NCBI GenBank assembly: GCA_946699065.1
Contig: CAMPDV010000225.1
Location: 372,001-436,000 of the forward strand
From: Loxodes magnus
Taxonomy: Eukaryota > Ciliophora > Karyorelictea > Loxodida > Loxodidae
DNA: 64,000 nucleotides
Reading direction: 5' to 3'
Position numbers and translations under genes: made by a program
Part shown: positions 1 through 64,000 of the stretch, piece by piece
Layout of the letters: every line of letters starts with the position of its first letter
How positions within the stretch are numbered: position 1 is the first letter of the stretch
Notes under the pieces: generated by a model
Told to the model about the DNA's origin: nothing
Database searches by the model: none
The model's input: the letters and a program-made list of their open reading frames with translations, nothing else

Positions 1-226
1 ACTCTTCATTTTTATCCATTTTTATTTCTTCGTTTTATTGAACTTCTTTCTTATTCTCTGGGAGCTTAATTAATTCTATGTCTTCAGATGATTATTCCTT
101 TTAAGATTAGTCCGTAAATGAAGTTTAAGTTTTATGCTCTTCACAAAAAGAAGGCAGAGATTGGCGATTTTCGTTGGCTGATAGTTTACTCTAGTCATTA
201 GAACTAAAATTCAGTTTCTAGTTCAT
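1..226 (-). CDS. Partial gene, N-terminal 75 codons, unknown protein
   Basis: A reading frame starts at an ATG (complement of 224-226) and runs off the left edge, so only the first 75 codons are present. With TAA and TAG read as Gln it stays open to the edge and has no in-frame TGA. The peptide is hydrophilic and rich in Ser, Gln, Glu and Lys (it begins MNQKLNFSSNDQSKL), with no signal peptide or membrane segment. I do not recognise a family. It lies on the same strand as the zinc-knuckle genes that follow, upstream of it. The composition is typical of the disordered N-terminus of a cytosolic or nuclear ciliate protein, which is an inference. Confidence 0.5.
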
Positions 227-1880
227 TTTATAAAGTTTAGAGAATTGTAACTTAAATATTGAAATTACATTGTAATTACTTAATTCTAAAGAAGCTTCTA
301 AAGTAACTATAAAGTTACAAAGTAAAAGTTAAAATTACTTTATAAATGAGAAATTACAAAATAATAAATTTCATTTCTTTTCATTTATTTATAACTAGCA
401 AAATAAACCTGCTATAAACTTTAAAACTGCTACTTTTTCATAATATTTGCTTTTTTCTTTTTATCACTTAGAGCTTTTTAAACTAGTTAGTTTAAATTTA
501 AATTAAGTACCTACTGCAATATCTACTTTCTTACGTAATAAATTTTTAGAATATTCGAGAAAATAATAAAAAATAGTTTGTTCTAAAATTAATTTTGCTA
601 TATACTAAAAGCTCTAAAAATAATAGACTTTTTAATAGGTTTACATAAAATATTAATAAAGAAGCTAACTCAAATTTTTAGCTTAAATTTTAAATATTAG
701 CTATTTAATATTATAAAAATTTATAATCTAGCAAGTAAAAATCCTTCTCTTAAAATAAATATTTTATATAATTTAAATTCTAATATTTTATTATATAAAA
801 TATTTGCTTTTATAGGTAATAAAAAGCTATTTAATTTTATATAAATATTTAAGAGTTAAAAACTAAATTGTAATGAGTAAACATTTTCCTGTAATTAAGA
901 TAAAAATAGAATTAAAAAATTAATATCTTAAATTAATATTTTAAATTAAGTTATTTTAGCTTTTTAAATTTTTAGTTTTATACAAATATATAAATTTTAG
1001 GAAATTATTAAGAAAATAAAATTTAAATAATTTATGGAGAAAAAATTTTATATTTGATTTAGACTTTTAAAATGATTAAATAAAATAATTTAAATAAATA
1101 AAAATAAATAAATATTTTATTCAGATCAGTGAGTTATAAGGGAATATGTAGCTTAGTTTAAAAAGAATTAGATTATTTGATAGGTGTTTATAATGGGTTT
1201 TATATTAGTTATTTATATAGTTTAGTATATAGTAATATCTAACGTATTTTATTTATAATTTTGCTTAGTAAAATTTGGAAGTAGTTTGAATAGCTTAATA
1301 GTTTGTAGGTTAACTATATAGTGAGCTGTTTAGATTTAATTTGATTAAATAATAAAAATGATTAATTAATATTTATCTAAATTTATAATTATTAGATATG
1401 CATTCGTCTATTTATACACTAGTTAAAGCAAATTTTAGACTTTAGAATTAAAAATTTACTTAGATAAAGAATATCAAATTTATTATACTCTTACAGCATA
1501 AAAATATTCCTCTAATATATTTTAGTTTTTAGGAATAATTTTACATCTGAATTAGGGAATAAAAATTATGCTAATCAGAGTTACTAATTCAAAAAGAATC
1601 AACTAAAGTATAAGATAAGTTTAAAATTTTCCCCCAAATGCAATTGCATAGCTATCCAAATAATTCTCTATGGTAAGAAAAGAAAACTAATGACTATAAA
1701 AAGTCTCAATACTAACTAAAAAATAAAAATTTAGATAATATAAAAGAATATTAAAATAAATAATATAAATAACTAATATTTTAAAATTTAAGCTTTATAG
1801 AAATTTATAGTATTAATAAAAGAAATAAAACATCTAAATAATAAATAACTTATTAGTTTTATATTTTAGCTTTAGTATTG
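227..1880. other. AT-rich intergenic stretch, no supported gene
   Basis: About 1.65 kb made mostly of A and T runs. I see no reading frame with a convincing start, stop and composition, no tRNA and no obvious repeat unit. It separates the partial left-edge gene from the first zinc-knuckle gene. Confidence 0.5.
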
Positions 1881-2702
1881 TCATTATAATTAAATAAAAG
1901 TATCTACATTTATAGCATCATTTAGTTTATTAAAAAAGTTAAAAAGCTTTGTTAAAGCCTTAGTAGTCAGCCATCTGACCTATTCTATCAGCTTGTCTCC
2001 ATTAGTTTGTCTTGAATTTCTACTAGGCTTAGTTAGGCGGTGTAGCACTTCATTAGCTCACCATCCTTTAATATTCTGAATAGTTTTCATCTTGCATGTA
2101 CCGTTCCTAATTATTTCTCCAAGGATTAAGATTTGAATTAAAGAATTTTTTTCTATAAATTTTTCCGCTTTATGTTGGATATATCCTAAATAATTTTCTA
2201 AAAATATCTTATTTATTCTTTCTTTAAATTTCGTTTAGTAGTAGCAGTATTTTCATTGGTGTTATTTATTGCACACGTAGCATTTTATTCTTCTTTTAAA
2301 CTATTATTCCTGTAACACTTATTTAATTTAAATTTACTACTTATTTTAAATAAACGTTTACTGTTTATTTTAATTTGAGGCTTCATTTTCTATTTCCATA
2401 TGATCTGATTAATTCTGTTAAATCGAAAATGGCGTAACCTGAATTTATTATTAAATTTAAAGAATTCTTTGTTCCAGTTTGTTTTCTATTTCTTATGATT
2501 ATTAATATTGTTTCTCAAGTAAAGACGTTATTAGTTTTTCTAATTTTTCTACTTTATCAGTGAGGTATCTATTTTTAAACATAAACTCTTTTAATGACTT
2601 AGATAATATTTCTATTTTAGTTTGTGTCGGAAGTTTTTTTAATTCTGGATTTCCAAATGGTTAATGTTCGTCATATCAATCATATTTCTCACTTTCACTC
2701 AT
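1881..2702 (-). CDS. CCHC zinc-knuckle, coiled-coil protein (family member 1)
   Basis: A 273-residue frame runs from ATG (complement of 2700-2702) to TGA (1881-1883). Residues 35-130 are charged and Gln-rich and look like a coiled coil. Residues 141-153 form a zinc-knuckle-like cluster CYVCNKQHQWKYC (C-x2-C-x3-H-x4-C, one residue shorter than the classical spacing). After it comes a basic segment containing LGYI. Three in-frame TGA codons must be read as Trp (residue 9, the Trp inside the knuckle, and a Trp-Trp pair near the C-terminus). Three other genes here (4877-5647, 6040-6891, 55490-56296) share the layout coiled coil, knuckle, basic tail. CCHC knuckles bind nucleic acid in retroelement Gag and in cellular RNA-binding proteins. 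Whether this is Gag-derived or a host RNA-binding family cannot be decided from the sequence. Confidence 0.6.
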
Positions 2703-3566
2703 TGTAATTATTTCGCTTTTTTATTTTTTAGATTATTTTCCTGTTTAAATGTTTTGTTCAAAGTTCTGTTATTTCTTAGAAGCCATTTTATATATATATA
2801 ATTTATTAATAAATTAAAATTATAGAATAAAAAAAATATTTAGAATATTTAAAAAATTATTATTTTAATAAGCAAAAACATTCTAAAAGAATCTACTATC
2901 AAAATGCTTAAAACAATTTATAATTATTTTTAGTTTTTAAAAATTTTTAATTTTAGTTCTTTTAATATTTAATTTAAATTTAAATCTAGTTAAAAGAGTC
3001 TAAGCATAGAAACACTAAAAATATTTAATTTTTCTATTTAGTTTAAATTTTATTTTCCGTTAAATTTAATAATTATGATATTTTCACAACAAACATTATG
3101 ATGATAATAAAAAGTTTTTCATAAAAAATAAATTATTTTCTTAGAAAGATGAGTATATTTATATAACTTATATATACTAATAAATTATTATTAATTTTTT
3201 ATTATTTTTCATTAAATTATTAAGTCTAACGTCAATAATATAAATATTATTTAATAGCTCTTTCAATCTCTTATCTTATCCCTTAATTCAAGTCATAATT
3301 ATTTCTAGTATCTTATATTTTTTATTGCTAATTAAATACCATTTAAGTAAAAAAATTAAATTATTTTTAATAATAAAAAAATCTATTTCAATTATTTCCA
3401 CTTTTAAATAAAAATCGAGAAGAAAAAGAAAATCTTTAACTAAATTAAAATTAATTATCAAATTTAATTTAATTATCAAATTTAAATTAGCAAAACAAAA
3501 TAAATAAGCAAATAAATCTTTATATCCTTCAATTATTTATCACCGAAAAAAAAATTAACCTACAAA
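2703..3566. other. AT-rich intergenic stretch
   Basis: About 0.86 kb of nearly pure A/T sequence. A short minus-strand frame around 3288-3479 is low-complexity (Ile, Leu, Lys, Asn, Phe) and I do not accept it as a gene. No RNA gene or repeat was recognised. Confidence 0.45.
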
Positions 3567-4628
3567 TCATTTATTTGATTGTTGTGAACGATTAGTTGAA
3601 ACTAAAATCAGTAGGGCATAAAAGTCACAAAAGTAAATTTGAAGAATATAATTAAACAAAATTTTTCCTTGGTAGATTCTATTTTTGAAGGAGGATAAAA
3701 AGTTAAAGCAGTCAATTATTTTACATTTTAAATTTTTTTTATTTTATCGATATTTTTTAATTTAAAAGATCTTAAAAAAGTATCTTATTTCAATATTTTA
3801 ATTTAATTATCTTAAACTTAAATATTTCACGCTCCTCCGTAATTTAATTTAAATTTTATTTTTAAGTAATTTCTTCTCTAATTAATTCAAATTAACTCAA
3901 TCTTAGATAAACTAATTTTGTGCTTATAGTTGCTTTTACATTTAAGTCTCATTTAATTTCCAATTTTTTAAATAAGTTTACATCCTTTAACAAAATGAGT
4001 GGATATTATTAGCTTTCCAAAATTTATAAATCCATAATATTTCTGAAATAGCGTAAAATCTAAAATTTTATGGGTTATTCTTCTATAATTTTAGATTTTT
4101 CTAATTTTCTAATTTTTTATACTTTAATTTTTATAGACAGTTTCTTTTTACCTTTTCTTTTACTCCTATACATAAAATTTATATAAAGCTTCTGTTTTTT
4201 CTCTTCTATTTTGCATTTTCTTTAAAATATGAAGAAAAGTAAATTTATTTTTGCTTTTGATCTTAACTTTTACTCTTTTACTCTTTTTTATTTTTCTCCT
4301 TTTCTAAACATTAATTTTCAGCATCTTGACTCTCAAATTTATATTGTAATATTTCTTAATTAAATTTATTTTTAAATAAATTATTGCAAAAATCGTAATT
4401 ATAGAATATATTTGGTGACTTACTAAAAACATTTAAAATCTCATTGGCACTGGATAAAATAAATAACTTATCGATATGAGATTTAGAGAAAAATATTACG
4501 AAGAAAGAAAAAAGTAGAATAATCAAAGAAGTTAACAAAAAGACAGTGCAACAAAAAATAATTGGACAAATCAAAGCTTAGGAATAATAATTTGTTAAAC
4601 AAATTAGATGATGCAAAGGAAAATGCAT
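3567..4628 (-). CDS. Possible membrane-anchored basic protein, unknown
   Basis: A frame of 353 residues runs from ATG (complement of 4626-4628) to TGA (3567-3569). Near the N-terminus (about residues 18-48) is one long hydrophobic stretch rich in Phe, Leu and Ile that could be a signal anchor or a membrane segment. The rest is very rich in Lys, Asn and Gln. One in-frame TGA (3897-3899) must be Trp for the long version; if it is the stop the protein has 243 residues. I recognise no family. The skewed composition of AT-rich DNA can mimic such a protein, so this is a tentative call based on frame length and the ATG-to-TGA structure only. Confidence 0.33.
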
Positions 4629-4876
4629 TATAAATTTAAGGGAGATATAATTATAAAATTTGTAGATGAAAATGTATATAATTGAAAAACATAATAACTA
4701 ATAAAACTAATTTGTAGTTAAAATAAATAAAAAGGAAAAAAAATTAATTTAGAAACTAGGATTTTTATTCTTTAAGTTAAAATCAAAATAAAAAAGGCTA
4801 AAGAATTTATTAATTTTATTTATTTATTTAATATACTAAATTAAAGTGTTCGTATCTCCAGGGATTTTAAACCCCT

Positions 4877-5647
4877 TCAATACATACCTCCAGAGTTCGT
4901 TCCTTGAGGTTTAAAATAAAAGTTCGGGACTCCCAGTTTTTTTGGAGTTCTGGCACTCCCTTGAAAAAGCCTCCTTCTAAATATTCTTCCATCCTTGTCT
5001 ACATAAATTCTTGAAAGTTCTCTCCAAATCTCTTCACTGTTTCTTCTCTGTTTATCCAAATATATCTTGCATCTCTTGTATGTGTGGAATTTTGATTTGC
5101 ACAGGTAGCACAGCTTGACGATCCTTCTGGGAGGAGTTATCTCTAAGGGTTTTGTGTATTCTAGTTCCATTTTATTTTCAGCTAAAGTTTAAGGTTAAAT
5201 TCTTTTTTCTCCCAAAAGTTTCACTTCGATTTCCTGTTTCATTAATCTTTCTTCATTGTTTTAACTTTTCTATAGTAATTTTTGGTTTTCTTTCTTTAAT
5301 ATTTAAACTTCTTCTTATAGGTTACGGATAGATTTCATAAGTTATTCTATTATTAGCTATTCATCATTTTTCTATTTCTACATTATTTTTTAGTTACCAC
5401 TTTTCATGTAGTTGCTTGATCGTGGCTATGGGAGTAAAAATTCTCGCTTGCTTTAGTCAGTTTCTGTTGATTTAATTTCTTATTCAATTTAAGATTATCT
5501 TTATTTTTCTAAATTTGGGGGTTAAAGAGCTTAAGAAAATTATTATATTATTAAAGAAAACGTGGTAGGAGAAGAATTAGAAGTCTCTGGTTTTTTTTCC
5601 TTTTTCTATGGAGCTGGAAAAAAACCCTTCCTGAGACCTTCTGCCAT
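4877..5647 (-). CDS. CCHC zinc-knuckle, coiled-coil protein (family member 2)
   Basis: A 256-residue frame runs from ATG (complement of 5645-5647) to TGA (4877-4879) with no internal TGA. Residues 1-75 are Pro, Ser, Gln and Lys rich. Residues 90-150 look like a coiled coil with heptad-like Leu and Ile. Residues 180-193 are a classical C-x2-C-x4-H-x4-C knuckle, CYLCKSKFHTYKRC. A conserved-looking segment follows (WREL, then DGRIFRRR), and then a Gly/Pro/Asn-rich tail ending GGMY. The knuckle sits at almost the same residue number as in the 55490 gene (179-192), and the W-R-x-L then G-x-I/Y pattern is shared. Nucleic-acid binding is the family-based expectation. No reverse transcriptase, protease or integrase frame was recognised next to it, so a complete retroelement is not supported. 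Confidence 0.65.
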
Positions 5648-6039
5648 TTTTTTTGTGTTTTATTAATTTTATTCTTAACTTATTTAACGAATAAATAATT
5701 TTCTCTATTTAAGTACATCATTTTTAAGAATATTCTATTTAATAAATTGGATTAGACATAATAACAGTTATTTATCAAGAAAGACATAATCAAGAAGTAA
5801 AAAGTTTAATGCGATTATCATGAGGAGCAATACAAGCTTGTCTGGCAAAATGTAATAAATAAAGCAATGGTAAAAATATTGATTTTTACTTTTTATTGCT
5901 AAAGTCTAGTTTACAATTTAGATTTATTAAGATTTATATAATTTATTAATTAATTTTAACTATAAGGGTTAGGGTTATCTTTAATTAGAGGAAATGTTTC
6001 CTCAAATTAAAGACAATAAAAAGTTTTTATATTCAATAC
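5648..6039. other. Intergenic stretch between two zinc-knuckle genes
   Basis: About 390 bases, AT-rich. It contains one short GGGTTAGGGTTA stretch at 5966-5977, which is far too short to call a telomere. No RNA gene was recognised. Confidence 0.45.
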
Positions 6040-6891
6040 TCAACTGTACATGTCTTCATCTGAATCAATTTCAAACTGAGATAATTCTTCTTTCTCTTCA
6101 ATAAGCTCGTAGAATTGTTCTTCCATCTTCTTGTAATTTTTCTCCAGCTTCTCTAAACAAATTTTAAGTTCATTGTTGTCCTTTTAAAGCTATTTATTCT
6201 GTTACTATTAATTACCAAGATCCCGTTTGATTAGTGTCACACTTGAATCATCTAATATCAGCTTCTTTCTGTAAATACCTCCAAAATAGTTACAATATAG
6301 CCTCCTCGATGTTCCAAATTATTTACGGTGCCGCTCAAGCACTCTTCTTCACTTCGGACATTACCTCCAAAAATGTCCAGCCTTTTAACATCAATAGCAA
6401 CGTTTTATTAAGGGCTTGAATTAAAATTTTTATTCTGTTTACATTTTTTCAATTTCCATCTTTTCTGATTGAAGTTAGTTTTTTTTGATTGGTAATCGAA
6501 TTTCTTCTTTAATTTTCTATTGATTTGTTTCTAGGTTTTTTTCCAATAGTTAAATTAGGAAGTTAAGGCTTCAATTTAAAACTAAACTTTACTTACCAAG
6601 TCTTGATCTTCCTTTTTTCTATCTTACAAAAGAAGCCGAAGATTCAAGTTTTCCGCCTTCAGAATCTGAATTTCGGTATTCATTTTCTCAATTAATGAAT
6701 AAAGCTAAATAATGTCTTGCTCATGGAGTTTCTCAAGCTTTTTCAGTTTGCTAGGAAATTCCGTATTTTCCAATCCTTAACAGGAGTAGATTTATCTTTT
6801 TTGAATTCTTGGTTCTTGTTAGTTAACTGAGACTTAAGATTGATCTTTAAGGTTAGAATTCAAGGTTTAGATTCCCGGGTTTTTTCCATTT
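6040..6891 (-). pseudogene. CCHC zinc-knuckle gene with frame break or unrecognised introns (member 3)
   Basis: The ATG (complement of 6889-6891) and the C-terminal half, ending at TGA 6040-6042 with DEDMYS, lie in the same frame, but the middle does not. From about 6880 to 6400 the TGA-free, coiled-coil-like frame is a different one (for example HEQDIIQLYSLIEKMNTE). From about 6410 to 6040 the good frame is the first one again and carries a canonical knuckle at 6358-6399, CYWCQKAGHFWRQC, with its Trp encoded by TGA. After the knuckle come GGIYRKKL, as in the other family members, and an acidic coiled-coil tail. Either two frameshifts have damaged the gene or short introns restore the frame; a GTAAGT lies near 6600. 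The type 'pseudogene' is therefore provisional. Confidence 0.45.
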
Positions 6892-7592
6892 TTTTAAATT
6901 TTTATCTTATGATTTATATAATTAAAGCTAAATGCATATTATTATAATTATTAGAGAACATTTAGCAGACTTTTCAACTAAGTATATATACCCCAAGTTA
7001 AATTACGTAAATTAATTCACTAATGATAACTCTAAATTAGTTAAATTTCCTAAATAAACTAAGCCGCTTAATTTTATAATAGTAATAGGCATAAATAATT
7101 TTAATGCATTCAAGCCTATTTATAATCATTACAGTTTTTTTCTTATATTTGCTCTCATTTTTAAACTCATGCGATTTGATTTAAAAATAGATCTTAAGTC
7201 TCTATATTTTGGATCTTGAAAGTAAGCGAATTTTTTTCTTAAGATGCTAAAAGTTTTATAATATTTAAGCAAAGCAAAACAAACTTGAAAAAACACATAC
7301 TTAATTTGTCTAAGTTAATACATATTATATGATAGATATTTACTTATATATCAAGCGTTATATTTTATAGGAGCTTAACAATTTATATAATATTAGGGTT
7401 ATTTACTTAAAGCTATTCCTTATAGATAAATGAAAGCTTAATATCTAGTTTTTTAATTAACTTTTAAATCTAATTATTTATATTTCAGCATTTAATTTTT
7501 TTAAAGCTTAAATTAGATTCTCAGTTTATAAGCAATGAAAGGAGTAAGGGAATTTTAGCAACTAAAATAATTAATTAATTATAAATAAATGA
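6892..7592. other. AT-rich intergenic stretch
   Basis: About 0.7 kb without a supported gene, between the third zinc-knuckle gene and the first copy of the repeat terminus at 7593. Confidence 0.4.
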
Positions 7593-7634
7593 GATTATAG
7601 AGCGCGTAGCACCTCAATGGAATGCAGCTCTTTA
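7593..7634 (+). repeat. Repeat terminus, copy a
   Basis: A short GC-richer sequence beginning GATTATAGAGCGCGTAGCAC and ending CAGCTCTTTA. Copies occur at 7921-7963 and 9078-9119 in the same orientation and at about 10937-10978 inverted. It stands out from its surroundings because almost everything else is A/T. The sharp recurrence at the ends of the long arms suggests a transposon-like terminal repeat. This copy is followed by a 280-base GC-richer module that also has a GGGGTACTT-type motif like the one in the long arms. Confidence 0.6.
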
Positions 7635-7911
7635 ATAAAGATTTTTAAAGTTAAAAAATTCCTTGTTGAAGTCTTCCACAGTGCTAGCATTCCCTTGTGA
7701 GTTTTGTCATCTATAGGGTCTCGATCGGAATGCTATCTAAGAGACTTTAGTATCTGGCATCTTTCATCAATAATGCTACTTGATACCTCTTGATCTTGTC
7801 TTCTCTTCTCTTCTCTTGGCTGGTTCTTCACATATGGGGTACTTCCTGGTACCAGAGCTCAAGTCATTTTCAGTTGGAGGATTGCTTCTCCCTATTTATT
7901 TTATATAAATA

Positions 7912-8419
7912 AATAAATTTGATTATAGAGCGCGTAGCACTCTCATTGGTGCGCAGCTCTTTAAAAAAAATGTTTCATACTGACAAGAATGTTTGTTACT
8001 GATAAAATTATCAGATACTGATAAACCTTTTTCAATACTGGTATAATTATTCAGTACTGATAAAAATGTTCAATACTGATATAATTTAAGAATACTCGTA
8101 ATCGTTTCTACTTGTTGGAGGTCCAAGGACATGGCAAGATTTTGTCTCATTGCATCACCAAAGCAGAGGACGACATGTGTCAATTATGGGTACTTAAATT
8201 CCCCACCTCTGATGAAACTCTCAATATTATTTCTTTTTCGTTCCAGAATTAAATCTAAACTAAGCCAATGTTGAAGGTCTAAGAATCTTATGTCTCGAGG
8301 CCAAACCAAAGCAGAGGAAGACATAAAGTCGATTATGGGTACTTAACTTCCCCAACTTCTGATGGAGATGACCTTGTTGTTCACCTTCGAACAACTATGA
8401 TGGTTTTAAAGAAATATAT
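7912..8419. repeat. Left arm of a ~0.5-kb inverted repeat
   Basis: This arm is the near-perfect reverse complement of 10481-10990. The outer end is AAATAAATTTGATTATAG and the inner end is ATGGTTTTAAAGAAATATAT. Next to the outer end lie several short units of the type GATACTGATAA / AATACTGATA. Further in are two diverged tandem modules of about 110 bases, each with CAAAGCAGAGGA and ATGGGTACTTAA followed by a CCCCA motif. The two modules are out of phase with one another in every frame I tried, so the arm is more likely non-coding than protein-coding. With the opposite arm it can form a large fold-back structure. Confidence 0.8.
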
Positions 8420-8469
8420 TATTATAATAGTTACAAGATAAAACTAAACTAAAAATATTTTATTTTCGA

Positions 8470-8985
8470 AAGGTAGAAGTTAAGGTGATAAAGTAAAAGA
8501 GAAAAGGACATTCGTAGAAAAGAAAGCAAATAGACATAATTAATAATAATTTTTAAGTTTAAATCAATTTTTTTAAAAGAAGGGCAATTAACTTAGAAAT
8601 GAGTCTTGAATTAACTTTGAAAGTGAATAGAAGTAAATAAATTAAATAAAATAGTAACTTGATAGATTTTGAAAGCCTTTCACTACTCTTAATAAATAAT
8701 AAATGACCAAATAAAAATGTATATACAGAAAGAATGAAGAGCAAAAATAATAGATAGAGATAAACTTTGAAAGCTATAAAGCTTGATTTATAAATAAAAT
8801 GTTTTCTTTTAGTTATTATTTAATAAAACGACTCTCATTCCAAATCATGTACTTTTAATATTTTCTCATAGTCTTCATTTATTCTAGAAAATTTTCTTTT
8901 ATCATATCTTTATTTTAATACACAAAATTTGTTTTTTTACTAAGAAATGATTTAAGTAAAAAAATAGCGAAAAAAAGATTTTAGG
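8470..8985 (-). CDS. Possible multi-membrane protein fragment inside the fold-back loop
   Basis: A minus-strand frame with hydrophobic stretches (for example YLYLLFLLFILSVYTFLFG and LLFYLIYLLLFTF) lies between the arms. It has one TGA read as Trp just upstream of the hydrophobic part. I find no convincing ATG, and at its 3' end the frame runs without a TGA into the left arm of the inverted repeat. It may be part of the element, a degraded gene, or chance in AT-rich DNA. Function unknown; boundaries are approximate. Confidence 0.22.
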
Positions 8986-9077
8986 TATATGAAGAAAAAT
9001 TTTTAAATATATTGTAGGCTTTATCATTGAGATTTAATATCTAAACTATTAAGAAAATAAAAAATATAAATAAATTT

Positions 9078-9119
9078 GATTATAGAGCGCGTAGCACCTC
9101 ATTGGTGCGCAGCTCTTTA
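9078..9119 (+). repeat. Repeat terminus, copy c (inside the loop)
   Basis: A third direct copy of the GATTATAGAGCGCGTAGCAC terminus, nearly identical to the start of the left arm, but here not followed by the arm modules. It ends only 10 bases from the TGA of the minus-strand reading frame at 9129-9572. It could be the end of a shorter related element nested in the loop. Confidence 0.65.
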
Positions 9120-9128
9120 ATAAATGTT

Positions 9129-9572
9129 TCAATACATGTCTATTTCTTCAAGTAAGCCTCCAGGTAATAAAAATTCTTCTCTTATTAGTTCCATATCTTC
9201 ATCATTTTCTTCTTCAATATCTATTGTTCTTCTGTCTTCTATCTATCTACGTTTTATTGATTCTTTGTTACAAGCTTCCATTCTTTTTTTTTAACATACT
9301 TTGCTAATTTTCGTTTCTAATTCTTTTCTTCTTAATCAAGCTTTTATAAACTCATAAAAACTATCCTTTTTTTCTTTTTTCTAATATGTTTTTGATATAA
9401 TCTTTTATTATCAAGTCAGTTTTAGCTCATAATAACGAAACTTATTTCTTAAGCTATTTATATATGTTGGTAGATAAGTAGGTTTATTATAACAATAATT
9501 TATAATAAAAGCAAACTGTAGAAAAATATTAAAAATATAAAAGTCACAATGATGTTTAATTACAAAGAGCAT
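9129..9572 (-). CDS. Small basic-then-acidic protein encoded in the fold-back loop
   Basis: A 147-residue frame runs from ATG (complement of 9570-9572) to TGA (9129-9131), with two in-frame TGA codons read as Trp (in ELKLTWQQK and IKAWLRRKE). The N-terminal 35 residues are hydrophobic, the middle is strongly basic and helical in character, and the C-terminus is acidic (IDIEEENDEDMELIREE) and ends EEIDMY. I do not recognise a family. The acidic tail ending in Met-Tyr resembles the end of the zinc-knuckle gene at 6040. It lies between the two long inverted arms, with a terminus copy immediately after its stop, so it may belong to the mobile element; this is inference. The start is uncertain because the frame is open further upstream. 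Confidence 0.42.
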
Positions 9573-10480
9573 ACTAAACAAATGTTGTATATAACCTTAT
9601 GGAGGGATTAAAGTAAACTAGGTATATACTTTAGAAATAAAGTAATAGTAAACTATTAAAAAAACAAATCTTAAGAGCAGGAATTAGAAGATAATTAGCT
9701 AGGAGTAGAAATAATTATTTAATTAGTTAAAGATCTTTGGTACTAATCTTAAAATAAAGTTTAACTAATGCAAGTAAAAATAGATTCTTCTGATTTATAT
9801 ATTAAGCAGTTCTTAGTAATCGAAAATAAAAATTAATTTCTCATGGAAGTTATTCATTTAAAATTTTAGAAGCTTTCGTATATTTTATTATTAAATTAAT
9901 AATAAAACTAATATTCTTTTACCAAATATCTAGAATCTTAAGATGGATTGATAGATTAATAAGTTTGGAGATTTTAAATTAAAATGCTATATTTTTTAAT
10001 TTTTGTGTTATTCTATCTTTCTTAATTAAAATCCTGTTTTTATCATATTTTAGTTGTGAGTATGAAAATTAAAAAAATAAATAAAAAGCTTAAGAAAATT
10101 TAGCGAAATTTTAAAATAATTTAAATAAAGAAATAGAACAAAGCTAGTAAGAACTGGAGAGAAAAGACTGTATGAATAGTATAATGAGGATTGGAGAACT
10201 AAAGAATTTGCATAATTTAACTTACAAATATTTGTTTAGATCAAAAAATTATTTGTGAATGTGATAGAATAACTAAATCAAAAAATTATAAAGATGCAAA
10301 TAATATAATTTAAGAGGTATAATTTAAAATAAAATTAGAACATCTATAAGGAAAAAATCAAGCAAAATTAATTAATCTATCTTTTTAGTTTGGTTTCAAA
10401 AAAATACCTGAAATATAAATTTTAAAGCAATTTTCAATTTCAAAGTATATTAAATCTTTACTAACTGATTATTAGGATAT

Positions 10481-10990
10481 ATATATTTCTTTAAAACCAT
10501 CATAGTTGTTCGAAGGTGAACAACAAGGTCATCTCCATCAGAAGTTGGGGAAGTTAAGTACCCATAATCGACTTTATGTCTTCCTCTGCTTTGGTGATGC
10601 AATGAGACATAAGATTCTTAGACCTTCAACACTGGCTTAGTTTATTTTTAATTCTGGAACGAAAAAGAAATAATATTGCGAGCTTCATCAGAGGTGGGGA
10701 ATTTAAGTACCCATAATTGACACATGTCGTCCTCTGCTTTGGTGATGCAATGAGACAAAATCTTGCCATGTCCTTGGACCTCCAACAAGTAGAAACGATT
10801 ACGAGTATTCTAAAATTATATCAGTATTGAACATTTTTATCAGTACTGAATAATTATACCAGCATTGAACAAGATTTATCAGTATCTGATAATTTTATCA
10901 GTAACAAACATTCTTGTCAGTATGAAACATTTTTTTAAAGAGCTGCGCACCAACGAGAGTGTTACACGCTCTATAATCAAATTTATTTAT
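10481..10990. repeat. Right arm of the ~0.5-kb inverted repeat
   Basis: Reverse complement of 7912-8419 with scattered substitutions and small indels. It carries the inverted terminus (copy d) at about 10937-10978, ending CTATAATC before A/T runs. The same two tandem modules occur, in inverted order. The arms enclose about 2.06 kb. The overall length from arm to arm is about 3.08 kb. Confidence 0.8.
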
Positions 10991-13143
10991 TTATTTAGTA
11001 ATTATTTAAGAGAAAAATAATTAAGCTATAGGATTTATTAGATAAATGATACTTGTATAAAAATATAGTAATAAAAAACCAAATTATCAAGAGAGAAAAT
11101 CTCTGAAAGATTGAAAATGGTTAGAATAAGCTATAATTATAAACACTGTCTATGTCTTTTTGAAATCTTCGGGTTTAATATAAAAAATTATTTTAGCAGC
11201 AAAAGTTTCTGCATTTGATAGTTCTATTAATTCAAAACTTTATTTTAAAGCATCTAAAATCTTATTTTATAATCATGTTAGGAAGTCAAACTAAATCTAC
11301 TTAGATATTTATAATTTTATAATATAAAAATTTTTATTTTTTTAACTTAAAACTTGATGTGAACATGTCCAATCTAAAAGGCTTCATATGGCTTTTATTT
11401 TTATAAGTTTTATAAATTTAACTTTAACTAAAAAAATCAGCAAAAGATGTTAACTTGAGCAATACAATTTATTTAAGCTAAAATAACTTATAAAATCATT
11501 ATAGTTACAATTGATATAGTTTTTCAAGAATTCAGCTTTATCTAGTTCATCGTTTTCTAAAGATCTCTAAATTTATGTTAACTGAATTTTTTTTCTAAAT
11601 TGGACTGAGTAAATTTTTCTTTTTATCTATTCGTTTTTCTTTAGTTCAGACTTTTCTTCTTAAAGCAAAAATAAATAAATTTTTCTAAAGCTTTAAAGAA
11701 TTAAAATGTTTTACACCTGAGATACCTTTTCTTAATATTCTCTATTTAAAGTAAATTTCTCTAGTAAAAAATGCTTTAGCAGAAATTTAAAAAAGTGCTA
11801 GTGTTTGATAAAGATCTAGGGAGGGTCAAATAATCGAGAGCTATAAAATGAAATTTGATTAGCTAAAAACTTACCTTTTTTCTTAGCTACTCAAAGTAAA
11901 CTTAGAGAGGAAAGAAAAATGGTTCATAATGAAGGGATATGAAGATGTTTATATTGATAAACTTTTGAACATCAAAGTTATATTAGCTAGCTAAAAGTAA
12001 ATATAGTTATATATGACTAGCATGAGAAAATAAAAGCTTTAATTTTAAAGATAATCAAATATTAAAAGTTTACTATATAGTCAAAGACAGAAGAGATATA
12101 ACTATCAAGATAATTTAGAGAAATGCTTTAAATAATTAAGAAAGAAATTAATTTAAGATTGTTTTTAATATATATCTAATCAATAAAAGTGGATTACAAG
12201 CTTAAGATAATGCTTATCTGTTATATTCAGCTTTAAAATATTATAGGCTCATTTATATATCTCTAAAAAAGAAAATTTGGTATATAGATTTAAAAAAATT
12301 CATCAGCATCCTATTTATAGTGACAACCAAAGATGAAAAAATGAATTATATTTAAGAGCAATTCTTTTATTCATCGTCTCTTAAATAAACTAAATGAAGA
12401 TAATTAATTAGAAATTAATTGGATTTATCAGAATAAAAAGCTCTGCATTAGATTAACGAGATCTGCTTTAGAATATTTAGGTGATAATTTAAAATACTCA
12501 TTCAATAAATCTTGCTAATGATCTTAAGCTTTCTTCAATTTTTAACTTGTTAAAGCAAAAAATTAAAAGTTATACTAGTTCGCTTCTAAACTTTTATAAT
12601 TTTTGAGTGATTTAAAATGAACTCTTAAGATAAGTTGTGAGCATATAATTAAGATTCAAATTAATTTAATTTTCAAAATATAAATTTTAAATTTAATACT
12701 TCGAGAGTACAATTTTACGATGCTTTGATGTTTTAATTTTATCCATTGGATTAATTATTAATACATGCTATTTATGTGATTAAACTTAGTTTTTTCGCTA
12801 AAATTTTTAGCATTTTTCAAGATATCTTGACCCTATTTTGTATATAGACATAGCACTCAATTTATTTTTAGATAAATTGGATTTTTTTTCCTTTCTTTTG
12901 CCAAATTTTTTAAAGTTAAAGTTTCTAACTTTTAGAATAGCCCAAAAAAGTATTCAGTTAAAGAAGAAAAAAATTTAAGATTTCGATGACTAGGAAGTTG
13001 AAGAAATAAAAGTAGGGATATATCTTTTATTGCATTTAAAGTAAAATGCTGATGATATTAAGCAGCTAAATCCATTTTCCTTTAGTTTTCTGTTAAAATC
13101 AGATTATATTTAACCTTTATTTTCACTAGTTTAAAGAAATAAA
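10991..13143. other. AT-rich intergenic stretch upstream of receptor copy 1
   Basis: About 2.15 kb. Several frames are open when TAA and TAG are Gln, but none has a start, stop and composition I would defend. No tRNA or repeat was seen. The promoter of the receptor gene at 13144 must lie in its last part, which is not distinguishable by eye. Confidence 0.4.
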
Positions 13144-16100
13144 ATGCTTAGCTTTTTTCTTTTAATGATTATGCACCAAACTTTTTCATAACCTTTATAA
13201 CTATTAACTTTTATTACTCCTACATATTATGACGGAACTAATTTTACTAATACTTCATTCGCCTAATTTAGTTATAATCCTCAAGTTAGTTCTAAAATTT
13301 CATGAGCTTTTACTGGATGATTCAAACCATAGATTACTTTAGGAGCCTACCATTCTATTTTAATTCTGCATAATGGAACTAATTGGACTTAATTTAATTT
13401 TTTTTAAAACTAGACCGAGTCGTAAACTTAGTTTAATGCTTATTAGGTTTCTTTTTCCCGCGTAAATGATTTTATTTTTGAAAATATTTGGATTTTTTTC
13501 TTAGTTTAAAAATAAGGTACCCAGCATTTATTTTGCTATGCAAAAGGAATATAAACTACAAGCAAACATTGATGCAATTCTTTTAGCGATGATAGACAAA
13601 TATACTTCGATTTATACTCAAATTCTTACATTTAAATTGGAAGTTCCCTCTCTAATACCTATAAAGGCTGATTGCAAGATATAAGATTCTATACTAATAA
13701 CCAATTATTTGATGAATCTGGGTTTGTTAATTTGTTTTCAATTTATCTATAGTCTTTCGGTTGTTAAGGCTATTATGATTTTTATTCTGTAAATCCATGC
13801 TAGCCTTGTAATGATAGATGTCTTACTTGTAATGGATCTTTAGATACAAACTGTTTGTCTTGTAGATCTAATTAGATTCTAGACAAGAACTAAACATGTT
13901 AATGTAAAGATGGATTTACTTCTAATAGCTCTAGTCCTTTTTAATGTGAATAATGTCTTAACTACATTCCTTTTTGCCTAAACTGTTCTAGTTCTTCTAT
14001 TTGTACTTCATGTAATACAACTAAGTATTTAAATTTAGATGGAACTTGCTAAGATAGTTGTCCTAATACATAATAAGATAAAGATAATGATCATAAATGC
14101 AAACTTTGTAATTGAGCACTATCTTATTGCTTAGAATGTAATCTAACTGGAACTGTTTGCACTAAATGTAGTAGTGGATATTATTTGCAAGGAGGAGTTT
14201 GTTTACCTTGCAATGTTATGTAAGATTGCAAGGCTTGCCAAAATGGAGTTACTTGCATTTAGTGCGCGATTAAGCTTCTTTATTCTAATTTATGCTATGA
14301 TTCTTGTCCTTCAACTCATTAAGATCTAAATGGAGATAAAATATGTGAGCCTTGTAATTTAGCTATCTAAGATTGCATAGAATGTGCTTAAGACATTTTG
14401 AAATGTACAAAGTGTGCTGATGGTTTTTGTATAGGAGTTGATTTAAAATGCTACGCTTGCTCAGTATCAAATTGTAAAACATGCTCAAATGATGGAAGCT
14501 TTTGCAACGAGTGTAATGTACCTTACAAACTAGAAAAGGCAATAAATAAATGCTCATTAAATTGCCCAAAAACTGAATAAGATATAAACTCAGATAGAGT
14601 ATGTAACTACTGTAGTTAAGAAGTTTCCAATTGTTTAGAATGCTAAGAAAATATTCTTTAATGTACTAAATGTCCACAAGGATACTATATAGATGTCAAC
14701 TTTTAATGTTCCTCATGCTAAACTATTGATCCTTTTTGTATAAGTTGCTTAGATAAAAATACTTGCCAAGAATGTTCTTATCCATATAAATTATCTTCCA
14801 ACTAATGCTTAAATAAATGTCCTATAACAGAGCAAGACTTTAATAATGATAGAATATGTGAAAGTTGTAATGCTAAAATTTAAAATTGCTAATAATGTAC
14901 AGAAGATGGATTATATTGTACTTTATGTACGAAAGGGTTTTATTTGAGTAACTAACAGGATTAGTGTTTACCTTGCTCAGATTTTACTCAAAATTGCTAA
15001 GATTGTGATTCTTCTTAGTGTCTTTCGTGCTTAAATTCCTATAAATTAAGTTAAATAGATAAACAATGTTACGTTCAATGCCCTGAAACTGAGTAAGATT
15101 AAGATAACGATGGAATATGCCAGACTTGCAGATAATCAATTTCTAATTGTATTTAATGTGATTAGCAAGGAACTTCTTGCAATGAGTGTGATAAAGGCTA
15201 CTGAAGCAACAAAAGCAAAGAGTGTGATGAATGTTCACTTAAAATTGATTTTTGTAGTGAATGTACATAAGATGGGTAAAACTGCTTGGCTTGCTAATAC
15301 CCTAAAAAACTATAAGGCAATTAATGTTTAAATAGCTGCTTAAAAGGCTTTTATTATAACTATTAAAACATTTGCTAACCATGCTATAAAAAAATATCCA
15401 ATAGTGAATGTGTCGATTTATGTCCAAGTTATGAATAAGATATAGATGATGATAACATATGCTAAGCATGTAGTTACGGTATAGATAATTGTGAGAAATG
15501 CCATGAAGTAAATAAAACACTAATTTGTGACTAATGCTTCGATAATCAAACTTTATGACTAAATTCTTGTCCTTCATGTGATGCTATTCATAAAGATTGT
15601 ATCAAGTGTTAAGATCAAGTCACATGCCTTCAATGCAAGGCAAAACTTTCTAAGGGCGCATGTAAAGAAAAGTGCGACGAAACAGAATAAGATTATAACT
15701 AAGATTAGATTTGTGATTCTTGTAGTGAAGAGATTAAACATTGTAGCAGATGTGGTTAAAGCATTAAATAGTGCTTAGAATGTGAAAAAGGATACTTTTC
15801 TTAGAACTAAGAATGCATCCCTTGCTCAACCTTTCTCAAAGATTGTACTGAATGCTCGAGTTAAGAAGCTTGCACTAAATGTGAAGATTCTAAAAAGCTA
15901 TCAGGGAGCAAATGTCTAGAGAACTGTCCTTCTAATTAATAAGACTAACAAAATAGGGGTATTTGCTACCCATGCTAATTTACTATTAATAAATGCCAAT
16001 AATGTTCAGAAAATGGATCGATATGTTACGCTTGCATATATCTTTTTACACCTAATGAAGATAATGTTTGTGAATTTAATCAAAGTGGAACTTAAAATAA

Positions 16101-17727
16101 GTCAAGAGAGCATGATGAAACTAATTAAAATGAAGAAAAAGAGCAGAATAGTGAATATGATGATGTAACATTAGATAGTCTTGAAGTATCAGATAGAGTA
16201 AAAGATTATATTAAGCAAATTTAATTTATTTAGAATACAGCTATTCTTACTGGAGTAAGCACTGCTACAACACTTATCCTTATTTTACCCTAAGAACATT
16301 CTATTTCAAACTGATTTACACTTATGTTAGCAACTGAACTATTTTTTTCAAGTGCTTATATTCAGGTAGAAAAACCAGATATACTACTTGCATATTATTA
16401 CGAGTAGAATTAAAATATTTTTTATTAGCTTCAACAAAAAATAAACCACGATTAAGGTGACCAACAAATCAGCAATTATAATTTGCGAGTTTTGGGATAT
16501 AAAAGTTACACTTACATTAAAAATGCTATCGTTTATAACATTTTTATCTTTGGAGTTTTACTTGCTGATGCTTTTATAAACTTACTTTCAGCATTATTTT
16601 CCTTTTAATATCTAAAAGAAATAAGGTTAAAGTATTTCCACTTTAGGATCTCTATTTCTCTATATTTACTCTTTATCTTTAAAATAAGCCTTTCTGTAAT
16701 ACTTCAACTATCCGATCCAAATTTCTAGAATGCATTCTATTCTTTAAGCACTCTATTTGCCGTTTTTATTCTCGTAAGTTTCTTAATTTAGATCTTGGAA
16801 TTAATTGGAATAGTTTTGTCTTTCTTAATAGTTAAGAAATATTTCCAAATGAAGAATAAGATAAATCCAGAAAATTAAGACTAATAAAAGATAATGGACC
16901 AACATACTATTAAGTTCTTTCCTATATTCGATGAACTTAGACTCTAAAAGAAAGCTTTAATCTTCTACCCTATTTTTCTCATAAGAAGAGTATTACTTTC
17001 CGTTATTTTAATTGGCTTGATTAACTTCCCTTTAGCTTAGATAATCTTATGCCTAGCTACTAGTTTACTATAGCTAGTTTACATTCTTAAATGCAAGCCT
17101 TTCAGATCCAAGCTACTTAACTATACCCATTTATGTTAAGAGTTATGAGTTTCTATTTTATACTCATTTAACTTCTATTTCTATGCTTTAGGAGAAAAAT
17201 AGAACAGTAGAGGGTTAGGAAACATTAGCTCTAATTAGTCCTATAAAGTGGGTTGTGGATTAATAATAACTTCCAGTGCTATTACATTCATAGGTATATT
17301 ACTTTGCTCTGTAGTAACGATAAAAGAAATCATATAAGCAGTAAGAGAAAAGAGAAAACAGGAAAGAGAACTAAAGAAAGAATAGCAAAACGATGATTAA
17401 GCGTAGAGTGTATAAATAAGCATCAATCTGTACAAAGGATAAAATTTGAGCACTTCCTAGGATTTTAAAATGATTACTAATGAATAAATTATATTAGATG
17501 AAAATCAAGGCTCTTAATTAATGTCTACATAAAGATAGTTGAGATACAATAGGAAGAACAAAAAGATAAGGCATTAAGATGATTCTATCTTATAGGTAAT
17601 AATTTAACTTCAGATTGAAGATTTAATACAATAGCTTAACAAAACTTAGAAGGTTGACTAATTCTAAAAAAAGTAGAACGAAGGAACGAAAGGAGAAAAA
17701 CCGAGGAGGAAGGAGTCTGAGGCTTGA
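13144..17727 (+). CDS. Giant LamG-like, Cys-rich (furin-like) multi-membrane receptor, copy 1
   Basis: A single frame of 1527 residues runs from ATG 13144 to TGA 17725-17727, without introns. Residues 1-16 are a signal peptide (MLSFFLLMIMHQTFSQ). About 17-215 resemble a laminin-G/concanavalin-like fold (GWFK near the start, GWLQDIRFY near the end). About 218-980 are dozens of CxxC-type modules, with recurrent CP-x-TEQD-x-x-x-D and CxxC spacing as in furin-like or growth-factor-receptor Cys-rich repeats. About 1028-1400 hold roughly eight hydrophobic segments. A Gln/Lys-rich cytoplasmic tail follows. Ciliates have large families of such surface proteins, often labelled by weak matches to IGF-binding or zinc-finger LSD1 families. 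In-frame TGA at 13303 and 13318 encodes Trp conserved in both paralogues (44559-48977, 56859-61547), as does the TGA in SISNWFTLM (copies 1 and 2). Ligand and signalling partner are unknown. Confidence 0.85.
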
Positions 17728-20700
17728 AGTTAACAAAGTTTCTTTATACTTAAAATATAGAATTTTATACCATTAAAGCTTATTTTTAAACAACTATTGA
17801 AACAAATAGAAAGAAAAGAGAAATAATTTAATCATTAAGTTGTAAGAGATAATCAAACAGGTAAATTAAAAGATGATAAATACTACAAATTTCCTCTTAA
17901 GTTAGGTAGTTAGGTAGCTATTTCTCTATATAATATAATATGAACCTAAAAAAGGAAAAAGTATGATGATAATATATATTCTTAGAAATGAAAAAGTAGA
18001 GATAATCCTACTTTTAGTTTTTAAGCTTTGAAATATAATTTTTAATAGCTTTAGTTATTAATTAAGCAGATCAAAAAGAACTAAAAATACTTCAAGCTAT
18101 AAAGGAAATAATACAAAAGAAATGCTTAAATTGGGAATTTATAAGCTAAATTTAATAATTGAATAGATCATAGCATTCTAATATGCTAGTTATTAATCAA
18201 GTCTAGTTTCATTCCTACGCTTCCATTTCCTTAAGTTATTATTTTGTTCCAATTTATTTAAATTCTATCTTAGACTATTAAAAGACTAACTCCTATTTAA
18301 TCCTTAACAGAGATATAAAAATCTCTTTATACTGATATAAACTTCAGTCACATAAACTGATACCAGTCTAACCATCTAACTTATTGCAGTATTTTAGAGT
18401 AGCTACTTAAACAGCAGTTTCCTTTATACCATTAAACATATATCTTCGACTCTAACTTTCATGATATCTAATCTAGATATTAACAACTTGAATCATACTA
18501 ATTTCTAGATTCAAGAGGATGAAAACGCATCTGGAGTTATTTCCCATTTATTTGGGTATCAAATAAGGGAATTCAAGATAATAAAGAGATGGTAGGACCA
18601 AATATGGTCATTTCAATCAAACTAAAACGTATAAAGACAGAGTTATCTAAAAATACTTTAGGTCCATTATAAAGATTTTGCTTAGATAGATTTTCACTTC
18701 CACTATAAAATGGGAAATTAGAATACCAGTGGAAATTGAAATGAGGCTGAGATTGAAAAAGTAGATATCTAAGTTATAAGAATTAGATGAGGGATGTAAA
18801 TTAACTAGACTAAGTAATCTAAATAATTTAGAACTATTCCATTAATTTTGGATTATTAAGCTTCTAATCTAAAGATAGGGATAAAGCTTAAATTAGCAAA
18901 ATTTAAATTAACTAAGCTAAAGTTAAAAGTCTTATGGAAGATAATAGTAAGATTTGCTAATTTGAAGATATGAAATAGCATTAGTATAAAGATGACTTGA
19001 AAGAAACTTAATGGCATAAGTATTACGAAAAGGCTATTTATTAATAGATGGTACTAAGGTAATAAAGATCTTATTTCTATATGATATCATAATATTGAAA
19101 ATTCAGAAAATAAAGGAAAAAAATAAAAAACTGGATGATATATTTCTCTCAAACTTTGGAGGTCATTTAACAACATAATCAGAACTTCTATAAAAGTAAA
19201 TAGTTAAATCTTCAATAAATATATATAAGTTAAATAATTAATGAGAAGGAGCGAAAGAATCATAAGACAACATTTCGCATAGTTTCCTAAAAGGAGAAAA
19301 GTAAAAAAGTTAAAACTAAACTTTTATAATCAAGGACTTTCTTTCAAATAAAGCCCAGAAATACAAATTGAGAGTTATTATCTCTAAATTTAAATAAATA
19401 CCTTTTTTAAAATGAGTGATTAAGTTTTTTATTTTTAGAATAGAATAGAATAAAAAATATCCTAAGAATGAAAGGATTAAAGAAGCTATTTGATAAAAGG
19501 TAAATAAGAGCAAGGATAATTGAAAAATACTTGAAATTACATTTTTAAGAAAATAAAGCCTTTGCTAAAGCTATTTTAGGTTAATGAAATAATATCTTTA
19601 ATCCTTTTTTCTTTCTCATATTAAAAGCTTCGTAAGTCTCTTATAAAGAAAATAATAATTTAATAGCTTAGATATATATCAGACTAATAAGCATGATTCT
19701 TTGTTTCTGCCTACAATTATGAGTTATTTTCATTTTATTCCTTTAAGATTCTTTATCCAGTCTCGCTTCTAGTCTTTTAGCTCGTGAGCTCATTTGATTA
19801 GCCAATTATCGCTTATTAGTTGAAATAAGAAATTATAGAGATGATTTCAACTAAACAGTTTAGAACTTGCTCAGCATTTTCCTTTCATTGCCACTTTTCT
19901 AATATACTTGTATAGTTAACTTCTACGAATTACTGCAAGTGAAGAATATCTTGCTACATACCAATCAAATTCCTAATATAAGTAATCTTTAAACTATACC
20001 TACTAATGATACTATGAATCATTTGTCTATTTGATTCTCTTTTAATGTAATTACTTACTTCATAGGTTTGATTGATATGCTTTACTTAAATTGACATCCC
20101 TTAAGCCCTAATTTTATAAATATAACAATCAAATATTTTTTTGGCTTCATAGTCCTTTTCCTTTAAGTCTCTTACTAAACTTGCTTTTATTCCTTTTTTC
20201 TCATTTTGTTAAATTTACCAATATCAGTTTCAAATCCAATAGTTAGAAAATCAAATTTCTATTTGATTAGAAAACTCTTAACTCGAATGCGCTTCTGTGA
20301 AGGAAGATGCAGAAAGCTTATAATCCCTTGATGGGTTATACTATAGAGGGAAATAAACTTAAATAGGTGAGTGTAGTTCTAAAAGTTAGTCGATATCTTC
20401 TCTCTAAGATTTCAACTATTCAAAGGTATTTTTTTATAGATGGAAACGAAAGACGCTAAATATGGAAAATATTCATCGTTTATTTCACGCAAGAACGGAT
20501 ATAAAGTGAGATCAGAGAGAAATAAAGGTAACGAGAAGCCAAAAAGTAGCAAACTAGATAAAGGTAAAATATGGATGTGATAAGATGAAGAAGAAAGAAA
20601 GAAGGCCAAGTGGGAGAGTGATAAGGAAATGATTATTTAGGTAAAAATAAATTTCATTATGAGTTTGTAGTATGTTTAGAGAAAATTTTGGTGTCACATA

Positions 20701-21873
20701 TGATCAATCTTTTCCACATTGTAAAAGGAATTATTTAGTTTTCTCATCTTTTCTTAAGTTGTTATATAAGCGGAGTAATAAAATTCAATTTATAAGGCAA
20801 ATTAGAGTTTTAAAACCAGATAATTAAGATTTTATACTTTGAGGTAAATATGACTGCTTTATATTAGATATTCTATTAAATATACATTAGTAAGGGAAGA
20901 AGTTTTTTGTTTGAGTCTAAAAAGAAAAAAGTAGAAAGTGATTTCAAAGTGAAAAATATCAAAATGACATGAATAACAATAGTTAGCAGTTTCTATTTGA
21001 CTATCTCATGGAATGTCCATCAAAAGAGAAAGCAGAGGAAAAGCTAAGCAGGAAAAAAGAAAATTGACTTATAGATTAAAGATTTTCGATTTCTATTTAG
21101 ATCCAAGAGAAGCTTAAAGAGTAAAATTAAATGGCAAGTTAAATTTAAAAATGATGCTATCCTTAAAAGCAATTTTTAAGTTGCTTTTTATTATACCAAA
21201 CTAAACTAAATCAAGCCAAAGAAAATCTTTCTCCTTTTTAGTTAAGAATTTAGCAAAATGCTTTTATAAAAGTACCTTAAACTTAGTACTTTAACATATG
21301 TAATATCTATATTTTAATACCCTCTAGTAGCTATCTTTATAGATTAGATGGTAGACTAAATACTAACTTATCTCATATTCTATACAGATTCAGATTTAAA
21401 TATAAGGATATTGGTGAAGAAATATAGCTTTACGCTGTCTTATAGTAGGTTCATTTGATTATAGATGCTTCACTGCTTTAAAATTCCTTTTATTGAGCTA
21501 CTAGATTTTCTCTAGTTTTATAATAGTCAATAGCTCTTCGAGTCTTTAATTTTCAACTCTGCAGTTTTTTATTCTTACTAAGAAAAAAGTTAAAAGAGTA
21601 GATTTGGAATTTTCCATTTGTATTACCAAAAGAATTATAAGAGGAAAAGAGAGATTAAGAAGAGCATATAGAAGGATAAGTTCTAGAATAGTGCTAAAGC
21701 TAAATGGTGAAAATGAAATTTCAAGCAAAGAAAGGTAGACTTTTGCATGATGCAAATATAAAAGCCTAATCTTCTTAAGACAAACTACCTACTGACAGTA
21801 ACTTCTCAAATATAAGAGGCTAAACAAAGAGAAGATAATCTTTTAGTCGGAAACAATAAGAAATGATCCGTGA
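17728..21873 (+). CDS. Long reading frame continuing in phase after receptor copy 1; possible multi-membrane protein
   Basis: The frame of receptor copy 1 continues past its TGA for more than 4 kb, if TGA is read as Trp. Some stretches are convincing protein: about 19680-20330 contains segments such as IFILFLQDSLSSLASSLLA and YFFGFIVLFLQVSYQTCF, followed by a basic, charged region (about 20430-20640, KDAKYGKYSSFISRKNGYK). Others are doubtful: at 18721-18760 three TGA codons occur within eight, and the other two frames look at least as good there. The first in-frame ATG after 17727 is at 18589. The last in-frame TGA before the ubiquitin-like gene is 21871-21873, which I used as a provisional end. 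I read it as at least one membrane-protein gene of unknown start. A fusion to the receptor is possible but not favoured, since both paralogues stop at a similar point. Confidence 0.35.
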
Positions 21874-22063
21874 GAAACTTCAAGTTAAAATATTACATAA
21901 CTCAACATAAATATTCCAGTGAATCCACAAAAAGAATTCTAAGTTAGATAGTCAACGAGAAAACTGATTAAAGCATCATAAATAATTAAGCATTTATAAA
22001 CTTTTCATTAGAAACTAAATTATAATAGATTTAAATTAAAGCAGATAGAAAAACATTATAAAA

Positions 22064-22741
22064 ATGTAAGGTATGATTAATGTACAAGTGATATATAAGG
22101 ATTAAACCATTCCATTGGAGATTCTATAGAACGATAAAATTAAAGAGCTGAAGTGAAAATTGAAGAAGGAAATAAAGTTAAAGGTTAAGCATTAAGTATT
22201 GTTCTTTGGAGAAAGCATTTTATCAGATGATTAAACTGCGGAGGAATAGAAAATCTAAACTGGATCTGAGATAGTGTTAGAAGAAGGAGTGATGAAAGGA
22301 TCTCCTGCATAATAGTTTACCTTTGTAGATATGGAAAATAAAAATTGTAGAATATTCAAAGGATTTAGTAATTCAGCTCCGAAGTGAAGAGTAATATCTA
22401 AAGGAATGAATTTAGAGGGAAAATGTGTAAATTCAAGTTGTGAAGCTTATTAAAAAAAAGTATGGGTTATGAAGGACTTTGGTGCTTTTAATTTAAATGA
22501 AGAAATAAGAAAAGCAAATTGTCCATTATGTAAAAATAAGACTAAAGAAGTAGAAAATATTGGATTTTATAAGTGCAGTTACAAAGTAGAAGGAGAGTAT
22601 CAAACATCACAAGGGGATGATAAGGAAGTTTCTTTCAAGGAAATAGTAGATAGAAGCGACTAATTCAGAACTTTTGCAGATACTAATTAGGATAAAATTC
22701 AGTGGTACTATTGTAAGATCGTCGTCAATAACTTGTAATGA
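22064..22741 (+). CDS. Ubiquitin-like domain protein with C-terminal Cys-rich domain
   Basis: A 225-residue frame runs from ATG 22064 to TGA 22739-22741. An ATG three codons downstream (22073, MINVQVIYKD) gives a start that fits the ubiquitin fold better. Residues 4-80 match the ubiquitin-like pattern: a first strand, DKIKELKWKLKKEIKL, then HQVLFFGESILSDDQTAEEQ. The C-terminal part has GKCVNSSCEAYQKKVWV and NCPLCKNK, then IGFYKCSYKV, typical of a domain seen with ubiquitin-like domains in many protists, in which a Pro-Lys-Trp precedes a Gly-x-Asn-x-x-Gly segment. That Trp is encoded by TGA here (22385-22387), and another TGA (22154-22156) is Trp in the ubiquitin-like part. The stop follows a Gln TAA directly. 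The cellular role of this family is not established; a link to ubiquitin-type binding is inference. Confidence 0.82.
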
Positions 22742-23124
22742 AACTAGTTTATATTAAATTTTTTAAATCTGAAATTAATTTATTACATAATGATTAAAGT
22801 AAATCAAATAATATGAGCTAAATAAACTAGATCGAAAGAGAGATTTATAAAAGATAAAATTGTTATGATTATGATTTTTTTAATGTGATGCTTATCTTAG
22901 TTATTAAGATATATCTAAGTTCATAGATGAGAATCTTAGAGTTTTGCTTTAATATATACGGTAGTTGTATGCTATATAAGATATTTCAATGTTAAGCTAA
23001 TTTAATTTTGAAAGCGGGCGAATCATCTAAGAAGGATTATATTTAGAATTATATACCTTGAATGCAATAGATGGTTATGGCTCTTTGCTTATTTTAATAG
23101 TTCTGGTGTAAGAATTAATAAGCT
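22742..23124. other. Intergenic stretch before tRNA-Pro
   Basis: About 380 AT-rich bases without a supported gene. A polymerase III gene starts right after it; internal promoter boxes are in the tRNA itself. Confidence 0.45.
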
Positions 23125-23196
23125 GGCTGCTTGGTCTAGTGGTATGATTCTCGCTTCGGGTGCGAGAGGTCACGGGTTCAATTCCCGTAGCAGCCC
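23125..23196 (+). tRNA. tRNA-Pro (anticodon CGG)
   Basis: A 72-base cloverleaf. The acceptor strands GGCTGCT and AGCAGCC pair perfectly, with C as discriminator. The anticodon stem CTCGC/GCGAG encloses the loop TTCGGGT, with CGG at 23157-23159, which reads CCG. The T arm ACGGGTTCAATTCCCGT contains a good B box. No intron and no encoded CCA. The sequence is very close to eukaryotic tRNA-Pro. Confidence 0.95.
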
Positions 23197-23205
23197 TTTT
23201 TTTTT
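23197..23205 (+). terminator. RNA polymerase III terminator of tRNA-Pro
   Basis: A run of nine T directly follows the discriminator base, the standard pol III stop signal. Confidence 0.85.
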
Positions 23206-23248
23206 AGACCATAGTCAAATATTTTTAGCCTTTATTGAAAAAACTTCC

Positions 23249-23659
23249 TCAGCGAAGATGTATACAACAACTCAAGTATTTAGTTGATTTGGCTAAAGAT
23301 TTGATCTTTTAATAAGCTTTAGCAGTTCTAAATTATTTATTCATTTAGACTACTTCTTCTTATCTTTTTAACTATTACTTTTGCTAAGATTATTGATTGC
23401 CAGATTTAAAACTTGGCTGATTTAATTTTCCTTTCTTGAAAGTGCAAAATATACAAAATATTGCTAATTTAGTTCAAGATTATAAACTACTTAGTCATTC
23501 TAGCTCTTTTTGTATTTACCTTTTGCATATACCACCTTTCAACTACTCTTTTTCGCTATAATAAGGTAAGCATTTTTTAACCGAGCATAATTGCTTAGTC
23601 GCCACTTATTCTTTATTATGCCTTTTAATTCTATATGCTTATTAAGTAGCTTAGTTCAT
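23249..23659 (-). CDS. Possible small basic protein, unknown
   Basis: A 136-residue frame runs from ATG (complement of 23657-23659) to TGA (23249-23251), with two in-frame TGA codons that would be Trp (ELEWLSSLQSW). It is basic, with a Cys-containing hydrophobic patch (LAIFCIFCTF) and a Gln/Lys-rich second half. No family recognised. It lies on the same strand as and 26 bases downstream of the tRNA-Gln gene, whose T-run lies between them. Because AT-rich DNA gives open frames easily in this code, the call is weak. Confidence 0.3.
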
Positions 23660-23678
23660 TCTAATTTTTACAACCATT

Positions 23679-23685
23679 AAAAAAA
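23679..23685 (-). terminator. RNA polymerase III terminator of tRNA-Gln(UUA)
   Basis: Seven A on the plus strand give a T7 run on the minus strand immediately after the discriminator base. Confidence 0.8.
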
Positions 23686-23757
23686 TTGCCTCACCGAGAA
23701 TCGAACTCGGATTGCTGGATTTAAAGTCCAAAGTGCTAACCGTTACACCATGAGGCA
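23686..23757 (-). tRNA. tRNA-Gln with anticodon UUA (reads UAA as Gln)
   Basis: On the minus strand, a 72-base cloverleaf: acceptor TGCCTCA/TGAGGCA with A as discriminator, D arm GGTGTAACGGTTAGCA, anticodon stem-loop TTGGA-CTTTAAA-TCCAG, and T arm CCGAGTTCGATTCTCGG. The anticodon at 23722-23724 (complement) is UUA, pairing with the codon UAA. The body matches eukaryotic tRNA-Gln, whose anticodon loop normally reads CTCTGAA or CTTTGAA, so this is the altered glutamine tRNA known from ciliates that reassign UAR to Gln. By wobble it might also read UAG, although these ciliates usually have a CUA tRNA as well. It confirms from inside the window the code used for all genes here. Confidence 0.95.
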
Positions 23758-23794
23758 TTTTATCTTAAACATACTAACTTAATCTCTATATAAC

Positions 23795-24190
23795 ATGCAA
23801 GATATTACCTCTCATTCTATCCTTGCAACTTTGTATCTTACTACTTTCCTTCCCTTTTTATATACCTTAGAATAAAGACTTTCACCGCTCATGCAGAATT
23901 CTATCTATCATTCTGTGTGAGCGATTCTAACTTTCTTTGGTATTACCTTTAGATATCTAGGACTATTATAGAGGATCTTCACCCAGTTGCTAATAAGAAT
24001 TCCTTATATAAATCTTATTTTAAGTATATAGGTTTACAGGTTGGAATGCTTAAGAAACTGCTTTACAAATTTTTGGTGAGAATAGATAAAGTTAAGTTAG
24101 AAACTGAAGACAAAGCTTCTTATAAGGAGGCAAATAGTTCTATCAGTCGGGGAAACAGAAAAGTATAGTCGAACCTAGAAAGAATATTGA
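23795..24190 (+). CDS. Possible small membrane protein, unknown
   Basis: A 131-residue frame runs from ATG 23795 to TGA 24188-24190. It has two or three hydrophobic stretches (ILATLYLTTFLPFLYTL, WAILTFFGITFRYLGLL, LLIRIPYINLILSI) and a basic C-terminus. Two in-frame TGA codons would be Trp. The composition is less A/T-skewed than the intergenic DNA, which supports coding. No family recognised. An imperfect 14-base inverted repeat at 23886-23923 lies inside the frame. Confidence 0.32.
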
Positions 24191-24622
24191 AAAATATGTC
24201 ACTTGGTAGTAGCTTAAACTACACTCTAAATAGGTAGCAAAAGGGTAGATCACCAAGCTATATAAAATACTTTAAATACACTTTAACAATCAAAACTCAA
24301 AGCTAATTGGCATATATTATACCTAATATTTTAGTTTTGCTACTATTTAGTAATAGTTAAACAATAAAATGCTAGGCTACTATCTAAATAAACAAGTTTG
24401 AAATTAGTTTTACAAACAATGTATGTAAATAAAAGGGATAGTAGTAAGAGTAAGATGCATAGAGCAAGTTATAGTAATATTATTATGATAAACTAGAAGA
24501 ATCTGAAAAAGCGTTAAGAATAAGCATCCTATAATAGAAAATTACTCAAACTAAATATTAAAGAATTTATTAAAATTTTAATTAGGAAATTCAAAAATAT
24601 TGAAATTTGTGGACGAACTAAA

Positions 24623-25186
24623 TCAATAAGAATACAAAGTGATTATTTATGAAGTTAAGGAAGCGATTTTAGTTTTGCTATGTGTATAACCATGTTTTAT
24701 GCTGTTGACTAGAATCAAGGGGATTTTCTTAAGAGTTTATACTCTTAAGTAGTTTGAAATTTTATTGTGTATGTTTGAAAATTTTTTTACCGCTAAAAAA
24801 ATGTCAAAAATTTTTTAATTTCTGGTCTTCTATTATTTTCTTACATAAATGTCCCTAACCCTCAGAACTAATTTTACTAGTTTCTTCTTCAATGTTCTAA
24901 TCATTCCTAAATACCATTCTTCATCCATTCTCTAGTTTCCTCCATAAATTAATCCAAGATTCCTTATCAATACCCTCCAAACTTCTAACTCCTCCTAGTT
25001 TCTATTTTTCTCTCAGAGTCTACAAACTCATCCACCATTTTTCCCCCCATCAACTAGCCAACCACATTTGATTTAAAATGTCTATAATCCTTCAAAAGAA
25101 ATCTCATACAAGCTTCTTTATAAACTTACACATTACTTTATAATTCTGCCTTTAAAGAAAATGACCAGAAAAAGTATTAGAAACAT
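24623..25186 (-). CDS. Possible secreted or membrane-anchored protein, unknown
   Basis: A 187-residue frame runs from ATG (complement of 25184-25186) to TGA (24623-24625). It starts with a strong hydrophobic leader (MFLILFLVIFFKG), compatible with a signal peptide or anchor. The middle is well balanced and helix-like (EELEVWRVLIRNLGLIYGG, then RTLKKKLVKLVLRVRDIYV), in a locally C-rich plus strand that contrasts with the flanks. Two in-frame TGA codons read as Trp lie in GGWVCRLWEK. No family recognised. A perfect 9-bp hairpin (24728-24749) falls inside the coding part. Confidence 0.45.
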
Positions 25187-25252
25187 ATTTTACAAAATAG
25201 ATTTGAATATCTAATAAATCCTATTTAACCTCTTTATTTCATAAATATAAAA

Positions 25253-26608
25253 ATGAAGACTAAGTAGTGGATTCATTTAAGACCAAGTGGACAAGCTGCA
25301 AGAATATTGAGCATTGATATGTACACATAGAATAAAAAAGGGATGAAAGTGAGTTATATTGTGAAAAGGTTGAAGGAGTAGAAGAAGAAACTGAATATTG
25401 AGTTTAAGGGAAAGGATATTTTTGTTAGTTATAGGAATTTAAAAGGTATAACAGAAGTTTTGCAGTACATAGCGGATGGGGATCATACTATACCGTTTGA
25501 GATATGGAAGAGGGGAAGGAATTAATATGAAAGAATTGACTAGCTGATAAGGGTTGAAATTAAATAGAAGAAGCAAAACTTAGATTAAAGTCAAGATCAG
25601 AATAAAATGTAGGCAGAAGAAATGGATAATACCTAGTATTCTATTATAGTTTTTGATAGTAAGAAGAAAAAAAAGTGGATTAGACATAGATCACGTTCTA
25701 GAAGCAGTTAAAGAAACTAATCAGTAGAAAAATAAATTAGCTATGAAGTTTCTAATTAGAAAACATCTAATTAGCTAGCAGAAAATAAATAAGTACAGTA
25801 ATTATTTTCTAAATTAGTCTGAAAAAAAGAGACTGAAAGAAATATATCCAGAATGAAAGTGAAAATGGATATGAACAAAGTTTCGAGAATTATTCTTCAC
25901 CTTTATGAAGAGTTTAGGAGCAAGACTTTAATAGCTTATCAAGACTATAGAGCTAAATAGAAAGTAGTAAGTCAAGCTAAACTGAAAGTTAGCAGCATAG
26001 CTATATGACTAAAAGTAAGTTTTTTAATCCAAGAATGTGGAGTTTATATTTAAGAAGATAAAGAGCAGTGAAGTAAATATAAAATGTCCTTCTCTAGTAG
26101 AACTATAAGTTAATATAGCATTGAACTGGATAAATCAAATAGCAGTACTTTGATAAATTAAAAAGAAAGCCAAGTCAAGTAAGAAAATGAGAGTGGATAT
26201 AGAAATAATTTATTTGAGAAAGATCAAATAGGAAGAAACAAGCATACTAGTCACGAATGTGCGTGGTCTATTGAGGTATAAAATTAAAAGAGCAAATAGG
26301 ATGAAAGATTATGGGAAAGCTGCTAGCCTAATTAACTAATATTCTCTCTATAAGAGATTGTTCAAACTTTTCCTTTTGATCAAGAAGAAAGCTTATTTTA
26401 ATAGAAGATGCCTATTTTTGTAGAAGGAGCTTATGATAACCAAGGAGTATTTAGGTTCAATGAGCAAGAGTAAAACTCTAACTTTGTTATATCGAAGGAA
26501 GAGAAAGGTTTATGCTAGCAAGGTTTTGAAAGTTCAAGGTAATATCCAACTGAGCGAACAGAATTTCTAAACAAGCACGGACTTGGATACTCAAGTTTCG
26601 AGAGCTGA
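25253..26608 (+). CDS. Tandem paralogue 1 with an unrecognised ~105-residue N-terminal domain
   Basis: A 451-residue frame runs from ATG 25253 to TGA 26606-26608; TGA codons at three internal sites are read as Trp (for example LVWKKE, IAIWLK). Residues 1-105 form a compact mixed alpha/beta-looking domain ending with the motif IPFEIWKRG and then a helix. The gene at 26904 repeats this domain (IPFEVWSKG at the matching place). The rest is Ser/Gln/Lys-rich, with an Arg-Ser patch (RHRSRSRSSQ), and looks disordered. The size and the pattern of the N-terminal domain recall a ubiquitin-like or PB1-type fold, but I cannot match key residues, so no function is given. The two genes are head to tail and 295 bases apart. 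Confidence 0.62.
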
Positions 26609-26903
26609 ATTTGTAGCTTTGAATATTTTCGAAAAATTCAAGAAATTTTAGTTAATTTTTTTTCTAGAAACCTTCAAACAATCAACTTCACATAAACACA
26701 AGCACTTAAAAAATTAAATCAGCTTGATCAATTTAATCTATTTTATCTACAAGAAAGCTTCAGGATTCTAAAAGTGGTAAAAAGGAAAAGAGATATCATA
26801 AAAAATTTCTAAGGGAAAAATCTATTAAAATGAACTATTTGAACTTGATATCTAATAAAGCTGATATCATCTAATTTATTTTCAATCTTATTTTATAGAT
26901 AAA

Positions 26904-27581
26904 ATGGAATCTAAACTATACTTCATGTACAAACCATATAATTAAGCAAAAACTATATGGAGTATCGTTTTAGATAGTAATGATAATAAGGAACTGAAAG
27001 TAGAGAAGATTATTAAAGAGCTAAAGTAGTAGGGGAAAAAGATGAGGCTAGATGTTGATAGTGTTGAAATGTAGATTGTGTATGAAGATACGAAAAAAAT
27101 GGAACTAGTGATATTGCAAAAAGAGGAAGGCTTTAAATCTATACCATTTGAAGTATGGAGCAAAGGAAAAAATGGGTTTGCTAGTGTCCATAATTTAATT
27201 TAAGTTGTGACATCTGAAAGAGGATCTTCAGTATCATCTTCATTTAAGCAAGCCAAAAAAATGCAAACTGTTCCTGAAAACTTAGAAGAAAATAACAGCA
27301 ACTTAAATAAGCGAACTCGGTCTATAGCAAACTAAAAAAAAACAAAGAATAAGCTTCAATTAGAGAAAAGTGATTACTCAAAGTACTAAGGTAATATAAA
27401 GAAAAGTAAGGTAGGGGAAATAGAAAATATAGAAAGCTTATCCTTTGAGCAAACAGAAAATAATTAGCCAAGCTTACTTCAAGGATAAATTTTTTAAGGA
27501 GTTCAACAGTATCTATTAGAAAAATATGGTGTAGATTAGATTTCAAAAAGTGAGGATGAAAGTGGAAATGAGTTGACATGA
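26904..27581 (+). CDS. Tandem paralogue 2 with the same N-terminal domain
   Basis: A 225-residue frame runs from ATG 26904 to TGA 27579-27581 without any internal TGA, which itself supports coding over 226 codons. Residues 1-105 align by eye with the 25253 gene: a starting strand, an Ile/Trp-Ser-Ile/Val-Leu-Asp segment, a helix (VEKIIKELKQQGKKM against VSYIVKRLKEQKKKL), then IPFEVWSKG. The C-terminal half is Ser, Lys, Gln and Asn rich and not similar to the first copy. No known domain recognised. It is a likely tandem duplicate with a shorter, diverged tail. Confidence 0.66.
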
Positions 27582-27831
27582 TATATGAACACTCATATAA
27601 TAGATTAATGTAATAATATTAATTTATATATCTCTGCTTGGTATATCCTTCTTTAATACTTTCATTATAAATTATAAAACGCTAAGAAATAATTGTATCA
27701 ATAGTATTTAATAGCCTGCATAAATAAGCAAGAGGTTAAATAAAATTGTATTAGGGATATAAGTTGGTAAGGTAGATTGATAAGATAGATGCTTATATTA
27801 TAGCGAAATTATTAGTTAGTAGATAATTATA

Positions 27832-28431
27832 TCAGTCAGAACTTAAGAGCTTGGCTTATTATGTTAAATTTAGAATTTGAAGAATGAAAACTAATTAGTG
27901 GTTAAAAGTAAATTCAAGACAAATGAGAGTCTGGAATTTTTTAAGTCTTAGAGATATATGGAAAAGAGAAATTTATCCAAAAAAGGATGAAAAAGCTAAA
28001 AGCTGTATAAATGTGAAGCTGATTATTTAGAAAAGTCTATTAGTGGCTACTTTTTTTGCAGACTTATTTTATAGGATAAAGATTAATCTAGAATTATAAA
28101 AAAAGAAAACATCAAAGTGGCTTCCCACTTGTTTTTTTAGTTCTGCTAAGTATTTTTTAACGCTATGATATCTCTTAAGTCGAAAATTTCTTGGTCCATC
28201 TAAATTAGTACCACAAAGCTTCTTCATCTCCTTACACTCTTCAGTCTTAATTCCTTTCAAGACTTATACCAGCCTAAAATCTAGTTCCTTCAATTATCTT
28301 TCAAAAATCTAAGCTTTTAATGTACTTTTCTTTGACTATAAATTTCCTCAGGTTGCTTGATATTTAAAACCTTTAAACTCACTTAAAAGTTATTTGAATC
28401 AATATTTCTTAACTCGTTAACGAAGAATCAT
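27832..28431 (-). CDS. Possible basic protein divergent from histone H4
   Basis: A 199-residue frame runs from ATG (complement of 28429-28431) to TGA (27832-27834). Its first 105 residues are strongly protein-like and basic (LKAQIFERQLKELDFRLVQ, then TEECKEMKKLCGTNLDG and RFR-like repeats near RNFRLKRYHSVKKY). The second half is hydrophobic and less convincing. Two in-frame TGA codons near the start would be Trp. I recognise no family; it is not one of the core histones. Its ATG lies 93 bases from the H4 ATG in divergent orientation. Confidence 0.42.
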
Positions 28432-28839
<408 letters not shown>

Positions 28840-28964
28840 TGTTATATAATAATATTTATGATTAATCATATTTGATTATCCTTATAACTCTCTTTAACTT
28901 ATATCATAATTCCTTCATATTAAATCTATAATTTCTAAGCTGAAAAGTCCAAAACGTAAGTCAT

Positions 28965-29519
28965 ATGTCATGTCTGAAATAAAATATCAAAAGTGTTATC
29001 AAAAGTCTAAGCTAAATATATTGGACATGATGTACTGTATTTGGTTGGTGAGATGGGAGATCCCACCTGAATAGAATAAGTTGAGAAAGAGGTTTAGTTG
29101 TATTAAAAATGAAGGACTTAAGAGCTTATTTTAAACAATTTGCTAGAACTAGATAAACTTAATTAGCATTTAAGAGCTTTTAGTCCTGAGTTCTCTGAAC
29201 AAAAGATACATAAAAAAATTAATCGAATCTAAGTCTGGCAAGCTTCGTTGATCCTTAAACAGTCTCTCTAATACCAAGTATATATCTAGAACTAGTAGAT
29301 ATGGTTTATATAGTAGTAAGTCTATTGTAACTAAAAGAATAAAAACTCGTAGTAAAATAACTGAACTCAGTTAATTAATTAACAATATCAGTTGTAAATA
29401 TCTAAGGTATAATTTAAGTATCATTAACCAAGAAAAACAAGGCCATAAGCTAAGATAAAAAGATAGTAAGATTTTAGATTGTTTAGTCAGATATTAAACT
29501 TGAAATAAGCTTAATATGA
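28965..29519 (+). CDS. Possible unknown protein downstream of H4
   Basis: A frame of 184 residues from ATG 28965 to TGA 29517-29519. Some parts look coding (KMKDLRAYFKQFARTRQTQ, SIYLELVDMVYIVVSLLQL), but it needs seven or so TGA codons read as Trp, many near the start, so chance is a real alternative. No family recognised. Listed because nothing else explains this stretch. Confidence 0.22.
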
Positions 29520-29627
29520 GACCAAAAAGAGAATTTTTTTTTTTTATCTATACTAAATATTTCAAATATTTAGAATAAAAGAGGAAAGATTGGTAAGGAT
29601 CTTAAAATAAAGTGCTATGATTTATGG

Positions 29628-30416
29628 TCAAAGAATATAGATTCTCACTTCATAATTTTCTACCTTCTTGTTAAGCTTTAATTAATTAATCAGCCATTGT
29701 TTAAAGCAGGAGCTTGTATCCTATTTTAAGTAGCCTAATTAATTTTAAATTTCTTTTATCTTTGAGAATTTTAGTTTAAACTTCTTAGTTTTTGACTTTA
29801 AATTATTCTCAGTTTGAGCTTTTAATCTTATAAGTAGCTTATTTGACTAAACAGTTTTGATGCCTCTGGATTTGATTTAAATTTAATTAAGACTAAAATT
29901 TGAAAGTTAAAAAGGGTAAAATATTTCGAAGCTTTTCTTTCAAGCTTCAAATTAAAATTTTATCTATTATCTTTAGTTTAAATCACTTGCTTATCCTTAG
30001 TTCTCCAGCTCTTTATCACATTATGTTTAATAGACTTAATTAAGTTTCAATATTTTATATTTCTAACTTAGCTTTCGGAGTGTTACCTTGCTTAATCTGT
30101 CTATTTGTCATTTACTTCTTTAATGCTTTTAATTTGACTAGGTAGTATCCTGAGCTACCATTATTTTAAGCTGCAACTAGAATTATACCAGTTTGTGTTC
30201 TTTCAGAGCTTGATAAAAGAATCTTAACTAATCTTGCTTTCGCTTTCCCTTTTTCCACTCAAATAAAATCTCCACTTTCTCGATTCTTTTTCTCAGCTAA
30301 ACAGCGAAATTAGAATTTATTCTTCCTTTCTTAGTCCTTTAAGCGCAATAATCGCTACTAAAAATCTTATTTTTATATCACCAGCATTAAGCTATTAGCT
30401 TTCATAGCTTAAACAT
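29628..30416 (-). CDS. Possible basic coiled-coil protein, unknown
   Basis: A 262-residue frame runs from ATG (complement of 30414-30416) to TGA (29628-29630). It is very rich in Lys and Gln with helical stretches (LRKRIEKVEILFEWKKGK, DQLRFFYQALKEHKLVQ). About five in-frame TGA codons would be Trp. No domain recognised. It would be divergent from the MORN gene at 30710, about 290 bases away. Confidence 0.33.
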
Positions 30417-30709
30417 AGAAAGAGAGTAAAGAGAATCTAGCACAAAGCTTTAAAAATAACCACACGAAAAAAAATCCTACACATGTATATTTTCTAATCC
30501 AAGCTAAATAAAGTAAAGCTTCTCACTTAGTACTACCATAAGTATCAATCATATTTAATAAATAAGGACTAAGGTTAAAGTAATGGATTGAAGAGAAAGA
30601 AACTAAGTGCATATGATGAAGGAAATGGAATAGAAATCTTAGAATTTTATATTGTAAATATGGATTTAAACTCACTTTGAAGATAAAATTTAATAAAATA
30701 TTTTGAGAA

Positions 30710-33700
30710 ATGGATGAAGGATAAACTGGCACTTTAAAGGAAACTAAAGTTTATTAGTATTCGAATGGAGATAAATATGAAGGGGGATGAGAAAAAGGAT
30801 TAAAAGAAGGTTTTGGAATTATTAAGTTTGCTAGTGGCAATTCTTATTAAGGATAATGGAAGAACGATATATAGCACGGTTATGGAATTTTCTAGTGAAA
30901 AAACGGAGATATGTATAGAGGAAATTGGTAGGAGGGAATAAAGTAGGGATGAGGAATGCTTAGTTATTAAGATGGTAGTTATTGAGAAGGAGAAATGTTG
31001 AATGATAAACCCTTAAAAGGCAATGGAACTTTCAAGTTTGAAAATTAAGATAAGGTTGAAGGAAACTGAGAAGAAGGAAAAATTTAAGGAATCGGTACCT
31101 TTCGATTCTAAAATGGGGATATATATGAAGGAGGTTTTCTAGATAATTAGTAAAATGGTTAAGGAATTTTAAAAAAGAAAAATGGAGATTTATATGAAGG
31201 GGAGTGATTAAATGGAGCTCTAACTGGAAAAGTAATTATTCTTTATTCTGACGGAAGCAAGTATGAAGGGGAAATTAAAGAGAATAAGAGATAAGGTGAA
31301 GGAATTTATTACAATCCTGATAATAGCAAGTGGTAGGGAGAGTGATCGTAAGACAAACCTTATACTGGAAATGGAGTTTTAATTAATGAGAAAGGAGAAA
31401 AATTAATAGGGTAACTAGTTAAGGGAAAAAAATAAGGCAAAGGGTAATATATCTTTATTGAAAATGAATAATATGATGGAAGTTGAATTAATGATATGAA
31501 ATATGGATTTGGAATTTATAAATACAAAAATGGAAGCAGATATGAAGGTAATTGAGAAGAAGATGAAAGATAAGGAAAAGGAATTTAGTACTTTCCAAAT
31601 AATGAAACATATGATGGAAATTGATGAAATGGTTAATAAAATGGCCAAGGAATTTTTAAATATGTCAATGGAGATATCTATGAAGGAAATTGACGGGAAA
31701 ATTATTAAAGTGGATTTGGAGTTTTAAAATACAGCAATGGAAATAAATATGAGGGAGAGTGAGTAAAAAATGGAAAGGGAGGCTTCGGAACTTTTTTCTA
31801 CTCAGATGGGTAAAAGTGATTAGGAGAGTGATAATAAGATAAGCCATACACAGGAGACGGATTTTATATCTATGAAAATGAAGATAAATTTAGTGGGAAG
31901 TTAATTTTAGGTAAAAAATAAGGAAAAGGAAATATGGATTATTCAAATGGAGAAAAATATTAAGGAGATTGGAACTAAGATAATTATCATGGGTATGGAG
32001 TTTTTACTTATAAAAATGGAGATAAGTACGAAGGTAATTGATAAAATAACAAAAAGTAAGGAAAAGGAAATATGAATTATTCAAATGGAGAAAAATATTA
32101 AGGAGATTGAAACTAAGATAATTATCATGGGTATGGAATTTTTACTTATAAAAATGGAGATAAGTACGAAGGTAATTGATAAAATAACAAAAAGCAAGAA
32201 ATAGGAATGCTTAACTATTCAGCAGGATGATAATGAAAAGGGGAGTGAAATTCCGACAATCCATACTTCGGGAATGGAATTCTAATTTTAAAAACTGGAA
32301 ACAGATATGAAGGACAGCTCCTACAAGGCTAAAAGTGAGGAAAAGGAAAACTTTACCTAAAAAATGGTTTAACATGAAATGGTAATAATTTCGACATTAA
32401 TGAAAGCCAATAAATAAATGCCTACCAAGATATAAGTAATTCAAAATAACTAAACCCACTACAAAAAGTTTGATATAACTATAATGCCTTTAAGGAAATA
32501 TAAAAATACTTAAATAAAAGGAATATAAGTGTTCTCTAGAAAGTGAGTAAGCACTTCTATAACTTCAAATATTACTTTGATTAATTAAAGATAAAGAAAT
32601 ACAAACTTACGAATTCCCAAATATTGAATAAAATGAAATGAACTTTCAGGTAAATTTCTATCTGTGAAATGCGAAAAATCATTATTGATTGTGAAAACTT
32701 TTCCTAACTATTTATTGACTAAATTCATGATGCTGCTTATTAGAGCTTTATATGTAGATAACTTCAAAGCAATAGTAAAAATGAAACTTTACAAGAACTT
32801 GAGATTTATTGCTGATAAAAAAATTTCAATCCTTTTGCGTTTTTACCAAAAAGTCTTAAGAAGATAATTTTTTCAGGGAAGCTAAAGGATTTCAGTTTTA
32901 ACTTCCTATAAAATTTAGAGAATCTGGAGAGTCTTTAAGTTATAGATCAAAATTAAGGATAGGGAATCACAGGCAATTTTTTGCTATAATTTTGTTAGAA
33001 CACACAACTAAAAAATTTGAAAATCGAAGGAAATAGTCTAAGCAACTACTTTATAAGATAATTTTTAAAGTCGAAAGGAGCTTAAATTTAAGAACTAGAC
33101 TTGAAAATAAGTTCGCAAATACAGGATTTTTTTGTATTATGCTCAAACTTAAAATGCTTGAACTCTCAAATCCATATATCAGCTAATTAAATATTGAGTT
33201 AAGCATAAAATTAGAATATCGAGCAACTAAATCTTGTAGGTGATTTTACAAATGAAGCATTTAAAGCATTTTTTTCTAAATAAAAATACACAAATCTAAG
33301 ATAAATAAGCATAGCTAATTGTACAAGTTTTAAAGGAGAAAACTTAGTAGTTTTATTATAGCAAGCTCCCTTTTTATTAGAAATCAAATTAGAAAATCTT
33401 TAGACATTATAAGATTCGGATATTAAGTGTATAGCAAGCTATGGTGAGAAATATGAATCAATAAATTTTACAAAAATGAAGTAAATTACTGAATAAACTT
33501 TGATATGTATTTTCGAAAAATGCTTGAGACTTAAGTAGATCGAGCTAAATAATATTAGTAATATTAGTAGTTAAGCTTTGATTACTATGAATTAAAGCTG
33601 CTTATCTTTAGAGGTCCTATATCTAAGTGATTTCTAGATTCAAGGAATATAGTGAATAAATTAAGTCGTTTTGTTGAAAAAATTGAAAAGTATACAGTTA

Positions 33701-33880
33701 AAAAATTTAAATTTGACATTTTAGGATATTGAGTTAATTTTGAATTCATGTCTGAATTTGGAAAATCTAGATTTAAGTGGATTTAATATTAAGTAATAAT
33801 TTCCTATATATAATTAAAAAAAAATACCATATCCTTTATTTAAAAATTAAGGAATTTTAAAAATTGATTATAGTTCATGA
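30710..33880 (+). CDS. MORN-repeat, F-box-like, leucine-rich-repeat protein
   Basis: A frame of 1056 residues from ATG 30710 to TGA 33878-33880, without introns. About residues 15-580 contain some 23 MORN repeats of 23 residues (pattern YSNGDKYEGxWxxGxxxGxG). About 587-625 resemble an F-box (FKEIQKYLNKRNISVLQKVS, then KHFYNF). About 690-1040 are leucine-rich repeats (LKNLKIEGNSLSNYF, LEVLYLSDFQIQG, LENLDLSGFNI). F-box/LRR proteins recruit substrates to SCF ubiquitin ligases, and MORN repeats often bind membranes or partner proteins, so a substrate-receptor role is a family-based inference. The MORN tryptophan is encoded by TGG or TGA at equivalent positions, for example GEW at 31207 and GNW repeatedly. 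The exact C-terminal end rests on the TGA after the last LRR. Confidence 0.83.
31921..32196 (+). repeat. 138-bp tandem duplication of two MORN units
   Basis: 31921-32058 and 32059-32196 are almost identical and the period is exactly 46 codons, so it is two MORN repeats duplicated recently. The Trp codon of one unit is TGG at 31970-31972 in the first copy and TGA at 32108-32110 in the second, a direct synonymous exchange. Confidence 0.92.
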
Positions 33881-35144
33881 TAGTTATCAAATCAGGATAA
33901 TGAATTTTTAAGTTTAAAAAAAAAGTTTAGGAAACTGAAGATATATAATAAAGGAATAGAAATTGGAAAAAATCAAGAAATTTTCGACGAGCAGTTAGGA
34001 ACTATAAATCTAAACAATAAACTATAAAATTAAAAATTTTAATTAGGACTAAGTATCATTAAATTTAACCTTGTTTTAGAGATTAAAATAATGTAGCTTA
34101 CGATTAAAAAAGTAAAAAGATTTGCCTCTTTTAATCATATTATATATCTAATAACTTAGGAGCGATCTATATTATTAATTGAAAATTAAGAGTTGATAAT
34201 ATAAAGATAATAGCTATTTAGTCATTTTCTTTTAAAATAATAAATCTTTTTATGAGATTTAGCTTTATAACCTTTGCAAATTCTTAAGAATTTTCTTTCA
34301 AAAAATTATAATTAAAATGTTTATAAAATGTTGAGAGATAAATTCAAGCCCCTTGGAAATTATCTCGCAATTTTTGGTTTTTTAATTAATTTTTATATAT
34401 TCAGTCTTAGTTTCAATCTCAACTCTAAAAAATATTGTTATCAATTTAAATAATTAGTTTGCATAAAACAGGTGAAAAATAGTTTAGATGAATCTAGATT
34501 ATTACCATTTGGTGAATTATTGTGATTCTAAAATTTCACATTTAAAACTAATTTTTTTTTCTCAATTTGCAAACTTTTTTACAAGCTCCCAATAAATAAA
34601 CTTATTAGATTACTAAAAGATTTTCAAATGTTATTATCACCGTTAAAAAGATATCATTTTGTATAAATTTTAAAATTTCTATCTAAATTAAGTTAATTAA
34701 AATTAAAAAACACTTAAGATCCATATTCAGGTTTTTTTGAATAAGGATTAAATTAAAAAAGTTTAAGAAAATTAGAAATATTTGGTGCTTTAATTAAAAG
34801 AGATTTGGTAGTTTTATAGTTATTAAAAATAAAAATTTAGGAATTTTAGGATTTATATTACAGTTTGAAATAAAATCATTGCTAGCAAATTAAAAATAGA
34901 AAAATCAAAAGATAAAATTAAGCATTGCTTTCTAATTTAAAAATGTGACTTTGATGATGAAAAGAAAAATTAAAAAACATTTATTTTAAAGGTTTTTTAT
35001 AAAGTTTAAGGCAACAAAAAAAAGGAAATTTAAATATTAGTTAATTAATTATAATTCATTTCAGATCGTAGACTGTAATAAATTATAAAAAAGGATTTAA
35101 GAAAAAACTTAAGAAAATATTTATAAAAAGATTAAATAGTAATC
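33881..35144. other. AT-rich region between two convergent MORN genes
   Basis: About 1.26 kb, the shared 3' side of two convergent genes. The plus frame stays open for a while after 33880 (Lys/Asn/Ile-rich), so a longer LRR gene cannot be fully excluded. No separate gene recognised. Confidence 0.4.
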
Positions 35145-36491
35145 TCAAAGTATGCGCTTTCCATTCTACCAAGCCTGCTCTTCTCTAATTCCATTTTTAT
35201 AAATATAGGCACCTGGTCCTGAAAATTAACCTTATAATCATTACCCTTCATATTTATCTCCGTTCTTATAATTAAAAACTCCGTATCCTTCCATTTTATC
35301 TTATAATCACTCTCCTTCATAAAAATCTCCATTAACAGAATAATAATTTCCTTTTCCTTATTTTAATCCGTTTACACTAAGGCCTTCATATCTGTCTCCA
35401 TTCTTATATATATTAATTCCAAATCCATTCGGTTTATCTTTAAAAAAATTCCCTTCATATATATCTCCGTTATTGTAATAAAAAACTCCTTTTCCTTACT
35501 TTATTCCCTCTACAAATTATCCTACATATTTATTTCCATTTTTATATAAACTTGTCCCATTTCCAAATATTTTACCTTTTAATCACTCTCCTTCATAAAT
35601 ATTTCCATCTATTCAATAAAAAGTTCCTTTTCCTTATTTAAATCCTTCTACGTATTAACCTTCATATCTATTTCCATTTTTATATTTATAAATTCCATAT
35701 CCATGCATTTCTCCATTTTTCAATTCTCCCTCATAAGAATTTCCATTTTCAAATTTTAATATTTCTTTCTTCTAAATTTATTATGTTTAATCTTACTAAT
35801 CTTCAATTTTAATTTCTTTCTAAGATTCAACATCGTTTATTTCCGTTTATGCTTCAGCATCTTTTTTTTCATGATATTAAATTTTATATTTTTCAAATGC
35901 TTCCTAAAATTTGGCATATTAATCTTTCATATTCTTTATCTCTCATTCTCTTTTTTTTGTATGCTCTTCTAAATCCTGCAGATTCATCGTTTTTTATTCC
36001 TCTGTTACGATTTAAATCTTTTCTTTTAAAATTTTTTTCTAATTTTAATACTATTATATTCTTTCTCTTATTTCCTTTAATTTATTTTTAGTTTCTTTTT
36101 AAAACTGATTGCTACTACTTAAGATAGTTTGGCTAATAAACAAAATTATCTGATTTTTTATTTTGCTTTACTTCTTTGATATTTTTTAGAAGCTTTGCTT
36201 TAGTTCGTTTTCTTATTTGGTTAGAATATCTAACGTTTCTTCTGCTTTTACAATCATACTTTCTCTTAGTTGAACTATATTCAAAATAGAATCAGTTACA
36301 GGTAAGTTTCTAGGATTAATTGTAGAATTTAAGTTGCATAGAGGACATTAATAGGAAGTATATTTTGAAAATTAATCGAAAATGCAAATCGTACAAACTG
36401 AATGTTACTCATTACAAGGAAGAGTAAGTGGAAGTCTTTATTAAGTGTCAAAGAGAGTTTAACACAAGGCACATTTAAAATTTTCAGCCAT
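35145..36491 (-). CDS. RING-finger, coiled-coil, MORN-repeat protein (putative E3 ubiquitin ligase)
   Basis: A 448-residue frame runs from ATG (complement of 36489-36491) to TGA (35145-35147). Residues 7-52 are a RING-like finger: C7-x2-C10, then C26, H30, C33 and C36, and C49-P-L-C52. About 75-235 are Glu/Lys/Gln-rich and look like a long coiled coil. About 245-440 are eight or so MORN repeats (NGNRYEGQYVEGFKQGKG type). RING fingers recruit E2 enzymes, so an E3 role is the family-based expectation, with the coiled coil for self-association and MORN for targeting. This order resembles tripartite-type ligases with MORN in place of the usual C-terminal domain. In-frame TGA codons fall on the MORN Trp positions (GEWL, GQWL). 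It converges with the MORN/F-box/LRR gene. Confidence 0.82.
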
Positions 36492-39400
36492 TAACTTTTA
36501 AAAATAAACTAATTAAAAAGCCCATAAATAATATCCAAAACTATAAAAAATACTCATACTTGGGGAAATTAAAATAACCATAATAAAGCTTTTTTTATTC
36601 TACTGAAATTAATTTTAATATCTTTTTTCATTCAAAAAGATATAAAAAAATTATTTGAAAGTTTATAAAATTAGATTTAAAATCCTTTTTTTAAAGAATA
36701 TAAAGATTATTAATTATGAAACTTTCTTTTTACATGTCTCAGTTTATTATACATTTTAGATTAAAAATTATTTTTTATTTAAATAGAAAAAAATGAATTT
36801 AGATACTAATTTTCTGAAGTAAATTCGAGAAATTTATCTCTAATTTAAATTTTTTTTATTATAAACAAAATAATAATTATGTTTTTCGAAATTTTAGTAC
36901 TGTATTTTCTTCAATTTTAATAATATTAATATTTTTTATATTTATCTATGAATTCATATAGTATTTTAAATATTTAGAGATATAACATTAAAAAAAAAAA
37001 TTTAATTCCTATCACAGCAAAATTTTATTTTGGCTTAATAAATAAATATCAAATATAATAAAATATAAATGGAAAAAAAATCTAAAATATTGAAAATTTT
37101 ATTTTTATGCAAAAGAAATTTTTACAAGATTTATATAAATTATTTACTTAAAAACTTAATTCAAAGATTTTTAAATAAAATTAGATTATTATTTTGTAAA
37201 AATATCTTATTGCTAAAATTAAAATAATTTATAAAAATAAAAATTTAATTTTTAGTAAAATTTTAAAATAATTTCAAAAATTAAAAAACTTGGTGGATAT
37301 TTCATCATTGAAAAATATTTGCTTTTTATGTAAATTTTACTATAAGGTATAATTTAATAAATTAATTAATTTAGATCAATTCAAAATAATTAAATCGCTT
37401 TTTAAAACTTTTATAAATTTTTTATCTTACTACTTAAGAAAGATCAAATAAAAATATCTTGGATTTTAAAACTTTTTTAATTTCAAATATTCAAAATTCA
37501 ATAAAATTAAAAAAATAAATTTAAATTATTTTTTATTATATTAAAAAAGATAATAAAGTATATATCTTTTTTATTTACATATAATTATTAAACAAAAATA
37601 AAAAATAGTCCAAAATAAACTTAAATATTGAGTTTCTTATTTAGATTTTAGTTAAATTGATAAAAATTGAAAGTAACAATTTTGTGATAAATTTTTATTT
37701 TAAAATAGTTAAAAATAAGCACTCAACCACTTTTTATTATAATGAATTAAAAAACAGTTTGAATAAATTCAAAAAAATTTTCCTCAGTATATCTAGAAAT
37801 TTTATTTTAATTCCTGAAAATTAGAAGTTTAAAATTTGAAAAATAAAGGAAATTTTAAAGTAATCTTATAAAAAATAAGCTTGATTTTACTTTTCTATTT
37901 TTAATCTAAAATTAAAATTATATTAAAACTAGTTGACAAAAAATAATTATTTTATTTAATTCAACAGATCAAAATGATATGCTGAATAAAAATATATAAC
38001 AAAATTGAAAAAAAAAATTTTAACACTATTTATTTTAAAAAAAAAATAGGTAGTGAAATTGGTAAACTAAGAATATAAAATAAAACTAAAAAAGATTATT
38101 ATGGTATTTTAATAATTTAACAAATAATAATAAATATAAGTAGGTAAAAATTATGCTAATAAAAAAATTAAAAATTTAAGAAAAATAAAAAATAATTAAA
38201 AATTTAAGATGAAAAACGATATGAATTTGATTTTTTTAATACAATTAAAGTTATTTAAATAAAAAGGAGATAAGTTTAGAGAAGTTTTTTTTTTAAATGA
38301 TAAATAAAATAAATAACTAAACTTATTTAAATCGAATATTCAGAAAGTTGATGAAAAAATATAAAAGTTTGCAAATGTGTGCCTTTGAAAAAAAAACATA
38401 AACAAATTCCTAACCGAGCATTTTTTTAATTTTTATTTATATTATATTTTTCCATTTAATAAAAAAATTAATTTTTCAAAAATTTTGAAAATAATTATTT
38501 TAATTTCTTTGTTAAATAAATCAATATTTTAAATACAATTTCCCTCTGGGTATGGAATTAAAATTAAAGTTTTATTAAATTCTATTTTCTCAATTTTTTA
38601 AATAAAGATTCATTAAATTTAAAAATTTAAAGAAATAAAAAAGTTTAAAAATACTTAAAAAATTTTAAATATCAAAAATAAAAATGCCTTTAATTAAATC
38701 TTTTAGTTATTTAAATTATTTATTAGTATATAAATTAAAAAATTTTAGTTCGATTTAGTCTTAATTATTTTTTTTATTTTTCATTTAAATTTATTTATTT
38801 AGAAATTTTTTAATTGCAATTTTTAATATTGTTTAAAATATAAATTTTTTATATAAATTTGTATTAAAATTTTTTCTTCTTTATGTAATTTTTGTCTTTT
38901 TTTTGTTTTTATAATTTTTTCGAGTTTATTTTCATTAATCCTAAAAACATTTTTTATCTTTATACTTCTTTTAGATTAAATTATGAGCTTTTATAGTTTT
39001 TTGTTTTAAGCAATTATATCTTTTATAACTTTAAATTATTTTATTATTTAAAAAAATTTAAAATTTAAAAACATTTTTTGTTACAATGTCTTTCAAGATT
39101 TTTTCTTAAGATTAATTTTTTTTAATTTTCTAAATTTTTTTAATTTTATAAGACTTTATTTTTTGATATCTTTTTGACGCTTTTTTTTACATTTTAAAAT
39201 TAGATATAATTATAATTATATTTTTCTCATTTTTTAATTTGATTTATGTAAATAAATTATTTTATTTCTTCTACTGACTTCTATTTTTCAAATGTTCTTC
39301 CTTTTATTTATGTTTAGTTTTTTTACGATGCCTAAATTTTTCTTCTCTAAAATAATGGCTACTTTAAAGTTTTAATCATTTAAATTTATTTTGGACTTTA

Positions 39401-40214
39401 TGAAAAAATTTAGAAATTAGATTCTTTCAGATTAATATTCTAATAGATTTAAAATTATCCATTAATCAACCTCAGGCTCATTCAATTTTTTCACCGCAGA
39501 TTTTCATTTACCTTTAATTTAAAAAGAATCTATTCTTTGAGTCAGTTTGAAAATTTCTTTGTAAAATTTTTAAGCTTATAACTGAAACGTAATCAAGCTT
39601 AGCCTTTTTTTAGTTTTTCCACAATTTTAGATTCTTTGTCTTGTTGAAATTATTTGATTTCTTTGTTTCATACTAATTCTATTTGTTAAATATTTGCGAT
39701 ATTAGTCTATGTCTTCCTTTTATATATTCTTTTTATGCATTGATTTCTTTAAAATTAATCTAATTTTTTAATTCTTGATTGCTTGTTTTTTTTTATTATC
39801 CTCACATTTAGTATATTTTGTTTTATAGTAAAAATTGTTGCTTTTTTTGGGATTATCTAAATTAAATTTTAAGAATAAACTTTTTTAGAGCCAAAATTTT
39901 ATGTTATACTTCATTTCACTCAAATAGCTCGAATTTTTATTAACACTTTTAAATTGTTTCAATTAATCTGACTTTAAATACCTCTTTTCTACCTGATGTC
40001 AAATATTTTCTTATTAAAAATTATGATTATGCCTTAGCATTTATTTTAAAAGATCTATTAGGCAATCCTCTCTTATTTCTCCAATCATTTCTTAAAAAAC
40101 TTTATTTTTCTTTATTTTTCATTATTTCTACTTTTTTTTTTAAGAATTATTTATCTTATCATATATATCATTTAGATATATTTTAGTTAATGAATTTATG
40201 ATATATAATGAAAA
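36492..40214. other. Gene-poor, extremely AT-rich stretch
   Basis: About 3.7 kb of A/T runs and simple-sequence-like DNA. No reading frame has a composition I would accept, and there is no tRNA. It has a visibly lower G+C than the gene regions. It ends where the duplicated block around the HTH gene begins. Confidence 0.5.
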
Positions 40215-41170
40215 AAAATTACGCTATAAGTTTCATAAAAATGATGACTTCTGATATTTTAAAATGTATTGTCGCACATTTATATTTATAATTATATTTA
40301 CTTATTTACATAACTGTATATTTCTAATAAAATGCTTTTTTGACTTATAAGATATTTATGAATCTCTTTAATTAGAAATGGATTATTTAACAGTATGCTT
40401 CATATTTTAACTAATAGGCTAAGAGAGAAATACTTTCATGTTAATTAGATTTAATTATCCTTGCATTCCATTTTTTATTTAATAAACTTATTATTTAAGC
40501 AATAAATCTCTTCTCTAGTATAATGAAAAAGATAAATGTTTCTTATCTCATTTTAGATAACTAATAAAATCAAGTAGCTAGAGGACAAGGAGAAACGTTC
40601 TTGTCAGTTTATGATTTTAACCAATTTGACTTTGCAGAATTAATAGAAAAAATTATAAGTAATCTAGAAAGAAAATTTACTAAGTAAGAGATATAAAATT
40701 TACTAGTTCCTTCAAGAATCTATTTCAATAAGCAAGGAATATAAACTTATATTCTCACTTATAGAGGAACTGAAATAAAGCGATCATAACAATCTTTGAT
40801 TGATTATATTCCATTTAATAATCATATTGAAGTAACAATAGCTTTAATTAAATCTTTTAATCCAAATGAAAGCAAAAAGTCAACAACTAGAGCAAAAGAA
40901 AGACAATTAAAGGAGGTGGTCGAACTTGTATTATAATGGAGAAAATAATATAGTGGACTAAAAGATGTAGAAGGAAAATTGAAGCAAGTTAGTTTAGAAA
41001 AAGCAGCAAAAAATTTAGGAGTAGTAAGAAAAACGTTAGATGATTGGCTAAGTCAATTAAAATTAGGAATTTAAAATGGATTTAATTTTGAGAAGAACAA
41101 GAATAAATATATTACAGTGTTAAGAAGATTTAACAGAAATTATAAAGAGTCCATTTAGAATGCAAATGAA
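40215..41170 (+). repeat. Duplicated block, copy A (HTH gene and 300 bp upstream)
   Basis: The sequence from about 40215 recurs at about 63422 with a constant offset of 23207 bases and few differences, and the second copy runs off the window. Upstream of 40215 similarity fades quickly. The end of the repeat cannot be set, because the second copy is cut at 64000; the matching position here is 40793, so the end given is only a guess based on the coding part. Confidence 0.75.
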
Positions 41171-41623
41171 GAAGATCAAGAAGAACATTAGAAGAAAGAT
41201 TATGATATGGAGAATTATATTTATAAATAAATACGACAATTTAGTTTTATTGCTATAGTTATATTAAAAACGACTAATCAAAGGGATTTAATATTCCAAT
41301 CAAAAGAGCATTCTAAGCCTTTGTTTTAAAATTTCCTCAATTTTTTTTATTTATTATATTAAAGCTTTTAAAATTTTAATTTTTTTCCACTTTCTAGCTT
41401 TCTCCAACTGAATAATCTCCTACTGAATTATCTTGGTAGTATACAAAGAGTATCTATAGAGTAAATATTAAATCTTCTTTTACTAAGTTAATGCTTTTTA
41501 AATTATTTAAATTTGGACCTTTTAAATCTTACCGTAAAGTGTTTAAAACCTCAATTTCTTTGTTCTTGTGCTTCATATTTTCTTAAGAAATAAGAAAGTT
41601 AAATAAAAAATAAAGTATATTGA
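40523..41623 (+). CDS. Helix-turn-helix protein, possible transcription factor or transposase-derived (copy A)
   Basis: The frame begins at ATG 40523. The first 260 residues are well balanced: an N-terminal alpha/beta-looking region of about 115 residues (SYLILDNQQNQVARGQGE onward), then a basic linker, then a helix-turn-helix of Psq/CENP-B style at about 155-181 (LEKAAKNLGVVRKTLDDWLS), which should bind DNA. After about residue 260 the sequence turns into Leu/Asn-rich low-quality protein, yet the first in-frame TGA is only at 41621-41623 (366 residues). So the true end may be earlier, through an unrecognised intron or another kind of stop. No internal TGA at all. The upstream 300 bases are conserved in the second copy, which suggests a recent duplication that kept the promoter. 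Partners unknown. Confidence 0.6.
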
Positions 41624-44558
41624 AAAATATAATAAAAAAAAAAACATCTCAAATAGATTATTATAAATGCATCCATATATTTTAGTTAATTAAAAAGCTA
41701 TAATAATTATTTAAATTTAAGTATAAATAGATTAAGTTTATAAGCTTTTAGTTTAATACTTTATTATAAAGATATCTCTAAAATAATATTCTAAGCTCAT
41801 TATATTCTTAGGTAAAATTTAAATGTTTATTTTATATTTCATGTATAATCATTTGAAATTATATGAGAAGGTAATATTCATCTAAGCAATAAAAAATTAG
41901 TTTTGCTCCTTTGTTAGAAATAAAAAAATATAATCTTAATTTTAACCTTTTCTTAGTAATTTTAATGATTTTTATTTAAAATTCTTTTATATCCTTTAGT
42001 TATTTTTATATTTTCATGGTGCTAAATTTAAATTTTAATATCATATCTGAAAAAAGGATAAGCTAATATATTTGAAATAAGAGAAACTAATATTAGTTAG
42101 TTAATTATTGATGATAGATTATTTGATTTTGAAAGTTAAAATTAAAATTAATAATATAAGGATATAAAGAATAGTTAGATTTATATTTCATTATAACTTT
42201 AACTATTTTACTAAAATGATAAGTTATAATTATGAAAATAGGCTTCTCTATAATTTTTTATATTAAACATCCTTTTTACTAAATAATTATTCTCATTAGT
42301 TATTTCTGTTTATGCCTCTTTTTATTATTTTATTTTAAATAAATATCAAATTTAATATTAGCTAAAATAAAAGAAGCCTACTTTTAAATTTAAATAGATT
42401 GAAAATCAAAAAGTTTAATGCTAGATAAGAATAAATTTAGAAGAAATCTCATAAAATTTAGTTTAGATTAATTTTATTTTTAATGATAATTGAAATTAAG
42501 AATTTTTAATTATTTTTAGTAGTTAAAACTAAATAAGAGTATAGAAGCTTTTATAATATATGAACTTTTAGATTTAAATTATATAAAAGTCAAACAACTT
42601 TAGTGTAATAGAGAAAGAACACTTTTGTTTAAAATAAGCAAATATAATTAAATTACAACATTCACAGCTAACATGATTTTAAGATGCTTTGATATTATAC
42701 TCTAGGTTTTCTAGTATGTTTACTTTTTCGTAACCAGCAATCATGTTTGGTAAATCTCTAAATTATAATTATTTAAGTGTTGCTAAATTATTATTAATTA
42801 GATATGATTAAAAGAATTACTTATCAATCAATTTTTATTAATAGATAAAGAACTTATTTGCTATTAATAGAACTATATCTTTAATTTTATGATAAAGTTA
42901 TCTGATTTAAATAAGCACCTCACTGTTTATTATTTCTTATTCACTTAAAGATATTTTCTTGCTTTATTTCCTAATTTAGCTACACTTAAAATTATTAAAT
43001 TTAGAAGTTTGCATTGGCTCAATGTGGTTATATCAATCTATTTAATAAAGTATCATGCATTACTTATAAAAAAAAATTTAAATTTTGAAAATTTACTCAA
43101 GAGTCCTTAAGTTGATTGTTACTCTAAAAATAGTTTAAATTTATTACAAATAAAAGTTTAAGATTTTATCTCTAAAGCTTTGGAAAGAATGGATTATATT
43201 ATTATAAAGAAACTTATTTATCAAGTAAAGTCAATTCATTTTCAAGTCATTTATTCTGGATTGCTACCTAAAATTTACCTTTGATACCTAACAAATAATT
43301 TCATTTATTTAAATTTTTAATGCTGTATTAGTTTAAGGAGCTATTAATACAATTCATTTAATAACTGTAGCTTGAAAGAATTAAGAAAGAAATAGATAAA
43401 TCCAAGTAGCAAGATTTAACTACTTCATGCAACTATTTTAATAAGATTTTTAAATATTTTACTTTATAACTAAAGACCTAGAGTTTAAGTTCAATCTTAT
43501 ACAGTTGAAAGGATATTAAACTAGAAGAATAGATAGAAATAATCAATAATAAAGGATATAATAGACTTAATTCTTTTAAAATGGTGCTTCCTAATATTAA
43601 AAACAAATATCTTATCTAATTTAAATACTAAATCTAAATTATATTTGCAAATCCTTAAAGCTCTAGTAATAAAAGGAATAATTAGCTCCTTTTATTTATG
43701 ATGCTTTTAGAATTTAAATAAAAGACTTTTAAGATTTTTGTATTTTTCCTCTAACTATTATCAAGCATAAAAATACCTAAAATAATTGTAATTAAAATAA
43801 TAATTTTAAATAAATAATCACGCAAAGATTAACTATCTCATTTTTTTCTTAGCAATCTATCTTTAAGAGCTTGTAAAATTAGTTGATCAAAATCATAATT
43901 TAGAGAAACGGATTCAGATATTGGTGCAAAAATAAAACTAATTGCTTAAATGCAAAAATCAGAAAGAATATAATTATTTTAGGATAAAGAAAGAAACTTC
44001 AAAAAGTAAATACTAAAATGAGAATAGAATAAAATGAAAAAGAGTTTAAATAATTTTAAGTTGCTAAAAAATAGATTACTTGTCTTAAGTTTATAAAGCG
44101 TTGATTTCAAAATCTTAAGAATAAAAGATACTTAAAAGAATAGATAAAAGCTAGTAAATGAAGATTTAATCTTGCAAGAAATAGAAAATTATATAAAGTA
44201 AAACTGAAAATAACTCAAAATGAAAAAGATAGAAAAATTTAGAGTATGAAAAGAACTATCAAATACTTTTTTAGCATGGAAAATGAATTTATAAAGAATA
44301 AAATAAAAGGAGAGATTATTTCTAATTATTAAAAGTAGGATAATAAGAAAACATATAATTCTGAGGGTTACTTTGTTTATAGAATTGTTTTGCCAAGAGT
44401 TGAGTGAGAAAGAAGAAAGCTACTAATAGTTTGCAACTAAAAAATTCGGAATAAAATCTAATTATTTCAAAATGATTTATCTATTAATTATTAAATCCTT
44501 CATTTGTATTTATTATAATATATAATTGAAAGAAAAGTAAATTAATAATTTTCTAGCC
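41624..44558. other. AT-rich stretch, no firm gene
   Basis: About 2.9 kb. Around 43830-44360 a plus-strand frame looks like a basic coiled coil (LVKLVDQNHNLEKRIQILVQ), but it has no ATG and several TGA, so it is not called. Just to the left, a minus-strand frame of 79 residues at 41337-41576 (ATG to TGA, no internal TGA, begins MKHKNKEIEVLNTLRQDL) overlaps the doubtful 3' end of the HTH gene and may be a small gene. Confidence 0.35.
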
Positions 44559-47500
44559 TCAACTTTCTTTTTGCTAAGTTTCTTTAATCATATTTTATAA
44601 ATCAGCTTTATAACTTCTCTCTTCTATTTCATAATGAACTAAATCCTAAGACAAATCTTCAGCCTGCACATGAATATTTACCTTTAATAAAGAATTATCT
44701 TAATTCCTCGAATTTTCATTTATTTCTTTTTCATTTAACTATCTTGAAGATGTCATCATCAAAATATCAAATCTTTCCTAAGTTTGGTCATTAGTAACAT
44801 TTTTAAAATCTTAGGAAGAGCTTTAATTTTATCCTTCGTATTACCTCGTACTAACTTATTTCTTTTATTCTTAATCCTCTGTTTGTTACAGTTACTGTTA
44901 CTCTTTTTTCTATTTTCTCTTTTCTCTTATATCTTAAATTATTTCTTTTATCGTCACTATAAAGCAAATCAATATACCTATGAAAGTAATTGCACTAGTA
45001 GTAATTATTAATCCACACCCTGCTTAAAAAGTCTAATTAGAATTAATGTTTTCTAACTCCCTACTATTCTCATTTTATCCTATAGCATAGAAATAGAAAT
45101 TAAAAGAATATAGAATTGAAAGTCAAAATTCTTAAAATATATGGACATAGTTAAGTAATTTTGATTTGAAGGGCTTGCATTTAAGAATGTAAACTAGCTA
45201 AGATAAACTAGTAGCCAGACACAGAATTATCTAAGCTAAAGGGTAGCCTATCAACCCAATTAAAATAACTGATAGTAATATTCTTCTTATGAGAAAAATA
45301 GGGTAAAAGATTAAAGCTTTCCTTTCTAGTTTAAGTTCGTCGAATATAGGAAAGAATTTAGTAATATGTTGATCTATTATTTATTTTTAATCTTGATCAT
45401 CTGGAGTTATTTTATTCTTTATTTGGAAATATTTCTTAACTATTAAGAAAGATAAAACTATTCCAGTTAATTATAGAACCTAAAATAAATAACTTACTAG
45501 AATTAATACTGCAGTAAGAGTATTTACGGAGTAGAATGCATTTTAGAAGTTTGGATTGGAAATTTGAAGCATTGCTGAAAGTCCTATTTTTAAGTAAAAG
45601 AGGAAGTTTAGAGTAATTAAGAGTCTATAATGGAAGTACTTTAATCTTACTCTATTTAGGACTTAAAAGGAAGTTAGCTTTGAAAGTAAGTTTATAAAAG
45701 CATCAGCAAACAAAACTGAAATGATAAATATGTTATAAACAAGAGCATTAGAGGAATAAACGTAACTTTCATAACCCAAAACTCTTAGATTATAATTATT
45801 GATTTGCTGTTCTCCTGGATTGCTAATGATTTTTTATTATAGTCGATGAATGAAATTTTAGTTCTGCTCATAATAATAGGCTAGCAAAATATCTGGTTTT
45901 TCTACTTAAATATAAGCACTAGAGAAAAATAGCTCCGTTGCAATCATAAGAGTAAATCAGTTTGAAATTGAATTTTCTTGAGGTAAAAACAAAATTAGTG
46001 ATGTAGCGGTAGTAACTCCAGTAAGAATAGTTGCCCTTTCGATTTGCTAGAGTTGATGAATAGTTTATTTTACATTTTCTGATAATTCAAAGGTATTTAA
46101 GTCTATATCATCAGATTCATCATTTTTCTCATTTTCTTCCTCTTAGTTTGTTTCATTTTATTAGCTTGAGTTGTTTTAAGTTCCACTAAGATTATATGCA
46201 CATAAATTACTTTCATTAAGCATATATTGATCTATACAATTGTAACATATTGTTCCGTTTTCTGAGCATTCATTACAATTTTTGTCTATTTTTGAGCATG
46301 AAATACATTCTTAGTTCTTTGGAAAGAATCCTATTTCACATTCTAAGCACTACTTAATACTTTAATCACATTTGCTACAATTTTCAATCTCTTTACCACA
46401 AGACTCACATATCTTGTCTTAATTGTAATCTTATTCAGTTTCATCACATTTTTCTTTGCATGTATTCTAAGAAAGCTTTGTTTTACACAGTAAACATTTA
46501 GTCTAATTTTAACATAATATACAGTCTTTATGAATAGCATCACATGAAGAACAAGAATTTTGACTTGGAGTTTGATTAGCGAAACATTAATCACAAATAA
46601 GTTTTCTATTTTCTTCATGACATTTCTCACAATTTCCTATTATATAACTACAAGCTTAGCAAATATTATCTCCATCCATATCTTATTCATTATTAGGACA
46701 TGAATAAACACATTTATCCTAGGATATTTTATAGTTGCAAGGTTAGCAAACATTTTAAGAATCGGAAAAATAACCTTTTAAACAACTATCTAAGCACTAA
46801 TTGCCTTATAGTTTTTTAGGGTATAAACAACTAGAACAAAATTATCCATCTTAAGAACATTCACCACAAAATTCTATACTTAGAGAACATTTATCGCATT
46901 TTTTATCTTAGTTTACTCAATAGCCTTTATCACATAAATTACAAATAGTTCCTAGCTAATCACATTAAATACAATTAGAAATTGATTATCTACAAGGCTG
47001 GCATATTCCATCTTTGTCTAAATCTTACTCAGTTTCAGGGCATTGAATGTAACATTGTTTATCAATTTAACTTAATTTATAGGAATTTAAACAAGAAAGA
47101 CACTGAGAAGAATCACAATCTTAGCAATTTTGAGTAAAATCTGAGCAAGGTAAACACTAATCTTGTTAGTTACTCAAGTAAAACCCTTTCGTACATAAAG
47201 TACAATATAATCCATCTTCTGTACAATATTAACAATTTTAAATTTTAGCATTACAACTTTCACATATTCTATCATTATTAAAGTCTTGCTCTGTTATAGG
47301 ACATTTACTTAAGCATTAGTTGGAAGATAACTTTTATGGATAAGAACATTCTTAACAAATATTTTTATCTAAGCAACTTATACATAAAGGATCAATAATT
47401 GAGCATGAGGAACATTAAAAGTTGAAATCTATATAGAAGCCTTGTGGACATTTAGTACATTAAAGAATATTTTCTTAGCATTCTATACAATTTGAAATTT

Positions 47501-48977
47501 CTTAACTACAGTAGTTACATATTCTATCAGAATTTATATCTTATTCAGTTTTTGGGCAATTTAATGAGCATTTATTTAATTTTTACTCTAGCTTGTAAGG
47601 CAAACTACACTCGTTGCAAAAACTTCCTTCGTTTGAACATGCTTTACAATTTGAAGCTTAGCATGCGTAGCATTTTAAGTCGATTCCTATATAAAAACCA
47701 TCAGCGCACTTTGTACATTTTAAACCATCTTAAGTACATTCTATGCAATTTAAGATAGCTAAATTGCAAGGCTCACATATTTTATCTATATTTAGATCTT
47801 AATGAGTTGGAGGACAAGAATCTTAGCATAAGTTAAAATAAAGAAACTTTGTAGAACACTAAGTACAAGTAGCTTCATTTTAGCATGATTAGCAATCTTA
47901 CATAACATTGCAAGGTAAACAAATTCCTCCTTGCAAATATTATCCACTACTACATTAAGAGCAAATAGTTCCGGCATTATTACATTTTAAGCAATTAGGT
48001 AATACTTCATTACAAAGTTTACATTTATAATTATTATATTTATCTTATTATGTATTAGGGCAACTATCTTAGCAAGTTCCGTCTAAATTTAAATATTTAG
48101 TTGTTTAACATAAAGTACAAATAGAAGTACTAGAACAAGTTTAGCAAAAAGGTATATAATTATTGCATAATTCACATTAAAAAGGGTTAGTTGTAATAGA
48201 AGTAAATCCTTGATTACATTGGCAAGTTTTAGATTAGTCGATATGTTAATTAGATCTACAAGTTAAACAATTTGTATCTAAGTATCCGTTACAAGTAAGA
48301 CATCTATCATTACAAGGTTAGCATGGATTTACGAGTTGACTATCACAATAACCTATACAACTGAGAATACACGGACTTTGTAAAGAAAGATCTACGAATT
48401 CGTTTTGAGTAAATCATTTATTGTCAGTTCAAAATCTTACATCTTACATATAACCGAAATAATAGTAACCAGATGAAGATCCTAAAATTATTTAGGCATA
48501 CTAGGCAAAGAAAATATATCCTCCGTCATCAAAAGTTTAAGAATCGCAAAAATGATCATTTGGTGAATACATCCCTTTAGCATAACATCAATTAAAATGA
48601 GACTAATTCAGCTAAATCAAGAAAAAAATCCAAGAACTATCAATTATAAAACTCGAATTCTTTGCAACTTCGGGTTAAATTCCATAAATATAAGTAGTTT
48701 AAGAACTCAAGACAGAAAGATAGCAAAATGAAACAAACTAAGTACCTTCTACGATTAAAAAAATTGGCTAAATGTTTTCAGATAAGGGTTGTTGTTTGAA
48801 TCATCCAGTAGCAGCTCACGAAGTTTGAGAATTTGTGGAAGGATCATAGTTAAAATTATCAAATGTCGTTATATAAGAAAAAATATTTGAAAGTTAGATT
48901 GGATTTTCTTGACTTATGATTTGTAAAGTTTAAGAAAAAGTTTGGTGAATAACAATTACAAGTAGAAAGAAATACAT
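44559..48977 (-). CDS. Giant LamG-like, Cys-rich multi-membrane receptor, copy 2
   Basis: A frame of 1472 residues from ATG (complement of 48975-48977) to TGA (44559-44561), no intron or frameshift found. The layout is that of copy 1: signal peptide (MYFFLLVIVIHQTFSQ), LamG-like region, furin-like Cys-rich modules, about eight membrane segments and a cytoplasmic tail. Its membrane part is close to copy 1 (SISNWFTLM, EKPDILLAYYYEQNQN, LRVLGYESYVY), while its Cys-rich part is nearly identical to copy 3 at DNA level. Relative to copy 1 it lacks one Cys module just before the membrane region, which explains most of the 55-residue length difference. Trp-coding TGA occurs at the conserved positions (48801-48803 and 48816-48818). 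It is on the opposite strand to copies 1 and 3. Ligand unknown. Confidence 0.85.
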
Positions 48978-51900
48978 TTTTTTTAAAGCAATTAATTAAC
49001 TATAAACCTTTTAAATTTATTTTAATAAAAATTTAAATGGAAAGATAATTCATTAAACAGTGATATACTTATAAAGATTTGAAATAAAAAGACTAAATCC
49101 TTCAGATTCAAAAATATTAAGCTTCGAAATTAATGCAATAAATATTGTAGCTGGTAATCATTTTCATTATTTTATATTATTCTTTTAAAATTCAAACGAT
49201 ATCTATAAGAAAAATAAATTAGACTAAAGAATCGAAGAGATTGTCGGTATAGTTAAAGTTGTTTTCTTTAAAAATAAGCATCTTTATTTTATTTCATAAG
49301 CATTTAATAGATAAATAAAAAATGTTTCAGAAAGGTTATTTAAAATTATTATTGAGATAGGCAAATCTTAGATTTAATTATATCCTTCATTTAGCTTAAA
49401 TCATAATTATCACTTTATTTCTCCCTTTTATATAAGTTAGTATAAGTTTTTCGATATTTTAAATTATATCAATAATAAATTTTATTTTTAAGTCATTATT
49501 TTCGAGGAAATTTTCAGATATCCCCTAAAAAATTCAACTTTTTTATTTTTAAAATACATTATGGCAAAAAACTCTAAGCAAAATTTCTAAGGTTTAAGAA
49601 ATACTTTCAACTTAATTTAATTTTAATTTTAAACCAAGGGATAAAAATAGAAATGCTTATATAATTTTTAAATTACATTTCTAAACATTAAATTAAGTGA
49701 TTTTTATAAGTGTTATCTTAATTTTTTTAATTTCAATATCTCATTTTAATATATTAGGATTAAAGTTTAAATCTAATTTTTTAGTTTGATTTAAAACTTT
49801 ATAGATAATGATATAAGTTCTATTATCGAAAATTTCTATCTATTTGTCTGCTTTGATTACAAAGCATTTCTCAAAAAATTTAAAACTTATTTGTCTTATT
49901 TTTATAATCTATGAAGATGGTATTTTTTAATTAATAGTAGCCCTTTTTAATTACTTCTTGATTAAGATAAATGCTTAAACTTTCTAAATTAATTATAGTT
50001 ATTAATGTAACTATTTATTGGTTAAGCTTTTTAAAAATTTAAAAAAAGGTATTTAGTAAAGAAAATTCAGCAGCAAACAATAGAAAAAAGATAAAGACAA
50101 AATTAATTTAAAATTCTTCGACATCAATTTTTTTAATTTATGTTGATTACTTACTTCAAATAAAAATTCGAACGAATATAAAATCATGAATATCATGTTC
50201 AGATATAAAATTTTAAATATTAAAATATTTTATTAATTTATTATTTTAATTTCTATAAAGAGACTAAGCATTACTATTTTAAATTTTGAGTAAAGGCTAA
50301 AAAAATAATTGCTATAACTAAAACCAAATAGATTTTATATTTTATCTAATAGTTGTAATGAGTCACAAATAAATTTATACAATCTTTATAAATTATTATT
50401 ATTTCTAAATTTTAGAAAACTAACAAAACTCTATAAAACAATTAATTGTACTTTATTAACTTTTTTATTATTAAAAGCAAACTTTTTATTAATTATCTAG
50501 CTTATTCCAATCTTAAGCTTAATTGTTTTTTTATTTATGATACATTGCCACATCAATTTTGTTTCCAAGATTTATTAATTATAAATAAAAAAAATTTTAA
50601 TCTCATGAAAATGAAACTAAAAAAGGTTCTTTTACCCTAGATAAATAAACTTTGAAAAAATAATTTTTATAAAGAATTCTAAAAGAATTTAGCTGATGCT
50701 TTCAATCTTCTATAACTAAAGAAATTTACAAGAAAATATTTGTTATAATATAATAATTAGTATCAATAAAATAAATAGGATTATTTTACATCTTTAATAT
50801 ACTTCAAACTAATTTAATTTAAAGATAATTTACAATTATTTGTTTATATATATTTTAATTTAAAAAGCTATTAGAAAAATATAATAATTTTAATATAATA
50901 ATTTAGTTAATTAATACTATTTAATTTAAAATTATATCTACTTAATACTATTTAAATGCATATGCATTTAAATATTTAAAAAATGCTTAACAGTTTAAAT
51001 GTCTCATTAATTATTCATATTAAATAATATTTAAATCTTTATGTACATATAACAATCAGAAGAAATAAGAAAAATTATAATGAAACAATATTTTAAATTT
51101 AAATATTAAATAAATATAGTTGCATATTAAAATATAAATATATTTTTTAATTAAATATAATTAATATAGTTATGTAGTTAATGGTTCTAATATTGCTTAT
51201 AAAATAAATTTTTTAGCCTTATTAAAATAAATAAATCTTAGTAGTAAAGACAAGTTAAAATAGTAAATATAGGATTTAAAAATTATAAAATAAATAAAGA
51301 AAATATAGAATAATAAAAAATAAAAATATTATTTATATTTATATTTTTAATTATAATTTAGCGAAGATAAACTTAGATTCAAGTTTAAAAAGATAATAAA
51401 TAAAATTAAAAATTTTAGTTATTAAAATAGATTAATAATATTTTTAATATTTATATAATTTTACTTAATTTATCTTTCTAAAATTTTAAAATAAGTTGCA
51501 TATTTTAAATTTTAATTGTGAAAGTCATAAGAATCTGTGTATAATAATTTTGTTACTTAATGCTAGGCAATTAAAAATGATAGGATTGAAAAATGAATTT
51601 AGCTATAATATATTTGAAAGATTTGAAATAGGTTAAAAGTTTTGAATATCTTATTAACTATTCATATAAAAAATATACAAAGCTTGGATATTCGTGTATA
51701 TAGCAAATAAATTGAAAAGAGAAAGAATTATGAAATAATAAATATAAATATTGATATTTGATAAAGAGAGTTACAAACTAAAAAATAGATACATTTATTA
51801 AATTGAAAAGATATATAATATTTATATATGATTAAGGATTATACATTGCTTATAGATTAAATTTTATAAGATTTTGGTAAGTAAAAAGTTTTAAAGAAAA

Positions 51901-54900
51901 GGTATTAAAGTTGAATTAATTGTTCTTAAATGAAATAAAAAAGAAAGAAGATTATAAAAGTAAAAAATGAGTTATAAGAGATAAGTTGAGATATAAGAAA
52001 TAATAGGATAAAATTGAAGATTGATAATATCTAAATGATAGTAATAACTTTTAGATAGGAATATCTTTGTATTACTTAATTTAAAATATATTTAAGTTTT
52101 AAAGCACAAACAAAAATATTTAATAAAACTTATGAAATATTATATTATAGTTTAAAAAGATATTTGATTATTAATTAATTAATATTATAATTTTAATCTT
52201 TTTACAATATAAATCTACTTACTTTTAATTTAATATATTTATATTTTTCAAATTATAGATTTTTAGAATTAAATTCTGAATACATAATAAAAAAGTTAAT
52301 AAGTAAATAATATCATACAAGTTATTTAAATTTATTCTTAGAGAATATATTTTAATAGCCAATAAAGGCTTTTCATAATACTATAATAAAATGCTAACAA
52401 AAGAATAAAAAGAATGTTTACGAAGAAAAATGATAATTTCAATTATTTTAAATGACAGTATCTAATTAAAAAATTGTAAAATAAATAATATATTTAAATT
52501 CCAAGCTTAAAAATAGTTTAATTTAATAATAAATAAATTTAATTTACTCATATATAAAGGTTTTATATAGCAAGTTTATTAAAATAAAATTAGTTTTAAT
52601 TTAAATAAGGTTAGTATATTTATTATATAATGATTTTAATAGGATTATATATATTTTCTTCTTTATATTATTTTCTTAGAAATGTTAATTTTATAAACTT
52701 AATTATTAAGTATTTAGTCTTTAAAAGAAAAGATTTTGGAAACATCTTGCTACAATTAGAAATATTGATTAAAGTTTATTTTAATATTATTCTAAGTTTT
52801 TATTTAGAATAATCAGAAAATTATTATATCTAAATTGAATAAAGGTTGATGAAATTTTAGGTGAATTAAATATTAGTATTATTTATTTAATAATCTTAAT
52901 TTTTAATTTAAATAATTTAATTTAGTTTCTTATTTAAAGCTATTTATTTATAATAATTTAGAACCAATTCAATTATTTTATCCAATATTTTTTCATTTAC
53001 GCATTTTAAAGAATGTACTTCACTAAAAAATTTAAATTAGGATAGCTTAATTCTAGAGTTTCATGTAACCTTTTATAACCATTTTGTTTATTAACTTTAT
53101 TAAATATCGGAAAATATAACCAATTATAAAATGAAATATAAATTTAAATATAAATAACTAAATTTGCAAAAAAGAAAGTTTTATTTATTTCCTTAAGACT
53201 TATAAAGATATAAATACATACCGACACTTTTAGTTTAAATTAAGAAGTTATTTTAAAACAAATTTTGAAAATAAGCTAAAATTAAATGATATAATAGAAA
53301 CTAAATATTTTCAATTATAAAAAATTGAGAAAGTTATATTGATAAAGTGGATATATTTATTAAAGGTTTATGAAATAAGGGTTTAAATGAATATTATTAA
53401 AAAGTAATAATCTTTCTAAAATAGGAAAATTTATAATGGATAGATTAATTATTTTTAGATTTTTAAGAATGGGTTTTTAATTATTTAGTCTCATATTAAA
53501 AGAAAATAATATGAAAGTTAAAAATTTTAATTAATAGTAAATCATTAATTAAATAATAAATAAAATAGAAAGTTAAATAGCTTTACAATTAGAATCTTAT
53601 AACTAAAAAATTTTATTTTTATACACAATCATGGGAAATTACCAAACTCTTTTCTAATTAAGTAATTCAAGTTTCATAGTTGGAGATATTAAGAATTACA
53701 AAGTCAGTTTAAATATATTCTTAAATTAAAAGAGAGCAAAATAAATTAAATTTATTCATATTTTAGAAAAATACAAGATACTCAACTATTACCTATAAAA
53801 CAGGTTTAAAAATATATTAATTCTTAGATTATTTAGAAATTCCTTAAAAATATTTTTAGATCAGTTTATAAAGAAAATTTCAAATCTATAACGAAATTAG
53901 TTTATATCTATGAAAATATTTATAAGCAATAATAGCCTTTTTATTAGGCTTTTTTTAATTCCAATTATGATTTATTATTAATCAAGTGTGGCAAACTCAC
54001 AATGTTTTAATTTTTTTAGCTATCTACTTTAATATTATGTCTCTCAAGAATCTTAATTATGATAAAATTGAATACTTTCTTAAGAAACTAAAAATTCCAA
54101 ACATTTATTATTAAAATAATTTCGTTAACTAATAAACAAAGTTCTTAGAAAAGAAGAAATTACTTAAATTTAGATACTTCGAAAAGAGTAATTTATTAGG
54201 TATTAATTTTTATTTTACAAAGAGTAAAACTTATACCAAACAAAATAGATATTGACGAAATAAAAATTATGACATAGATAAAAAAGAGATAAACTTATAG
54301 TGAAATATGCTTAGCAATGCTGAGATATCAATGTTACAACTAATTATTAAAATTAAATTAAATAAAAATTTCTTTTTTGCTCAGCTTCTATAAAAAAATT
54401 GAAATAGCAAAGACCTTAGACTTGTATCGTTTGTTCTTAGTTAAATTTAAAAAATTCAAAATAATTTAGATGTAAACTCTAATTTTAATAGTTGTAGTCT
54501 AAAGTTAAGTTTATTAAAAAAAGATTTAGTCCAAAAAAGCAAATGATTAAGCATAAGAATTTATCTTACATTTTAATGTAAGCATATCCAAATTGCTTTA
54601 TAATAATTAAACTTTACTAACATTTATTTAACACAATTATAAATTTATCGTATCCAAAAGAAAAATTACTAAATTTTAAAATAATTATAAATAAACAAAG
54701 GCTTCTAAATTGATTTTTTGGATTGAAAATAAGTTTATAGTTTCTTAGTTGCTCCCTATTTTCACTGTTTTAATATTTTATGAACTTTAATAAAGTATTA
54801 TAATAAAGAATTTTAGTTATAATTTACTTAAAAGTTTTATATCTATCTTATGTGATTTATGTATTTATTTTCGTTAAATTCTAACTTAGAGTATATATTT

Positions 54901-55489
54901 TTAAGTAGAGCTATATAAGCCATCAATATGAAAAATTGAGTATAACAAATATTTTTAACTTATTCATTTTAAATAATCTAAAGACTTCTCAGAACTTTAA
55001 GGTATCATAGTTGTAATAGAGTAAAACAATAGATTTATTAATTTTCTAGATATTTATAATTAAGCAAATTTAGTTTATATCCTGTCTTTAATGTTTTATA
55101 GCTGCATTTAATGAGATAAACTATTTTGATTATTTTTTTGATTATTATATACAACAAAATGCACTAAGATTTAAAAAAATGTAGTCAAACAAATTTCTGA
55201 AAAAGAAGCATAAACTAAGCAAAACTTAAGATTTAATAACTAAGATTTAAATTAATAAATCCTTCTGTTAGAGTTAATAAGCACAAATTATTTTATCCAA
55301 AAGAAATAAGTACTAAAAATGAAATTTTCTTATTAGCAACTCTTAAGATTTGGAGTTCTGTATTAAAGGAGATTTTAAAGAGTATCTCTATTCTTACATA
55401 AAGAATTTTGGATTTATACTAATTTTATCTTTGCTAAGCATATCTATAAAGAATTTATTTTAAAGAATATTTTTTTGGAAAGAAAAAAG
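48978..55489. other. Gene-poor, extremely AT-rich stretch
   Basis: About 6.5 kb with no gene I can support, the longest such stretch here. It lies between receptor copy 2 and the fourth zinc-knuckle gene. Open frames exist because TAA and TAG are sense codons, but they are Lys/Asn/Ile/Phe-rich. No tRNA was recognised. The only distinct structure I saw is the palindrome at 50949-50974. Confidence 0.5.
50949..50974. repeat. 26-bp perfect palindrome
   Basis: The sequence is its own reverse complement over 26 bases, centred on ATGCATATGCAT with A/T arms on both sides. Short palindromes of A and T are common here, but this one includes four G/C pairs. A protein-binding or cruciform role is possible, without evidence. 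Confidence 0.7.
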
Positions 55490-56296
55490 ATGGAGCAGAA
55501 CATTAGACTAAATAAAAATCAAATAAGAAATGCTCGGGAAAAGGCTGCTTAAGTACTTCGATAAAAAGAAAAACAATAAGAAGAATCAAGTTTCGACTCA
55601 TAAGGTAAAATAATGATCGGAACTTTGCAAGCTGAAGAATTTAAATCAGATATTTCGGAGGAACTACGACAAAAGATCGAACAAATGTAAAAAATTATAT
55701 CCCGATACGAAGAAAAAATATATAATTAAGACTTATTAATACGGGAACTTACAACAAACATTGACGTGCAAAATAATGAAATGGAAATCCTTAAGAATCA
55801 GCTAATAGAAAACAAGGTAATAACGGAAGAACAACTTTGAATGTAATCGCAATAAAAATCTTAACGTACATCAAAGATGGAAATTGAAAAAACTTTCACT
55901 CCATTATAAAGTGTTTAAGAACAGAAAGAAATTAGATATGATAATAACTTAATTAAAAGACTAGAAAATATTGAAAATAAGCTATTTAAAAAACATATTA
56001 GTCAAAAGAAGATTAAAAAATAATGTTGATATTGCCAATCCAATTACCACTTATTAAGAAGATGTTGAGAATGAAAGAAATTAAATGAAAAGGTATAATA
56101 AAGAACATGAAGAGCATTGAATTTTCTATGAATAACTCCAACAGGAATATACAAATAAAAATTGTCTATGCGCTCTTTTGAAAGCAATCAGTGGTAACCA
56201 TCCACATAAAAAAAATGGTCGCGGTATCCATCCGAGTCAAAAAAATGGAAGCAGGAACTGGTTGAAAGTCCAGAATATGCCAAAACATTTTTTTAA
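55490..56296 (+). CDS. CCHC zinc-knuckle, coiled-coil protein (family member 4), 3' end unresolved
   Basis: The frame starts at ATG 55490. Residues 1-170 are charged and coiled-coil-like (for example LQAEEFKSDISEELRQKIEQ, then MEILKNQLIENKVITEEQL). Residues 179-192 (56024-56065) are a canonical knuckle, CWYCQSNYHLLRRC, followed by WEWKK, RTWRAL and TPTGIYKQKL, matching the pattern after the knuckle at 4877-5647. Several Trp in this region (in CWYC, WEW, RTW, FLW) are encoded by TGA. No TGA occurs in frame for a long way downstream; I end the feature at the TAA 56294-56296 after the last good sequence (SPEYAKTFF), but this is arbitrary. A 20-base GT...AG stretch near 56090 could be an intron that changes the frame. 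Nucleic-acid binding is expected from the knuckle. Confidence 0.58.
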
Positions 56297-56858
56297 CATT
56301 TAGTTTACTATTATTATTATTAATCATATTTTTTTGTGAAGAATGTTTCTTTTTGTAGAAATATCATTGTGATTTTAAAAATTTGGAAGGAAAAATTTTG
56401 CTTGAATCTTTATTAACTAGCTATTAATTTATCTGGTATTTTTCTATAGAAAAAATAAAGAAACTTTTAAAAAGTTTACTTAAATTTTATGGCTATAAAA
56501 ACCATATAAATCAGTAACTTTTTTCACTTTTAGGTTTGTATTTTAAGCTAAATTTTATAAAGTTCCATCTATAGACTTATCAATCTTTTATTTATTAAGA
56601 TAAATTGCATCTTATTTTAGTTAAAATTTCAGTAGAAATTCTCTTTAATTTTAAATTTAGCCAAAAAATTATTAAGTCAAGTAAGAAAAGAGAATTTAAA
56701 ACTTTTAATATTTGCAGAACAAATTTATAATTAAAGGAAAAAATAAATTTATTCTTTGATAAAGAGAAAAATATAAAAATTAATTTTTATTTGACATTTT
56801 TATTATTTTCCGTTAAAAACTTATTTAGATTTAAATAATGATTTCGTAAACTCATAAA
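56297..56858. other. Intergenic stretch before receptor copy 3
   Basis: About 560 AT-rich bases. It holds whatever 3' end the zinc-knuckle gene has and the promoter of receptor copy 3; nothing specific is recognisable. Confidence 0.4.
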
Positions 56859-59800
56859 ATGTATTTCTTTCTACTTGCAATTGTTATTCACCAAACTTTT
56901 TCTTAAACTTTACAAATCATAAGTCAAGAAAATCCAATCTAGCTTTCAAATATTTTGTCTTATTCAACAACATTTTATGATTTTAACTATGATCCTTCCA
57001 CAAGTTCTTAAACTTCGTGAGCTGCTACTGGATGATTCAAACAACAACCCTTATCTGAAAATATTTAACCAATTTTTCTAATAATATAAGATTCTTAGTT
57101 TGTTTCATTTTGCTATAGTTCTGTCTTGAGTTCTTAAACTACTTATATTTATGGAATTTAACCCGAAGTTGCAAAGAGTTCGAACTTTATAATTGATAGT
57201 TCTTGGATTTTTTTCTTGATTTAGCAAAATCAATCTCATTTTAATTGATGTTATGCTAAAGGGATGTACTCACCAAATGATCATTTTTGCGATTCTTAAA
57301 CTTTTGATGACGGAGGATATATTTTCTTTGCCTAGAATGCCTAAATAGATTTAGGATCTTCATAAGGTTACTTTTATTTCGGTTATATGTAAGATGTAAG
57401 ATTTTGAACTGACAATAAATGATTTACTGAAATTGAATTTGTAGATCTTTCTTTACAAAGTCCATGTATTCTCAATTGTATAGGTTATTGCGATAGTCAA
57501 CTCGTAAATCCATGCTAACCTTGTAATGATAGATGTCTTACTTGTAACGGATACTTAGATACAAATTGTTTAACTTGTAGACTTAATTAATATATCGACT
57601 AATCTAAAACTTGCCAATGTAATCAAGGATTTACTTCTATTACAACTAACCCTTTTTAATGTGAATGATGCAATAATTATATGCCTTTTTGCTAAACTTG
57701 TTCTAGTATTTCTTTTTGTACTTCATGTCAATTACCTAAATATTTAAATTTAGATGGAAATTGTTAAGATAATTGCCCTAATACATAATAAGATAAAGAT
57801 AATAATTATAAATGTAAACTTTGTAATGAAGTATTACCTAATTGCTTAAAATGTAACCTTGCCGGAACTATTTGCTCTTAATGTAGTAGTGGATAATATT
57901 TGCAAGGAGGAATTTGTTTACCTTGCAATGTTATGTAAGATTGCTAATCATGCTAAAATGAAGCTACTTGTACTTAGTGTTCTACAAAGTTTCTTTATTT
58001 TAACTTATGCTAAGATTCTTGTCCTCCAACTCATTAAGATCTAAATATAGATAAAATATGTGAGCCTTGCAATTTAGCTATCTTAAATTGCATAGAATGT
58101 ACTTAAGATGGTTTAAAATGTACAAAGTGCGCTGATGGTTTTTATATAGGAATCGACTTTAAATGCTACACATGCTAAGTTTCAAATTGTAAAACATGTT
58201 CAAATGAAGGAAGCTTTTGCAACGAGTGTGGTGCACCTTACAAACTAGAAAAAGCAATAAATAAATGCTCATTAAACTGTTCAAAAACTGAATAAGATAT
58301 AAATTCTGATAGAATATGTAACTACTGTAGTTAAGAAATTTCAAATTGTATAGAATGCTAAGAAAATATTCTTTAATGTACTAAATGTCTACAAGGATAT
58401 TATGTAGATTTCAACTTTTAATGTTCCTCTTGTTAGACTATTAATTCCTTTTGTATAAGTTGCTTAGATAAAAATATTTGTTAAGAATGTTCTTATCCAT
58501 AAAAATTATCTTCCAACTAATGCTTAAGTAAATGTCCTATAACAGAGCAAGACTTTAATAATGATAGAATATGTGAAAGTTGTAATGCTAAAATTTAAAA
58601 TTGTTAATAATGTACAGAAGATGGATTATATTGTACTTTATGTACGAAAGGGTTTTACTTGAGTAACTAACAAGATTAGTGTTTACCTTGCTCAGATTTT
58701 ACTCAAAATTGCTAAGATTGTGATTCTTCTCAGTGTCTTTCGTGCCTAAATTCCTATAAATTAAGTTAAATAGATAAGCAATGCTACGTTCAATGCCCTG
58801 AAACTGAGTAAGATTACGATAACGATGGAATATGCCAACCTTGCAGATAATCAATTTCTAATTGTATTTAATGTGATTAGCTAGGAACTATTTGTAATTT
58901 ATGTGATAAAAGTTTTTGAGTAAATTAAGATAAAAAATGTGATAAATGTTCTCTAAGTATAGAGTTTTGCGGTGAATGTTCTTAAGATGGATAATTTTGT
59001 TCTAGTTGCTTATACCCTAAAAAACTATAAGGTAATTAGTGCTTAGATAGTTGTTTAAAAGGTTATTCTTCCGATTCTTAAAATGTTTGCTAACCTTGCA
59101 ACTATAAAATATCCTAGGATAAATGTGTAGATTCATGCCCTAATAATGAATAAGATATGGATGGAGATAATATTTGCCAAGCCTGTAGTTTTATAATAGG
59201 AAATTGTGAGAAATGTCATGAAGAAAATAGAAAACTTATTTGTGATTAATGTTTCGCTAATAAAACTCCAAGTCAAAATTCTTGTTCTTCATGCGATGCT
59301 ATTCATAAAGATTGTATCTTATGTTAAAATTAGACATAATGTCTGCTGTGTAAAACAAAGCTTTCTTAGAATACATGCAAAGAAAAATGTGATGAGACTG
59401 AATAAGATTACAACTAAGACAAGGTATGTGAATCTTGTAGTAAAGAGATTGAAAATTGTAGCAAATGTGATTAAAGTATTAAGTAGTGCTTAGAATGTGA
59501 AATAGGATTCTTTCCAAAGAACTAAGAATGTATTCCATGTTCTCAGAATCATGTTGATTGTATTAAATGTTCCAATAAAGATATTTGCTTAGCTTGTTCA
59601 AATAGCAAATAAATATTTAATAATAGTTGTATAGAAATTTGCTCTACAACTGAGCATTTCAACGAAATAATAGGAATTTGCTCTCCTTGCTAACTGGTAA
59701 TAAATAATTGTTAAGAATGCTCAGAAGATGCAACTAAATGCCTAGTCTGTCAAAATGGATTCAACTTAACTTAAAATTTTACTTGTGAACAGTACAAAAA

Positions 59801-61547
59801 TTAAACTAATGAAGAGGAACAGGAAATAAGTTAAGAGCTTTCTGAAAGTGAGAAAAAATACATTAAACAGACATAATATGCAAATAAAATGTTTTCAAAT
59901 GCTATAATTGCTTCATCAATCGTAATAGCTCTATTTCAATAAGGAAGTACAGCAGGTTTTACTATTTTCTGAATAATAGTTTTTCTCGATGAGTTATTAT
60001 GTTTAAATGGGTTGCTTAACCTGAAATTTCCAAGTAACTTAGCTTATTTCTATTAATTAAAATAAGTAGGAATTCTTAGTTTCAATTTTGGAATACAAAA
60101 TTAATTTCTAACAAATAGCAAACAAAATGAAATAGCCAACGAAAATTTAAACATTTATAATTATAAGGAAGATATTCTACTTTCTAATATTTATAGAGCT
60201 TCGTTTGAACTATTTATTTAGGTTTTAATATTTTTAGCCTGCTTCATTATTTCTTGAGTTTGAACTGCTAATAAATACTTTAAGAATGTAGTTTCTCATT
60301 TTAAATATTGTTCATTTATAAGGTTTTGCCTAGTTAATACTATTTAACTATGAATAGCTATTCTACTTCAGATGTAGAATTTACAATGAAATGATTGATA
60401 TGCTTGCTTTAACTCTATTTTAGCTTTTGGCCTACTGGTAAGTATTTTTATTTAGATTGTATAGATTCTATTTTTAGCTTTTACAATCTACTAGATTTAT
60501 TAAATGAATAGAGTAAGAATAAATAGAAATTAAGAAAGTGAAAGCTAACTAATGGTAAAATATGGAAGTTTATTTGAAGAGTTTAGAAATGAAGCAAATT
60601 TACCAGTTTCTAGTTTTTATGCTTTATTTATATTACGAAGATTTATAATAAGCTTAGTCATAGTATTTGCTTAGTAGCAGCAAGAACTTTAAATAGTTAC
60701 TATGATAGTTTTAAGTATAGGCTAAATATCTTATTTAGTTTATTTCAATCCTTACAAATCTAAGATTGGCTTGATGTTAAATGTTTTTAACGAACTAACT
60801 TTCTCTGTGATTTACCTTTTGAATTTTTGTTTCGTAGCCTTCGACGAAAAGCATAGAATACTACTAACCTAAGATATGTTTAATGATACAGGTAAGTGCA
60901 TTATATTCCTATCAAGTTTCTTATCTTTTTTAAATATTTCAGTTTGCTTTATAATGCTTCTTGGTTTATTATATCTAAAATACAAAGATCATAGAAATAA
61001 AAACTAGTAGTAGTAAAGAATTTCTCCTTTAAATGAGAAAGATTTAGAATAAAATAATGATTAAGCTAAAATAAGAGAAACTAATTTATAAATGAACAAC
61101 CAAACATTTTTATCTGAAAGATAGGAAAATAATTTATAGCTTTACTTATCCAACTATTATAAAGAGCAACCTGAATAAAGTTAAAACTAAATAGAACTAA
61201 TCAATAAGAAAGGGTTTTCACTTAAATAAAATAGTCCTCAACTCCTATAGAAAATAGATTAAAGAGTACCTTAACATAAGAACTATTCGGAGTTTAAAAA
61301 AAATATAGTGGAGCATCTATTAAAAGAAGCAGAAAAGTTAAAAGTAGATATATCAAGTCTAGATAAGGATTTTAATAATTTAGAAATTTTTGATTATGAA
61401 AAAGACTAAATCGTATCTATTGAAAAAAGGTTTAAAGAAAAAGTTCTAGAATCTCTACAAAAAATTGGCAGTAAACAAGAGAATGAAAATAAAATAAAAT
61501 AGTTGATGATCTGCTTTGATGATATATGTTTAAAGGAGGGAATCTGA
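56859..61547 (+). CDS. Giant Cys-rich multi-membrane receptor, copy 3 (chimeric)
   Basis: A frame of 1562 residues from ATG 56859 to TGA 61545-61547, without introns. The signal peptide (MYFFLLAIVIHQTFSQ), LamG-like region and most Cys-rich modules are almost identical in DNA sequence to copy 2. From about 59535, after EIGFFPKNQEC, the sequence changes abruptly. The last Cys modules, all membrane segments (IIASSIVIALFQQG, IYRASFELFIQVLIFLACFI, FYALFILRRFIISLVIVFA) and the long charged tail are only distantly related to copies 1 and 2. The tail (about residues 1390-1562) is hydrophilic, Gln/Lys/Glu-rich and ends KEGI. TGA as Trp is conserved at 57018-57020 and 57033-57035. A shared ectodomain on a different membrane module suggests that the same ligand class could feed a different output; this is inference. 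Confidence 0.84.
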
Positions 61548-63421
61548 TATCAAAGACATAAACTTATCTTAAATAATTGATATAAAATTATTTTTATTTA
61601 GCAAAGCAAATTCATTTAATTCTTTAAATATAGATTCCATGCTTTAGATTTATATAGGTCATGGATTATTAGGGATAAGCTATGTAATTTATATTAGAAT
61701 GTTTATTTTAAAATAATTAAAAATGATTAAACATAGTTATTTACCTTTAAGCATAAATAATTGAATATTTTAGTTAAGTCTTAAAAATAAAAGGATTTAT
61801 CTTTATATTTTGATTATTATTAAAAGATACTAAATACTTAGAAATATTAAGGAGTCTTTTACAGCTATATCAATTTTAAATTAATTGATTAAGTTAAACA
61901 GTTTCCTTCGCAAATTTTTTTAAAGGAAAAATTTAACTTGGATTGTTCTCTTTATATAGCATTAAAAAATTTTGACTAAAAAGGACAACTCAATGACTAA
62001 TCTAAAAGAAATAGAGTAGTTATATCATTATTATCTTATAAATTTATTTATTCATTTACTCTTGCAATTTTGCTGTAGTCATGCTTTTCTTAATAAACAT
62101 CCTTCTTTTGAGCAAAAATTATTAAATTATTTAATTAGTTTTAGCTTTTGGCTTTTACCAGGAGAATTATGATGTTCTGTAATTTTATTTAAGTAGCCAA
62201 TTTATTTTTATTATCTAGTTTTTTTATTTTTAGTCTTTCGTAATTCTTTTGCTTGATATTGATTTGATAACTTTTATTAATTTCTTCTATCGGATCCAGC
62301 TTACTTAAAGTTCGTTCTTAAATTTTTCATTAATCTGCTTTTTATTCGAAAACAAAAGTTTTCTTCTTCCAAGTTATATCCTTTCAAATGCTTAAATTCT
62401 TTGATTCTTATTTAGATTTTATTATTTTAATGAAAATAGATGCAGACTCAAGATTAAAATTCTATCAGCATTAAATTTAATAAATTATGTACAAACAAGT
62501 ATCAATTAATCAGATTTAGATCTGTCTACAATTTTGTGGTCAATTTTTAATTGGAATTTGCTCTTCCAATCTTATAAATTTTTACTTCCTTTGAGAAATT
62601 TGAAAGAGTTTATGTCTTATTTTTAGGAAGACCATTTCTACATTATCACTAAATTTAACCTTATTTTTATCTGCAGTTTTCATTTCGCTATTTTGTTGAA
62701 ATAATTTGAATTATTTGTTCCAATTAATTAAATTTCTTAGTTACTACAGCACTAATAAATATCTTCCTTCTATTAATTCATTTTTATGATTCTTTTACTT
62801 TAAAATTAAATTTTAATGTATTATTTAATTATTTTTTCTCTCATTTACTAACAATTTTTATAGAAATAAAAATTGTTTTTCTTTAGGATTTTCTACATTA
62901 AGTAATAAGAGTAAAATCATTTTAGATTTTAAATAGATATTAAATTTATTTTTTTCATAAGTATCTTGAATTTTTTCTTCACATTTTTAAATTATTTTTA
63001 CGTAATTTGATTTAAACTATTTTCTATTTTTATTAATTCCCTTAAGTTTCTTATTTTAAATTATGATTTTATTTATTGTGCTTTATGATTTATCTTATGT
63101 ATACAAGTTTCAAATGAAATTAATTTTCTTTTATTACTTAAACCTTAAAAAACTATTTTTTTCTACCTTTACTAAAATTGTTTTGCTATTAAAACTTTAA
63201 CTAAATAAATTTCTTTAAAAATATTAGCTTAGTAATAGCATAATTTTCAAATATAGATTATCATTTAAAGCTATTTTAGAGGTATTCCTTAAAAATAATA
63301 ATATTAGTAAAAAGATTTAGAAAATACTAATAAGGATATTATATAATAATAATCCTATTGCATTGCTTATAAAATTCATCTATCTTTGACATTTTAGGTA
63401 TTTCTTATTTATGAAGAAATG
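61548..63421. other. AT-rich intergenic stretch
   Basis: About 1.9 kb without a supported gene. A minus-strand frame around 62100-62650 is Lys/Asn/Gln-rich and not convincing. It ends where the second copy of the duplicated block begins. Confidence 0.4.
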
Positions 63422-64000
63422 CAATTACACTCTAAGCTTCATAAGAATGAAGATTTCTGATATTTTAAAATGCATCACCATACATTTATAATTATAATTA
63501 TATTTACTTATTTACCTAACTGTATATTTCTAATAAAATGCTTTTTTGACTTATAAGATATTTATGAATCTCTTTAATTAGAAATTGATTATTTAACAGT
63601 ATGCTTAATATTTTTAACTAATAGGCTAAGAGAGAAATACTTTCATGCTAATTAGATTTAATTATCCTTGCATTCCATTTTTTATTTAATAAACTTATTA
63701 TTTAAGCAATAAATCTCTTCTCTAGTATAATGAAAAAGATAAATGTTTCTTATCTCATTTTAGATAACTAATAAAATCAAGTAGCTAGAGGACAAGGAGA
63801 AACGTTCTTGTCAATTTATGAGTTTAACCAATTTGACTTTGCAGAATTAATAGAAAAAATTATAAGTAATCTAGAAAGAAAATTTACTAAGTAAGAGATA
63901 TAAAATTTACTAGTTCCTTCAAGAATCTATTTCAAAAAGCAAGGAATATAAACTTATATTCTCACTTATAGAGGAACTGAAATAAAGCGATCATAATAAT
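63422..64000 (+). repeat. Duplicated block, copy B (cut by the window end)
   Basis: Near-identical to about 40215-40793 with an offset of 23207 bases. It includes about 300 bases upstream of the HTH gene and its first 90 codons. Confidence 0.85.
63730..64000 (+). CDS. Helix-turn-helix protein, copy B, partial
   Basis: The first 90 codons of a second copy of the gene at 40523. ATG 63730 is at the exact matching place. In the visible part only a few substitutions occur, giving conservative changes (Val to Ile, Asp to Glu) and one Asn to Lys, with no frameshift. Mostly conservative changes and an intact frame suggest that both copies are functional. The helix-turn-helix lies beyond the window edge. 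Confidence 0.72.

Follow-up and report, generated by a model that had tools for sequence, protein, structure and literature searches.

Nuclear genes of Loxodes magnus use UGA for tryptophan and for termination, and appear to use it for selenocysteine as well

Introduction

A stretch of 64,000 nucleotides from the karyorelict ciliate Loxodes magnus (contig CAMPDV010000225.1, positions 372,001 to 436,000; hereafter the window) contains genes that end at UGA and also carry UGA within their reading frames, which raises the question of how the same codon can be both sense and stop. For karyorelict nuclear genes the code is NCBI table 27 (Seah et al. 2022, cited by Seah et al. 2024). With a probability of about 0.97 we consider that the nuclear DNA analysed here is read under this table, the duality of UGA most likely being explained by a near-cognate tRNA-Trp(CCA) together with a UGA-terminating eRF1. 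The code itself is already known, since table 27 has been given for L. magnus (Seah et al. 2024, PMC11441545); in the window, one of the rare nuclear codes lacking a dedicated stop codon has been rediscovered independently from the raw sequence. At the level of sequence, the codon meanings are shown by homology, and the tRNA genes and eRF1 changes could be read directly in the genome.

Genes of the window

Table 1. Features of the window relevant to the reading of UAA, UAG and UGA
Feature	Position	Strand	Remarks
Cys-rich membrane receptor-like gene	13144..17727	+	read with UAR as Gln and UGA as Trp; 3' end TGA 17725-17727 uncertain
Ubiquitin-like gene	22064..22741	+	start codon uncertain; Pfam
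tRNA, anticodon UUA	23686..23757	-	Rfam tRNA, 64.2 bits
Histone H4	28525..28839	+	homology
MORN-repeat part of gene	30710..32398	+	frame continues downstream, gene end unfixed
RING-like/MORN gene	35145..36491	-	start 36491; Pfam reports MORN only, RING by eye
Receptor copy, S-UGA-..-T-G-UGA motif	48801..48821	-	beyond 13144..36491
Receptor copy, S-UGA-..-T-G-UGA motif	57015..57035	+	beyond 13144..36491

The first-pass annotation of 13144..36491 had listed three genes terminating at TGA. The stop of histone H4 is indeed TGA 28837-28839 (GGC-TGA), directly after the C-terminal Gly-Gly. The ubiquitin-like gene, which scored 39.2 bits for the Pfam ubiquitin domain (cut-off 25.4), shows its TGA stop (22739-22741) together with the internal TGAs attributed to it, at 22154 and 22385, the latter within Pro-Lys-TGA-Arg-Val. 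For the RING-like/MORN gene the probable stop is TGA 35147-35145, the next in-frame TGA being located at 35063, and the choice of this stop is therefore only likely. The receptor-like gene at 13144..17727, for which no Pfam family was found above cut-off (VSP 19.1 bits versus 31.4), carries TGAs in frame at 13303 and 13318 (S-W-..-T-G-W).

UAA and UAG as glutamine codons

The reading of UAA and UAG as Gln was borne out by comparison with human eRF1, in which Gln (18 of 415 residues) faces eight of the 18 UAR codons of the L. magnus gene. Even the Gln of the catalytic GGQ motif is encoded by TAA. The tRNA gene of the window, whose anticodon UUA is cognate to UAA and which is presumably charged with Gln, is identical to at least 40 copies elsewhere in the genome (40/40 scored matches, 72/72 bases). 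A tRNA with the anticodon UUA, present in many copies, would decode both UAA and UAG as Gln.

Amino acids facing internal UGA

A tabulation of the residues that face each TGA in homologues had been proposed by the first-pass annotation for the MORN, receptor and ubiquitin-like proteins. In the paralogues of TrxR and GPx a comparison of this kind revealed a preference for Trp, UGA being opposite UGG in 21 of 26 non-UGA comparisons; the remaining partners were Ile (4/26) and Phe (1/26). Comparison with solved TrxR structures gave a similar picture, Trp facing five of the six Trp-UGAs of two paralogues and Phe facing one; these comparisons with PDB entries comprised the two TrxR paralogues and one eRF1.

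The families present in the window itself are less decisive. The SWxxTGW motif containing TGA was found in all three receptors for which it had been described (13300(+), 57015(+) and 48821(-)), of which the first alone lies inside 13144..36491, but its reading as Trp gained nothing from the receptor copies, in which UGA was opposite UGG in 0/29 non-UGA comparisons. In the plus-strand MORN gene the Trp column is occupied by TGA in 12 of 20 repeats, by TGG in three and by other codons in five. With a stricter motif TGA occurs in this column in 10 of 18 repeats, which accounts for 10 of 23 TGAs in a total of 563 codons (p ~5e-11, hypergeometric test), and in the minus-strand RING-like/MORN gene UGA occupies it in three of eight repeats (p ~7e-5). 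The reported placement of TGA at the Trp positions of MORN repeats thus stands as an enrichment, but the identity of the amino acid does not follow from it, as the plus-strand gene scores equally well with TGA read as Phe (225.3 bits) and as Trp (225.5 bits; 10 of 20 residues tried). Since Phe fits the MORN repeats equally and the receptor UGAs never face UGG, these two families by themselves do not suffice to establish UGA as Trp codon, whereas the sequence comparisons of TrxR and GPx do.

Transfer RNAs for tryptophan

A single contig (C148) harbours at least 37 tRNA-Trp genes (37 of 40 scored matches), of which 27 were retrieved and found to be identical. Their anticodon is CCA, and U27 and C43 are unpaired, so that the top pair of the anticodon stem is broken and a stem of 4 bp remains. 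Three more tRNA-Trp(CCA) genes on contig C110 possess the full 5-bp stem; the short stem is thus not universal. A 4-bp-stem tRNA-Trp(CCA) has been described in Blastocrithidia and Condylostoma according to PMC12153298 and PMC13092985, which cite Kachale et al. 2023. The top anticodon-stem pair is likewise broken there, while L. magnus has the mismatch U27.C43, found on a single contig no fewer than 37 times, and three 5-bp copies elsewhere.

The first-pass annotation had proposed a search for a tRNA-Trp(UCA), and internal UGA might be read by such a nuclear tRNA or by an edited one instead of the 4-bp-stem tRNA. Editing of a tRNA would be invisible in DNA. However, all Trp tRNAs seen carry CCA: two patterns permitting UCA gave CCA only (2/2 matches each, at the same two places), and ARAGORN called CCA for every tRNA-Trp in the nine loci examined with it; the only UCA genes seen were three tRNA-Sec. 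Furthermore, a 4-bp-stem tRNA-Trp(CCA) has been reported in Loxodes according to a NAR 2026 paper. Decoding by a UCA or edited tRNA therefore seems unlikely, and tRNA-Trp(UCA) is probably not the reader of UGA-Trp. Judging from the literature, internal UGA would be decoded as Trp by default, most likely through near-cognate pairing of the 4-bp-stem tRNA-Trp(CCA).

Release factor eRF1 and termination

The genome encodes two eRF1 proteins, and the altered residues anticipated for this factor were found: RAQNIKS, FLCENTF and Ala70, the combination of the UGA-only eRF1 of the Loxodes type, were detected in one gene (L002) and, by eye, in the other (L003). All three entries are identical to those listed for Loxodes striatus in a review (PMC4695839), according to which both motifs of L. 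striatus are jointly needed for UGA-only specificity; the presence of two eRF1 genes is particular to the present genome in this comparison. A pocket of this kind would be unsuited to UAA and UAG yet still read UGA, and a terminal UGA would consequently act as stop, as proposed from the literature. We take Ser67 of Blastocrithidia eRF1 to be the counterpart of human Ser70. Compared with the Ser67Gly exchange reported for Blastocrithidia, the corresponding Ser is changed in L. magnus too, but to Ala and not to Gly.

Nearness to the mRNA 3' end would, again by analogy with the literature, aid termination at UGA; the published median length of 3' UTRs is 41 bp. Under table 27, stop UGAs would be expected close to poly(A) and coding UGAs to be scarce over the final ~20 codons. 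In the non-TrxR genes with internal UGA the last of these lies at least 31 codons before the stop. In TrxR the nearest UGA is only two codons away from the stop and is the Sec codon.

Selenocysteine as a third reading of UGA

TIGR01438 gave ten matches, of which those in five loci exceeded its cut-off; these are here referred to as the TrxR genes. All five, one near-identical pair included, end in TGC-TGA-GGT-TGA (Cys-UGA-Gly-UGA), which corresponds to the C-terminal Gly-Cys-Sec-Gly of selenoprotein TrxR/TGR with Sec encoded by UGA. SECIS-like hairpins are located 3' of the five tails, their GTGA core lying 43-45 nt past the penultimate UGA in each case. In these hairpins 3 and 4 two-sided pair changes were observed, with no broken pair in helix I. 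In addition to the three tRNA-Sec genes, the genome contains eEFSec domains over cut-off and two SPS2 genes of the selenoprotein type (selD, both over cut-off) with G-UGA-G-C-K-V. On this evidence the genome appears to use UGA for Sec as well, the third reading presumably being specified, in a small number of genes, by the hairpins resembling SECIS elements.

Alternatively, the TrxR tails might be read as Cys-Trp-Gly, with the downstream hairpins having arisen by chance. Rfam detected no SECIS at E values up to 1 in the five TrxR loci, which were the loci searched. The hairpin rule is also only moderately specific, with 10, 4, 13 and 10 of 300 base-shuffled sequences scoring as well for L016, L017, L019 and L020, respectively, and the folding of a control 3' region (z -2.16) was comparable to that of the weakest TrxR region (z -2.14). 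The hairpin of L016 is absent from the fold of 190 bases and present in that of 106 bases. However, chance hairpins would have to account for the spacing of 43-45 nt to the GTGA core in 5/5 genes and the covarying helices, and a Cys-Trp-Gly tail for the co-occurrence of tRNA-Sec, eEFSec and SPS2 in the genome; taking this into account, we regard this alternative as unlikely.

If the penultimate UGA encodes Sec, each TrxR frame would contain two to four Trp-UGAs, one Sec-UGA and a stop UGA. Distance to the SECIS element would then not decide between Trp and Sec: a Trp-UGA of the TrxR gene L020 lies as close as ~308 nt upstream of the SECIS core (the others at ~1,235, 1,265 and 1,370 nt), and in SPS2 the Sec-UGA precedes the core by ~1,031 nt. 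The TrxR SECIS, 43-45 nt from its codon, may act on the closest UGA only, and the SPS2 SECIS may act on the whole mRNA and thereby have expelled UGA-Trp from SPS2. Of the Trp codons, 0/6 are UGA in the two SPS2 genes and 10/19 in the four TrxR genes compared with them (Fisher p = 0.051). This scheme of a triple use of UGA in TrxR, with a local SECIS in TrxR, an mRNA-wide one in SPS2 and distance not deciding, is put forward tentatively, its chances being somewhat below even.

Swart et al. (2016, PMC4967479) described a 'codon triality' of UGA (Trp, stop, Sec), with a SECIS near the Sec codon of TrxR, in their work on Condylostoma magnum and Parduczia. The ambiguity of UGA between Trp and stop is common to those ciliates and L. 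magnus; in the L. magnus data Trp, Sec and stop UGAs are mapped together within each of several paralogous TrxR genes, and SPS2 adds a far-upstream Sec-UGA. No report of UGA triality in Loxodes was found in the literature searched. Euplotes crassus reads UGA as Cys and Sec within one gene, according to PMC4695839. L. magnus likewise would obtain two amino acids from one codon per gene, with UGA standing for Trp, Sec and stop. In Euplotes UGA, as Cys codon, is not known to serve as a stop. The five TrxR genes would unite all three outcomes of UGA in one frame in a genome with eRF1 of the UGA-only type, and may thus provide a handle on the choice of the ribosome among tRNA-Trp, Sec-tRNA and eRF1 at a single codon.

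Among further selenoprotein candidates, GPx was rejected due to the Cys codon at the active site in all four genes found. In the SelT/SelW-type genes (PF10262, L014 and L015) no upstream Cys-x-x-UGA was seen by eye or by motif search, introns being a possible cause.

Assignment of the nuclear code

The following attributes of table 27 were encountered: UAR as Gln (tRNA(UUA) of the window, eRF1 alignment), internal UGA as Trp (TrxR/GPx and MORN, weak in the receptors with 0/29), UGA as sole stop in the genes examined (H4 and five TrxR genes) and a karyorelict host sharing three eRF1 motif entries with L. striatus. The code does not differ from that given for L. magnus in PMC11441545, with UAR as Gln, internal UGA as Trp and UGA as the only stop. 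In the main text of that paper the terms tRNA, eRF1, release factor, selenocysteine, selenoprotein, SECIS and thioredoxin reductase do not occur, so that both the array of tRNAs and the genes with selenocysteine go beyond it.

The first-pass annotation had favoured table 27 and named the Condylostoma code (table 28), under which all three codons are both coding and stop, as the alternative. Reading UAR as Gln and UGA as Trp is common to both codes. However, table 28 would also require UAA and UAG stops, and none occurred among the genes examined. The ends placed by homology, those of H4 and the five TrxR genes (one near-identical pair counted), are all UGA, and no UAR stop was present in eRF1, SPS2 and GPx, where the end was set as the first UGA past the conserved part. 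As the published code and the eRF1 motifs also indicate Loxodes, table 28 is very improbable and the initial preference for table 27 was justified.

A further proposal takes UGA exclusively as a stop and explains its in-frame copies by lesions in pseudogenes, errors in sequencing or introns that are removed. It could draw on the very short introns of L. magnus (mode 17 bp; PMC11441545) and on the large, variable receptor copies, but is hardly tenable given that the TGAs occupy conserved Trp sites of intact housekeeping genes, alternating with TGG among paralogues, and are enriched in the MORN column, whereas lesions would fall randomly.

Genetic code and gene ends

The dual UGA code of Loxodes magnus and this type of eRF1 were known before; the putative selenocysteine layer in Loxodes is new, of a kind known in other ciliates. 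According to the accessible text of PMC11441545, karyorelicts including Loxodes use table 27 with UGA as sole stop and also as Trp codon, so that the Trp/stop reading in L. magnus is already in print and supports the first-pass annotation, which had found the genes to fit this code, with table 28 as the alternative. The same text reports MIC and MAC assemblies of 848 and 706 Mbp, an intron length mode of 17 bp, 3' UTRs of 53 bp on average (median 41) and a depletion of coding UGAs over the ~20 codons preceding the stop. The assembly searched here, of which the window is G000:C225:372001-436000, comprises 705,730,643 bases in 7,843 contigs. The window is A+T-rich (15-31% GC in 2-kb steps), two very A+T-rich stretches (36001-40000 and 50001-54000, 15-16% GC) separating its gene-bearing parts.

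As first annotated, histone H4 and the ubiquitin-like gene terminate at TGA, and in-frame TGAs occur in the ubiquitin-like, MORN and receptor genes; for the RING-like/MORN gene a TGA was found at the end, and its role as stop is only probable (see table). Of the 20 repeats of the plus-strand MORN gene, 12 have TGA in the Trp column, three TGG and five another codon; a stricter motif defines 18 columns among 563 codons, and these hold 10 of the 23 TGAs (p ~5e-11). Three of the six TGAs of the minus-strand gene, the probable stop included, lie in eight such columns (p ~7e-5). The frame of the plus-strand gene continues into a leucine-rich region (32399-34046, plus strand).

Features of the window and the genome
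Feature	Position	Strand	Remarks
Histone H4	28525-28839		TGA stop 28837-28839 directly after Gly-Gly
Ubiquitin-like gene	TGA stop 22739-22741		in-frame TGA at 22154, 22385
RING-like/MORN gene	probable TGA stop 35147-35145	minus	next in-frame TGA 35063
S-TGA-..-T-G-TGA motif, three receptor copies	13300, 57015, 48821	+, +, -	
tRNA gene, anticodon UUA	23686-23757	minus	
tRNA-Trp(CCA) tandem array	G000:C148:155434-165791		period ~241 bp; all C148 scored copies but one
SPS2 genes L028, L029	putative Sec codon at base 1528 of reverse complement	minus	Gly-UGA-Gly-Cys

Amino acids encoded by UGA and UAR

Scoring the MORN gene with ten TGA meanings gave 225.5 bits for W, 225.3 for F, 198.3 for L, 192.0 for Y, 178.4 for S, 176.0 for K, 146.3 for C, 145.3 for Q, 143.9 for R and 119.3 for G, with eight individually significant repeats for W vs five for F. 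The scores point to an aromatic residue and do not separate Trp from Phe. The deciding test for a Trp meaning was the comparison of thioredoxin reductase (TrxR; five distinct genes, one without Sec tail) and GPx (four genes) paralogues in alignments where X stood in for each TGA. In these directed, non-independent pairwise comparisons the non-UGA codon facing UGA was UGG in 21/26, AUU/AUA in 4/26 and UUC in 1/26 cases, which argues for Trp. Among the receptors, which had 33 UGA and four UGG codons in the stretches compared and of which one copy is possibly out of frame in part, UGG faced UGA in 0/29 and Phe or Tyr in 10/29 cases. UGA faced UGA in 68 of all 123 comparisons, and SPS2 and eRF1 yielded no UGA/non-UGA pair. 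Trp as the meaning of internal TGA is established by TrxR/GPx; the MORN and receptor genes by themselves do not prove it. Against mitochondrial TrxR2 (1zdl), both putative Trp-UGAs of the TrxR gene L017 and three of four in L020 lie opposite Trp, the fourth opposite Phe. All four GPx genes (L030-L033) are of the Cys type and not selenoproteins; opposite the three Trp-UGAs of L032, the other copies carry UGG or UGA and in one case Phe.

The assignment of UAA and UAG to Gln was borne out by eRF1, in which 8/18 aligned UAR codons face Gln of the human protein (background 18/415) and which itself uses TAA for the Gln in its catalytic GGQ motif.

Release factor and tRNA genes

Two eRF1 genes of 436 residues, both above the aRF1/eRF1 cut-off, were detected on contig C196 (L002 and L003, bases 1456-2763, 35 kb apart, 96% identical). 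Locus L001 had a higher-scoring eRF1_1 match and represents pelota. The altered eRF1 residues anticipated in the first-pass annotation were found: relative to human eRF1, L002 carries E55A, T58R, S60Q, V66A, N67V, R68Q, L69K, S70A, L72Q, L124F, Y125F, D128E and K130T, and retains NIKS, the GTS loop, Cys127, Asn129 and Phe131. By eye L003 matches L002 at these sites, except for K at human R65. The resulting RAQNIKS and FLCENTF, at the TASNIKS and YCF sites, and Ala70 equal the entries for Loxodes striatus, where both motifs are jointly said to ensure UGA-only specificity (PMC4695839). According to PMC5681627, Glu55, with support from Tyr125, attracts an A in positions 2 and 3, and the UGA-only eRF1 of Paramecium is, as here, altered at residues 55 and 58. 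Given this role, the loss of Glu55 is in line with an eRF1 blind to UAA/UAG yet reading UGA.

The tRNA(UUA) of the window is presumably a Gln tRNA, judging by resemblance. All 40 scored genome matches (402 candidates) are identical to it over 72 bases; identical copies are spread across many contigs, six of them clustered as a short array at 275-bp spacing (G000:C214:232591-234037).

A DNA search of the genome for tRNA-Trp gave 40 scored matches of 131 candidates, 37 on contig C148 and three on C110. The 27 fetched C148 copies share one tRNA sequence with anticodon CCA and U.C as top pair 27-43, leaving an anticodon stem of four pairs. The three divergent C110 genes have five-pair stems and, by eye, poorly paired T arms. 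The expected tRNA-Trp(UCA) did not appear, two UCA-tolerant genome patterns matching only the same two CCA genes; nor was it found in the nuclear genome of C. magnum (PMC4967479, in part). A Loxodes tRNA-Trp(CCA) with 4-bp stem is cited as already known in the accessible part of PMC13092985, so the array tRNA is a confirmation.

Putative selenocysteine genes and SECIS-like hairpins

The genome contains three tRNA-Sec genes above the Rfam cut-off (anticodon UCA), two selD genes for selenophosphate synthetase (SPS2; L028 and L029) above cut-off with the active site Gly-UGA-Gly-Cys-Lys-Val, and an elongation factor (L066) with eukaryotic SelB and eEFSec domains above cut-off. Elongation-factor-like GTPase matches on G000:C256 and G000:C232 occur in many near-identical copies, ~1.6 kb apart on C256, representing tandem gene amplification or a repeat.

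Five of ten TrxR matches exceed the TGR cut-off (L016-L020; L016 and L018 are a near-identical pair). All five end in TGC-TGA-GGT-TGA (base 2950 and following), presumably Cys-Sec-Gly-stop, and the four distinct genes contain 2, 2, 2 and 4 putative Trp-UGAs. In the SPS2 genes the predicted Sec codon lies well upstream of the stop, with three UGG and no UGA-Trp codons each. A second in-frame UGA follows exactly three codons past the stop in 5/5 TrxR and 2/2 eRF1 genes; the intervening codons differ between TrxR paralogues, as though this tandem stop were a backup under selection.

A GTGA core is located 43-45 nt past the putative Sec codon in all five TrxR genes. SECIS cores usually have the form purine-TGA; that of SPS2 is TTGA. 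Folding z-scores were -2.14, -3.92, -6.35 and -2.97 for four distinct TrxR 3' regions and -2.38 and -2.52 for SPS2, vs -0.05, -0.03, -0.54 and -2.16 for four controls. In hand-picked helix I pair lists, SPS2 (10 pairs) shows three two-sided and one one-sided change and TrxR (15 pairs; L017 vs L019 only, without L016 and L020) four and two, none broken; SPS2 helix II is invariant between both genes. Rfam gave no SECIS match at E up to 1 in the five TrxR loci, and 4 to 13 of 300 base-shuffled sequences satisfied the rule of our own matcher equally well.

The accessible text of Swart et al. 2016 (PMC4967479) terms the use of UGA in Condylostoma and Parduczia codon triality and describes a TrxR with a SECIS near its Sec codon; in Euplotes crassus UGA encodes Cys and Sec within the same gene (PMC4695839, in part). 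Among the literature matches listed, whose coverage is thin for subscription papers and preprints, none reports a Loxodes selenoprotein. The accessible text of the review PMC4695839 mentions Loxodes and selenocysteine without linking them, and the words selenocysteine, selenoprotein and SECIS are absent from the main text of PMC11441545.

Choice between the three proposed readings

Helix I reaches ~100 nt past the stop in L017 and L019, so these stops should act at ~100 nt or more from poly(A), beyond the mean 3' UTR of 53 bp; closeness to the mRNA tail may be an incomplete stop rule. In L020 the core lies ~308, 1,235, 1,265 and 1,370 nt downstream of the putative Trp-UGAs (codons 394, 85, 75 and 40 in a total of 482, with 44 nt added), and the predicted Sec-UGA of SPS2 lies 335 codons before the stop, ~1,031 nt before its own core. 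SECIS distance therefore does not tell Trp from Sec. UGA accounts for 0/6 putative Trp codons in SPS2 vs 10/19 in four TrxR genes (p = 0.051). A precedent for gene-specific SECIS gating is provided by mammalian TR1, which according to PMC3737529 restricts Sec to the natural position or its vicinity, vs TR3, which accepts it anywhere tested.
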